NCBI GenBank assembly: GCA_951799425.1
Contig: OX637394.1
Location: 13,536,501 to 13,600,500 of the forward strand
Direction: 5' to 3'
Source of the DNA: Ilex aquifolium
Lineage: Eukaryota; Streptophyta; Magnoliopsida; Aquifoliales; Aquifoliaceae
Length of the DNA stretch: 64,000 nt
Position numbers and translations under genes: made by a program. A model generated the notes under the pieces. The model searched no databases. It had not been told where the DNA came from and saw only the letters and a program-made list of their open reading frames with translations. Shown piece after piece: positions 1 through 64,000 of the stretch; positions within the stretch are counted from its first letter, which is position 1, and each line of letters begins with the position of its first letter.

Positions 1-2
1 AT

Positions 3-638
3 ATTCATGAACCAACAATTATTTTAGAGGCGGTGGCTTCATATGATCTATGGATTTTGCATGCCTTTTTTGGGTTACCTGGATCCCACAATGATATAAA
101 TGTGCTAGAACGCTCTTCTGTTTTTACTCTTCTTTCCGAAGGTAGGGCTCATTCGATCAATTACTCCGTCAATGGAAACAATTATACTATGGGATATTAT
201 CTTACTGATGGTATATATCCAAAGTGGGCCACGTTTGTCAAAAGAATTTCATGTCCAAGAGTCAATAAGCAAATATATTTTGCACAAGCTCAAGAGTCAG
301 CCATAAAGGATGTTGAGAGAGCTTTTGGAGTGCTCCAAGCACGATTTGCTATAGTTCGTAGACTTGCACGTTTCTGAAAACTTGAAGTGCTTAAGAATAT
401 TATGAAGGCATGCATAATATTGCATAACATGATTGTCGAGGATGAGAGAGACAGTAATGAAATGGACTTTAGTTATGATGCATCAGATGAAATTCCTACT
501 CTTACATTGATATCCGAACGGAGTTCAGAACTGCTTCAATTTATTCATACTCAACATCGTATTCGAGACAGAGATACTCATTCGATACTCCAAACTGATC
601 TAGTAGAGCACATGTGGAATATGCATGGAATGTTTTAG
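3..638 (+). pseudogene. PIF/Harbinger transposase, C-terminal part, with an in-frame stop
   Basis: This is the C-terminal half of a DDE transposase of the PIF/Harbinger group (plant ALP1-like/HARBI1-like). The reading frame is already open at base 3 and the start lies left of the window. Visible family marks are FFGLPGSHNDINVL, then YLTDGIYPKW holding the second catalytic Asp, then KDVERAFGVLQARF with the catalytic Glu, then CIILHNMIVEDER. The frame is broken once, by TGA at 375-377, where the family normally has Trp after ARF. It then continues in the same frame to the stop at 636-638. One nonsense change and no indel suggest a fairly recent death, or a sequencing error. I did not find its terminal repeats; the left end is outside the window. 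Confidence 0.85.
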
Positions 639-1805
639 GTGGTAATATGCTACGAATCATTATCTGTTCCATTGACAGACTGATATTAGGAGCTCCCAAT
701 GACCCTGTCAATGATCGAAAGATTCAAACTTGCCATCACATTAAGGGAAATTGCTCTGCAATCAAGCATATAGTAGCATGTAAAAATACTGACAATCTAT
801 CCCTGTATTCAATGCAATGGATTAAAGCTTTGCAGAACCTGTCCAACCTAGAGACATTTAGAAAGTATATGCTCCCCTCCAAGCATCTCAGAGTTGCATC
901 ATTTTTTAGTAATAAAAAAAGTTTGATTTTCATATGCATCAGATGAGGACCATGAGATAGATACTTAGTACTTGAGATCAGGAGTAAATGAATCATCCAT
1001 TGGCATCTATTTCCTTCCAACAGACACTTCGAGACGTATAGGGATGCAAGAAAATTAAAGCTAAACCAGAAGTAGTGGGAAAGGAGAACTAACTAACACC
1101 ATTAGGCCACATTTAAGTGGTCATAATCAAGAATATGGGCTGTGGATTTGCCTAAAATGTAAATGAAGCAATAAGTCAATCCTTCCCCACCCCTCCTTTT
1201 TCTCCTGCCCCAAACCATACTCCCAAGTTTTTATATACTTGGGCGCAACATTAACAAAACTTTATCGCGCAAACGAAGATAGAATGTGAGGAAGGCCAAA
1301 TTGCTAATAAGATGCCAATTATAGGTATGCTTCCAGGCATAAAAAGTAAAAAATTAAAATTACAATCCCTTATAATTTAATTCATTTTGACATCCCAAGC
1401 TAACGTATCTCCATCAGAAACAGCTTTTATACAGATGAAATGTATAGGAACGTATGAAAGTCTGCGGTAGAAGAAAATTGGATAAAAGCTCAAAATAAGT
1501 CCACATCAATCCTCAAGTTTGGGATACTTTCTGATGTGTTTTATTCCTCTAATATACAAATGCCTATTATACCGAAAAAATGATGCAACTATGAGGATTG
1601 ATGTGGTTCCAACAAGAGATGTTCAAATGAAGACCAATTGACCAACAATAGGTGTTCAAGTATATATAACCAGAAAATGTCCTACATAGCACACTCCAAT
1701 AACCCTCAATTATATAAATACAAAGCACTACAAGAATCTCAACCGTTAAAACTAAGTGGGCAACACAGCATTAGTATCAATTCAGTTCAAACCTCAATCA
1801 GAAAA
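639..1805. other. intergenic, no gene seen
   Basis: No reading frame here resembles a known protein. The right end of the Harbinger element may lie here but I could not identify it. The only clear structure is the short inverted repeat at 1501-1606. Confidence 0.5.
1501..1606. repeat. short perfect inverted repeat (hairpin/MITE-like)
   Basis: CCACATCAATCCTCA at 1501-1515 is repeated in perfect reverse complement at 1592-1606, with a 76-bp spacer. It may be a small MITE relict or a hairpin. Confidence 0.6.
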
Positions 1806-2291
1806 TCAATTACCACAATGGGTGGCTTGAGCATATCTCCTTTCAACATCTCTATCATCATCATTGTGCAAAGACTCAGACTTTTCAGATTCAGGACAAA
1901 CCAAACTATCTTTATAGTCCACTTGACCATTCACCAAGTTCTTTTCAGTTCTTTCCACATTAGTCCCTGGTCCTGTGAAACCAATCTTCAACAATGCTTC
2001 AAGGAAATTGTCGGTTCTTCTCCTATTCGCCTCCATCTTCTCATTTGCAACACCAACAAGGTACTTCACATACTCTGGCGACACCATGATCTTCTGGGTA
2101 TCTCCCAATGGCACCTCTAACCGTATCGAGCACCGAATTGCGATGATCACTCTTTTGTTCACACCGGTGATGCCAGACTCTCTGAACCCACAAGAAATAG
2201 CCAATGAAACCAAAAATTGATTATCATCACCTGCTAAATCAGCAAAACCACAAGGGTGATTACCCAAAATTTCAACACCAACCAAAGGCAC
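1806..2291 (-). pseudogene. fragment of a TYW3 domain (tRNA wybutosine-synthesizing protein)
   Basis: TYW3 methylates a wybutosine intermediate on tRNA-Phe; in plants the domain is the N-terminal part of a large TYW2/3/4 fusion. The fragment carries the C-terminal half of the domain: FLVSLAISCGFRESGITG, then KRVIIAIRCSIRLEVPLG, then YVKYLVGVANEKMEANRRRT. A spacer-like tail follows and ends at a stop. The tail end reads ATTGTG|GTAATTG, which looks like an old 5' splice site, so this may be one exon of the parent gene. The N-terminal half of TYW3 and all of TYW2/TYW4 are missing on both sides. The first ~25 residues do not look like TYW3. A NUDT15-like fragment lies 190 bp upstream on the same strand. 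I read this as a gene fragment, not a working enzyme. Confidence 0.75.
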
Positions 2292-2477
2292 CTACTTGAT
2301 GAAACAAAATATTCCCCAATGTAGATTACTCCAAATTTCAACACGAACTCACCATAATGACCAATTGATTATCATCACAGCCAGCACTACCTCTATATAC
2401 ACAATTCAAAGCACCCACTTGATAAATAATCAAAAACCAGTAGATTAATTACCGGCCAAAACAAAGAAGCCACTGAC

Positions 2478-2764
2478 CTGAGTGAGTGGAGAGCTTTGAA
2501 GACCTCTTAGTGAGAATGACTCGAAGATCACCATGATCCCCTTCAAAGAGACATATCAGAACAGCAGCTCTCTTGGGTCTGAACTTTTCTGGCTGATTAG
2601 CCACTGGGGTTGCAGACTCTACAAAACCCACCTGAGAAACAACCTCCTGCACTCTCTTCGATTCTCTGCTCTTCAATGTCAGTTTCATCCACCGCTGGAG
2701 GAGGTTTGTAAAGACGGAGCTGTTGGGATAAGGCTATGAGTCTTGGGGAACCATTGATATTGTT
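2478..2764 (-). pseudogene. NUDT15-like Nudix hydrolase, first-exon fragment with frameshift
   Basis: The family (plant NUDT15/NUDT22, CoA diphosphatase type) hydrolyses CoA and related nucleotides. The segment reads RLIALSQQLRLYKPPP and EEQRIEESAG in one frame. It then needs a shift at about 2640-2650 to VVSQVGFVESATPVA, EKFRPKRAAVLICLFEGD and LRVILTKRSSKLSTHSG. The exon ends at a good donor, CACTCAG|GTCAGT (2478). The initiator Met is not present where expected, and the exon with the Nudix box (GxxxxxE...REUxEE) was not found downstream, where the TYW3 fragment sits instead. No start, a frameshift and no catalytic exon indicate a dead fragment. A single sequencing error could explain the frameshift but not the missing exons. 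Confidence 0.75.
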
Positions 2765-2788
2765 GTCCTTCTTGGCGCAAAACTCATA

Positions 2789-4166
2789 GGGTGTGTTTGG
2801 ATAATCGGCTAGGAGTGGATTGGATTGGATTTTTTGTATCCTAACCCATCCCACCCAAACCCACTTAATTAGGTGGGTTATGTATACCATCCAATCCAAA
2901 CCTTTGTTTGGCAAGAAACAATTGAATGAGATGGACTCCACTTGACTTTTATACATATTTACCATTCTACCCATTGGTAAATCAGACTGTATAGTGTTTT
3001 TTTTTTTTTTTGGAAAAAAAAAAATTTTATTGACAATCCTCTGGGAACAATCAGATTCAAGGAAAAATCAAATCCAAGATCAATCCTCTGGGAACAATCA
3101 GATTCACAAAAAAACCAATAATCTACAGGAATCAAACAAACCCAAGGAAAAAATCGTAGCTTCTCTCTCTTCAACAAACCCACTCCGGTACCACCACTGC
3201 CACAATTAGAACACCCAACGCCACAACAGACGGCCACCACCACTGCCACAAAACAACACCCAACGCCACCACCGCCACAACAGAGCCACCACCGCCACAA
3301 CAGAACCACCACTGCCACAATAGAACACCCAACACCACCACTGCCACAACAGAAACGCCACCACCACAACAGAACACCCACCACCACAACATATTTATCT
3401 CTCTTGGTCAGACTGTTTACAGTGGATCTCCGGCGAATCTACCGTTGTTCTTCTCCGATTTCGGCCATACGATACCGGCGAACGAGAATCGAACCGAGTT
3501 CGCTCTCGATCTCAATCGAGAATTAGAAGGCTCACGTGGTGGAACCAAAAGCTTAGTCGAATTCAACAAATCATGGCAGGATTTGAAGCGAAGTAGAGCT
3601 CGAGATAATGATCCAAATCAATCCCCAAGTTCAATTCGAGTCCTTCTTCAATGGTCTCTGGAACAGCAAACGATTCGAGTCCTTCAATGGTGCCCACATT
3701 TGCAAACCCTCTCTGGATCGAAATGACGGTTCTATCGGAGCGATCGTCGCCTTCTCAAAGCATGGGCTTTGTCGCCTTCTCAAATCCATCCCAGCAGAAA
3801 CCCTAGGCATGGGCTTCGTCGCCTTCTCAGAGAGAGAGAGAGAGAGGAGACAGACAGAGAGTGAGAGGCGAGAGGCGAGAGCCAGAGATCTGGAACGAGA
3901 GACAGAGCGAGAGAGAGGAAGGTGGGGGTAAATATGTCATTATTTTGGTAACCCTTCGGCTGGGATTGAAACCCAGGTGGAGGTGGGTTAACTTTAACCC
4001 ATGTAGGGGGGTTAAAAATCACTGTAGCATCTGGGTCAAGGATAGACCCGGAATTTATATCCTACCTCAATTTTAATTTTCCAAACAAAGGTTTTGTGGG
4101 ACCCATTGCCTTATTAGCCTATCCTTATGGAGTTAACCCACCTTAACCCACTACCCAAACACACCC
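2789..4166. mobile_element. Tourist-like (PIF/Harbinger-type) non-autonomous element
   Basis: The terminal inverted repeats are GGGTGTGTTTGG at 2789-2800 and its exact reverse complement at 4155-4166; similarity continues more loosely for about 30 bp. The flanks share ATA (2786-2788 and 4167-4169), compatible with a 3-bp target duplication. The interior has a T/A-run snapback near 3000-3030, a CCA/CAC-rich stretch at 3180-3390, a GC-richer unrecognised stretch at 3420-3930 and a GA run near 3830. No transposase is present. The TIR start resembles Tourist MITEs, hence the proposed class. The element sits just upstream of the NUDT15-like fragment. Confidence 0.65.
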
Positions 4167-4167
4167 A

Positions 4168-4536
4168 TAGAGCATCTTCGACCACGCTCAACAAAATAGT
4201 TATTCAAAATATATTTAAATATTCAATTAACTACTTTAACTAATAACTTTTTAAAATTCACTCCAACCCCACTCTTTATTTTAGCTAACTACTACACCCA
4301 ACTTTCACTAACTTCTAATAATTTAAAAAAAATAAAACATATATATAGAGAGATAGAGAGAAAAAAGGTAGAGAGAGAATTTAGAGAGCTCAAATGGCTC
4401 ACCACATTTGGTGAGCCATTTGGGTTAATTAGGAAATAGAGAGTGGAATAGAGAGTAGGTTGGAGAGAATTTTTTGTGTTTGACTAGTTAAAGTAGTTAA
4501 AAGAAAAGAAATAGAAAGTGAGTTGGAGATGCTCTA
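4168..4536. mobile_element. MITE with TAGAGCATCTYC termini
   Basis: TAGAGCATCTTCGACC at 4168 is matched in reverse complement by GGAGATGCTCTA ending at 4536. The interior is AT-rich with GA runs. It abuts the preceding element. A similar end, GGTTGGAGTTGCTCTAA, occurs near 4705-4730, so a second related copy or a nested end may lie to the right. I saw no clear target duplication. Confidence 0.6.
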
Positions 4537-6270
4537 ATGACGAACGACTCAAAATTGGGGGGAGAGAGCTCTGATGAGAGAGAGTCTGGCCAGCCACAAC
4601 TGATGAGTGAGAATGGGGGAGGCAGATTAGCGAGTGGTTTGTTGAGTCGATTGGAGCCAAATTTTTTGGATTGACTCAGCAAAATAGCTAAAAGGTACCT
4701 TTTGTTGAGCCGGTTGGAGTTGCTCTAAGTCACTGTTCACACCGGGCCAGTACTACGACCCAGAAAATAATATTGATTGAAAAATGTCAAACAAATAAGG
4801 TATAAGATAGACCCCACGTAATATTTCACTTATCCCCTCCCCTTATACAACCCCTATCCTTCAACCAAACATGCCCCTAGTGTTGGGGGTATGAACTACT
4901 AGATATAATTAATTTTTTTTTTTTTTTTGGTAAGTTACTAGCTAGATAAACAATTACAAGAGCCTCATAAGGACTATAATTTTTTCTCATTAATGATGGA
5001 AAATAAGCACTATAGTGGCATCACCAGTAATTCATATTATGGACAGGAAAATGTTATGTGCACCTAAAGTGCTCACGTAATAAACCACCATCATTGAATT
5101 GATAGTGACTAAAACCCTCAACTAAATCAATGTCCATAATTACTTACTCATCCTAAGCTAAACCCTGTGGCGCATTTAGTATGGGGGCAGCTACCCCCAC
5201 TGAATTTTTAAAAAAAATTGGGACTTAAGTGTAATTTTAAAAATTTTAAGAATTTGTTAAACTTACCCTCACTAAAATTTTCTTAAAGTATAGGATATAT
5301 TAATATAATTTTCAACCCTTAAAAGCTAACTTTTGATAGCTCCTCCTCATTTTTCACGCCTAGCAGCTTCTCCCACTGAAATTTTAAAAATTTCAAGAAT
5401 TTCTTAAACTTGTCCCACTGAAATTTTCTTAAAGTACAGGGTATATTAATATAATTTTCAACCCTTAAAAGCTAACTTTTGGCAGCTACTTTTAACGCCT
5501 GTATTTTTTTTTTTTTCCCCGTAAGCCTTCGTCTTCTTCGTCCAGACTTCCAGTCCAGTTCAAGCGTCCAGCCCCTCTTCTTTCTTTTATTTAGTTTCTT
5601 TGTTAGTGCCTTTGTGTATTCATCAACAAATCAACCTATTGGATTCAATTATTGTGCAAATCAAATTTGAAGAAACCCTAAAAGATTATGTTGAAGTTAA
5701 GGAGAGTAATTCATTAACCAAATTTTTTGATAGTAATATAGCACTAAAGAATACTTTTGATGTGAAATTTTTTTGTTGCATTTTTTTGTATATCACTCAT
5801 ATACATGAGTTGCGTCTCTAAATGACATTCTTTTGATATAACTATGCTTATAAACAGTTTATCAAAAATACATATTTTGATGAAAACAATGTTACAATTA
5901 TACTTTAAAATTTAAAAATTTAGGTTGCCCCCACTGTGGCAAAATTCTGGCTCCGCCCCTGGCTAAACCACATATATTTTACAATTTTCTGATAAACTTA
6001 GTTTTCACTTGGAAAAAACTTAACTCTATACATAAACTTTCTTAAACCAAATTTTCATGGAGAAAATAATTTCCAATTAAGAAGGGAACCTTTATAGAAA
6101 TACAATTTGGTTCATACAAAATCCTAAGGCCTCTTTTGATCAACCAAGCAACTGTTTGAAAATCAAAATCCAATACACTTCAACTTCTTTAAAAAGGGTT
6201 TTTATTTTGTGGTGTCAAAATGACCCCTCAAGTATTTGCTTATTTTAACACCACACTGAAATTGTGAGCA
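4537..6270. other. degraded repeat DNA
   Basis: No gene recognised. The stretch 5170-5960 looks like decayed retrotransposon sequence: a locally duplicated block, and a segment near 5925-5965 with 'tctggctccgcccctg', a phrase common in old plant retroelements. The missing first exon of the downstream Root_cap gene was not found here. Confidence 0.45.
5233..5487. repeat. two-copy direct repeat of about 109 bp
   Basis: Bases 5233-5341 and 5379-5487 are close copies offset by 146 bp. Both contain TTAATATAATTTTCAACCC and end TAACTTTTG(A/G)(T/C)AGCT. This is a local duplication inside decayed repeat sequence. Confidence 0.7.
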
Positions 6271-7158
6271 GACTGCAATAAGCCAGGAGCAGTATGCCAA
6301 GACCCAAGATTCATCGGTGGCGATGGAATCACCTTCTACTTCCATGGCAAAAAAGGCCACGACTTCTGCATAGTCTCTGACTCCAATCTACACATCAATG
6401 CTCACTTCATTGGAAAAAGAAACCAAAACATGCAGAGGGACTTCACTTGGGTTCAGTCCATTGGCATCCTCTTCGACAACCACCAACTCTACCTCGGTGC
6501 CAAAAAGACATCAACTTGGAATGATGCCATTGATCATCTCGACCTCACCTTCGATGGTGAACACGTCTTCCTTCCTCCCGGTGAAGGTACTATGTGTACC
6601 ACGATCCTGAGCCCGACCCCGGGTGTCTCCATCACAAGGTCTCATGACACCAACGCTGTGGTGATCGAAGTGGAAGGGAACTTTCAGATCAGAGCAACGG
6701 TAGTGCCAATTTCAGAGAAGGATTCGATTATACACAAGTATGGGATCACTGAAGAGGACTGCTTTGCTCATCTTGATTTGGGCTTCAAGTTTTACTCATT
6801 GAGCGGCGATGTCAGTGGCGTTTTGGGTCAGACATATGCTGAGAACTACGTGAGTAGGGTTAAGATGGGAATCAACATGCCTGTTTTGGGTGGAGAGAGA
6901 AAATTTTCATCTTCAAGTCTGTTCTCCACAGACTGTGCTGTTGCTCGATTCAATGGCAGTTCGAGTGCTTCTTCCAAGATTTTCCAAGTTGCTGACATGA
7001 ATTGTGCAAGTAGGATTGATGGCCGTGGAATAGTGTGCAAGATATATATATATATATATGTGAAGGTTTGTCCAAAATTTTCATTTAAAGGTTATAGAAT
7101 AAGGTCAGAAAACATATGGATTCTGGCCATTTCAAATGTCATATGGGATTTGTATTGA
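6271..7158 (+). CDS. Root_cap-family protein, 5'-incomplete, with altered C-terminus
   Basis: The segment matches plant secreted Root_cap-family proteins (Pfam Root_cap; biochemical role unknown, first described in root cap). It reads VCQDPRFIGGDGITFYFHG, HDFCIVSDSNLHINAHFIG, RDFTWVQSIGILFDNHQLY, EEDCFAHLDLGFKFYSLSG and VLGQTYAENYVSRVKMG, ending DGRGIVCK. The open frame starts just after a splice acceptor (AG at 6269-6270), so at least one upstream exon with signal peptide and Cys-rich region is expected. None is visible in the 1.7 kb to the left, which is repeat debris. The usual stop after GRGxVCK is replaced by an (AT)n run at 7042-7060, and the frame runs on 40 codons to a stop at 7156-7158. 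It is either a gene with a distant first exon or a 5'-truncated pseudogene; the truncated reading is somewhat more likely. Confidence 0.75.
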   Translation, partial: DCNKPGAVCQDPRFIGGDGITFYFHGKKGHDFCIVSDSNLHINAHFIGKRNQNMQRDFTWVQSIGILFDNHQLYLGAKKTSTWNDAIDHLDLTFDGEHVFLPPGEGTMCTTILSPTPGVSITRSHDTNAVVIEVEGNFQIRATVVPISEKDSIIHKYGITEEDCFAHLDLGFKFYSLSGDVSGVLGQTYAENYVSRVKMGINMPVLGGERKFSSSSLFSTDCAVARFNGSSSASSKIFQVADMNCASRIDGRGIVCKIYIYIYVKVCPKFSFKGYRIRSENIWILAISNVIWDLY

Positions 7159-7365
7159 TTTTTTTATAATAAGGTACGTATAATGAAATTTCTCATTTAT
7201 ACATGTTTTGTGGCAGCAAAGAAAATAGATGAACAAGATATACCTAAATTATGATAGCGGTGTTCATATTTTATTGGTATTTTTTTTGGTTCAACCTATC
7301 GGGGGTGTTTGAATTAGCTTTTGCACACCTCAATTAATTCTCTCACCGATTCAATCAAAGGCAGA

Positions 7366-7900
7366 TCATTATGTCGGGATAAATATCGCATGACCTGATC
7401 TCATGAGAATATTAATGATGATACCCTAAATATGCTTAAGGTTAAGTTCGGGTATTCAATTCAGGCTTTCTAAGCTCAGGCCACTCAACCCATCACGGTT
7501 GGCTAGGGAACTTGAGGTAGGTACATCTTTTCCAGCAACTGCACCTCCGCAGGAATATTACAAAAGACAGCTGACTTCCATTCTCAAACACCATACGTAA
7601 TGTAACAACCGTGCATCTAGGCAAAGAAGTCTCAATCGCCTTAACGATGTCCATGACAGTCGCATGAATGGTGCAACCGTTGCAAGAAGAGGGCAAAGAT
7701 CACGACCAGGATCATGCAAGACCTCTGAAGACTATAAATATGAGGCATATCCCTCACAACAAGATATAAGCATCTAGCCTAAGAAAAATACTATGTGTAA
7801 TCTTCTCCTATTATCAATAATATCTCCAGGAGTAAGAGACTCCCTTCAGAGTGGATTAGCCGAACTCTCGAACTGGTGAACTACTATAAACTCTGTGTGC
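7366..7900 (+). mobile_element. probable LTR-retrotransposon remnant (LTR-like)
   Basis: This stretch begins TGTCGGGA and has a TATA-like CTATAAATATGAGG near 7733. A run typical of the transcribed part of an LTR follows, ending near AACTGGTGAACTAC. There is no protein-coding retroelement sequence nearby and no second LTR or target duplication. It is a weak call from texture. Confidence 0.3.
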
Positions 7901-8143
7901 AAACCCTCATTCCCCTTTATTCAACTCTTAAGAGCCTAGGGGCTCTGACTGGACCATTCAGTGACCCACTTATCCCTAAGTTTTGTTCATTTGTGCAACA
8001 CACACTATCAATCAAGATTCAAACTCAGGACTTCTATATGTACAACTCGTCCTTGTTAGCTATGGCATTTTCGATGGCCAGCTCAACCACTAATTATTAT
8101 TGAACAAATGAGGTGCCGCCTAGGATCCCACTCTTCTAAAACC

Positions 8144-8966
8144 CAGGGCCGGCCCAATAGGTAAGCCAACTAAGCAACCGTCTAGGGCCTAAAAAAAAAG
8201 AGGGTTCCCAATTATATTTGTAGTTTTCACCTATTATTTTGGCTCAAAAAAATATTTTAAACACAAAAAGACCTAATTGTATGCAAATTCTTAGAAAAAG
8301 CCCAAGTAAAATGGAGAGGCCCAATAGGTTCTTTTCAATAGTCAGATCACTAAAATATCAAATGTCGTAATACAATTAAAGTCTACAAATAAATCTCTCT
8401 CACACACACACACACTAACTAGTCTGCATTAAAAAAAAATTGTATACTTAGTTACCCATATCACTAAAAAAAACATTTTTCTCTCCCATGATCTGTGTAT
8501 ACACATATAATCATCAATAAATTATTTTTTATATTTTTATAATATAATTATTTAATTCACTATTTTTTGTGAATGTATAATTTATTAGACAATTTAAAAG
8601 ATGAATAAAGAGTCAATTTATACAATCTCTATTTATCATGTATTATTGTTCCATTTTTATTAAACCTTCTCTTAATATAATCATTTATTGTTTTAACACT
8701 TTGTTTTGCTTACAAGAATTTTGGATTTTGAATATGTCATCTGTAAAAATATGAATCCAACTATTAAAAGCATAAAACTTGATTAATAAGATATACTAAC
8801 AAAATGTGAATATAAAAAATTAATCACTAATTTTACATCACAAAAAGTGAGAATAACAAAATTTAAATGAAATTTTGTCTTATGTTAAAATTATATTTAT
8901 AATAAATTTTTAGAGGACTCATTTATAATTTTTGCTTAGAGCCTCATTTTTGTCAGGCCGGCCCTG
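8144..8966. mobile_element. non-autonomous hAT element with 8-bp target duplication
   Basis: The left end CAGGGCCGGCCC (8144) and the right end, which reads CAGGGCCGGCCTGA on the other strand (ending 8966), form terminal inverted repeats starting CAGGG, as in hAT transposons. The flanks are CTAAAACC (8136-8143) and CTAAAAAC (8967-8974), an 8-bp target duplication with one mismatch. The 823-bp interior is AT-rich and has no transposase frame. A CA run lies near 8400. Confidence 0.8.
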
Positions 8967-9913
8967 CTAAAAACCCATGTTTCCTAGTTAGGTCTGATTT
9001 ATATTTTTCAAAAAAAATATTAATAAATAAAAAAATATTTCTTAAATTATGTCATCAAAAAAATTCAAAAATATTTCTGTAAGAGCCACCCCACATGTGC
9101 CATGCTTAGGCCCACACTCGGGAAATGGGCCGGAATTGGTGGCCCATCACGTTGCGGTGATCCCATACCCTCTATTAGTGGTGTCAAACATATTCAATTG
9201 AGTCATTTCGTATTGAGTTGATTTTGAGTTTGTGTTGAAAATCCTAAAATACAAACCTGACATGATTAATAATAATGTCGAGAGGTGTAAACATTAACTT
9301 GACCTGACTATTAAACGGGTTATCCGAACCCGACTTATTTGACTTGTTTAATAAACGTGTTGTTTTCAAGTTAACACACATAACAAAAACTATATTATTA
9401 TAATGTCATAATAATATTAAGAAATACACTGTCAATTACTATTGTATAAGTAATAACTAATAATTAATAATGTTAAAGACTATATCAGTCATACATAATA
9501 GACAAATTATATTGACATAAACGGGTTAAACAGGTCTATAATAGGTTAGGTCGGGTTCGTGTCCGAATCATGTCAACTCATTTAAAATATATGGATTAAT
9601 CAGATCAAAATCAGGTTGACCTGATTTTGACATGAACCTGATATGATTTTTTTCATGTTTAAACATGTTGGCCTATTTTTACCCATTAATCCGTTTAATT
9701 TCATGTTCAGTTCGTATTGTGTCGATAATTAATACCCCTACCCTATATATCTTGGGCGACCTATTTTGAATTGTGCACAGTGTGCCTTGTCGTGCCCACC
9801 ACCAACTACACTCATGTACGACAAGTATTACTGTTCTGACTTTTATTGTATGTCATGTGACATGGCCAATAGAGAAATTATAGCTATGCCCGACAAAGTT
9901 AAATACTATTAAA
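8967..9913. other. intergenic, MITE-like relict
   Basis: No gene seen. Bases 9180-9740 look like an old terminal-inverted-repeat element: GTGTCAAACA at the left, CGATAATTAATACCCC at the right, and internal 'cgggtt...aacccg' words. The ends are too eroded for a firm call. A related pattern occurs at 33888-34357. Confidence 0.35.
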
Positions 9914-10463
9914 TCTATATAATAAAATAGCTTACAATTTAAATTTTAAAAGATAAACAAAATGACTTTTACTTTTCGCGGTTCAGATCGCTTTAAATTT
10001 TACTTTAAAGTTAATCTAACGGCTAATATTAACACTCTAAATTTAATAGGAAAAATAGGCTTCTAAGGGTGTGTTTGGAGTGATTTTTTAAAAAGTACTT
10101 CTAGAAATTATTTCTCATAAGTACTTTAAAAAAAAAACAGTGTTTGAAACCGCCTCACCACTATCTCTACCACCACCATCGTCACAACCGTCACCACCAC
10201 CACTGCCATCGCCACCACCACCACCACCGCCACTCCCACCACTGCCGCCGCCACCCACCACCACTGTCGCCGTCGCTACCACCACCACCACTGCCACCAC
10301 CGCGGCGCCACCACCGTTGTCGCCACCACCCCCACTACAACCGATGCTTAAATTCATTTATTTCTCATCTATGTTTGTGATTTGATTTTGAATATGAATA
10401 CAAATATGTTTATTATTTACCATTTTTTATTACTCTGTGCCTTCAGGCACAGACAATAACTAG
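9914..10463 (+). mobile_element. Helitron H1 (550 bp) with short CCA minisatellite
   Basis: The 5' end is TCTATATAATAAAATAGC at 9914. The 3' end is CTAG at 10460-10463, preceded 6 nt upstream by a perfect hairpin TCTGTGCC-TTCA-GGCACAGA (10434-10453). The host bases are A before and T after, the Helitron target. The 5' part contains CTTTTCGCGGTTCAGATCGC, shared with H2, H4 and H5. A CCA/CCG-rich run lies at about 10154-10335. There is no Rep/helicase gene, so the element is non-autonomous. The long His/Pro-type frames across the repeat are composition artefacts. Confidence 0.88.
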
Positions 10464-13054
10464 TTATTCGATATAAATTGATACAAAATTAATGGATTTA
10501 AATTTAATTTTAATGAATTTGAGTGATAAATAAGTTGACCCACCTAACTCGCATAATAAATAAGTCGCGTGTCCGAGTGGACTATATTAACCTGTTTATC
10601 ACTCGATTCCTCATTTAATAAATTAATATAACACTCGAGTACCCAGTTACTACCCGATTATTCATTCAATAAATGATTCAATTTGTTACAAAATTAAGAA
10701 TATTTTATAACTACTATTTTTTATTTTCTTTAATGAAGTTAGATCAGCTGACACATCTGCACATGTAATGGATTAGATTATTGAGTCATTAACTGTAAAT
10801 AAAGACCAAGCCACCATCCAAGAACAATAGGTCATAAAATAAAGTTAAAAGAAGAAACTTTTATTTTATATATGCTATAGTCAACCCCTTTCTAGAGTAA
10901 AGTTGAATCAAAAGAGATTTAACTAATAGTAAATTGGTTCAATAGCTGCATCGTTGGGGAACAGGTATAGTTCCGCCCACGCTCATAATCGTTACAACTG
11001 TGCACGTTTGACTCTCCATAAACTTTACAAGGATGTGTTTTTCACTGTCCATAAACTTTGCTTTTCGTTTGTGTAAATTGATGGGCTAATGTTTATGGCA
11101 CTTTTTTTTTTTTTTGGGGGGGGGGGATGGAGTAATATCCCTTTCAATATATATTTTTTAAAATTTTTTCCTCGAATTGAAGAAATAAATATTATAATGA
11201 ATCTAATTGCAGTTGATTAAAAAGTTGAAAAAAAATCGTTTGGGGTGTTCATTAAAAAGTTGAAAAAAAATAGAAAAGTCTATTTTGAGTAACTTTCTAA
11301 CTTTTTTGACTTGTTTTATCAAAATAAAAAAATAATTACATGTATATATAAATTATGCATAATAGTTCCCAAAATATGAATTTTAAATTTTTTTTGTCAC
11401 TAATAATATTTTATAAATATAATAAATTAGAAAGTTATGTGGGACCGCGACAAAACTTTAAAAAGCCAGAAAAAAAAAACTCATAAAGTCAATTTTCTTG
11501 AATTAACCCAAGTAAGTTTTTTTTGGGTTTAAAAAATTGTTGTATAAGCGGGTAAAAAATCTAAAATCCAAACAGACTTGACTTATTTTATTCTAAAATC
11601 CTTAAAAATTACTTATTTAAGCTAGCTCCAAACATGTCGAATAATATTGTGAGAATTGATAAGAAAACTCATGTAATACATGGACAAGTGGATTATTTCT
11701 ATATTGCCTTTTCTTATTCCTAGTGTCATGAATTGCTCTCCATTGCAAACCCACTACTATCTTTCAGATTTGTAGTGATCAATTGTGAAACTAATATATA
11801 ATAAAATATAAAATCTTTGCATATGTAATCCTATTTGAATTGGTGAATGATAAGAGGTACGATAAAGAAAAATAATAATTTTTAGCACTGTAGTTAGACC
11901 CTACACGACATTGTTCTTGATCATCATGAAAGTAAATGATACATTTAAAAGCAATTTTATTTGTTCAATCAAATTTAGAGACTAAATGATATAACATTAT
12001 CATATTCTCGGATATTTGAGATTATCTTTGTTTTGAAAAACCATGGGACAATAGCACACCTTATCCATTACCTATGGGCACCGACTCGAAAATTTTAATT
12101 CACATTGTATAGCTCCATGTGCTTCAAAGTGAATAGAGCAATAGCTTACTCAAGTGAATAATATATAATTGAAAGAAAAAAAGGAACATGCAGGAACTTA
12201 CCGAAAAATAAGGAACTTGTAAGAATCTCGAGATCGACAAGTGCAATGCATCTTTCAATTATGTTTCATACCAAACCACGACTCATTCAAAACTTGAAAT
12301 TATAAGAACGTGCAGGGGGTTAGCATTATGATAGTTAGAGTCACAATGAGATCTGAATGAGAATCTTTTGTTTTGTAATCGTATCAAATCAATAGACTCT
12401 TGAGTAAAGGAACCTATAAAGGTGCATATATTACTTTAGGCAATGTAGGAGGAAAAAATCTTTTACCTTTTGATGGTTGAAATTTGATGAAAAAAAAAAA
12501 AAAACGAAAAAGGATGGCACTGTTCCAACTACAAAATAAGTAAATCGATGGTTAAATTGGTAAGAGCTCTGAAAGTTTTGCAAGGAAAGAAGCACATACT
12601 TCTGATTCGAGCATTATCCGATCCTTTCTGTTAGGGTTTTAGTCGTTGATTATACTAGGTGCCACACCAATTTTTTAGCCAAATTACTCTTGATTGATGC
12701 TGTGATTTTATTAGTTGATTCAATTATACGCAATCATTTTATGACCGTTTAAGTAGCATTAATAAGTCAATGCGAGAGAAACTCTAATATCAAATACTCT
12801 ATTTCCACTTTTCACCAAAAAAAAACAAGAAAAAAAAAACGAAGTGAATATAGTATAATTCGAAGCAGTGCACGGCACCACAAAGCATATGAACCATTTT
12901 TTTTTTTTTTTGAATAACACATGAACCATTTGAGTCACTATGATATTTTATATTTTTTCTGTTCATTATAACACAAAAAAACTGATTTTTTGCATATTAT
13001 ACATTGACCAAAGTTAACATGCACAACTACTACTATCTAAGAATGGTGGTGGGA
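10464..13054. other. intergenic, no gene seen
   Basis: AT-rich sequence with poly(T)/(G) at 11102-11126 and several homopolymer runs. A tRNA-like stretch lies near 12545-12615 (see findings). Nothing else is supportable. Confidence 0.45.
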
Positions 13055-14557
13055 CTAGGCGGTCCTTTCTTGGATCACAACCGGAAGACCACCTTTCACG
13101 GTGGCGGTCAGCCCTGGCGCGAACCGCGGCGTATGACTAGGTGTCGCCAGCCGGATATCAAACCTCCGGATCAATGAAAGAGCAACACTTTTCATTTCAA
13201 CCAGTGCCATTTCTTTCCCCAAACAAACCCTTAACCCGGCCTGAAAAACTGGGTACTTAAAAGGACTCTCTTGCTTAAAAACCCCATTTTTCAACCACCT
13301 TTCTGGCTTGAAATCCAAGCAATCTGAACCCCAAATCTTCTCCATTCGACCCATTGCATAGGGATGGTATGTAACCCTTGTACCCTTCTGAATAAATGTC
13401 CCATCTGGTAAAACATCGTCTTCTTGAGCAAACTTTGAATCAAATTGTACAGGAGGGTATAGCCTCATACTCTCATGTAATGCAGCTTGTAAGTAATGCA
13501 TTTCTCTGATTTGTCCAAAGCTCGCCGGTTCTTGGGTTGTTCCGATGATCCGATCTGATTCAGAACGGATTAGGGATTCCACATGTGGGTGCCTCCCTAC
13601 GAGCCAAAAGAAGCTTGTCAGCGCCGAAGCGACGGTGTCACGGCCGGCTAGTAGGAAGCTAACGACGATGTCTCGGAGGTACCTGTCATCGTCAATGGTG
13701 GCCATGAATCTTGACAAAAGGTCTTTTTGATCGGAGAAACCCATTTTTCGCTTGTGCTTTATTGCTTCATCTGCAAGGATATCAACCAATTTAATGGCTT
13801 CTCTGAGCTTCTTCTCTGTACCCAAATTTAGAACCCTCTTGAGCTTCCAGATCAATGGCGAAGCTGTCATGGCTCTCTCTGCTGATAATCTTGACGCAAG
13901 ATCAAAGGCCATTGAAAATTCTGAAATGGGTAGTGATAATTTGAGGCAACCAGGGTCAAATCCAAATGAAAATTTACATATATTATCGAATGAGAATCGT
14001 CTAAAAACGTCTTGTAAATCCAAAAAACTCTCTTCTTTCCCAGAAACTGATGATAATATAGGAATGAGTCTGGATTGAATCTCCGTGTTTACTATCTCGA
14101 ACGCATGTGATTTAATGGAGAGACTACCAAGCTCTAGAATCGCCATTTTCCTCTGAAAATTCCACAAATCGCCGTCGACGTTGAAGATACCTCTACCCAG
14201 AAGATCACCCAAGATGACAGAGAATGGTTTTCCTTTTGGATAATTCTCGAACTTTGTTTTGAGAATGTACTCAACGTTTTCTGGATTTGAAGTGATTGTA
14301 TTTCCAAGAACACGAATGTGAATTGTTCCGGTGGGTGACTTCCGGAGAAGATGGGTGTACCAATCGCCGAGATTGTGAAACTCCGTTGACCAGGTTGAAT
14401 CGAGGTAGGTTCGGCATATGTCGCAGTTACAGCATGGTTTTAGTCTCAATATGAAGAGGAGGAGAGAGAAGAGGGAGAAAGAGATTGTGAAAGTGAAGAA
14501 CAAGAAACAAAAACTGGTTTCTAGACATTGCAACCACGAAGAAGCTTCAAACTCCAT
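13055..14557 (-). CDS. CYP94C1: cytochrome P450, CYP94C1-type (jasmonoyl-isoleucine oxidase)
   Basis: Single exon, 500 aa, the usual size for the family. Order: N-terminal membrane anchor (about residues 12-37); CNCDICRTYL motif typical of CYP94C; I-helix AGRDT at 304-308; ExxR at 362-365; PERW at 418-421; heme loop FQAGLRVCLG at 438-447 with Cys445 as the iron ligand; C-terminal RFAPGLTATVKGGLPV. Residue by residue it follows Arabidopsis CYP94C1 more closely than what I recall of CYP94A/B/D. Family knowledge: CYP94C1 sits in the ER membrane and oxidises JA-Ile and 12-OH-JA-Ile to 12-carboxy-JA-Ile, switching jasmonate signalling off. The first Met starts the anchor directly. Two CACGTG boxes upstream fit jasmonate induction by MYC2-type factors (inference). 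The gene looks intact, with all catalytic residues present. Confidence 0.95.
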   Translation of the reverse strand: MEFEASSWLQCLETSFCFLFFTFTISFSLFSLLLFILRLKPCCNCDICRTYLDSTWSTEFHNLGDWYTHLLRKSPTGTIHIRVLGNTITSNPENVEYILKTKFENYPKGKPFSVILGDLLGRGIFNVDGDLWNFQRKMAILELGSLSIKSHAFEIVNTEIQSRLIPILSSVSGKEESFLDLQDVFRRFSFDNICKFSFGFDPGCLKLSLPISEFSMAFDLASRLSAERAMTASPLIWKLKRVLNLGTEKKLREAIKLVDILADEAIKHKRKMGFSDQKDLLSRFMATIDDDRYLRDIVVSFLLAGRDTVASALTSFFWLVGRHPHVESLIRSESDRIIGTTQEPASFGQIREMHYLQAALHESMRLYPPVQFDSKFAQEDDVLPDGTFIQKGTRVTYHPYAMGRMEKIWGSDCLDFKPERWLKNGVFKQESPFKYPVFQAGLRVCLGKEMALVEMKSVALSLIRRFDIRLATPSHTPRFAPGLTATVKGGLPVVIQERTA

Positions 14558-14610
14558 GGAGAGAGAGAGAGAGGTAGGTTGATGAGATCAAAGGCGAATG
14601 GTGGGCTTTG

Positions 14611-14618
14611 ATTTTATA
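14611..14618 (-). promoter_or_regulatory. probable TATA box of the CYP94C1-type gene
   Basis: TATAAAAT on the minus strand, 54-61 nt upstream of the ATG at 14557. A GA/CT run typical of plant 5' leaders lies between. Confidence 0.55.
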
Positions 14619-14725
14619 TTGGAGTGTACTATAGTTTTTTTTGTTTTTTTTTTTTCGAATCTTTGGTAGAGTAATGAGGAGGGGATACACACAAACACGC
14701 AGTGAGTGGTGTTTTCTAACTTTGA

Positions 14726-14731
14726 CACGTG
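14726..14731 (-). promoter_or_regulatory. G-box CACGTG, about 170 nt upstream of the P450
   Basis: This palindromic CACGTG is the binding core of MYC2-type bHLH factors. Its position in the proximal promoter of a jasmonate-catabolic P450 makes regulation plausible; binding is not shown. Confidence 0.5.
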
Positions 14732-14851
14732 AAGAAGAGTCGACATGAGAGCGACGCATAAAGGGCCATGAAAAACGCGTGCTCTAAATAAGCAAAAGAC
14801 AATTTTAACTGCTCAAGTTCGTCATGACTAACTACCAACCATAATTCAACC

Positions 14852-14857
14852 CACGTG
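14852..14857 (-). promoter_or_regulatory. second G-box CACGTG, about 295 nt upstream of the P450
   Basis: This second CACGTG core lies 126 bp from the first. Paired G-boxes are common in jasmonate-responsive promoters; their use here is inferred. Confidence 0.45.
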
Positions 14858-15232
14858 CTATATATACAGCAGAAGCGACCCGATATATATTAAGGTCTAA
14901 TGCGATAAATATGAATAAGGTTTTTATTAAAAAAAATTATTATTAATTTAAATACACATTTTTACTCAAATTATTGTATTTTTAAATTTTATTATTATAT
15001 ATTACCAATTGGTACCATATTTTTTTGTTTGATACTAGTAAAAATTTATCAAAGATTTTTTTGAGGCACAATTAATTTTTTAATTTTTCTTATTTTTAAG
15101 TTTTTATATCTAGATGATAGTCAATAATATATAATCAAAATAAATATATATGATAAAAAATAATTTATAATAAAAAAAAATAAACTTGGATTTAAACAAA
15201 AGTGTTAAAAATATGAAACAATAAAATTTAAT

Positions 15233-16141
<909 letters not shown>

Positions 16142-16700
16142 AAATTTAATATATCAGTGCTACATTAAAAAATTAAAATTTGATATAATAGCAATTTATT
16201 TTTAAAGAAAATAAAGTAAAAAATTTATGTGTATCACATTATTATTGTATAAAACCCGAAGTAGTAACACCGTTTAGTAGACTACCTTGTTACGATTTTA
16301 CCTCAACGACTTAAAAATGTGTGTCCTAAATAAATAATAAAGAGACAAAAAATTCACGAAATTCAATGCTATATATATGTTTTTATTCTTTGGTCATGTT
16401 TTTGTTCTAGAATTATTCAATATATATATTGTATGTATCGTTCAAACGAAGACGGGGTTTGCCTCATTTGGTCATAGTCTTTGCAAAAAAGAAAAAAAAA
16501 ATCCGGTCATAGTCGGCAAAAATAAATGCTCTCAAATTAAGTAAGATCTTAATATGAATATTAAATTAGATTTGATCTTTAAAGTCTTGGTAGACAGTTT
16601 AAACTTAAGAAGAGAGAAAAAGTTGAGGGAAGAGAAACTCTTTGACTTTATGTGACCATGAATCACAAAAAACAAAATTCATACATAATTTATATCTATA

Positions 16701-17359
16701 TCTATACTAATAATATAAAAAAAATAATAAATAAATTGTTAAGCAAAACATTGTTTCTCTTTAAATAATAGAAGCTACTGGTATTTTGGTTCTTCTTTGT
16801 AACTTCTATAACTCACTCCACTTCTGTCTTTAGGTGTTACTTTCCTTCGTAAGTTATCATGTATCTTAAGAAGTAACGCTTGTAAATAATATTGAAGATG
16901 ATGAGCTCAAAGTACAAGAATTTTTGGTTGTTGGTGTGATTTTTTTTGTGAAAATACTATACGGAAATTTTATTTGTTAATTAAATTTTTATTCACTTCT
17001 ATTGAGTTTTAATCTATTTTTTGGTCTTCAATTATTAAAATTTTACTATAAAATTTTAACTTTTTCCATTTCAGAGGCAATTTGGAATGAAAAACTCTAT
17101 ATTCTTGATAGAAATTCTGGTAAGTGTTGCCCACAACCATGGTAGAAACAAAATATTTGAAATATAAATATCATAAACAATCAATAAGTATTCAAATTAA
17201 CGACCTAATGTGTTCCTTTTATATTCTACCTCTTTTATTTTCTAACTTTACACTTACAAAAACCACAAATATGGAGATAATTTGGGTACAAAGTAAAAAA
17301 TAAAAACTATAATTATAATTAGAAATAGTTCACGTACAACGTACATGAATACCAACTAG
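16701..17359 (+). mobile_element. Helitron H6 (659 bp), a second family
   Basis: The 5' end is TCTATACTAATAATATAAA (16701) after a host A. The 3' end is CTAG at 17356-17359 before a host T. A hairpin lies shortly upstream: TTCA-C-GTAC-AAC-GTAC-A-TGAA (about 17329-17348), stems of 4+4 bp around one mismatch. Termini differ from H1-H5 and resemble the other common plant Helitron type, whose 3' ends carry CACGTGC-like hairpins. No coding capacity is visible. Confidence 0.7.
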
Positions 17360-18050
17360 TTATTTGAAAGAATTGGGTGATCCACTAATTTTTTTAGAGA
17401 AAAATTCTAAAAAGTCATAATTTTTCATTTATAAAACCATTGAGTCATACTGAATTTCTATTAAAATAATAAAGTACTAGTTTTCAAATTTTACTCTAAA
17501 AAATATTCAAAACCCCATGAATAATATATTTTATTCCAATTCTATTTTTCTAATAAAACCCAAAATCACTCATTTACCTATAATTTCATTACCCATTCTA
17601 GTTTATGCCTGTATTTTAAAATCACGTTTTCTTTTTATTTTCGCAGACAATTAGTTCTTTCGGTTGTTGAGCCATAAATCTGTGTTCTCCATTGTGAATC
17701 AATTTTCATGAAATTGAGCCATGAAAATAATTTTTTCGTATATAAAAATAAGGTTGCATATATTTGGCCTAAAGCCGACTTTACAAAAATCAAAGCCATC
17801 CTAAGCGATAATTTTAAAACATAATCCTTTCATAACGCAGTACAAATATGTGAGAATAGTACATAAAACACATTGTTATTTTATTTAGAATAATTAAAGT
17901 AGATTTCTCCGAAATTTTCAAGCAAACAAAAGTAAAATTTTCTAAGTTTGTCTAAGAGGGCTGCTCTCTTGTCGGCTACTTTTTTAGGCGTTATCCCTTA
18001 AGTTTGCTCAACTTTAATCAGAAGTGCGGCATGACTGGCCCCTTATGCTT

Positions 18051-18052
<2 letters not shown>

Positions 18053-18102
<50 letters not shown>
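18053..18102. repeat. compound microsatellite (TG)n(AG)n
   Basis: About 15 TG units are followed by about 10 AG units. The same TG-to-AG join recurs at 27886-27932 and 62743-62784. Confidence 0.95.
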
Positions 18103-18475
18103 TAGCACACAAATATGAAGGAAACTTGCCAATCTTGATCAGATTAGCCGTTGAATCAAACATTTTAGTTACTTTATTATGTTGTCCCGTTAATACGTTG
18201 TTATCCAATGAGAAGGTTTTGGTGGAGAATTTACCAGTCTTTTCCCACAGAGAGAGAGAGATGGGTGAAAAGACGTTTTGCTTTGCGACTTGGAATGAAG
18301 AAGCATAATAACATGCTATTGATGGTTCTATTCAACAACATGATATTCACGTTTTAAAAATGGGACAATTCAACATATAGAGGTTGACAGGACTCAGGAG
18401 CGAATTTACGTGGTTTAGTTTATAGAGTGGGGTTATTTCCGCCAAAGAAATTTCCATTCTTATCTTATTAAATTA

Positions 18476-19755
18476 CTAGTTATTTCTCGTGCCTAAAGGT
18501 ACAGAGTAATAAAAAAAATTATCAATATATTTGTATTCATACCAAAAATCAAATCACAAACATAGAGAAGAGATAAAGAAATTTAAACACCGATTGTAGT
18601 GAGATTGGGCGGTGGTAGTGGTGGTGGGCGACAGTGGTGATGGTGGGAGACGGTAATGGATGTGGTGGGTAAGGCGATGACTGTGGTGGTGGTAGCAACC
18701 GTGGGTGGCAATGGTGATGGTGGTGGTGGACTTTGAGTGACGATAGTAGTAATGACAGCCATGGGTGACAATGGTGGTGGTGGTGGGTGTGGGTGTGGGT
18801 GGTGGTGGACGACGGTGATGGTGGTTGGCAGTGGTGATGGTGGGACGACAATGGTGGTGGTGGGTGGTGATGATGGTGGTGGTGGGCGACGATAGGTGCT
18901 TCTAGGCGATAGTGTGATGGGTGATGGCGAATGGCGGCAGTGGTAAGTGTGGTGGGGGTAGGTGACAGTGGGTGACTGCAGTGGTGGGCGATGACAGGTG
19001 GTGGTGGTAGGTATGGTGGGGTAGGTGACAGTGGCTAGTAGCGATGGTGGGCGACGATGGGTGGTGGTAGGTGTTGACGGTGGGCGACAGTGGTAGTGGG
19101 ATGATGATGGTAATTGTAATAAATATAAGAATAAGATGACGATGGTGGGTTGGCGATAGTGGTGGTAGTTATAATGGTCATGGGGGTGATAGGGGTGATG
19201 GTGGGACAGTAGCGGTAGTGGTAAAGTGCGACAACGGTGGTGATTAGGGATGGTGGTGGTGGGGCGGTGGAAGTGGTGGTGGGACGGTGGTCATAATGGT
19301 AGTGATGATGGTGGGGTGGTGGTGGGCGGTGGTGGTAGTGTTTATGGTGGTGGTATGGCAATGGAAGTGGTGATGGTGGTGGTAAAGTGGTGGCAGCGAC
19401 GGTGGTGGTAGGTACGGTAAGGTGGCGATAGTGATTGTGGCGGCGGCGGCAGCAGCGGTGGTGGTGGTGGCAGTGGTGATGAAACAGTGGGTGTGGTTAT
19501 GGTAGAGGTAGTGGTGGGGCGGTTTCAAACACTATTTTTTTTTAAAAGAACTCATGAAAAATAATTTCTAGAAGTACTTTTAAAAAATCACTTCAAACAC
19601 ACCTTTAGGGGCCTATTTTTACTATTAAATTTATGGTGTTAATATTAGTCATTAGATTAACTTTAAAGTAAAATTTAAAGCAATCTCAACCGCGAATAGT
19701 AACAGTCATTTTGTTTATCTTTTGAGATTTAAATTGTATTATACTTTATTATAGA
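18476..19755 (-). mobile_element. Helitron H2 (1280 bp) with long GGT/CCA minisatellite
   Basis: Read on the minus strand, it starts TCTATAATAAAGTATAAT at 19755 and ends ATAACTAG at 18476, with host A before and T after. Its 5' 250 bp follow H1 closely, including ATTCGCGGTTGAGATTGC, AGTACTTCTAGAAATTATTT and TTTGAAACCGCC. A degenerate form of the 3' hairpin (GTACC-TTTA-GGCAC) remains. Nearly 900 bp (about 18600-19515) is an imperfect CCA/CAY repeat. No Rep/helicase is present. Confidence 0.85.
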
Positions 19756-19835
19756 TAAATTATAAAACTATTAAGTTCACCTCATTACTCACCTCACTAA
19801 TAACTAAGTTCACTATATTTTGTACCCGTTACTAA

Positions 19836-20549
19836 GGGTGTTCAAATTTTCGATTGACCGCAATTTCTTATCCTACCCTACTGAATGGCTAGCCGCAAAA
19901 ATCGGGTAGAATACGAAAGAGTTTTTGGTCTTCTGATTAAATCAGGTAGGAATGCAGAATACTCATTAATTTTCGCATTCCTACCCTACCCTATCCACAA
20001 AAAATATATTTAACTTTTTTATATTTTTTTTAGTAATTATAAGAGTATTTGTATGGTATAATTTATATTATAACATTATTATTGTTGTGGATGTTTGAGT
20101 TGATAAAACATGGACTTGTTTTTTGTGTAGGTTACATGATTTGTGGTGAACTGATGATCAATTGGAACAGTTATGATTTTAATGTGTTTCATATAGTTTA
20201 AACTTAAAATAATTGTTATTGTATTTGTGTAACAATTATGATGAATTGATGTTCATGCTTTCTTATGTTTTATTGTAATTGTTATTGTAGTTGTTTTAGG
20301 TTTTAGTATTATTGATTTATTGTATTGTTAAATTGGTGCATGTTATTTAATTGAATTGTTAAAATGATCCAAAAATTAATAGCTACAAAAGTGTTTACCC
20401 GACTTCCTACCCGATTAATCGGGTAGAAAGTCGGATAGGAATACCACACCTGATAGGGTAGGGTAGGCCAAGAAAAAATTCTTCCGCAAAGTATCGGGTA
20501 GGAAGACAAAAGACTATATTTCATACCCGTAGGGTATGATGAACATCCC
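19836..20549. mobile_element. probable terminal-inverted-repeat element (GGGTGTTCA ends)
   Basis: GGGTGTTCA at 19836 is mirrored by TGAACATCCC ending 20549, with one mismatch. Sub-terminal words are also mirrored: TACCCTACTGAATGG on the left and ATAGGGTAGGGTAGG on the right. The class is unclear and no target duplication was found. Confidence 0.45.
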
Positions 20550-23010
20550 AGGCCGTCACATTAATAACTAAACTTATTTCAATCTTTATTTTTAGGGTTT
20601 CTTTATATATCTCATTTCATATAGTTTATACAAAATATAATCAATTGGATTATTTATTAAAATTAAATAAATAATTATGTATAGACTGTGTGATTCAAGA
20701 AGTGAGACTTGATGATCTTTTTCTTTTTCTTTTCTTTTTCAAGAAACTTAGCATCAAATGTGACCTCCAAGGTCAGCAAATTTTAGTTTTGTATGGAGAA
20801 GCTGAAGATGTTGGGGGTGGATACCAGTCCCACTTACATATTGTGCCATAAATTGACTGCTGCTTTTGCAGTGTCTTAATCAATATCTCTAGAGAGACAG
20901 AGGGAGAGAGATTAAAAACATGTTACATGTGTTTTGAACGAGAATATCCACAAAAAAAGTTGAATAGTCATGCATTAGGAACCATACAAAAAAGTTGATA
21001 TTGTTGAGTGAGAAAAAAAAATTATACTATTGAATTAAAATAGATAAAAATTAAATTTATTTTAACTATTATTATATTTTTATAAATTAAAATTTTAATT
21101 TTAATTTTTTAACTGTAATATTAAATAAATATAAAACTTGGCGACGCCAAGTTGTTTTTTGTCATAAAGTGCCAACTGCTATCTCTATGACTTGAATACT
21201 TACCAACACGTTTTGCACGTTCTAAACAAGGGAGATTGAATGGCTACCAAACTATTTGTGGACTTTAAAAATGTTCTAACTTCTAACGTTAGATGGACCT
21301 TTTTTTTTTTTTGCTTTGGCTTGCAGAGTTTTTTCCATAACACAGACAAAAAAATTTGGTGGTTGGGCCGGCTGATTAACCAACTGTTCAGGCCTAATTT
21401 GGATGGGTCAAGTCTAATTAGCCATGCGATGCATATAATTTATAATTCTTTTTTTTTTCTTTCAAATTTGATTCTTGACCTCTATCTCTCTCTCCTATTT
21501 TATTGGAAATTAGGAAGAGAATTATAACAATTAATTTTCAAAAAAATTGAATAAGTAGTGGATAGTTATTGAAGGGCTTTATGGTCAATTAATTGGGACA
21601 CTTTATAAGAGCAACTCCAAGGAGAGTGACATCAAATGTGGCATCTCCATAAGTGCCAAAATGTCACTCCAAATTCAAAAATTTGGACTCCAACGGAGGT
21701 GACATCAGGGGTTGCAAAATGGCATCAAGGGTCTTGGGGTGACAAATTTGGCAACTCTGGAGAGAGAAAGGGAGAGGTTGCAAATTCTACTGTTCAATCT
21801 CAACGGCTCTTTTAACGACTCTATTCAACAAAAAATTTCTATAAATATAGAGATTTTGAAAAGAAAACTTACCAAAGCTCCCTGCAAATCGTTGCCGTGA
21901 AAATCATTGTCGTGAAAATCGTAGAGGGAAAGGGAAAGGGGAAGGGTCTGATCGCAGAGGGAAGGGGAAGGAGAAGAGTCCAATCGCAGAGGGAAGGGGG
22001 AGTCTGATCGCAGGGGAGGCTGATCGCAGATGCCATCTCCTGTAATTTATAATTACATGTGTCATCCCTTCTCGTATTTTAATTTATAATTACATTTGAC
22101 ATCCCTACTCATTCTATAATTTAATTTATGACAGATTTAATTTAATTAAGGGTTAATTTATGGCAAATTTAATTTATAATTTTAAATTTTAAATTTGAAT
22201 TTGAAATTTGAAATTTTTACTATAAAAATATATCCGTTAAATAGCGATCGTTATGAAAACTATACCCATTAAAATATAAATGTTAAGTTTAATTATATTT
22301 TTTAATAAAAAATATTAAAATGACACCCCATTTTGGTAAGGGGTGGCAAAACACTATTCAAGATTGCAAATGAGTGATTTGACACCCCCAAAATGACAAC
22401 TCCCTTTGGAGTTGCTCTAAGAGAGTTTGTGAGTGGTTATTTGGACACTTGGTAGAATATCATTGGACATAATATTCTATATTTGTTTTAAAAAAATCAA
22501 AAATTCATAAAATTAAAGAAAGAGGGAGGGAAGACTTTTCAATCCCTCAACCTCAAATATTCTGATTGCTATAATATTATAGATGGCGCATGAACATTTT
22601 TCGTGCTAAATGTAACTAATATTTTTTGAAAAAATAATATGAAATTAACTCAGGTAGTAGTTGAATACCCAATGTGAGATACTCAATAAAAAAGGGATGA
22701 AGTGAGATCAAGAGCAAAACTCAAGGGTAGAGAGCATAATTTATCCTTTAACATACATATTTCAACACTTCATCATATTGATGATGATATAAATAGAAGA
22801 ACTATATCAATACAATGACTGAAATTACTTCAATCTTTTGGTTTTTGGAGGAGTACAACACATTAACTATGTACTCTCTAATGCATTACAATTAAATGAC
22901 AATTACTCTTCAAAAAACATAAACTAATCTTGAAAAAAAAAACATAAACTTTTGAAAAAAAAAAAACCCAATGGTGTGAAACAAAAGGTCGTGTGTCTTT
23001 ACGATCATCA
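20550..23010. other. intergenic, 3' side of the reductase gene
   Basis: Contains the MITE at 21608-22418 and otherwise AT-rich DNA. The last several hundred bases before 23011 should hold the 3' untranslated region of the fatty acyl-CoA reductase, but I could not place its poly(A) site. Confidence 0.45.
21608..22418. mobile_element. MITE with AGAGCAACTCCAA termini
   Basis: AGAGCAACTCCAA at 21608-21620 is mirrored by TTGGAGTTGCTCT ending at 22418, 811 bp apart. Internal words such as TGACATCAAATGTGGCATC are characteristic of this repeated element. No clear target duplication and no coding region. The ends resemble those near 4705-4730. Confidence 0.65.
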
Positions 23011-25651
23011 TCATTTGAATACGTATCTCACTACACCTGGAAAATGAGTGTTCATGAAGTAGTCTTCCCAGTCAATGCTCTTGGGGTCGAAGTAGAATAT
23101 GTCTGTCTCTATGCCACTCTCTGCTACCACCCTTCGTAATTTTTCGGTGTTCAAGTCATCAAAGCTGTGTAGAAAGACAAGTTCATTGTTACATATTTGG
23201 AAGACTTACCAACACATTAGATTCACATCAAATTTTTATCAATCCAAATCTGTGAATTTTGAAATCAAATCTACATTCGGTTCATATAGCCGATGGATTT
23301 GATTTTCATAGTTTCATATCTAAATTCGTCAAAAAGTAGATCAATTTGAACCGATCGGATCCAATTTGAATAACTCGATTAAAAATGAGTTTTAGCAAAT
23401 TATATTTGAATTTTATCATGTTTACTCAATCCAAATATGTGATATGTGACATGAAAAAACCGGGCTTTAATTTGAATTTTGATAAAGATCAATCTATATG
23501 CGACCAATCAAATCTAAATCAAAATTTAATCCACAACTGACCTATATGTACCAACTAAGTGAACTTTTCTTTTGTAAACATTAATAGAAAATTGTACTTA
23601 CACGCCCTTAAAGAATATGTAGGGCCCATAAAGTTCAATCAACCGAAAAATATGATTAACCCTTCGTCGAAGATCAAGGTGCATGTCACGAAAAAACTGG
23701 CAAAATGCCGTATTCACTATTTGTAATCCCTGAAAAATATTAGAGAAGAAAAAAATAAGATGGCATCAATGTTAGTAACAATGAGGAGAGACTCAAAGCT
23801 GGAGTACAATTAAAGCATGGCATAAAAGTTTCAAAACAAGTACTTACTTGCATGGATAACAAATGGAAATAAAAGTGATTGTCTTTTTATTATTATCATG
23901 GATGGCAAATGGAAATAAAACAAAGCTCCAATTATCTCTATCTCTCCCTCTCTTTCTCTCTCTGGATGCATATTAAAAAATTATATCACAACCCAAGATC
24001 ATCGTAAATCTAAATATTAAACGGTAAAAACATAACAAGATGTCGGCAAGTTCTGAAAGTAAATGTTTGTGTCGTCAATTCTGTACTTTTCTCAGGCTAA
24101 AAAACATCGTTTAGGCCATTCCTTCTAGGTTTATTTTAATTGGTAATTTTAGACTAGTAGGATTTCCTATTTATGTTAGGAATGTAATCCCTTGGACTAG
24201 CAGCTTTTGAAACACTTTAACAATAATCAACAAGTTAAGATTATAATGTTGTTTTATTTTATTTAATCACACTCCCTCTGTCAAACATGCACGCACACAC
24301 ACTCTCTCTCTCTCTCCCCCATTGTTTCTTCTTATTTTCGTCTTCTGGTACCATCAATATTCATATGATCGAGAAAAATAATTGGGTAATAATATTATGA
24401 TGATTCGAAAACAAACCTTCAAGGGAAGCAAGTAATGAATTGCCATGTATCTGTGGAAGCTGGCCACAGTGCTCAACACTTTAATCTTGCCTACTATGAC
24501 AGGCTTTCCTTCCTTATTGATCCATGGATTCTTCTGGAAGTAACGAACGCCATAATCTTGAAATTTAGAGATTATGATAGGGTTTCCTACTGAAGAACCC
24601 ACTTGGTAAATGCTCATATCAGGTTGATTTGCATGGGCCACCATTGAAACTATCATAGCATTGACCACCATGTCTGCTGGAATCTGCATAATCTCTAAAT
24701 TAAAATTCATATTTTGACAACCTAACAGGACCCACACACAAAAAAAAAAAAAAAACCCAACCAGATGATTTTCAACTTTTGTATCGAAAAATAGTTTTTA
24801 GGTACCGTATTTTCACTTTTCATCCAATAAGAGCATGACATGTGTAATTTTTTTAATTTTAATATTTTAGATCCCTATGCCATAACCGAGAGGGACATTT
24901 TAATTGAAGGAGAAACTGAGGAAGCTCACCACATCAAGTATGTTGTCAGGATGACCAAGGAAGCATGTTATTCTTCCCTTCCCATAACCAACAACCAAGC
25001 TATCAATGGTTCTGTGAACATAGCAGAAAAAAAAAAAAAATCATCACTGTGTCAATTTGATAGCTATATAAGAAAAGGAATTAAAAATAATAGAAATCTT
25101 TCAATTTTAACACCATATATACTCTTTAAAATCTCCATTTTTAACTAATAAATTAAAACTATTTCAAAAAATATAATTTTTTTCGTACGTAATTTGATGT
25201 CGAAAACTATTTCATGTTGTTATGCCATCATAGTTAGTAAATGAGGATTGTTGTGAATTACCTGACCCCTTCAACCCAACCAGGAAATGGCTCTTTGTAT
25301 GTGCTGCTTACAATGGTCGGACGAAAGATAACTAGGGGTATATTTTCTTTCAAGTGTGCCAGGAGCATCTCTCCCATTGCCTTTGTAAATACATAGGTGT
25401 TTGGCCATCCATACTTCCTTGCCCTATACCATTAAAAAAATCAGTATCACAAATGATCTGCTACTGTCAATTGATAAATATGTAATATGTTTAGAGTTAT
25501 AGTTAGGGACTTGACAAGGGTACCTACAGAAAAATTTCGGTACCATACCTTCAAATTTTACTATTTCAAAAGGTATTTTTAAAACTTTTGTGGGTCATTT
25601 TATAACCATACACCTCTCTCTCATGGACCAGCACAAACACAGTCACACTCA

Positions 25652-25693
<42 letters not shown>

Positions 25694-27159
25694 TTATAAG
25701 AAAAAGCCCAAATACCATAAGACCAACCTTTGGATTCCTAAATCCTTCATGGCAGAGGTAATTGCTTGTTCCGAAGCCTTTTCAAGTTGGAGCTCGTTTA
25801 GTCTTTCCTCCACTACTTTCTCCTCTGCATCAATGTCAAGTCCAGGTGTCCCGTTCAGTGTCTCACCTAGCTTGTATGGGTTTTCCAGTATCAACCCCTC
25901 CTTTTCACCGCACACATAAGCTGAAAACACACATACAATCTCTAACACTGATGAATGGGAAGACTAATCCAGTGGGTTAATAATTAAAATAAATAATTAG
26001 CTCTAAATCAAATCTACACACACACACACACAAAACAATTTTACTCTGTTAAAAGGTTAAAATGTGAATGGTAAGATAAATCATAAATGTGTCTTCTTTT
26101 ATTTACTGTGATTAAAATGTAAGTGGATTATTAAAATATTTATTGTGGTTAAAAGGTAGAAAAATGTTATTTGAACTTAAAATATTTACATGATTTGCTA
26201 ACTTAATCAATCACAACTATTGAATAGATAATGAGTTCCAATAAATACTGAAACCCATAATTAAATCAATGACAGTGATTGATTAAGTCAGCATTTTAAG
26301 TTAATGTAGCATTGCTCTAAAAGGTAAGTATGATAAACATGTTTAGAGTAATGAAAAGATTAAACATATATAGGCAGATCTAGTGCAGTCAAAAGATTAA
26401 AATTTAAGAAGTAAGATAAACCGTTGAATTTAAGCGACCGGGGCCGTTGTTGTGTTTTATGCATGCAGGGTGATTATATAGATATAGCGGTTATATATGA
26501 AGCATATTAATGTTAAGGAACGATACTAACCAGTTGAGACATGGAGAAGCAAGTTTAACTTAACACACTTTTTGGCGAAGTGCATAACATGCCTAGCTCC
26601 CATTGTATTGATTCTTAGTGAAACATCATATCTGCATAACATAGATTTGAAATAAACATTAAATAAATCTATCTTATGTTAAGATAAACTAGAATCTGGT
26701 AGCCTCACATGAACATACCTTTCATCAAAGTTGGTTGTTGCAGCTAGGTTAACCACCACATCTACTTCTCTCCACGTCTCTTCCAACAAAGTAGAGTCCT
26801 TTATCCCCAAATTCTCAAAGGTAATGTCACCGGGGACCAGAGTGACTTTTTGTGAGATTAGGGTATTTAGATTTCCACCCCATTTGTCTTTTAAAACTCT
26901 AAACAGGTCCTTCCCTACCACCTAAGTGAATAGAAGAGCTAAAAGAATAAGTCATTATCTATATTATCTGCCATCATCAGTATATTAAGTGCACATGAAA
27001 GTGAAAATAAAACTTTGATTCTCTGACATTTCTGACTCTCATGCATGGTGGTATATTAGTAGTACTCTAATTTTTTATTTTTTTTTAAAGACAAGATGGT
27101 GCAGAAGAAAATGCAAATTGATGTACAACCTCTCTCTCTCTCTCTCTCTCTGTATATAA

Positions 27160-27193
<34 letters not shown>

Positions 27194-27882
27194 CTACGTG
27201 AATATACCCATTTGTCTGCAACTAATGTGTTCTTTCTCTAAAGAGTCATTAAACTTTGTCTTTGGTTTTAAAATTGTCTCTGAATTTTCAATTGTATCAA
27301 TTTAGTCACTTAATTATCAATTTTGTATCAATTAAGTATTTTTGTGAATTTCAGCTGTTAGAACAAACGGAGGCATATGATGTGGACGGCCACGTGACAA
27401 ACACGTGGATTTTGACTACGCTTATTTTAGTAGTTGAAATGGACGGAAGAACTTTATTAACACAAAATTTATAGTTGATAGACTAAATTAAGACAATTAA
27501 AAACTTAAAGATCATTTTAAAACATTTTGCAAAGTTTAAGAATAATTATGATATTTACCCTTCTCTTAATGCACTTTTGTGGATTCAAATCGTCCACAAA
27601 AGAGCCATGCAAGGGGTGCAGTTTAGATATTTCGACAAGTTTGTGGATTCACCACCTGTTTGCCTGCCAAGAAAAGAAAAGAAAACTGCACGATATGCAC
27701 ACAACAACAGTGGGTGGCTGCTGTATTATCTCACCTCACTGTTAAAACGTTGCAAAGCTGACTTGTTATCTGCAGCTCTTAGAAGAAGATACAGCTTCTT
27801 CACATTTGGTTGAACCCTTAGTATCTTCTCCACAAAAACTATATCAACAGAAGCAAAGTCATCAAACTTAAATGCAAAAAAT

Positions 27883-27932
<50 letters not shown>

Positions 27933-28016
27933 GATACTCTTTGCCAGGAAACCAGTGGCACCAGTGACTAAAATGGACCTGTTCTCTAAGAACTTGACAA
28001 TGCTACCCAATTCCAT
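23011..28016 (-). CDS. FAR: alcohol-forming fatty acyl-CoA reductase, complete, 10 exons
   Basis: Exons (minus): 28016-27938, 27838-27735, 26921-26719, 26631-26531, 25920-25728, 25423-25262, 25011-24930, 24683-24417, 23729-23602, 23164-23011. All introns are GT-AG and the joined length is 1473 nt, giving 490 aa, the family norm. Residues 18-25 are TGATGFLA, the NAD(P)H-binding Rossmann loop. The catalytic YxxxK lies in [15 protein letters not shown] (Tyr237, Lys241). HVSTAYVCGE and [11 protein letters not shown] are also family marks, and the protein ends VVRYVFK. The enzyme reduces long-chain acyl-CoA to primary fatty alcohols for cuticular wax, suberin or pollen wall, normally at the ER. 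It matches the FAR1/FAR3(CER4)/FAR4/FAR5 type, not the plastid FAR2 type, since no transit peptide precedes the Rossmann fold. I cannot choose the exact paralogue. Intron 1 is only 99 bp and mostly microsatellite. Confidence 0.93.
26164..26320. mobile_element. small MITE in reductase intron 4
   Basis: ATGTTATTTGAACTTAAAAT at the left is mirrored, with differences, by ATTTTAAGTTAATGTAGCAT at the right. GCTAACTTAATCAATCAC is also mirrored by GTGATTGATTAAGTCAGC. The phrase TAGCATTGCTCTAA at its right edge recurs near 30854-30867. Confidence 0.5.
27131..27192. repeat. compound microsatellite (CT)n...(CA)n(TA)n in reductase intron 2
   Basis: CT, CA and TA runs follow each other inside intron 2 of the reductase. 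Confidence 0.9.
27247..27540. mobile_element. MITE in reductase intron 2
   Basis: TTAAACTTTG at the left is mirrored by CAAAGTTTAA at the right, with extended mirrored words such as TCAATTTAGTC / GACTAAATTA. The centre carries the 7-bp hairpin CCACGTG-ACAAA-CACGTGG (27390-27408). The two CACGTG words belong to the element, so they are weak evidence for intronic control of the host gene. Confidence 0.5.
27886..27932. repeat. (GT)n(GA)n microsatellite filling reductase intron 1
   Basis: On the coding strand it reads (CT)n(CA)n. It begins about 4 nt inside the 5' splice site at 27937-27936 and makes up about half of the 99-bp intron. Confidence 0.95.
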
Positions 28017-28138
28017 TGGCGAAGAACAATGACAGAGGAGAGAGACTGAGTATGATAGAAAAGGAGGGAGAGACTTTTAGAAGTAGAACAAAAGAAACCC
28101 ACTGAGAACAAGGATGGATCAATGTCGGGCATTTCACA

Positions 28139-28148
28139 TATATATATA
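28139..28148 (-). promoter_or_regulatory. candidate TATA box of the reductase gene
   Basis: TATATATATA lies about 122 nt upstream of the reductase ATG at 28016, with a purine/pyrimidine-rich leader between. It is the only TATA-like word near the expected distance. Confidence 0.45.
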
Positions 28149-30127
28149 GAGGAAGGGCTCGAACTGATATGAATGATGAAGTGCACGTAACTATAGCTGT
28201 TGATTTTTTTTTGTAGATTGAGAATCATGTGTTAGTTTATAATTAATTTTAATATATGTCGATGGAAGCAACATAGATGACTCATTCCTTACCCAAAAAA
28301 ATAAAAACCATAGAAGCCTCATCAACAGCTTTGGCTTTGTGCTTTTGTTTTTTGCCAGGAGGGGAGGAGGGGGTGTTAATGGAGCTGAGTTTTTTGTACT
28401 CGAGTATATCTAACTTTGGTTTTATTATGATTAGCAGAACTTGAACTCCAATGTTGAGTTTTTAACTCTAGCCTAAGTTTGGCTTGAAGTTACTCGGTGG
28501 TATTCTAAGTTAAACTCGAGTTGAAATCAATCTCAAATTTTCAAGTAAAACCATACGATTAAAAATTTGATCAAATTCGATTTATTTTACAATTTGAATT
28601 AACCTAAATGAGCTATAATTGAGTCAAATCCCCTCTTGGAAAGAGGAATAGATTTATTTGATCAATTAACATCTGATAATATATTTATTCTTGCATGTTA
28701 TAAATCGGTTGGATAATGTTAATCAATTTCATTCAACATATAAGACGGGTCGGGTCGGGTCGGGTTGAATATGGGTATCTATCTATTAAACTTGTATTTG
28801 GGTAGGTAATGACTAAAAGACACTACAAAATCTCATGTTCTTGTTGGGAGATTCAGCCAAACTATTTGTCGGTAAAAGATGACCCACCAACTGCGATAAG
28901 AACAAGTTTTGTGTAATCTTCTTGAAAATAGTATGTCTTTTATAGAGACAACTATTTTCTGTAACCTTTCTGGCATAACATTCATGACTAAGGGTCAATG
29001 TTACCTATCAATGCTACCTATCAATGCTTTTTGTTTGATCTAAATCGAAATTCGATTTAAAAAACTCATAATTCAAGGCATTGGAATTAGATTTTAGCAA
29101 ATTACACGTGAAATTTAGCTTGATGTCAGCAAGTAATCACTCAATTTTAATATGTATTTACGTATTTGTAAGTAATTTAGATCATATTAATCACAATTGA
29201 ACTGGATATTGGTATTTTTATGTGAATATAACATAATAAATCATAATTTTGAAGGGCTCAATATATAAATGGTGGTAGTTGAGGTACACAACACAGATGA
29301 CCGACTCTTTGTTGGTCTGTGCATTTGTACTAGGGGACGTCATAGGAGTTTCAATTGTAGACACAAAACATTTATTGGCGTAGACTCACGGTACAAACTT
29401 AAAAATCGTACAGTTTATTAACATGAATATCAAATAAGTCGGGTTAGAGCCAAACTCGATAACTCAATTTTAACATGATAAATTTGTTTAGTTGATAATA
29501 TAAAAAGAATGCAACAATTCGTAAACGTTATATATAAATGGGTTGAGTGATATTAATGAACTTTATTAAACGGGTTAAGACGGATGAAAAATTGTGTATT
29601 AGCGGTGGACATTATATGTGGGTATTTATCTTGGAACATTCAACCCTACCATCCCAGAATCGCGGCTATGAATTCTCAAATTATTACATAGTACACAAAA
29701 ACGTGGATTAACTAATTTCGCCCATTTCTTAATTACTCAATTCATTGTGATCCATTTATTAAGCGAGTTAAAAATTGGTTGGTGTTGTTTTACATACAGT
29801 CCGTTCTTGACCCACCTAAAACCTGTCTAACCCGACCTTTTGCCTCTGCTATTGTAGGTATGGAAATGTTTCTGACCTATATAAATCTCCTGTTAGAAGC
29901 TTACTGTTTACCTACCGTAGTAAATTTGGACTTCTGATCTATGTGCCCCGGCCCCAAGATGTTTCTGGTTCCTCAACTCAATCCTGAACCTCCGACAATG
30001 ATATATATAATATTAATATATAAGCATATACTATATAGTGGAGTCTATTACCAATGTACAGCATATTTCAAACATAAATACCATTCTACGGTTGTTTTGA
30101 ACTTAATTACCATTCTACGGCAGTTTT

Positions 30128-30264
30128 AAAAGTGGAAGTAACAAGTCCGATTTCAATTAAAAGCGGAAGTAACAAGTCCGAATTTATCCTTAAAAGTGGA
30201 ATCGTCAATTCCGAGTTTATCCTTAAAAGCGGAGTCAACAATTTCGAGTTTATCCTTAAAAGCG
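30128..30264. repeat. tandem repeat, unit about 33 bp, four copies
   Basis: Units start at 30128, 30159, 30192 and 30225, each beginning AAAAG(C/T)GGA and ending with a TTTATCCTT-type word. A partial fifth starts at 30258. The frame stays open through all copies (motif SEFILKSG) because the unit is 33 bp; no other coding sign. Confidence 0.85.
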
Positions 30265-30591
30265 TATATATGAAATACGTTTTTAGTCGATCACGTGCAA
30301 GACCCAGGAGACAGAGAGGGTTAGCCAGTAGTTATGACATCTCTGAGGCATCAACTAGCTAAGGGTACTGGTGGTTGTAAAAAATCAAAGTTGACATGAC
30401 ATTTGCTTTAGCTCATGAGCTCAAAAATAATTATTAATTACAGCTACAAATCATATATATAGATAATTTATCACATTTATAGATATTTTTTTTATTATTG
30501 TGAGTATTTTTATCATTATTTTAATAATTATTTTTATTACTTTTTTTTATACAAAAATAAATTATTACTTTTGTTAGTGATTTATTACATT

Positions 30592-30716
30592 TGTGAGAGT
30601 TTTTATCATTGTTATAGTAATTATTTTTATTAATTTTATTATTATTATTTTTATAAATCATATTAATAATAAAATTAATAAAAATAATTACTATAACAAT
30701 GACAAAAACTCTCACA
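30592..30716. repeat. long near-perfect hairpin, arms about 54 bp
   Basis: TGTGAGAGTTTTT (30592) to about 30645 is mirrored by the segment ending AAAAACTCTCACA at 30716, with about one mismatch and a loop of about 17 bp. A diverged copy of the left arm lies just upstream (about 30497-30545). A further inverted pair follows: AATTTGTTGACCTAAT at 30718-30733 and its exact reverse complement at 30816-30831. Confidence 0.85.
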
Positions 30717-31179
30717 TAATTTGTTGACCTAATGACGTGGTTTCATTAGAACCATTAGATTAACATTAAGTTTCAATGTTTGATGGAACCCACAGTCAAT
30801 CCAAAGGTAATAATGAATTAGGTCAACAAATTAAGTCAATAAATTAGGTCACAATAGCATTGCTCTAATTCTATATACTTCTCAAGTACTTAATTTACAT
30901 TCCACAAAGAACAATTGTTTTTAGAACACAAATCTGGCTACATTTTAATAGAATAGATCAAGTGCATAGTTAGAAAAACAAGTTGGTATTGCTGATACAA
31001 CAATTTCCAACAGATATTTTGGTTGGTTCTGATGAACACCAAAGATAAACTAATTCCTTTATGTAGACTTTTAGTTGATTAACAAATCCTTCTTTCCTTC
31101 CTTACAAATTATATTATGTAGTTGGGGTTTCAAAAGGGGGGGGAGGCTAGCTAGCTAATATAATGGTATTAGTTTTCAT

Positions 31180-31183
<4 letters not shown>

Positions 31184-31254
<71 letters not shown>
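31184..31254. repeat. (CT)n microsatellite, about 35 units
   Basis: Uninterrupted CT dinucleotides over 71 bp. Confidence 0.97.
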
Positions 31255-31258
<4 letters not shown>

Positions 31259-32000
31259 ATTTTTGTTCTATAGAAATAAAATTAGAAAAAGAGATTGGAA
31301 AGGACCCATCAAGTGGAGATTCACACACTTTGATATAGATATGTACATACACAACGAATCAATAACGTTATTAATCAGATAATTATGATACATCAAGTCC
31401 CCAAATTAGATGTTAGCATTCCTCCACATGAATATACGCTTTGGGTCGCAAAACACTTGAGTAATCCATTCCTATCTACCTATTGTATAAAATAATCAAA
31501 AAATGGAGTAAATGGCTTAGGAAATCTTTCCTCTTTATTTGCTTAATTGTAAATATTTTAAGTTATGAAATAAAAAAAAATAGTTTTCTCCAATTAAATT
31601 TCTCCATGTTTTCCTATGTGACCACTCTGCCATGTTACTCTTATTTTCAATTACTTCGCTCACAATTCTATCTATTCAATCTCTCACTTTCTTTTTAATT
31701 TGGATAATTTTAGACCGACAAAAAAATGAAAAAAAAAAAAAAGCACATAATGTGACATTAATATGATTGTAGCGATTAGAGATTTTAGAGCAAGATAATG
31801 AGCGTAAATCTTGTGCATCACATCATCCGTCATTAGTTATCGTATTAATACAACATCTACTTGAGTTCTTTAGAAGTTTAGTGCATAGTGTTTTTTTTTA
31901 ACGGGTTTTAGCGCATAGTTGAAGGTCGTCTTTTTTGTCATATCTCTTGTCTAAAAGAGAAGAAAATTATATTATAGAATCCAAAGTTAGATTACAGAAT

Positions 32001-32060
32001 CCAACCTATGCCGGAGGAATCCAACCTACGCCGGAGGAATCCAACCTATGCCGGAAGAAT
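32001..32060. repeat. 20-bp tandem repeat, three copies
   Basis: CCAACCTATGCCGGAGGAAT is repeated three times head to tail, with one or two base changes. Confidence 0.9.
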
Positions 32061-33887
32061 CTAGTCAAAATTATCAACACTGACAAGAAAGTTCGGGGAC
32101 GATGAAGGGCTGTGACGATAAAGCATGGCAATGAGTATAAGGGATTGAACATAAAAGACAATGTCAAGTGCTGCAATTTAGAGTTACCTTGAGAAGATCA
32201 ATTATTTAATGTTTGATGCTTTCTATCGGATCCGTATCTCCTCTAATACATTCTTCATCACTTTTTTCGGTAGTGGATCACCAAAGTAGGTAACCATTAA
32301 TATATTGTCGGTGAATTACCGGAAGAAAGTGTATTGGATGGATTTGTATTCCTTTCTACCCACCCAACTATTGAATGCACTTTTTGTGTTTAATTTTTTT
32401 TTATTTTCTGTTTTTTTTGGGGGGGGTTGAGGGTTGGGGGTTGGGTATTCATGGATCCTTCGGTCGTCAGTGACATAAATATTTGGCAGACAAGTTGGTT
32501 ATACCTAACTTCAAAGATTTGATGATTAAATTATCTTGGTTTTTAAACTTTTATTTTCACTATACCGTTCTTAATTTTGAACTTATTGCCTAAATTACCA
32601 CATATTTCATGAAAACGAGGGTTAAACCCACGATGTTCCAAAATAAAAGTGTGCTTGCAAAACAGTCATTCAAAGTTTTTACATTGGATGGTGTGAGTTT
32701 AACCCGTACTTTTATGAACACTAGAATAGTTTAGAAAATAAATAAAAAACGCAACACATTGGATACTAATAGTTCAAAAGGTATCGTAATTTGATTTATT
32801 TATTTTTTTTGTTTCGACTCCAAAACCCATATCGCTTTCATGCCATGGGAATCAAAAAAAAAAAAGCATGCATGTCACTCTCATATTAATCCAGCATTCT
32901 GCTATTATTGGCTGAACACAGCATGTGATTTTGGAGATTTGGTACTCCTAAAACGACAATTAGAACATAATCAAATCCCATTATTATCGTTAATGTCTAT
33001 GACTCCACACCCTTTAAGATTAGCAGTAGCTTTCATGGGGTAATTAAGTTGACTTTTATGAGTAATAAAAACACTGTCAAATCTCATTTGCTTGTGAGAG
33101 AAATAGAGATTTAGCCAAAGGATTTGTAGCCAAAAGATTAGACACACAAATGTGTGATAAGAACAAGTTTTGTGTAATCTTCCTGGAAATAATTGAAGTT
33201 TTAAGACAAATAGAGACAATTGTTTTTGTAATGTTTGTTACTTCTATATGACCAAACAGTCAATATTTACACCATAATGCTTTGGAATCTACTTGAGGGA
33301 TGACCTCAAGTACAAATTTGGACAATCTGCCTCTGGCCCCTTCTTCTTGTCAAAGTTTGCTACCAGTGCCCGATACAAATTAGATTTTGATCGATTCGAA
33401 TATGTATGGAAGATATGATAAGGTTCAAAAAGATTCATTAATTTTGAAGTTGTTTAGCTAAATGTATCAATATTACGTCATATGTAAACTATAAGACATT
33501 TGGTCCGTGGAAGGAAGAACCATTCCCTTCCCTTCCCTTTCTATCACAAATAATTTTTTTGATCTTGAATTTCTACGATTTTAACCGAAATCTAACGTCT
33601 CTTGTTTTCAAATATCATATAGGAATCTTAAAAGAAAATCATAGATGATTCGAACAACTAAAATGGAGTTGTATTTTACCAAATTACATATGAATTTCAA
33701 CTCAATTTTATCACGTATTTATTTATTTACACATATAATTGAGATCAAATCACAACCAAACTGGATCCAGGGATGTGCAAATCTTAATCCGTGAGATTCA
33801 AATAATTAGTCAAATATATCAATTTATATCAGACTAATTAGATTTAGATCTGATTTGAATCAAAATTTGATCTATCCAACCATCTCC

Positions 33888-34357
33888 AGGAGTGACAATT
33901 GTGTCGTGTCATTTCAGGTTCCTATCGAGTACTAGTCAACTCTAACCCAACCCGTTTAATTAATTGTGTCGTGTCGACTAATTATTTTCGTGTCGTATTC
34001 GTGTTGACTTATATAACCCGTGAATAAAAAATTTAATGCTCAATTTTATTTATAAAATTTCATTATCACTTAATTGATCTATGCTCATACATTTTTTATA
34101 AATTAAAAATTAACTTAATAAATGTAATAATAAAATGAATAAAAATATTTTTTTTATGTACAAGAATTAGGTCACTACTTGATAAAATATAATAAAAAAT
34201 TGACATTTTATTTTTATAATGCTACTTAAACGTGTTAATCATGTCAACATGTCATATCATATACGGGTTCATGTTAAGAAATGATCAATTCTAACCCCCT
34301 AATTTCTTGTCGATTTTGAGTAAAATTTTTGTGTTGTGTCAAAAATTATCTGCCCCT
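33888..34357. mobile_element. TIR element with GTGTCGTGTC-type sub-termini
   Basis: The left end is AGGAGTGACAATTGTGTCGT; the right end, read in reverse, is AGGGGCAGATAATTTTTGAC. ATCTCC occurs directly outside both ends (33882-33887 and 34358-34363). The interior has repeated CGTGTCG/ACCCG words, as at 9180-9740. The class is uncertain, perhaps hAT-like. Confidence 0.5.
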
Positions 34358-34790
34358 ATCTCCGGACTTTTTAGGTAGCTAATCTTATCATCCTTGTGTC
34401 CCATGTTTCCAAAAAAGTTTGTTTGCCTCACTGGTAAGTGGTAATTAATCACATTAGGTGAGCAGTTCCTGTTGGAATTTGGTGGGTACAGTTGCCCTAA
34501 ATAGCAACCCACAGGAATAGAAACATATTGATATATACATTAGTCTATTCCACCCCCACTATCCTACTACTAAGTAGGTTTCAATTTTGTAGTCTTCTTT
34601 GTGCTTTCAAGATCTTGTTGGCAAGAAAAATATTTGATTTGCTGAAAGAACAAAAAAAAAATTTTTTTTTTTTTTTAGTAATCTTACTTGTAAGAGAATA
34701 TGTTTACCCTCAAAATGATTTATTTAAGTAGAAATTTATTCTTTTGCTATTAGGAATCAAAACATTGAACTCAAAAGGAAAATATCATTA

Positions 34791-36197
34791 TCTATATAAT
34801 AAAGTACAACATAAAAAATGATGTATTTTTTACAGTTGAGATTGTTTTAAATTTTATTTAAATTTTATTTTAAAGTTGATCTGACGGCTAATATTAACTC
34901 CCCAAATTTAATAGGAAAAATATGCTCCCTAAGAGTGTGTTTGGGGTGACTTTTTAAAAGTGCGTCTAAGACTTATGACTTCTTATAAGCACTTAAAAAA
35001 AAATAGAGATTTGAACAATTAATTTTAATTACTTTTAAATAAGTCAAAAGTAGTAAGTAAAAAAAAATTTTACTTCTTTAAAATTATTTTTCTATAAAAC
35101 ACTTCACCGTCTTACCATCGCCGTCGCCACTCCACCACAGCTACCGTCGCCACCCCCCCCCCCCCCAATCACCATCGCCACTACCACCACCATCACCACT
35201 ACCACCACCACTTTTGCCACAATCATCGTCGTCACCCTACCACTATCACTGTCTCACCACTATCATCACTACCACCACCGTCGCCACCACCACTGACGCC
35301 ACCCCACCACCGCCCCCACCGTCACCATCACCCCACCGCCGCCGCCACTCCACCACCTCTACTACCACCACTATCATCGCCACCACCCACCACCACCACT
35401 GCCCCCCTCCATCACCACCACCATCATCGCCACCCATCACCGATTGCTACCACCATCGCCCACTGCCACCACCCACCACTATCATTATTTCATTTTTATA
35501 TTTATTACCATTACCACTATTATCCCACCACCATCGTTGCCCACCGCCACCACCATCATTGCCTACTACCACCCACTGCCATCCACCATCACCCGTCGTC
35601 GCACATCTACCACCACCACCCATCATCGCCCACCAACGCCACCACCCATTGTCACACACCCCCACGACACCCACCATCACCGTCATTCGCCACCACCCAC
35701 TACCACCGTCGCCCACAAGCACCCGTCGTCATCCACTACCACCATCGTCACCGCCCACTACCACAACTCATCACCGTCGCCGCCACCACCATCACCATCA
35801 CCATCGTCGCCCCACCACTACCACTGCCAACCACCATCACCATCGTCGCCCCACCATACCACTGCCAACCACTATCACCGTCGCCCACCACCACCCACAC
35901 CCGCTACCATCACCGCCATCATCCTTGGCTACCACTACCACCATTGTCACCCAAAATTCACAACCACCATCAACATTACCACCCACGACTACCATCATCA
36001 CTACGGTTGTCACTGTCCACCACAACCATTGTCTTCTCTCACCACCACTACCATCGCTCATCTTCACTATAATCGGTGCTTAAAATCCTTTCTTTCTCCT
36101 CTATGTTAGTGATTTAATTTTGGATATGAATACAAATATGTTTATGGTTAATAATTTTTTTTATTATTCTGTGTCTTCAATTACGGGCAATAACTAA
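34791..36197 (+). mobile_element. Helitron H3 (1407 bp) with long CCA/CAY minisatellite
   Basis: Starts TCTATATAATAAAGTACAAC at 34791 after host A and ends CTAA at 36194-36197 before host T (CTRR allows A). Shared H-family words include GATCTGACGGCTAATATTAA, GAGTGTGTTTGGGGTGA and, after the repeat, ATGAATACAAATATGTTTAT. The 3' hairpin has decayed to GTGTC-TTCA-ATTAC. About 960 bp (35110-36070) is imperfect CCA/CAY repeat, which keeps several frames open (up to 289 codons); these are not genes. Confidence 0.83.
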
Positions 36198-36379
36198 TAA
36201 TTTTATAAAAAAACATAAATTAGATGGGCTCGATAGAATGGAAATTGGTTTGTAACGAAAAAAGCCGGACTTTCCATCTACTATGAGCTATGGAGGTGAG
36301 AAAAATGATTAAACTCGTCTCACACTAGAAGTAGGATGAGAGATTGAGTCGTAAATCTCGTTCTTATGACCTCAATATA

Positions 36380-38458
36380 TCTATATAATAAAGTAGCTAG
36401 ATTTCTGTCTTTAGCTTTTCGCGGTTCAAATTGCTTGAAGAAATATTGATCCGACGGTCTTAATACGAAATATCCTCTCCCCCCAATTTTTTGAGCAAGA
36501 CTTTCATTCATTCCACAATTCTAAGACTCCTATCTCTCTTATAACTCTCTATCTCTCTCTATCTTATACTACACATTAATTAGGTCGCTAATTATGATTC
36601 TAATAAAAGATTATTTTTAAAAATTTTAAATAAACAAATGGACCTTAAATAAATATTCTTTGCGTCAAAACGAGTCGAATGACTATAATATAGGTCATAT
36701 TTTGTTTTGAAATAAAAATACTATAATATTCGAATGGTATAATAGACGAATAATATTTATGTAATGTGATATATCTATATACTAAGGGGTCTATCATTAT
36801 TTGTCTTATTGTTTTAAGATTATTGATCAAACGATCGAAATTCCTCCTCCAAATTTCATTGTACTCGATTATCGGTTCGAAGTGATTATGATTAGTATTC
36901 GAATTGAGTTGAATTTAATTGTCAAGTATAAAATATGTATTCTAACTTAAACTTAACTTTGCTTGAATTTTACGAGTATTCAAGTTGAAGTTAAAGTGAA
37001 ATTGATTGTAAAAATAATAAAGAATAACTAAATTAAAAAAAAAAAAGTTATGACATCACAGTGAACGGGAATAGAAAAGAATTAGTTTGTAGGTTTAAGA
37101 TAGAAGTGTTAATTTAGTCGAACTTAAATTCAATTCTCGATTTGACGTAATTAAGAGTAAGATTCGAATTTAACTGAATTTAACTGTCGTGCATAAAGTA
37201 TAAATTATTGCTTAAATTTAAAGGGTGGAGTTATTCCCACCCCCAAATCTTCATTCTCACCTCATTTAATTTATCATTATTAAACTACTAAGTCTACCAT
37301 TTCTATACTCATCTCATGCTACATACACCCCTTTTAAAAAGAAAAGAATGAAACAAGGAAAAAAAAAAGAAGCAAACTGAAACAAGAAGGGAAAAAAAAA
37401 CAAGCAAAGATTAAATGAACAAGTAAAATTACAAAATGCAAAACCACAACACGCAATACCGGATATAAAAAAAAAAGTATCAAGCACAAACACAAAATCG
37501 AACAAAAATAAAATAAGAAACATAGATACAAAACCTAAACAAGATAAAAAAACAACAAATAATCTGAAAAGAATACATATATATACACACATATAAATTC
37601 TAAATAAAAAATTATTAAACTTGACATAGATATCAAAACATACCAAAAATAATAAAAATTCATACAACAGACAAGAAATCAAATATATAATTAAATTGAA
37701 AAGTAATACTAGCATTTATCTCACTAGAAAAATTTATATTAAAAAAGTAATTTTGTGAGTGCATGAGATGAAATAGAGAATAAAACCCTAATTATGACAA
37801 AATAAAAGGTGAGTTTACTTATTAAACGGGGTGTATGTAGCATGGGGTGGACTTTGTTACAAATAGGGTGGGTATAGAAGGGGTGGGCTTAGTAGTAGAA
37901 GGGTGGACTTAGTAGTTTGATAATGAGAAATTTAATAAGGTGAGAATAGTCTCACCCAAACTTAAATTCAATTGAATTTTACGAATATTTAAGTTGAACT
38001 CAAATAAAAACTGATTTTAATTACTCAACAAAATTTTTTACATCTACGAGAATTCACGTGAAACTTTTGGATGATTTCCTCACAAAAGTTACACAAACTC
38101 ACATTAGAAAAATGGTGCAGAGATAATGTTATGAACTTTAGGTAGAAACCTGCAGATAAACAAATAGTTATATTTTTTTTTTAAATTTGAAATAAACTTT
38201 ATTAAAAATGTTAATATTGTGGATGTTTAACCAATAATAATTATATTTTCTCAAATTTTTTAATTAATATGTTGCAGTAGTTGCAGCGTGACTTTCGTTA
38301 TATAAAGGTTTGATTATATATGTTCTGCATACAGGTTGAACAATATCAATTTGATCGTTATATTGTTGAAATTGTATTATACATTGCCTTTATTTATGAA
38401 AAAATATTTACAATTTTGTACGAGTAACGTAGTGCCTTCAGGCACGGGTAATTACTAG
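36380..38458 (+). mobile_element. Helitron H4 (2079 bp)
   Basis: Starts TCTATATAATAAAGTAGC at 36380 after host A. Ends CTAG at 38455-38458, with hairpin GTGCC-TTCA-GGCAC at 38432-38445. The base after the 3' end is the T that opens H5. The 5' end carries AGCTTTTCGCGGTTCAAATT as in its relatives. It holds a Mutator-type MITE (37223-37957) and no recognisable gene. Confidence 0.85.
37223..37957. mobile_element. Mutator-type MITE nested inside Helitron H4
   Basis: The ends are GGGTGGAG...CTCACCC, with long TIRs; TTATCATTATTAAACTACTA on the left mirrors TAGTAGTTTGATAATGAGAA on the right. The flanks are AAATTTAAA (37214-37222) and AAACTTAAA (37958-37966), a 9-bp duplication with one mismatch. The interior is very A-rich, which creates a 133-codon Phe/Leu-rich frame on the minus strand that I do not count as a gene. 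Confidence 0.78.
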
Positions 38459-38767
38459 TCTATATAATCAAGTAGCTAGATTTCTTTGTCTTTAGCTTTT
38501 CGCGACTCAAATCGCTTGACAATTATTGATCCAACGGTCCTCATGCCAAATTTTTCTAAAACTCCTATCTCTCATCTAACTCTCTCTCCTTATCTCATAC
38601 TAACTGATACAAAGACTTCTATCTTTCATCTAACTCTATTTCCCTATCCCATACTATAACTCTCTCTCCATATCTCATACTAACCTCTCTCACGTATCTC
38701 TCTCACATACGTTTGTCTCTCTTTCAACTCTACCACTTGCCCAAGAACTGAACCACTAGCGACTGCT

Positions 38768-39452
38768 ATGGCAACTACAACTACATCCAGTGTAATCATC
38801 GAGACTATGTCTTCCATCCAGCCGTCGCCACTCTCGAGTAACGCTTTGTCTCCCTCCTCCTCCTCTTCCTCCTCCTCCTCCTCTCTCTCTCTCTCTCCAA
38901 ATTAAGGTTTAGCATTATTGTTTTCCTCTATATACATCATTGCCTTTTCCTCTCCCTTTGTGGTAGGACTTACGAAGCCATGGATAGATACCATGAAGTC
39001 GAGAAACAAAAGCTCAAGTCACAACTGTCTGCTTCAGGTACTTTGGTTTCTTAGGTTGTCTGGTCTTCTTTTATCTTTCATGGGATTTTTTTTTTTGGTT
39101 TTCTATTAATCGACATTGATTTTCGTTGGTGTCATTGGCTGAATTGATTTTTCGTAGGTCTAGATTTCTTCGTCATAAGTCCAAGTTCCTGCCAAAGTGG
39201 AGTGGAGGTTTAAATTTTCATAGTCGAAAGTGGATGACTTATGGATAGTTTCAATTGGTGTGAATCACTCAGATTGTTTACTGTTTGTTTTAGATCTCTA
39301 CAATTATGAGATGAAAGAAAGTACTAGGCAAAATTGTATGACTTTTTATAGTCATTTTATGTACAGATTTACGTGAGTGATCCCCCTTATTTTTTATATT
39401 TTGCTGTTTTTGGTACATAGAGATGGAAGATGATGAAGAGGAGGGCCTCTGA
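38768..39452 (+). pseudogene. exon-like cassette of unknown host gene captured in Helitron H5
   Basis: A possible first exon 38768-38904 opens with ATG (MATTTTSSVIIETMSSIQPS, then a Ser-rich run) and ends AAATTAAG|GTTT. A second, 38967-39037, lies between TGTGGTAG and GTACTTTG, joins in frame and reads TYEAMDRYHEVEKQKLKSQL. A last one from 39421 follows ACATAG, reads MEDDEEEGL and stops at 39450-39452. AATAAA follows at 39559. Both introns lie where a plant gene could have them, but the middle of the gene seems lost. I do not recognise the protein. This could be a captured, partly deleted gene, or chance splice-like sites in an AT-rich element. Confidence 0.45.
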
Positions 39453-40383
39453 TTCCTTTTATTTTCTGCATAGATTAATGTTGTTGTAAAAGAAGCAAGA
39501 TATCCATTTTGGGGTGGTTTTTATTTTATTTTTTATTTGGGCTTGATTGTATAACTTGAATAAAGAATTCCTTCTTTATTATTATTCTCATTTTGCAACT
39601 CCTCATTTGCTAATTGTTATGGAATTGTGGGGTTGTCTCAAAGAACACTCACCAGTGGTTTGAAAAAAAATTAGATATGGATGATTAATATGCAAAGCTT
39701 ATCAGGAGGATGAACCCACCTAGGTGTTATTACGAATCTCTTCATCTTTTCCAATTAATGTTTTTGGTCATGAATTGGTGTTCTATGTTTTTGGGTTTTA
39801 GTGAGCATATTGGTTCAGCTATATAAAGAATCATGATATCCATTGTAACTTTAATTTCATGATCTTGAGCATTTGTCAAAGTTTCCAAAGCAAACAAACT
39901 AAGTGGTGTCTGGAAAGGGTTTAAAAAGTAAACAAATTCTTTATTGAAATTTGCATTTGCACATTGTGCACTGAGTTTCTGAATTTTGCACATTTAGTAT
40001 CAATTTTTTAACTTTTGATCTCAGACAACAATTGATTTGTTTACTATACCACGGTGAATTCAATCCTATTATATCTTTATCTCTCTATTTGCATTTCTTA
40101 TTCTTAGATTTATTAAAAATTGATGGTTGTTTGTACATATTACAGTTGAGGTATTAACATCTTTCATTCAACTTTTTAGGTGAGTTTGATAGTTTTGGGA
40201 TAGTATTAACGCCTTTCATTGATGATATTTGTAGTTGTAGTAATACATGATCATTTATTATTATTTTATCTTAAAAACTTGAATTGTTGTATTTCTAACA
40301 AAAGTAGTTGTTAGTTACAAGGGTTTGTCGGTAACCAAAAAAGAAATGTGTGTGAGTCTGTGTTTTGTGTATATTTATATGTG

Positions 40384-40735
40384 GGGGATTGGACATTTGA
40401 TGATTGAATTTATAATTATGTTGTTATTGGGGTTGAATGGTGATAGTGGTGATAAATTAATGAGTTTTATAAATGAGCAAGGTTTGGTTGTTTTTATTTA
40501 TTCCTTAAATATTGTGAATTTAATTGTGTTCTGTTAAAATTTGTTTGTTTTTGTTTGAAGTATTTATTATATGGGATAGATTGAAAATTTGGAGATCGAG
40601 TTTATAATTATGTTGTGTTATTAGGTTGAATGGTAACCGTGATGATAAATTCACGAGTCTTATAAATGAGCAATATTTTATTAATTTTATTTATTGATTA
40701 AAGATTGTAAACTTTATTAGGTTATGTTAGTATTT
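40384..40735 (+). repeat. diverged tandem duplication, offset 192 bp, in Helitron H5
   Basis: Both copies contain TTTATAATTATGTTG, GGTTGAATGGT, GATAAATT and TATAAATGAGCAA in the same order, the first copy near 40384-40550 and the second near 40574-40735. Confidence 0.7.
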
Positions 40736-40968
40736 TATTTTTTTATTTTTTTTTGTATTTATATATATGGTGTTGTTTTGAGAAGTTTTTTTTATATATT
40801 TTTATGATAGTTACATTAATATGAAAGATATGATCGACAGTATATTTCGATTATTTTAAAAAAAAAAATTGGTATGAATGTTTTCAGGCCCTTTTTTTTT
40901 AATCTAGGCAATTGTTTGCAATTTTTCTTTTGGGTTATCTAGTGCCTTTAGGCACGGGCAATGACTAG

Positions 40969-43900
40969 TGCTATTAAATTACATCCAACTACTCAATCAA
41001 GGAAGACTCGAACCTAACCACCCCGCTTTCCTAACCACCCCACTTTCGGAGATTGACGGAGACTTTGCTTGACGTCTAGTTCTGAAAATCTAATCCCAAC
41101 GTAACTTGGCCAATGCATTTGAGTATTTGCCATGGAAGCAAGCCATGTGGTAGTTGCTGCTTTTTACAAAGTCCTATGCCTGTGGATCATCCGATGCAGG
41201 CCCCTAAAATTTGAATTTAATTTAAAAACTTTAATCTGAATCCAATCCGAATACACAACATGACTCATTTCACCACTCATATCTTTATTGGTAAAAAAAT
41301 TAAAAAAAAAAATTCGATCCAAATACCTCAATTAAACTAAATTTTCAAAAATTATATCCAATTGATCTATCCAAATTCAGATCAAAATCTAATCTATTGA
41401 CAAGTCTATTCATTAGCGAACAAGACGAGATGTTGCAAAAGGAAATAAAGAATATTAGACGAACGACTAACAAATTTAAGCCACTGGGTCCAATTATGGT
41501 AGTTAGATTCACTAACATATATTGATGAATTACTTCAAGCTTTATTAACTGTAAAACAAGCAAAACTAAGTCCAAGAGAACTTCTAAAACATCTTATCTT
41601 AAAGAAAATGACAATAAAACAAACACAATAATATAACATGGTTCGATTCTAACATCCATATCATACAAAATCCAAAACACAACATTGGCATTTGCTCTAT
41701 ATATAATATATTACATGAACTATATACCAAAAGTTGTAGGTCAATGATATATGTACATCATATATCATCATGTATTCAAACAAAAATGCAATAAACAACC
41801 ACAATCATGGCCATGGGTCTTAAATTAAGATTGTGAATCAGGTATCTGGCATGCTCAATAGTCTCATGATTGATGAGATTAACAACATGAAATCCCATAT
41901 TGGCAAGTTCAATACCAAACTTACCATTTGTACCATCCTGAAAAGTCTGACAAGCTATATAAACTTGAGCTTCATGCTGAATAAGAAGAATTAACCAAGT
42001 TATCATATTTCTTTATGCCAATTTCTACACCTCTTAATTCAATCTGTCAAAGTCTGAGTGCAGAAGAGAAATTATGCATAACTTTGGTCGACTGGCTCAA
42101 AGGCTAGTTGACTAACTCTATTGCAGAACACCCCCATTTTAATTTTTGGTTTTGTGTTACAATTTTATTAAATACATCCACCAAGTCAGAATCTACTGAT
42201 TCTTATCTCTCTCTAAGAAGTGAGTTCTTGTGTAATAAAATCAATCTAATTGAGCAGTCAATATTTCAATCATGCTTTGATCTATCAACAATTCACCAAT
42301 TTCATCAATCAGAATAATTCAAATGCAGCATGTGCATGTGATCCAATGTACTTCGTATTTGAATAAGAAGTAAAGCATGCATGAAAATATTGAAGAAAAT
42401 ACCACACCTCCTATAAACATACGATATATAATAGTTTGACTAACCTCAGCCTACATCAAGTTTTCAAACCACCTTACTTGAGCTTCAATCCACAAGTAAT
42501 GGTTTTCTAGGCTAACCCAACAACCATATGGTTCCAAATGGTCAAACAACTAGTCAACCTAGAAATACTCTTATCTGGGATTTGTACAAGTATTCCTAGA
42601 GTTTCTTTTCAATCTACCTAGAGAGCTCTTGCAAGACGGCACTCAACCAGGAAACATGGGACTAGCTTGACAACCCACCTAATGAATCTGGCTGGTGACG
42701 TTTTCCCTTAAACAAACCTACAAACAAGAAACACAAAAGGTTTTTCTTAAAGCTTACCCAAAAATTTTGAAGCCACTATAACACAAATAATGAAATATAA
42801 GTTCACTTTAAATCAAGCCTTCCCACAAGCAATTCACACAAGGTGTTATAACCTAACCTTGAGTCAAGCGCCTGTGTGTGTCCAAATACGCAAAGGGAAG
42901 TAATTACTCCTCAATAAAAGAATGGCCACACATTGACAATTTTATTCTTCAAAATACTTGAGCTTATGGGACTTTAGATGATGAAAACATGATGTAAAAT
43001 GCATTCTAAAGCTTTTTTAATCTCTCTTGGTTGCTCTCTAATGTGAACTAGTGATTTAGGATCTCAAAACATCAAGTTTCCACTAAAAAACTAAAAACTG
43101 TATGTGTAATTGTGCAACGTCTTAAATATGGATAGTTTTTTTCAAATTTGGACACCTGAGTGAACTAGGTAACTCCAATTCAGTTTAGCAGACTGCTATG
43201 CCTAATCAAATTTTTTTGCTTCCTACATAATACCAACTAGTCTGCAGTAGTTTCAAGTTTCAACTATCTAAGGACCTCACAAATTCTTCAAGCTGTCTCC
43301 AATCAGATAGATGGATTTGGTTCCATTTGCATATATGGAATCATAATGGTTTAGCATTTGATTGCCGAAAGATTTCACACTTTGAATTTCCATTTCAACT
43401 AGGCACTAACATAGATATCAAGACATTGTAAATCCGGGATCCCAAGCTACCCTAGAACTAATTCCCGCAATGCTAGATCATCACCTATCATCAAATAGAA
43501 CTCATTGTATTCAAGTAGATCCTGCATCAATATACAATTATAGTGATTTCAACTACACCAGAGACCCATGTTTGGCTAGTTGGACAGTCCAGGATTGAGC
43601 TTCCTGTTCCATCAGAAAACAAAATCCTAGCCCTGGGGAAGCAAGCCCTTGTCATAGGAGGGTCTGCACTTGCGTAATTAAAGAAATGGTAGACAGCATA
43701 GTTTGGGAACATCATGGACCAAGTATGGGAGCACAAGAAAACATGTAGATAGTCTAGTGTCTTTTTGAGACATTTTCCCATATTTGAGGAAGCCTATCCC
43801 TATTTAGCACCATTCCACAAGAGAGATCTTGAAAAAAAAGTCACAGCACCACCAAATTGTTTCAATGCTACAGATACGTTATCCTCATCTTTCATTTTTC

Positions 43901-44364
43901 AATTAGTTAATCAGGTCTCATATAATTACACAGGTGAGAATTCAAAATCAATTAAGCTTTCCAAGCAAGTCCCTAATGCAAAGTGAATTATGATTCAAAT
44001 TGATTCATAAAACAATAATATCCATATAAGAAATACCTTAACAACCCTATCGGAAAAAGGCAATCTAATTTACACAATCTAAACTGACAACTTGATTACA
44101 GTGAACTATAAATGGCGGAAAGACATTAAAATTTTTTACTGATTGAAAAAGAAAATTAGAATGTTTTGTCACATACCCTAAAACTGCTTCAAATCGACGT
44201 GCCAGAGAAATACAAAAATAAATCTTCAAAAGTGAGATGTTTTGGTGCAGCACTTGGGGCTAGGAATTCTTTACAGGATGGAAGCCGAGCACTGAGCGAT
44301 GGACCAACAGGGTTAGTACTTGCTATATCCAATTATCACCTCTTAACATAAAAAGATGCAAAAT
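40969..44364. other. intergenic, 3' side of HIRA, no gene seen
   Basis: No convincing gene. The minus-strand words near 41450-41560 (NYHNWTQWLK in one frame) faintly recall a Copia gag N-terminus but are too short and broken. Part of the HIRA 3' untranslated region should lie immediately below 44365. Confidence 0.4.
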
Positions 44365-47300
44365 TCAAGAACCCGCCTCCTTTGCGGGTGGCACCAGATT
44401 CAGTTTATCTGTTGGTTCCAAATTCACTTGATCTGTGATTAGCGGGTTGTATTGTGTTTGATCTGTTGTTTGCAAGGCAGAACCCACTGGATCAGTTGCT
44501 CGTGGGGTACAATCCATTTGATCTATGGTTGGCATCGCAGATGGAATTTCATCTGTTGCTGGCAGATTGCAGTCTGTTTGATTTGTTGCTGGTGGTGCCA
44601 AATTCATTTGTTCAGTCGTACGAAGGGTGGAGTCCATTTGACCTGGTTCAGGCACCGTTGCTATTGCAGGTGTAAGCTGATTTTGTTCTTGATTTGTTTC
44701 TGTTATTTCATATTCAGAGAGGAGATCCATAAACTCGTTGAGCAACCGCTGAACTTTTCTGTTAGTAGCCATCGCTGGAAGAATATCTTCCCCAAGGAGT
44801 TTGTGCTTTTTCATTCCCTGCAGAGGCCCAGATAAATAAATTTCAGTGGACTATCAGGCAAATGACAAATAAACATTGTAAGCAGAAGAGGAACTAACAA
44901 GGAAAAGAAACAAAACAAAGGAGAATGTATCACCAAGATGACATGACCGAATACAAACAACTTGAAGATTGAGGAAGTACCCCAAAATGCAGTATTTTAA
45001 GTTTTAACTTTTAAGCAATTGGTGACTGGGGAAACAAGGAAAATACTGGGCGTGTTTGAATTGCACCTCCGAAAATAGTATCCAAAAACATGTTTTTGAG
45101 AATAGTTTTAGAAAAATGTGTTTTAGTATTTTTATATCGAAAAACTTGTTTGGTTATATAATTTCAAAAATAATTCTACAGAATATAAAACAATAAAACT
45201 TGTTTGGATTGAGTGTTTCATATCAAACATTTTCAATTTATTAAACTTGATAAAATACAAAAAAAAATGGCAAAAAGAAAAAAAGAAAAAAAGAATATTT
45301 CACCAACATCTAAGATTAGTTTCAGCCAGATTCGACATCAGTTTCCCTCGCACCGCCTCTAATCCTTCATCTCCACTACTTCGGATCTAAAGCAGATCCG
45401 AAGTAGAACTGAAGCAATCGTCGGGAAAAAACATATCTGAAACAAGTATTAAAATTTCGTTTCGGTGCATTGTTTCGGTCACCTAGAAAACGGAAATGAT
45501 TTGACCCGTTTCGAAAACAGAATGAAAAAAAAAAAAATTAAAATTATTTTTTCAAAATATTGGTCGAAATATACCAAAATATCTTGAAATATTCCAAATA
45601 ATTGTGCAAATGTATTGAAATATAACAAAAAATTTCGAAATATTATGGAACACCTCGAAGTATTAGAATTTTGATTTCATCACTGATTCGTTTCGGTCTC
45701 TTTGAAAACGGAAACGTTTCGGATGTTTCGACCGTTTCGAAACGATATTTTGATCCTTGATCTAAAGTAGATCCAAAGTACATCGTCGGGAAAAAATCAA
45801 GATCCAGTCATCAGAAAAAAATCAAGAGCTTTGGTTTTGCCAGAGAGCTCACAGTCATTTGAGACTTTCGTCAGAGTAGACGCTGTGTGTTTGTATGTGT
45901 TCGTTCTGTCTGAGAGCCAAAGTGGAGAGAGAGAGAGAGAGAGAGAGAGAAAGTCGGGAAGAGTGAGAGTCTGGGAGAGAGAAAGGCAAAAAAAAAACTT
46001 TTATACTAAGACTTGTTTTGCTACTAAAAAGGTTAGAAGGAGAGACCTCATTAAAGGTTAGTTGTTCTCCGTGTTTTCTAATTTTCCATTCTTTTGTCTC
46101 CAAAACACCCCAAAACATCTTTTAACTATTCCCAAAAATCAGCCTTTTGTTCTCCATTTTTTTTCAAAATTGTTCCCGAAAATTTCTGTCCAAACAGATT
46201 TTCACTAATTTTTTGTATCACAAAACAAGAAACATGTTTTTGAGATACAATCCAAAAAGACCCAATATTTTGCAACAACATGATCCATACATTCCGAAAA
46301 GAGAAAAAAAATCGAGTTTCAAGTTAAAAATAGAGTTTCTAGTTAAAACAAGAAAAAAGTTGAAGTTGATCGTCGACACTTAGCACACCAAAGAAAGGGC
46401 CCACCCACTCTATCCTCAAAGTTCCAAAAACCTTTTGTGTATGTAACACGAGGGCAGAGAAAGAAGTCTCTGCCACATATTATATTTGTTATATAACTTC
46501 ATTACTACAATATCTATGTCGAAAAGAAGTGGACGAAGAACTAAGAAGCAAGGATATGGATACGGGTGTCGTATCCGATACGATACGGACACACGAATAT
46601 AACAAAGTTTCAAAATATAAGACACGAGTACGACAAAAATACAGCTAATTAAAATATTATTTTATATTTTTTATATAAATAACATTAATAATAAGGGCTA
46701 GAAATCATTGAGTAGGCTAATATTAAATTGAGCAATGGGCTAGTACATTAGAATTGGGCAGTGGCTAACACCAAATTGGACCATAGGCTAACACAAAAGT
46801 TAGGTTGTGGGTAAATTTATTTGACAATTAATAAATAAATTATACCAAAAAAATAAGAGAAAATATTAATAAAAGAATACGTTTTTATGTTCAGTCGAGA
46901 GAGAAAGAGAGTGAAGAAAAAGAAAAAGAAAAAAGAAAAGAAGGCAGAAGGCATTGACTTAGGATGCATCTAGGAAACCAACAAAGAGGAAAAAGAAAAA
47001 GAAAAGAAGGCAAAAGGCACCAACTCTGGATGCAGCTAGAGCACCGACTCCGGAAGAATGCAACGATCTCAAGAAGAAGAAGGAAAGAAGGAAGAAGGCA
47101 GACTGGAAGCTGATCGTTGAAGAAGGTATATATCTCTTCGCCTCTTCTTCACCTGACGCCTCTTTTTCTCTCTTCTTCTATACTCTCTGTTCTGTCAACG
47201 ACCTTTTCTTCTTTTCTTTTCTTTTTCAGCCCCTTATTCCCCGTATCCCCCTATATCCCCCACGTATCCGAGTCGTATCCAGTTTCAAAAAATCCTTGTG

Positions 47301-50300
47301 CACTGTTCAAGACAACTATAGAAGTGTCGGACATGTGTCCGACACCACCCCGTTGACCTCCGGCAAAGTGTGCATGCTTCCTAGATGAAGAATGTCCACA
47401 AAATCGACCATCTCCTTCACACTGGTAGTTGGGGCATCAAATTGAGCATCCATTCTCCTTCAAATCATCACTCTAGGAAGCTTTAAGATGGAAAAATGGG
47501 TGCACGTACTCTTTATAGAGGAAATAGGGTCTGATTTGTCAGTACATTTTTCCTTAGTTGTTGCTACGTGGCACAACCCAAGCATTATAGAAAACTACTC
47601 TTTGCCTTATCCAAACATCACATGACACAATAATCGGGTCAAAATAACTGACATGAGATAGGAGCAATAACTAACTGCCGCAAATAAAGTACTTGGGTGA
47701 GCAATATCCGCTCTTTGATTTTGTTAGTGACAACTGGCCTTCTATGATAAAGGAGGTACTTGATTCATTTTGAAGTGTCCACAATAAACAGTTTCGGGAA
47801 ATTATGAAGCTTTTAAAAATTAACTCATAACAAAAAGGAAAAAAGTAAGACCAATGTTACTTGGATCATAGGTCACTTTGGTATGTAATATGGGTACGAG
47901 TATGACACTTCCTTAGGTACGCATTACGATGAAGGTAGAGTTAGTTTGGATCGTAATTTGTTTTAGAACTCTTATATAGATATTTTTCATTACTATACAA
48001 CATTATATATCACAGAAAATTCATAAACACCAAGTCAGATATCATTTAACTTAGATTTGTGCTCGATTTTTATTATCTAAAATAATATATAATTATAAAT
48101 CTATATATACGTAATCAATTAATATGTATCTTATAAGTGTGCTATATGTTCTAAAGCGAATCAATTTCGGGTTCGTATTACAATTTGGGTTCGTACATTT
48201 TGGTGATTTGGATCGTGAACCCACCCCGTTTGAAATCGATGTACCCAGATCGTGGGTCGTCAGTGATTTAGTGAATTCTGGTAACTATGTCTATGAGTAA
48301 GACATTAATGAGGATAATCATTTCCACCAACCAATGAAAATGATCATTGACAAAAGATGTGTATAAATTAATGTGAGTGTTGGGATATCATTGAGGGGAG
48401 CAGGAAGTCCTAATTTGAGACGTGTTAATAAAATAGATAGAAATGGAGGACCACGGCACTTAAGTAGGTCATGGCAAGTAAATCATTAGGAAAGATGCAG
48501 AAAGAGATATGGATTATATCATCCAAAAAAAACACGTGGCACATAAAAAGAGAGTAAAAGAAGCCTTACAAGAACACAAGGGTCCCATGCTGGATTCCTC
48601 GGATCCGAGAATGTAGTTTCAGTCATCCCAGTTGGAGGTCCAAGAAAGCTTTCACAAACTTCTCGTAGGCGGGATTCATCTGCTTCTCTGCAGTTCAAGG
48701 AACTAAATGAACAAATATTCTGAAAAATCAATGGAAGTTGCAGTCTTTTACAACTCACTCGAACTTATAATGACTGGAAAAAAAGTTTTGAGTGTCCATT
48801 TTTTCAGCAAAGAAGCTTTTTAAAATAACTAAAATACAATGTTTTGTAACCCAACGAGCCCGGTCAGTATAGGAACCAGGCCATTTTACAATTCTTTAAA
48901 CCACCCCCCCCCCCCCAAAAAAAAAAAACACACACACACACACACAAAATATATACATATAAGCCATCCGGTTTGGTTAAAAAATCCAGTTTACCCTGTG
49001 AATGGTCCTACAAGTTCTCCAATCAAACAAGCAGGGCAAGTTTATCACCTAATGTACTCCAATTAGGGCTCTGGTTCACTGTGGACTTCCAATATTTAGG
49101 TTTTGTCTCAGCTCGGAGCCTCCACCTGTAACACACCGGAAACCATCTAACGGCCGATGCAGGCCACCAGCGACTGGCAACCACCTAAAGATGACACTGG
49201 CCACCAGCCCTTACCTCTTCTCTGTTTCTCCCTTAACCCTTTTAAGTTTCTTAGGATCACCTAATGTTTTGCTTCAGAATTAGTTTTTCCACTTGTCCTC
49301 CTATCAAAACCTTTGATTAGGGTTTCAAGTTTTGCCACCCAGATTTTTGGTAAAAACTGCTAGTGCTCCAAGTGGGTATATCAAATTCTGCTATAATCAA
49401 CAAGTGATAGGTAAAAAGGTCCCATCCCTAAAGTCTCAAGTCCTAATGAATTCTTAATTCATCCATCGGATTCCTGCTTTTGAGTTTTGATGCACTTTAG
49501 CTCATATTTTTTGATTGATAATCCTTAAGTCTTGTGATTAAATTAAAAGGTTGTCTCAACTCTCAAGACCATATTTCTTTTTGGCTCCACTATTTTTATT
49601 CCCATCTGAAATATCTATGAAGACCATATTTCTTCATTCCCTGATCCCTATTATCTTCTTGGTAGTTGTTTCGTTTGGTTTTTCTCAAATTTTGCCCATA
49701 AGGATTCCTCATCCTTCCATGCCCTTGATATCTTTATTCCTCCACCATTATAGTTTTCTCTTTCCTTTTTCCAGGAAAAAATGAAAATGAGACATGCTGA
49801 ACCTTGTCCTGTAACCTACGGAATTGATTTTTAATAAAAAAAACTCACTTCCTTCCTCTAGCTCTCTTGAGTTCTATGGTACCCCTGAAATCACCAAATT
49901 TCACTATAACTCGGCAGCCACTCCAGTGTAAGCTATATCAATTGCCACATTTATTCAACTCACTATTCTAAATAGGGGCTCCCAGAAGCAATTTACTAAT
50001 AGGATTCACAGGTATACTGTGAACGGTCTAAACTTCGACCCTTATTTCTTTTAGCTTTCTCCTAACAAAGCCCTAAGAAAAATCACAAGTCTCGTGGAGG
50101 ACATTAATCTCACTGGTCGCAGTCTCACAATGGAGGTTTCCAGCCTTTAAGGTGGCACAGGAGACATTTTTTAGGGACAATTTTTGCAACCCCCGACTCC
50201 TAATCAAAGTGAATCGAAGTGGTCTAGCATGATCTCAACTGAGGCCATCATAAGTCAGATGGCCTGCCTAAGTATAAGCCTTAAATGACTTCACTCAAAA

Positions 50301-53300
50301 ATCCACCAAAGAAAATAACACAACAAATTATGCCAGAAAACATATAGAAATGGGAACATAATGAACCTGGCCAGAAAACGTATGTAGGACAGAAGACATT
50401 GACGATATTCATTAGGGGACTTCAATGCGAGGGCAGATGCCAACTGAGCTTCCAAATGAGAGCGTGTCTGCACTCCATCGTCCGTCAGTCTGTATCAGCA
50501 TAGCACCCTCAAGTCATGATCTTTGAGCCAGACAATTAAATTGGCAACAAGTATGCAGCTGAGGATCAATTGATAAGGGAAGACACTAGCAAGCATAAAA
50601 GAATGATATCATTGAAACTCAATATAGAGTGGGAAAAGATTGGCCATTTAAGTTTGACAAACGTGAATTCAGGACAAAATTGGGTAATACTTAACAAATA
50701 TTCAGGTATATATTGAGGCTTAATGCTTACATACCTGCTCCAACCTGGCTTTCTGGCCAGGAATTTCCTGACATCCACCTGCAAGGCAGCAAGTTCACCA
50801 CCATGGTTAGAACCCAGATTCCAGGAGCTTGCAAAATTTGATGCAGGGAAGCAATCATCTGCAACCCTCAGCCAGCACATGAGGCTCGTATCAAATAGGA
50901 AAGCATGGCGTGTTGCCAGAACAACAAGAGGAAAACCAAATTTTGATAATTTTGCAGATATGACTTTGATTGTGCCTGAACAGATTTTAGAAATAAAAAA
51001 TGCATCAGGTATATTATCAGCAAAATTATACAGAAAACCAAACCAATAGGAATATGGTTAATTGTCACTTTGTCAGCCGCCTACTTCCAAACATAGAAAC
51101 TACCAGACATTAGTATTGATCTAAAATCCATTTTTTTTGTGTTACCTGCATCTTTGGTGTTTGACTTCAGATCTGAAGTTATGAGTGAAGCCAATGAATC
51201 GTGAAGGAGACATTTCCTCTTGAACAGATCCCACACATATATGGATCCCTTCCTTGTGACAAGCAACAACTTCCAAGACTCATCACAATCTATAAATACT
51301 GCTGCAGATCCCATCATCATGGCAGGCATGTCACGTCTCCCACACTTCGTGTATACCTTCTCAAAGATAAGATCATAAGAATATAACCAAAACAAATCTC
51401 TCTACTCAATTAGTCAAATTTTAATTACCTGCTTTTGTACAAGCATAAAAAAGATTAAAGTATTGGCAACAATTAATACTAAGAAACATTCAAAAGTCAA
51501 ATAGCAGCCTAGAATTCAATGGCTGAGAATGGTGAACAAATAACTCTTTCGGATGGTTACTATAAAGAAACATCACGTGTAAACTTAATATAACTGATAA
51601 ATGCGAGAATCATAACACTAAATTCAGTAGTTAATGACTTAACATGAAAATCCGGTTCCCGTTTCATATAAAATATTATGGCTGACTTTGACACAAGTAA
51701 GATGTCAATATAAAACCCATAGTTTCATCAATGGTAACCAAACATGCACACACACACAACCAAAACACAGACCAATACCCCATAAGAAGTGCATAGATAA
51801 ATGAACCTCACAGATTAATAAATATAAGAGATAAGCCAACAATAATTATACAGAGTTACAACTTACAACCTTCATCATTCTCAATTATTGATAGGGGATA
51901 TTGCTACCAAGTCCTACTGCACAGACAAAGAACCATCAGCTCCTATAATGTTCTAATGGACCAATATGTTCTGATTTTTAGATTTTTCAAAACAAGCACA
52001 CAATGTACTTTATTTCCTGTTTACACCTTGTAACTAAAACACCAATTTTGTTATCATCTCTAAAGATATCACAGTGTGCCACAACATAATTAGAAGCTCA
52101 TAATATTTTCAATTGCAACTGTATTTGCAACAAGTTCACCCATTTTATTAACTCAATGATTTTTAACCATTTGAAATTGAAATCAACATAAACTTAGTGA
52201 TTTGATAAAGTCTTATCTGACATTGTATCTAATCCATAGTAAATATATTATCAGATACAAAATTGATTTTCTATTTATAAGGAATAAAATAAGAATTCAA
52301 CTATATTGTGTACTAGTTTAGAATCATTTGCGAAAAAGTAAGATTTGATGGTCCTACTGAAAGTTTCCAGTTGAAACTTTATATGGCTTAATGGTTGTTT
52401 TCCGATAGCACCAGGAGTACAAATATCTGAGACTATTACACACACGCACACAATCCCAACCAGAACACAACAACCATGCATCTCAGACAATTAAAGAACA
52501 AAAGGCATGTACCTTGAATTTAGAAACAAAATGTTCTATTATGCATTGGGTTATATGAATGAGAAACCTAAGGCACATAGTTTGAATTTGAAGATCAGAC
52601 CCTTTGATTCTGCACTTTTGTATAAGAAAACATGAATCAATTGTCTTGGACACTTGGATAGATATCTCTGAATCATGGTGTCTCTATTTATGTAACTTTT
52701 CCCTCTACTTCCATCCCTCCCATCATACACACGCAGGCACAAACACATACGAATAAATAAGTCAGTGTAGAATATCAGTACGAAGGTATTAAGAATGTGC
52801 TGTCTTGGCATGAGCTTCATTGATGTGACATGTGCAACGCAACTCCTGAAGCCTCATCCAGTATTTGTTATCCTAATATTAAAATACTGGAATGGTCATA
52901 GATTTTGCATTTCTGTTTCAAGACAAATTAGAAATGTACAGAAGCTTTACTGCATATCTTGACAAAACTGAGGTGGTCCGAGTACACCTTTACCAAAAAT
53001 ATACATGCATGAATGAAATATCACCAACAATTCAGAACTAAAAGGTAAAGGTGTGGAAAATGATGGAATACGATCCATGTTGAGCAACTGTGTAACTCCA
53101 TAGAATTGTCCATAGTACTTAAAACTCAAAAGAACTGCTCTAGAAGCTTATACTAACCTGCAGGCATCCATCTTCACACCCAACAGCCCAGAAGTTGGCA
53201 TTTCCAGCCAAAACAGTGACCTTCCCAGACATCCTATCAGACCAAAGAGTTTGAATCCCTCTTGTACAAGTAATTTCTGTTTCTTTCATCATGAATGTAC

Positions 53301-56300
53301 TTCCTACCCCAACGACGTCATTTACAGCATGTTCCCTAGGACGAGCTTCCAAGCAAACTGGTATTGTATCTACCCTTTCTTTCTTATCAAATACCCTGAT
53401 TGAAAGTGTGGTACTCACAACTGAAGAACTGATATCCCTGACAGTTCCTGTCTGTTCAACACTAATGCTTCCATCCCTGCCTGCAGAGGCTGGAACCCTC
53501 TCAATGACCAGGCTCTCACTGATAGTAGCCCTAGCTGTGACACCAGATCGCTCCTTCATATCACAGCTCCCAGCTAATGGTTTCCTAACAAAACCTTCTC
53601 TGATGCCACCATCTGTATGTACCACCCCATTATCATCCTTCCTGCAATCTGAAGAATTGAGAGAGTAGTCAAGGGCTTGAGACTGAGCGCCACCAGCAAT
53701 ATTTTCCTGCTGAACAGGCATTCCAACTGCTTCTGGGATTATCCTCTTTCGACCATCAGGGCGCCTGTATTCTCTTTGTTTCACAGGACTAGACATCCGG
53801 GCAGGAGGTGCCACTTTATTTAACCCATCACTGGCTCCTTCACTCTTCTTTCCATCATCAATCTTAGTTTTTGAAGACTTTCTTGCAACCCCCAAATCAT
53901 TAGAAGATTTTAGGGATTGATTCTGTGAAACATCTGCAGCCACTTTTTTGCTTTGGGTTTGCTTAGCCGACGCTGCTTCAAGCAACAACTGTGCTGGACT
54001 TTCTGCTAAGTTTGCCTGCCGGCCTCTGACATCGCCATAACGACTTCTCTTTAACTCGTCCAGTTCAGCATCAGTTAGCCTATGGCCAAGTTCATTCACC
54101 TCAAAATGGAAAGTAGCCACTGTCCCATCCAAAGAGCATGCAAATAGTGAGTACCCATCAGGACTCCTGCACCCATAAGAAAGAAAATTAAACTTGGAAA
54201 GAAGAAATGGGAGGAGACTGGCAGGCCTGATGCAAATCAGTGACCTCAATGTTCAGTATCCTCTGGAAGGAGGTAATGTGCCTATTGTATATCTAACTTA
54301 CCAGGACAAATCGACAACACTTTGAGAAAAGAAATGCTTAGCCACAAAGAGAGGTCGAGCACTTGCAGTTGTCCACACAGTTATAGTGCGGTCCTGACTT
54401 CCTATTGCAATAACATTATATGGCTGTGATTCTTTCCCTCCAGACTTGGAAGATCCATTAGTCCACCCTACAGATGCAGCTTTAACTTCCTGAGCATTCG
54501 AGGAATTTCTTCTAAACATTGAATAGTTAAACTTCACAACAATAACAGGGGCATTATGTCCTAAGAAGTCAAAAGTCGCAGACCATTCCCCCCTCTCTAG
54601 AACAGGTGCAGAATGCCTTGGCTTTTGGAAACCATGAGTGGTAGTTATAAAGTGGCCACAAGGCGACCATCCAAGTCGCCTAAAGAAGGTAGATCCAAGC
54701 TGAAAAGCACATTATCTTTTAGATAACATAAAAGCAATAGGGGACAAAGTAAAATTTATCAATCAATTGTAAACATACCGATTTTGCCCAGTGCCCATCT
54801 GTCCGGTGAACGAGACTCCAGTCACTTGTACGCCAAATAATGACAGTCTTATCATCTGATTGACTTGCTATGAAGGAACCAATAGGATCCCAAGTAACCC
54901 CTTTAACCAGACTAGAGTGACCCCTGAGTACAGCAGTGCAGATGCCGTTGCTCATATTCCATATATGAATAGTGTTATCCAAACTCCCACTAGCCAATAT
55001 TGAGTCATCTGGAGACCAATTAAGATCAACCTACTTTAAGCATGGGAAGAAACTCCATGATTAGATAATAATGGTTGGGTCATTGTAAAATAATATATAA
55101 GGTTTAAAATCATAAGAACTGAAGTCTTCTCATGTTCTATTTAGAATGCATCCATTACAAGAGAAAACTAAACATGTGAAAAGCAAAAGTTATACACACC
55201 CAATGTCATGATACATAAGTTTTATACAATGCACCAAATATATATGTATTTATTTCGATCAACAAGTGACTCTAATTACCACATCAGCAGTGTGACCCCT
55301 CAGAGTCATGGCAACTTTCCAATTCTCAACATCCGGTGGCTCTCCACTACCAAACTCCGTGGTTCCTGAACCAGGCTTCCTCTCATGAATCAGTATTACC
55401 TGGTCATCAGACCCCGATGCAACATACCGACCATGCTTAGTCCACCTAACACAATTGACCGATCCAAAGTGATCCCGAAGCGTTGCAAGAAGCTTTTGTG
55501 TTGATTCATCAGTTTCCAAGTCCCTGCCAACAGATTTCATATTCCAGATGCGAACCTACACACATTACATTTACTGCATGGTTAAAAAAATACCATCACA
55601 CAAAAATTATAACTCACAAAATCATGCAAGAATATAACGTCTACTTGAACATATTTAGTAGTATTACAACCATACTATAGAGTATACATACTGTCACAGA
55701 ATAAAACACTATTTCACAAGCATAGCTCAGAAAATCCAACTGAGTCCACTGTAGCAAGCTCAGTTACTAGAGCTCCATGTTCAGACAATGTATCAGTTTA
55801 TGCATAACCAAGTAAGACCGCATAATAAAGAAAATACCATTTTGTGAAACCAGATTATCAGGAACTGCAACTGTTATATTCACGCAACACCGAGTTTTGT
55901 GTGATGTCCCAATCAGGGAGCAATTTTGGGAACATTGTCAAAAGTTGCAGCTAAAAGTCTCATTTTTGGTTAGCAATGAACACGGAAAACCTAAATAAAC
56001 ATGTAGAAAATAATGGGGTGGAACATGTACTTTTTGAGTTAAGAGTATGCTAATTTGTGCAGAAAACTACTCCAAATCCACCTTTATAAGAGTTCCATGT
56101 TCATGAAGCGCATTTTTCAGATTAAAATTGATCAAAACCACTTATAGAGAGAAAAAAAAAATAGATCCAAACAGAGAAATCCTATGAGCCCATTAACGAA
56201 AAGTGAAGTTGACTCCAAAGAACGGAAACTCAAAACAACCGAATTCAAGTACAACGAACTACATGAACATACAAAACTCTACTTGTAGCCAGCTGACTGA

Positions 56301-56581
56301 CATTAAAATTTGTGCCTTTCAACACTCAATGTTTATTGTTCAAAAAAAAAAAGCACTCAAGGTTTTGGTCTTTGCACTTTTCCTACAGTTTCTCAGCAGC
56401 CAAACAGAACTTAACACAAAAAAATGATACTCGAACAAGAAACTTTGAGAGTATAAGGAAACGAATACAATACCTTGTGATCACCACCACCAGTGGCGAA
56501 CCTAAGCCCACCAGGCTGAATATCAATGGAGAAAATCTGCATACCCTCATGTCTAACCCAACTGGGCTTCTCTGCAATCAT
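44365..56581 (-). CDS. HIRA: HIRA histone H3.3 chaperone, complete, 10 exons
   Basis: Exons (minus): 56581-56474, 55555-55280, 55030-54779, 54699-54302, 54166-53158, 51356-51146, 50975-50735, 50489-50367, 48687-48570, 44817-44365. Every join is GT-AG and in frame; 3189 nt give 1062 aa. Residues 1 to about 365 form the WD40 propeller ([47 protein letters not shown]). The ASF1-binding B domain is near 473-493 ([16 protein letters not shown]). The C-terminal HIRA domain follows ([19 protein letters not shown] to [18 protein letters not shown]). HIRA deposits H3.3-H4 independently of replication, in the nucleus, with UBN and CABIN1 partners. The residues after 940 are a run of 10-aa repeats, which makes this protein slightly longer than the Arabidopsis one. 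Introns 5, 8 and 9 are 1.7-3.8 kb; intron 9 carries a transposon. Confidence 0.95.
44380..44690 (-). repeat. 30-bp coding repeats at the HIRA C-terminus
   Basis: About eight degenerate units of 10 codons, each starting T-(D/E/N)-(Q/P/E/K). Examples are [50 protein letters not shown] and [10 protein letters not shown]. They lie in the last exon after the conserved C-terminal domain. Confidence 0.8.
45048..46263. mobile_element. TIR element in HIRA intron 9
   Basis: GGGCGTGTTTGAATTG at the left is mirrored by CAATCCAAAAAGACCC at the right with a few changes, and AAACATGTTTTTGAGA occurs near both ends. Inside are repeated 'gtttcggt...gaaaacgg' words around 45460-45760 and a GA run at 45928-45950. 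Intron 9 further right (46550-47370) has mirrored 'cgtatccg' and 'tgtcggacatgtgtccgaca' words from another decayed element. Confidence 0.5.
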
Positions 56582-57838
56582 CTTGAATTGTTATTCTCAA
56601 CACCCAACTCACCTTTTGTCACCAAAAACCTCCACTAAAGAGTTTCAAAATCCATGGCCTAAAAACCCCAAGAAAACCCAGATGGATTTCTATGATTTTT
56701 AAAATAAAAAAAAAAACAGTTAAACCCCCTAATTTGGACTATTTAGTGGGAACAAGAAAAAACCCTCTTCGATAATATTTTGATAGAACCCTAGATATAG
56801 TGGTGGATTTGGGGTTTCAACTTGAAGAATAAGATTAAGCTAACCTTTTTTTTTTTTTTTAAACAGTCAAATCTAAAGGAAGATTTTGCGTCTATTTTAG
56901 ATACTAAAGACTGCAAAAAGGAATGATTAAACAAAGCAAAGGGGTAGAAATCATGGAAAGAAAAGTAGTAAACAAGAGAGAGAGATTAGGGAATGTGTAA
57001 GGTATATATTGCACAAAAGGGTTGTGTACCTTTGGAGAGTACATAACAAAATGGTAATTTGGGGTTTGGAAATCCTTTTCTAATCACGAATAATACTCAC
57101 ATATTATTTTTATTTGATTTTTATTTTTTATATTTATTTAATTTCTAAGTTTTTTAAAACTTTTTTATTAATTGCATTTGATTTTTAAATTTTTTTGAAC
57201 TCGTTTATTAATAATACATTTATATATAATTTTGTATATCTATAACTAATGAAAAAATAAACCAACCTTATATTCTATTATATACACGTAATTATCAAAT
57301 TAGTTTACACAGTTCAATATATGTTATATTTGATTTTTTTAGTATGTAATAATATCATATTATTATAATATTACAATTTAATCAATCTCTTTATAAACAA
57401 GTGTAATAAATCTATAATATAATTAGATGTGTAAATACTCAATAATTATAATTTGACAATGAAAATTTATTATCATTATAATCAAAAGATAAAATGTTTA
57501 GTAGGTCGGGAAAATACCTAAACAAGTGACAAATTAAAAATTTAAAAAGGGATAGAGTAGATTAATAACTAGATTTAGAATTAATTAAAATAAAAGTTAA
57601 TCATTTGACACATAATTTATTATTCAATTTAATTACATACATAATTTAAATATTTTATAAAAAATATTATTTAAATATATTAAAATGCAACGAACGTTAT
57701 TGACTTTCTAATAATAATAAGGGGTAAAATAAAAAATAAAAAAAATCACAAATACTGACATTTATAAATAGTATAAATATAAATATAAATTTTTATTTTT
57801 TATTATTAAATTCTTTTATACAACATTAGACTTAGGGT

Positions 57839-58752
57839 GTGTTTGTTAACCTAAATTCAGCACTTAAAATGAATGTATTCATCACTTATTAATTAAGCTT
57901 GTTTGATAACCCAAATTTAAACTCTCTTAATATGTTAAGTGCTCCTTAAAAATAAGTTATAATATTAAGTAGGAGATCCCTTACTTAATTCTGAAAGCTG
58001 AAAGCGCTCAGCAAAATCATCTTTAATAATATTTACAATATGACAATTATACCCCGAAATATTTTACAATCCTATTAAAACTATAATTAGTCTTCTCTCC
58101 AAAACCCTAACCTATCTATTCTCTTTGTCGATCTCTTTTTTTTTTTCTTTCTCTTATCTTCTGTAACAAAAATATATATACATAATTATAATTACACACA
58201 TAAACGCACACACTGCACACACACAATTACACATAGACATATGCACTACACACACATAGTAACACACACACATACTTTCACGGCGCACACACATATTGTT
58301 AAATGAAATCTAATTTGTTGTATTTTTTCAATATTATTTGATTATTTATTATTTATTAATTATTGTTCTTTTTTTTTTATTAGATGTTATTGTTCACTTA
58401 TTGCGTTATTCAATTTGTTATTGATCACTTATTGTGTTATTTAGATGTTATTTATTTATTTATTTTGATCAAATATTTGTTAAATGTGGACTACAATATA
58501 ATAATAGTGATTATGATTTATGTTATGACATATTTTATAAATATTTTTAAATTAAAGAGTGGAATGGTAAAACTGAAAATAATTTATTTTCAGACGTCAG
58601 CTCGGTGTAGTTATCAAACAGTTTAGTTCAATTAAGTACTTAAATTTCAGTGGATATCAAACAGTCCACAAATTTAGCATTCAACTTTCAGTTTTCATAT
58701 TTCAGTTTTCAACTTTCAGACTTCAACTTTCAGTTTTATCAAACACCACCTT
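57839..58752. mobile_element. TIR element flanked by a 9-bp direct repeat
   Basis: GTGTTTGTTAACC at the left is mirrored by TTTATCAAACACCACCTT at the right. ACTTAGGGT stands directly outside both ends (57830-57838 and 58753-58761). Near the right end 'ttcaactttcag'-type words repeat several times. The class may be Mutator or hAT; the left end may have lost a few bases. Confidence 0.6.
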
Positions 58753-59511
58753 ACTTAGGGTCAACTTTTTTCACTATTTTTTTAAACAAATTATATCATA
58801 AGTTACGTGCTTGAATTTGAGATTTGAATTTTATTACTTTTGGCCAAATTCTATCATACAACATTAAAGTTATTAGGGTCATTAGTGGTAGTATAAATCA
58901 ATAAAAATCCACTAATAGATTTGATGATTTTCATTGTGATGATTAAACTCGAAAGAAAATGTTAAATATTGAAAATTGAAAAAGTTTGAATCCATGAATT
59001 GGAGTGAACATGGTCAATGTTTATTTTATTTTCTTTTTTTTATTTATTTTGGGATGTGTTGGGTTGGAAGAGGGGTTTAAAGTAATTTCGGATAGAAATA
59101 TGATTTTTGCTAGACTATCGAAATACTAGGAATAATCCGTACCTGAAAACAAGGTGCAACGTGAATAATTTTAAGAGGAATATCGGTGATCATTAGATGA
59201 ATTTATTTGAGACCGTCGGATGAATTTATTAAAATTTGTCCTGTTTTATATTATAGATATCAACTACCAAGTTAAAAGTTAAGATCCAAGAGATTAATTA
59301 CGGGTAAATATGATTACTTTCAAATTAAACCAAAAAAATTTGAATTGGTCCAACATTTTAAGATCGATTCCAGTACTTTTAAATGCATCTCAATTTTTTG
59401 GATCAAGTTTGTCACATACTTTTTTTTAAATATTTTTGTTTAGTTCAACGGTCAGGAATTTGGGCCACATACTTTGAAGTTATAAATAAACTACATGAAT
59501 TATAACTTTTT

Positions 59512-60158
59512 GGGAAAATTTCAGTCACATTTCTTATAATTTATTATATCTTCAAAAAAACCATCTCTATTTTGTGAATCTTCAATGACCCCCCTGTCAG
59601 ATTTAATGTGTTAATTATAATACAATTTTACTAAATTGCCCATGATATATTTTAGGAAAACTTCATCTACACCCCCTCTAGATAGGCATATATCAAATTT
59701 AATCAAGTTGAATCGAATTTTAATAAATAAAAAAATATAAATTTTAATCGATTCAAAGCGAATTTTAATCGGGGCAAACAACTCAAGTAAAGTTCAAATT
59801 GACTCGAATTTTAATATGTAAAAGACTTTTAATAGGTTCAAATTTTAATATGTATAAAAAATAATATTTAATCAGCTCAAATCGAATTTTAATCGACTCA
59901 AATTTAAATATGTAGAAAAAAAATTTAATCAACTCTAATTTTAATTGAATTTTATGTAAAAAGATTATTTGGGATTTATGTAGAGGTAATTTTGGTATTT
60001 TAGATAATTTATTTTTTTTATAAATGATGGTTTAAGGGCAGGGAATGTCAGTGATGTTTAAATATAAAGGATAAGGAGGTGTCGGTGATGTTTTTGATAA
60101 TAGAATGAGTGTTATTAAAAATATGATAAATTAGAAGGGATATAACTGAAATTTTCCC
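59512..60158. mobile_element. Mutator-like MITE (GGGAAAATTTCAG ends)
   Basis: GGGAAAATTTCAGT at 59512 is mirrored by ACTGAAATTTTCCC ending at 60158. Similarity continues about 55 bp (AATTTATTATAT mirrored by ATATGATAAATT). The flanks TAACTTTTT and AACCTTTTT suggest a decayed 9-bp duplication. No coding region. Confidence 0.7.
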
Positions 60159-60278
60159 AAACCTTTTTTATGTATCAATTTTTTTAATACCATTAGTTTT
60201 TCTTGGAGTAGTTGACAACAACAAAGGGATGTGGACATGCCTTTAGGATGCATAAAATGGATCCACGAATGTTTTTTT

Positions 60279-60839
60279 GGAAAAATTACATTTAAACCCT
60301 CTTAAGTTTATCACTTAATTAGACAGACCCTTCAAATATGTGGGCATGTGACACATAAACTCAACTTCGTTAATATCCGTCAAAATTGCATAATGGTAGA
60401 ATATTATTTATTTATAATTCCCAGAATGCCCTTTCCTTTGTTAGGACCACATCATCACTGCTTTTGACCGTTGGTGACCTAAAAACAGATTCATAAATAG
60501 TTTCACAAACAACAAAAAAATATTTCACAAAAACCAAAAATAGATTCACAAACAGAAGAAAAAAAGATTCAGAAACACCAAGAACAGCTTCACAAATAGT
60601 AAAAAAAATATTCATAAATACCAAAAACAGATTCAGAAACACCAAAAACATATTCACCACTACATGTGAAATCACCCAAAAATAGGATTGATTGCTGCCA
60701 AACAAAGGAACTGACTCTACGTTTTAATCCAAGAAACCTAGCAAAACATTACTGACAAGGGGTCTGTGTGTAACTTCGTATTCTTGAGGGGCCTGTCTAA
60801 TTAAGTAATAAAACTCGGGAGTCTAGATGTAATTTTTCC
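60279..60839. mobile_element. Mutator-like MITE (GGAAAAATTACAT ends)
   Basis: GGAAAAATTACAT at 60279 is mirrored by ATGTAATTTTTCC ending at 60839. CACTTAATTAGACAG on the left mirrors CTGTCTAATTAAGTA on the right. It sits in a T run, so its target duplication cannot be read. The centre (60500-60670) is a degenerate repeat of 'ttcacaaa...ccaaaaa' words, which opens a Phe/Val-rich minus frame that is not a gene. Confidence 0.7.
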
Positions 60840-61752
60840 TTTTTTTTTGGTACGTCAAATGTACAATGTAATTCTAAATCTTCTAAAGTTGTTCAAAAAT
60901 ATTATTCTCGAACCAATTAACTCAAAGTGTACTAATGTTTATTTGTATTAATGAGGTAATGTCTTGTACTATGCTGATTTATATGTCGGATTACAACTTT
61001 GATAGATTAGCCAATACCCACTCACAACAGCATTATTATATATGCCTTCATGAGTGGTAGGGCTCAGTTAACCATGGCCTAACTTTCAGTCAAAGCTTAG
61101 TGTTGGGTCACATCTATGATTAAGCAAAATCACATTACTGCAAATACTAGTTTAATTTACAATTATAGGGTAAGCCAATGGAGGCTACCTCCACCTATTT
61201 GAGGGAATGCTTCATTGTGCAAGTCTTTTTAAAAAAAATATATATAATCGAAAACCGTGGCAACCACTTTCCTTTTAAAAGGTGTAACTATAACATAAAC
61301 GCAGAATGCTCATCCCATCTACAAACCACCTTCTTATCATACTTCAGCAGAAATTTAGATCTCAGTGCAACTTTTCATTATCAAGTGAGCATCGCAGTTG
61401 AAGGTCCTGTATTGTATTCTGCGTCGTGTTTTATGAGATCTCGGCGTCGTGTTTTAGACGTCAAACAAAAGGCCTAAACTACTTTGATAAGCATTGCAAA
61501 TGCACACACCATGTTCAGGAATCCGACACAATGTTCTCAATGGTCTTTCTTACATTGATCATAAAAAGCAATTTGCAAAGCATCAAACCTCAGTTTCTTG
61601 CTCAATACACAAGGAAAAGCCAAGTCATGTGACTTTCCCACTTCGGGAACTTTAAATAGATCAACAGATCTGCAAATCCAGCATCAACAAATATAGAATA
61701 CAAATGCGAGCAATTGCACATGTAGTCGTGACTCAATTGTGTAACCATATCC

Positions 61753-62743
61753 TCAACCCTCCTCTCCGAACTCCTTTGTGAATCTCTCGTGCACCTCAAG
61801 GTCAGATTTGCTCACTGTCGGTTTCTGTCTTGCAAGCACCTTATCAAAGTCTGTTTTTGCGATTGGAGGTGGGACAATCTGCACATGTACAATCAGCAGC
61901 AAGAAGCACTCAGTTTGTATTCGAGTGCTTGAGAAAAAATTTCATTCTCGAAACATTTGCATTCCTTGTCCCATGTACTTAAAAAGCAACTCATTTAAAC
62001 AATTAATTTTAGCATTTTCTTTATTTGGTCATGCATTTACTCCTATTTTCAACTATTGGTTTCTTAGGGGATTTTATTCTAGGCGGCCTGTGGTTTTCAA
62101 TGACATGGCATTTGAGATTGAATCATTCATTTTCATGAAGTGGCATGTTGCCACAGTTAAAATTTTTACGAAGAAAGTATATCATAAGCAGGGATTATCA
62201 AGATTAAATTAATGAAGGATGCCAATCCCACAGAGTAATGTGTGAAGAATCTATGAATACCTTTGAAGCCAATCCTTGTGCAGCAAGCTCCTGCATGGAG
62301 ATCTGGACAGCACCCGGTTGCTTTGGTCCACATGGTACCCACGTATCACTGGAAGTCTTAGTGAAGTACATAGCATCTTGGGTTTTACGAACAGGCTCAA
62401 AGAGTACATCCTTGACCTGTCAGAGCCGAAGATAAAAATGAGAGCCCAACATAAATATTCCACACTATTGAGGGAATTTAGTAGATAACATTCATGCATC
62501 TCATTGACTGCTGCACTTACACAAACAGAAATATCTGAACCAGAAAACCCTTCTGTCTTACGAGCTAAATTTTCAAAGTCACTTTCAGTCAAGTTGTGAG
62601 GGGTATCTCCTAAATGCACCTACGCAAATTAAACGAGCACAACAAAGTAGAATGTTAAGAGATATATCAGGCTAGAAAAATGACATGATCACATTGCATA
62701 ATATCCATTTTGATAGTATGTGCATTCATGTGCGTTCATATGC

Positions 62744-62784
<41 letters not shown>

Positions 62785-63004
62785 TTTCATACTTTGAAAA
62801 TGTGCTGCCGCGCCTTCAAATCTGGGAGGGGAATGTATATACGCTTGTCAAATCGCCGTCGAATGGCCTGTAATAATATTCATTTTTCGTCAAAATTATT
62901 ATGTCACCACTATCCTTATGCCACAGTCCTTTTACCTGATCTAAAGCATAGGGAGTATTTGTTGCTGCCAAAACAAGGACTTTCTCGTCGTTGTGTCCAA
63001 CACC
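61753..63004 (-). CDS. SKD1: SKD1/VPS4 AAA-ATPase, C-terminal five exons (partial)
   Basis: Exons (minus): 63004-62936, 62867-62793, 62619-62521, 62416-62261, 61878-61753; all introns GT-AG, all joins in phase 0, 174 codons plus stop. The chain reads [20 protein letters not shown] (sensor 1 Asn), [20 protein letters not shown] (arginine fingers), [71 protein letters not shown], and ends [13 protein letters not shown], the VPS4 C-terminal helix. The Walker A and B motifs and the N-terminal MIT domain must lie in exons right of 63004, none of which is visible before the window ends, so the next intron exceeds about 1 kb. VPS4 disassembles ESCRT-III at endosomes for multivesicular-body sorting; plant SKD1 does this in vacuolar traffic. 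Confidence 0.95.
62743..62784. repeat. (GT)n(GA)n microsatellite in a VPS4 intron
   Basis: The run ends only eight bases from the 5' splice site at 62792-62791. It is the same compound type as at 18053 and 27886. Confidence 0.93.
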
Positions 63005-63824
63005 CTGAAAATTTCAATTGGTTATTACAAGGCCCACTTTGAAAAAAACTGACCATTTTTATGGTCAGAATGTATATCCATATTGCCTCTCTCAGAAAAT
63101 CAAGGTAAAGATAACTTGCATTCACTAGATTTGTGGGACAGAACTACAATATTCTCCAATTGATCATAATGACATGGGAAAGACAAGACGACAGAAAGAA
63201 TATAGGGCCAAGTTCAATTTAAAGTTGTAATATTCAATCATCACCATTTGTCTCTCTGACCAACTAGGTGTAGCAATTTCTGAAAGCACTCGGGTTGGAA
63301 CTTAGGATCCAATCCTCATGGTCACAATAAATGAAGAGAGTGTTCTCAAAGCCAAATAATGGATGCTCAGGCAACCATTAGAGTTCGGAGAAGAGACGAG
63401 GAATCAATTTTCTAATTGTTCATTTCTCTTGTACCCAGCTCTGATCAGAAGGACCTCCCTTCTCATCATCCCAATACCACTTGCAGTCGAGGTCATCTTG
63501 TACAAGCACATGAACTAACCCAACAAAATTCCAAACGAGAAAAAGTTTGGTTTTTTTAGAGGAAGGCAGCTTCGCAACTTAACTAACCTGATCTTATAAA
63601 GGCCCAATCATGGGCTTTCTGGCCAGAGCCAACCCTAGATACTTAAGGTGCCATACCCGAACAGCATACCCTGGACACTTCACCAATTGCAAGCACACAA
63701 TGCTATACTGTCGGGCAATATTTTGATAAGAAACACACTTTATTAATAGCTAAAAGTCGAAACAATGGTGGATAAGAAGTCCAACACAAAAAATGGAAAA
63801 AACAACAAAATTAAAAAAATCAAA

Positions 63825-63998
63825 TTACAAGCCGCATAAGGCTTTCCAGCTAGCTCTAATACAAAAAAGAGGAATGTCATCAAACTCCTTAGTCGTTGAA
63901 GTCCAAAAAGAAGCCAAAAAATGAAGTCTACCCCATAAATATAATCGCCCAACTTCTTCACATTTATCCTCAAAAATTCTCGGATTCCTTTCTTTCCA
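63825..63998 (-). pseudogene. LINE (non-LTR retrotransposon) ORF2 C-terminal fragment
   Basis: The frame is open from the window's right edge: WKERNPRIFEDKCEEVG, then FWTSTTKEFDDIPLF, then ASWKALCGL and a stop at 63827-63825. This is the tail after the zinc-binding domain of plant L1 reverse transcriptases (WxERNxRxF...FWxSxTKEF). It lies on the same strand as VPS4, probably inside an intron of that gene. The part upstream is outside the window. I saw no clean poly(A) tail below it. Confidence 0.65.
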
Positions 63999-64000
63999 AA

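Follow-up and report, generated by a model that had tools for sequence, protein, structure and literature searches.

Head-to-tail junctions among non-autonomous Helitrons in a plant nuclear genome

The window analyzed here, the whole stretch of 64,000 nucleotides from Ilex aquifolium, contains six candidate Helitrons (H1 to H6), two of which, H4 and H5, stand head to tail with no base between them. The locus raises the question of whether the candidates are genuine Helitrons and how one such element comes to adjoin the 5' end of another. Comparison with the genome confirmed the six as real, that is, as members of repeat families ending where the original prediction had placed the ends.

Ends, hairpins and families of the elements

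A TCTATA start and a CTAG end (CTAA in H3) were found as predicted in all six elements. H1 (9914..10463, plus strand, 550 bp) is a non-autonomous Helitron of family A with a C-rich imperfect trinucleotide interior, a perfect 8-bp hairpin at 10434-10453 and CTAG at 10460-10463. H2 (18476..19755, minus strand, 1280 bp), bounded by A/TC and CTAG/T, and H3 (34791..36197, plus strand, 1407 bp) are older copies of the same family with imperfect hairpins, that of H3 having decayed. H4 (36380..38458, plus strand, 2079 bp) represents a family of its own and is followed directly by H5 (38459..40968, plus strand, 2510 bp); both carry a 5-bp hairpin (GTGCC/GGCAC), at 38432-38445 and 40942-40955, ahead of CTAG at 38455-38458 and 40965-40968, respectively. 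H6 (16701..17359, plus strand, 659 bp) belongs to a separate family, and its 4-bp hairpin core at 17334-17344 is apparently decayed from CCACGTACAACGTACGTGG, the form read in relatives, which show the 3' hairpin better than H6 itself. The predicted hairpins were good in H1, H4 and H5, imperfect in H2 and H3 and 4 bp long in H6, and the predicted A and T flanks were present for five elements; H5 is preceded by the G of the H4 CTAG.

The elements had been assigned to two families, an assignment better replaced by four (A, comprising H1, H2 and H3; H4; H5; and H6) with two types of 3' hairpin. BLAST showed both ends to be common to H1, H2 and H3, with H1 80-83% identical to the other two in the 5' part and 73-80% in the 3' part; a 409-bp alignment in the 5' part of H2 was 80% identical to H1, and its 3' end matched as well. 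H4 and H5 are 85% identical over 94 bp of the 5' end and 89% over 35 bp of the 3' end, and they share short CT-rich stretches just inside the ends; BLAST detected no further similarity between them at an E-value of 1e-3, their interiors being unrelated. An alignment of the final 45 bp spans H1 to H5, although the end-profile E-values for these elements prove nothing new since the profile was built from those five. H6 was the sole site in the window matching A plus the 13-base 5' consensus of HelitronFinder.

A 132-bp mini-Helitron absent from the original prediction, H7 (59126..59257, minus strand), reads A/TCTATAATA...CCTAG/T and likewise begins with TC, as do H1 to H6. Both end profiles matched it weakly and at the right spacing. 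Among its 39 other scored copies, 37 begin at query positions 35-48 (TC at 44) and 34 end at 174-181 (CTAG ending at 175). TCTATA also occurs at 36774 (plus strand, inside H4) and at 26482 (minus strand), in each case with a subterminal motif resembling that of Helitrons.

The weight that the original prediction had implied for the end motifs was too great, since alone they are near chance in the AT-rich window. A/TCTATA occurred 20 times against a shuffle mean of 13.8 (maximum 26), a count within the shuffle range that makes the motif alone no evidence, and for a hairpin with a stem of 5 or more followed by CTAR/T the count was 5, compared with a mean of 1.46 (maximum 6). On their own, motif statistics were accordingly not accepted as evidence, and the case for Helitrons is carried by homology and genome copies. 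Most of the six could probably be found with current Helitron software. Viral contigs, when scanned, contained no match to the 3' end pattern.

Genome copies and coding content

Homology running past the proposed ends, which the original prediction had named as the result that would count against it, was looked for at ends other than the 5' end of H6 and did not refute the Helitron reading. In the family-A sample, the 39 best-scored other H1 copies of 4,558 candidates, the insides matched in 741 of 741 pairs, while flanks free of a neighbour matched in only 2 of 435 pairs upstream and 4 of 561 downstream. The 3' end matched in all 39, with CTAG in 31, CTAA in 4 and CTAT in 4, and TCTATA was exact at the start of 35. 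The base before the element was A in 30 of 30 copies (9 with a neighbour set aside) and the base after it was T in 34 of 34 (5 set aside), as expected if family A inserts between A and T and leaves the target unduplicated.

The boundaries of H4 were sharp at the 5' end, where matches began at query positions 83-103 in all 39 other copies (TC at 101); the 3' query, which ends at CTAG, was matched in 39 others, of which the downstream sequence was read in 30. Full-length copies of H4 on C15 and C20 were 88-90% identical. Matches to the 3' end of H5 stopped at query positions 128-161 in all 39 others (CTAG ending at 129), 26 of them at 130, the mode at CTAG plus T, and two ran about 30 bp past; a 371-bp query from the H5 interior yielded 16 further matches, with near-complete query coverage in 7. 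For the 3' end of H6, 27 of the 39 other matches stopped between -3 and +5 relative to CTAG, while 7 ran 10-16 bp past and 5 stopped short. The first 14 bp of H6 were in none of the genome matches listed, and its 5' end is a candidate boundary. Overall, the results support the Helitron interpretation of the six elements.

The predicted lack of Rep/helicase agrees with a scan of 13 open reading frames of H4 and H5, none of which matched. Of 204 Helitron_like_N candidates in the genome, 150 were scored and all of these were over the cut-off, giving at least 150 matches. No ends matching these Helitrons were found within 3.5-kb stretches at three RepHel loci (L118-L120). Movement presumably depends on RepHel proteins supplied in trans from genes at other sites; we infer that it is of the rolling-circle type, and the assignment of particular RepHel proteins to particular families would be inferential as well. 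An exon-like stretch of H5 (about 38967-39042) had no Pfam match in the open reading frames scanned. It resembles a stretch at C6:41982155 which shows no clear gene, and gene capture by H5 is therefore not claimed.

Canonical plant Helitrons of the maize HelA type are described as having a 5' TC, a 3' hairpin and CTAG, and insertion between A and T (PMC2267711, PMC6591975). The elements reported here resemble them in their exact TC and CTAR ends, hairpin, A/T flanks, many dispersed non-autonomous copies and RepHel-type genes in the genome, and differ from the canonical set as described there in the hairpin GTGCCTTYAGGCAC and in the strongly strand-asymmetric C-rich trinucleotide interior of family A. 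The elements themselves look like ordinary non-autonomous plant Helitrons.

Head-to-tail junctions in the genome

The H4-H5 junction (38455..38464, plus strand) reads directly as CTAG/TCTATA. A junction query of length 261 was spanned, from position 6 or before to 256 or beyond, at 12 other places. An exact-pattern search for head-to-tail junctions with 0-14 bp between the elements gave 492 genome-wide and 0 with the pattern control; the H4-H5 junction falls outside this number because H5 reads TCTATATAATCAAG. Exact 5' ends (17-mers) numbered 4,564 against 1 in the control, so that the junctions correspond to about 11% of them. Head-to-head loci numbered 3 genome-wide, with spacers of 8, 12 and 14 bp. 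The stringency of the pattern does not explain 492 against 3, since most sampled copies have exact motifs (27/39 and 24/31 at the 5' end; 34/39 and 19/20 at the 3' end). Among the first 100 listed junctions (C1-C3), the spacer was 0 bp in 72, 4 bp in 23 and of other length in 5; the 4-bp spacer was TATA in 22 of the 23.

Further samples were chosen regardless of neighbour. An immediate family-A neighbour (13 bp or less) was present for 13 of 39 family-A copies, and all 14 junctions were head to tail. For H4, a neighbour lay within 8 bp of 7 of 28 5' ends, composite copies (8) and units of an array (3) being left out of the count, and a head-to-tail neighbour followed 7 of the 30 3' ends read (of 39), 0 of 20 in one subset and all 7 in the other 10. 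Across the genome, a Helitron of this type that adjoins the 5' end of another nearly always shares its orientation, and the two are usually 0 or 4 bp apart. Exceptions to close head-to-tail order included one tail-to-tail neighbour (L161, with 12 bp, TATATATATATA, between) and an opposite-strand element about 170-260 bp beyond a chain (L019), results indicating that elements can become neighbours through ordinary targeting as well.

Adjoining Helitrons have precedents. Earlier surveys report preferential insertion near other Helitrons (PMC3288121), and the maize r1 region contains two adjacent Helitrons described as the first maize case (PMC2267711). The r1 pair shares with H4-H5 the head-to-tail CTAG/TC order, the G/T junction and the different interiors, and was taken as consecutive insertions (PMC2267711); H4-H5 stands beside 492 exact-pattern junctions in one genome, with an orientation control. 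The available account of multi-terminus and nested maize Helitrons (PMC3288121) gives no orientation count or 0/4-bp spacing of the kind obtained here. Xiong et al., as cited in PMC6591975, attribute centromeric tandem Helitron arrays to rolling-circle amplification; the tandem repetition is similar, but the neighbours read here have diverged, and some pairs combine different families.

Origin of the junctions

It is highly probable that the elements are non-autonomous canonical Helitrons, falling into four or more families, of a plant nuclear genome of 800 Mb. For the pair in the window, H5 would have been resident first and H4 would then have inserted at its edge, the A missing before H5 being accounted for by that insertion and the A/T rule being kept. 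The rule does not explain a recurrent class of junctions that lack the TC of the resident, CTAG/TATATAAT (L018, L021, L017, L086, L096, L105, L147). In the mechanism favoured here, the transposase may nick or bind the left end of the resident as if starting transposition, and the CTAG end of the incoming element could then be joined to the resident TC. Such a step would amount to circle closure acting across a pair of elements; the circles of Helraiser and Helibat show a like precise CTAG/TC joining of right to left end, described as occurring within one element (PMC4778049, PMC5876387). Some composites are then mobilized whole, with the outer TC and the inner CTAG as their ends.

An origin of the junctions as rolling-circle multimers, in which replication past CTAG lays down two or more copies per event, appears distinctly unlikely. 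Helraiser circles have precise CTAG/TC junctions, and multimers have been proposed for the head-to-tail junctions and tandem arrays of plants and bats (PMC5876387, PMC4778049). In the present genome, six consecutive pairs among the first 100 listed junctions lay 555-691 bp apart on one strand, indicating that units of similar size are chained in threes or longer runs, which could be multimers, and at least one array with units 99.7-100% identical (L117, C4:11233300-11242300) does look like tandem amplification. Those units are, however, truncated at an internal A/T and not at CTAG, and among the neighbours read near-identity of adjacent units was confined to that array. Family-A neighbours averaged 92.5% identity at the 5' end against 94.1% for random copies (five pairs) and 87.7 against 90.2% at the 3' end (twelve pairs); the neighbours read show no greater similarity than copies taken at random, which favours insertion next to a resident 5' end over recent multimers. 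Multimers also fit poorly with the unrelated interiors of H4 and H5, with partners from different families (H4-type then family A in L091 and L113) and with the 4-bp spacers, which are unexpected from read-through. Amplification as units of composites born from a few chance adjacencies, most of the 492 junctions being their copies, is unlikely. Nested insertion has been offered for maize multi-terminus elements (PMC3288121), and a composite subfamily in which 186 bp of another Helitron's 5' end is fused to H4 has spread to at least 8 places, the four outer flanks read all differing. Junction types and partner families are nevertheless diverse, and the 8 upstream neighbours compared differ mutually by 5-14%. 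The presence of an upstream neighbour was unclustered on a tree, requiring 12 changes across 12 rows where shuffling gave about 10.6 on average, although this tree is nearly star-like and its well-supported branches force only 3 origins, which leaves room for a few amplified dimers.

The neighbours could in principle arise solely from a preference for TATA-rich targets, Helitron 5' ends being TATA-rich, an explanation that is improbable here. Flanks in the family-A sample are TA-rich, Helraiser favours AT-rich targets (PMC4778049) and the tail-to-tail pair is separated by a TA run. Such a preference predicts head-to-head and head-to-tail junctions in equal number and a broad range of spacing, whereas 3 loci were found against 492 and the spacing was 0 or 4 bp in 95 of 100 listed; the orientation bias is contrary to it, barring strand asymmetry of the target. 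That the six are chance TC/CTRR motifs around unrelated repeats is scarcely credible: the near-chance frequency of the end motifs would allow it, but the termini of the copies coincide to the base while the flanks are unrelated.

A bolder reading, slightly less likely than not, is that resident Helitrons offer at their 5' ends a dedicated, orientation-specific landing site for other Helitrons, and that right-to-left joining in trans by the transposase chains unrelated Helitrons into mobile composites. Clustering and head-to-tail junctions of Helitrons have been described before; what merits pursuit is the near-absolute constraint on orientation. Together with the 0/4-bp spacing, the 492-to-3 bias offers a way to separate multimers from left-end-directed insertion by sequence alone, and so touches on the origin of Helitron tandems and the building of composite Helitrons. 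If the landing-site reading is true, mobile composites may give rise to new Helitron families.

Boundaries and relationships of the elements

The original prediction placed six Helitrons in the window, H1 (9914-10463), H6 (16701-17359), H2 (19755-18476, minus strand), H3 (34791-36197), H4 (36380-38458) and H5 (38459-40968), and reading of the sequence confirmed the ends of all six at these coordinates. The accompanying statement that A precedes each element fails for H5, where the preceding base is G, the last base of H4. The case for Helitrons by motifs alone is weak. A|TCTATA occurred 20 times in the window versus 13.8 in shuffled sequence, and a hairpin with a stem of at least 5 bp followed by CTAR|T occurred 5 times versus 1.46 (maximum 6), while E-values from the end profile are circular because it was built from H1-H5 themselves. 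The hairpin stem of H6 is only 4 bp; H6 is also the sole site in the window that agrees with the HelitronFinder consensus over its first 13 bases.

Copies in the genome were examined for homology extending beyond the proposed ends, the outcome by which the prediction was to be judged. The first 237 bp of H1 gave 39 other matches of 94-96% identity (best 40 of 4,558 candidates, including H1), all of which were fetched as a sample chosen by 5' sequence alone. A matching 3' end was present in 39/39 (CTAG 31, CTAA 4, CTAT 4) and an exact TCTATA start in 35/39. The insides were alike in 741/741 pairs, versus 2/435 pairs for upstream flanks (9 copies with a neighbor set aside) and 4/561 for downstream flanks (5 set aside). 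Copies without a neighbor were preceded by A in 30/30 and followed by T in 34/34, with one end call off. Matches to the 5' end of H4 started at query 83-103 in all 39 others listed (TC at 101), and those to the 3' end of H5 stopped at 128-161 in all 39 others listed, 26 of them exactly one base beyond CTAG and two approximately 30 bp beyond. Relatives of H6 stopped between -3 and +5 of CTAG in 27 of the 39 listed, seven going 10-16 bp further and five falling short, and CTAG was followed by t in 14 of the 19 loci printed in readable orientation (of 30; the 19 include the window's own). The first 14 bp of H6 were absent from every match listed (39 others). Homology therefore ended as predicted for the H1 family, the H4 5' end, the H5 3' end and, mostly, the H6 3' end. 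Since copies share ends amid unrelated flanks, the elements qualify as Helitrons on the sequence features compared, the 5' end of H6 excepted.

A seventh element of 132 bp, H7 (59257-59126, minus strand), outside the span first reported, was weakly hinted at by the end profiles. Its 39 other scored copies, 80-88% identical, started at query 35-48 in 37/39 (TC at 44) and ended at 174-181 in 34/39 (CTAG ending at 175). The six elements and H7 are Helitrons of an already known kind.

H1, H2 and H3 constitute one family (family A) with approximately the first 190 bp and the last 130 bp in common; their middles differ and consist of C-rich, imperfect trinucleotide sequence (10150-10340, 18600-19520 and 35110-36080). 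C exceeded G on the element plus strand in 43/43 family-A genome interiors examined, with lengths of 121-823 bp. H4 and H5 have 94 bp at the 5' end (85%) and 35 bp at the 3' end (89%) in common, with short CT-rich matches just inside the ends and otherwise unrelated interiors. The last 45 bp can be aligned across H1-H5, and H6 stands apart, as had been proposed.

Rep/helicase, said to be lacking in all six, had zero matches in the 13 ORFs scanned, which belong to H4 and H5. At 550-2510 bp the elements could not accommodate a RepHel gene of usual size, the Helraiser protein being ~1800 aa (PMC5876387). In the genome at least 150 matches to Helitron_like_N were found, some within open frames of more than 1,100 codons; one (Rep) at C4:13621691-13622233, on the contig of the window ~21 kb past its right end, has one internal stop.

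Other features of the window

The window (C4:13536501-13600500, in an 800-Mb genome of 103 contigs) is plant nuclear DNA judging by its content, its ORFs having Pfam matches to cytochrome P450, Root_cap, TYW3 and Hira. TCTATA sites at 36774 (plus strand, inside H4) and 26482 (minus strand) are followed by the Helitron subterminal motif ATYNRAYGRYY, and are possible extra or nested Helitron 5' ends; such pairs numbered 8 in the window versus a mean of 0.65 and maximum of 3 in 200 shuffles. H5 contains an exon-like stretch with splice-like borders (38967-39042) and may carry a gene fragment, for which no parent gene was identified. MITE-like or other TIR-like structures were observed at 15251-16122 (65-bp arms 742 bp apart), 30592-30716 (a 57-bp near-perfect hairpin) and, inside H4, 37253-37947 (64-bp arms).

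Frequency of head-to-tail junctions

The CTAG of H4 directly abuts the TC of H5. In the family-A sample, 13/39 copies had an immediate (≤13 bp) family-A neighbor and 14/14 junctions were head-to-tail, the scan covering family-A ends within 200-300 bp upstream and ~0.1-2.7 kb downstream. At locus L019 one element of opposite orientation lies ~170-260 bp beyond the chain. For the 5' end of H4, removal of eight copies of one composite subfamily and three units of one array from the 39 others left 28, of which seven were preceded, at a distance of 8 bp or less, by a Helitron 3' end, that at L143 recognized by its hairpin alone. A Helitron 5' end in the same orientation lay directly downstream of 7/30 readable H4 3' ends (of 39 others), a proportion that may be biased upward as ten came from a list ranked by a junction query. 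The other 20 showed no head-to-tail neighbor, and for the whole set the figure is at least 7/39. At L161 a tail-to-tail family-A element lies beyond a 12-bp TA run at the H4 3' end.

Genome-wide pattern counts are free of this selection bias. The head-to-tail pattern (AATNACTAR, 0-14 bases, TCTATATAATAAARTAG) occurred 492 times, versus 0 in the control; the H4|H5 junction is outside this number, since the corresponding sequence in H5 is TCTATATAATCAAG. In head-to-head orientation the equivalent pattern was found at three loci, its spacers being 8, 12 and 14 bases long. Exact motifs were present in 69-77% (5') and 87-95% (3') of sampled copies, so the contrast is not accounted for by how stringent the patterns were. 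The 5' 17-mer alone occurred 4,564 times (control 1), indicating that ~11% of exact 5' ends are immediately preceded by the 3' end of a Helitron of like orientation. By our own estimate, random placement of ~10,000 elements would yield fewer than one such junction. Of the first 100 junctions listed (C1-C3), 72 had a spacer of 0 bp and 23 one of 4 bp, the latter TATA in 22/23.

Origin of the chains

Head-to-tail CTAG|TC junctions are on record for bats and for the maize r1 region, where tandem replication was weighed against consecutive insertion; insertion between the host A and the T of a resident element yields the junction with the A|T rule kept (PMC2267711). Earlier surveys reported that maize Helitrons prefer to insert close to one another, and elements with several termini have been described there (PMC3288121), and tandem arrays have been ascribed to rolling-circle amplification (cited in PMC6591975, PMC5876387). 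No orientation count at resident 5' ends was recognized in the parts of the open-licence literature consulted, and priority is not claimed.

That the chains are recent rolling-circle multimers is improbable. Multimers should be near-identical, yet readable neighbors were as different as random copies (means of 92.5 versus 94.1% for five 5' pairs and 87.7 versus 90.2% for twelve 3' pairs), and partner families can differ, an H4-type 3' end preceding a family-A 5' end at L091 and L113. On the other side, the 100 listed junctions include six successive pairs 555-691 bp apart on one strand. Such chains could hold multimers, which makes that origin slightly less improbable; one of them, of at least three Helitrons, has junctions at C3:50719301, 50719972 and 50720663. 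In a tree, copies with an upstream neighbor were unclustered, although its resolution was low and no more than three origins are required by its well-supported branches. Eight copies of a composite subfamily (L126, L127, L132, L133, L137, L138, L144 and L088) have H4 fused behind a 186-bp piece from the 5' end of another Helitron, and their outer flanks differ in the four printed, indicating that composites do move as units. Diverged neighbors, mixed families, lack of clustering and mobile composites together favor independent insertion directed to the left end of a resident element, followed by occasional spread of composites.

Two findings count against a simple version of left-end insertion. 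A recurrent junction without the resident's TC, CTAG or CTAA|TATATAAT (L018, L021, L017, L086, L096, L105 and L147), is unexplained by the A|T rule. Locus L117 (C4:11233300-11242300) contains three truncated H4 units of 1488, 1452 and 1452 bp, whose aligned parts are 99.7-100% identical and which meet at an A|T inside H4. A complete H4 and then another Helitron 5' end come after them. The array of truncated units could have arisen by self-insertion and unequal exchange.

Under left-end insertion, the right end of the incoming element would be joined to the left end of the resident as in the closing of a circle. In Helraiser circles the two ends of one element, right and left, are joined precisely as CTAG|TC (PMC4778049, PMC5876387); by analogy, we infer that in I. 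aquifolium right-end-to-left-end joining may act between two elements.
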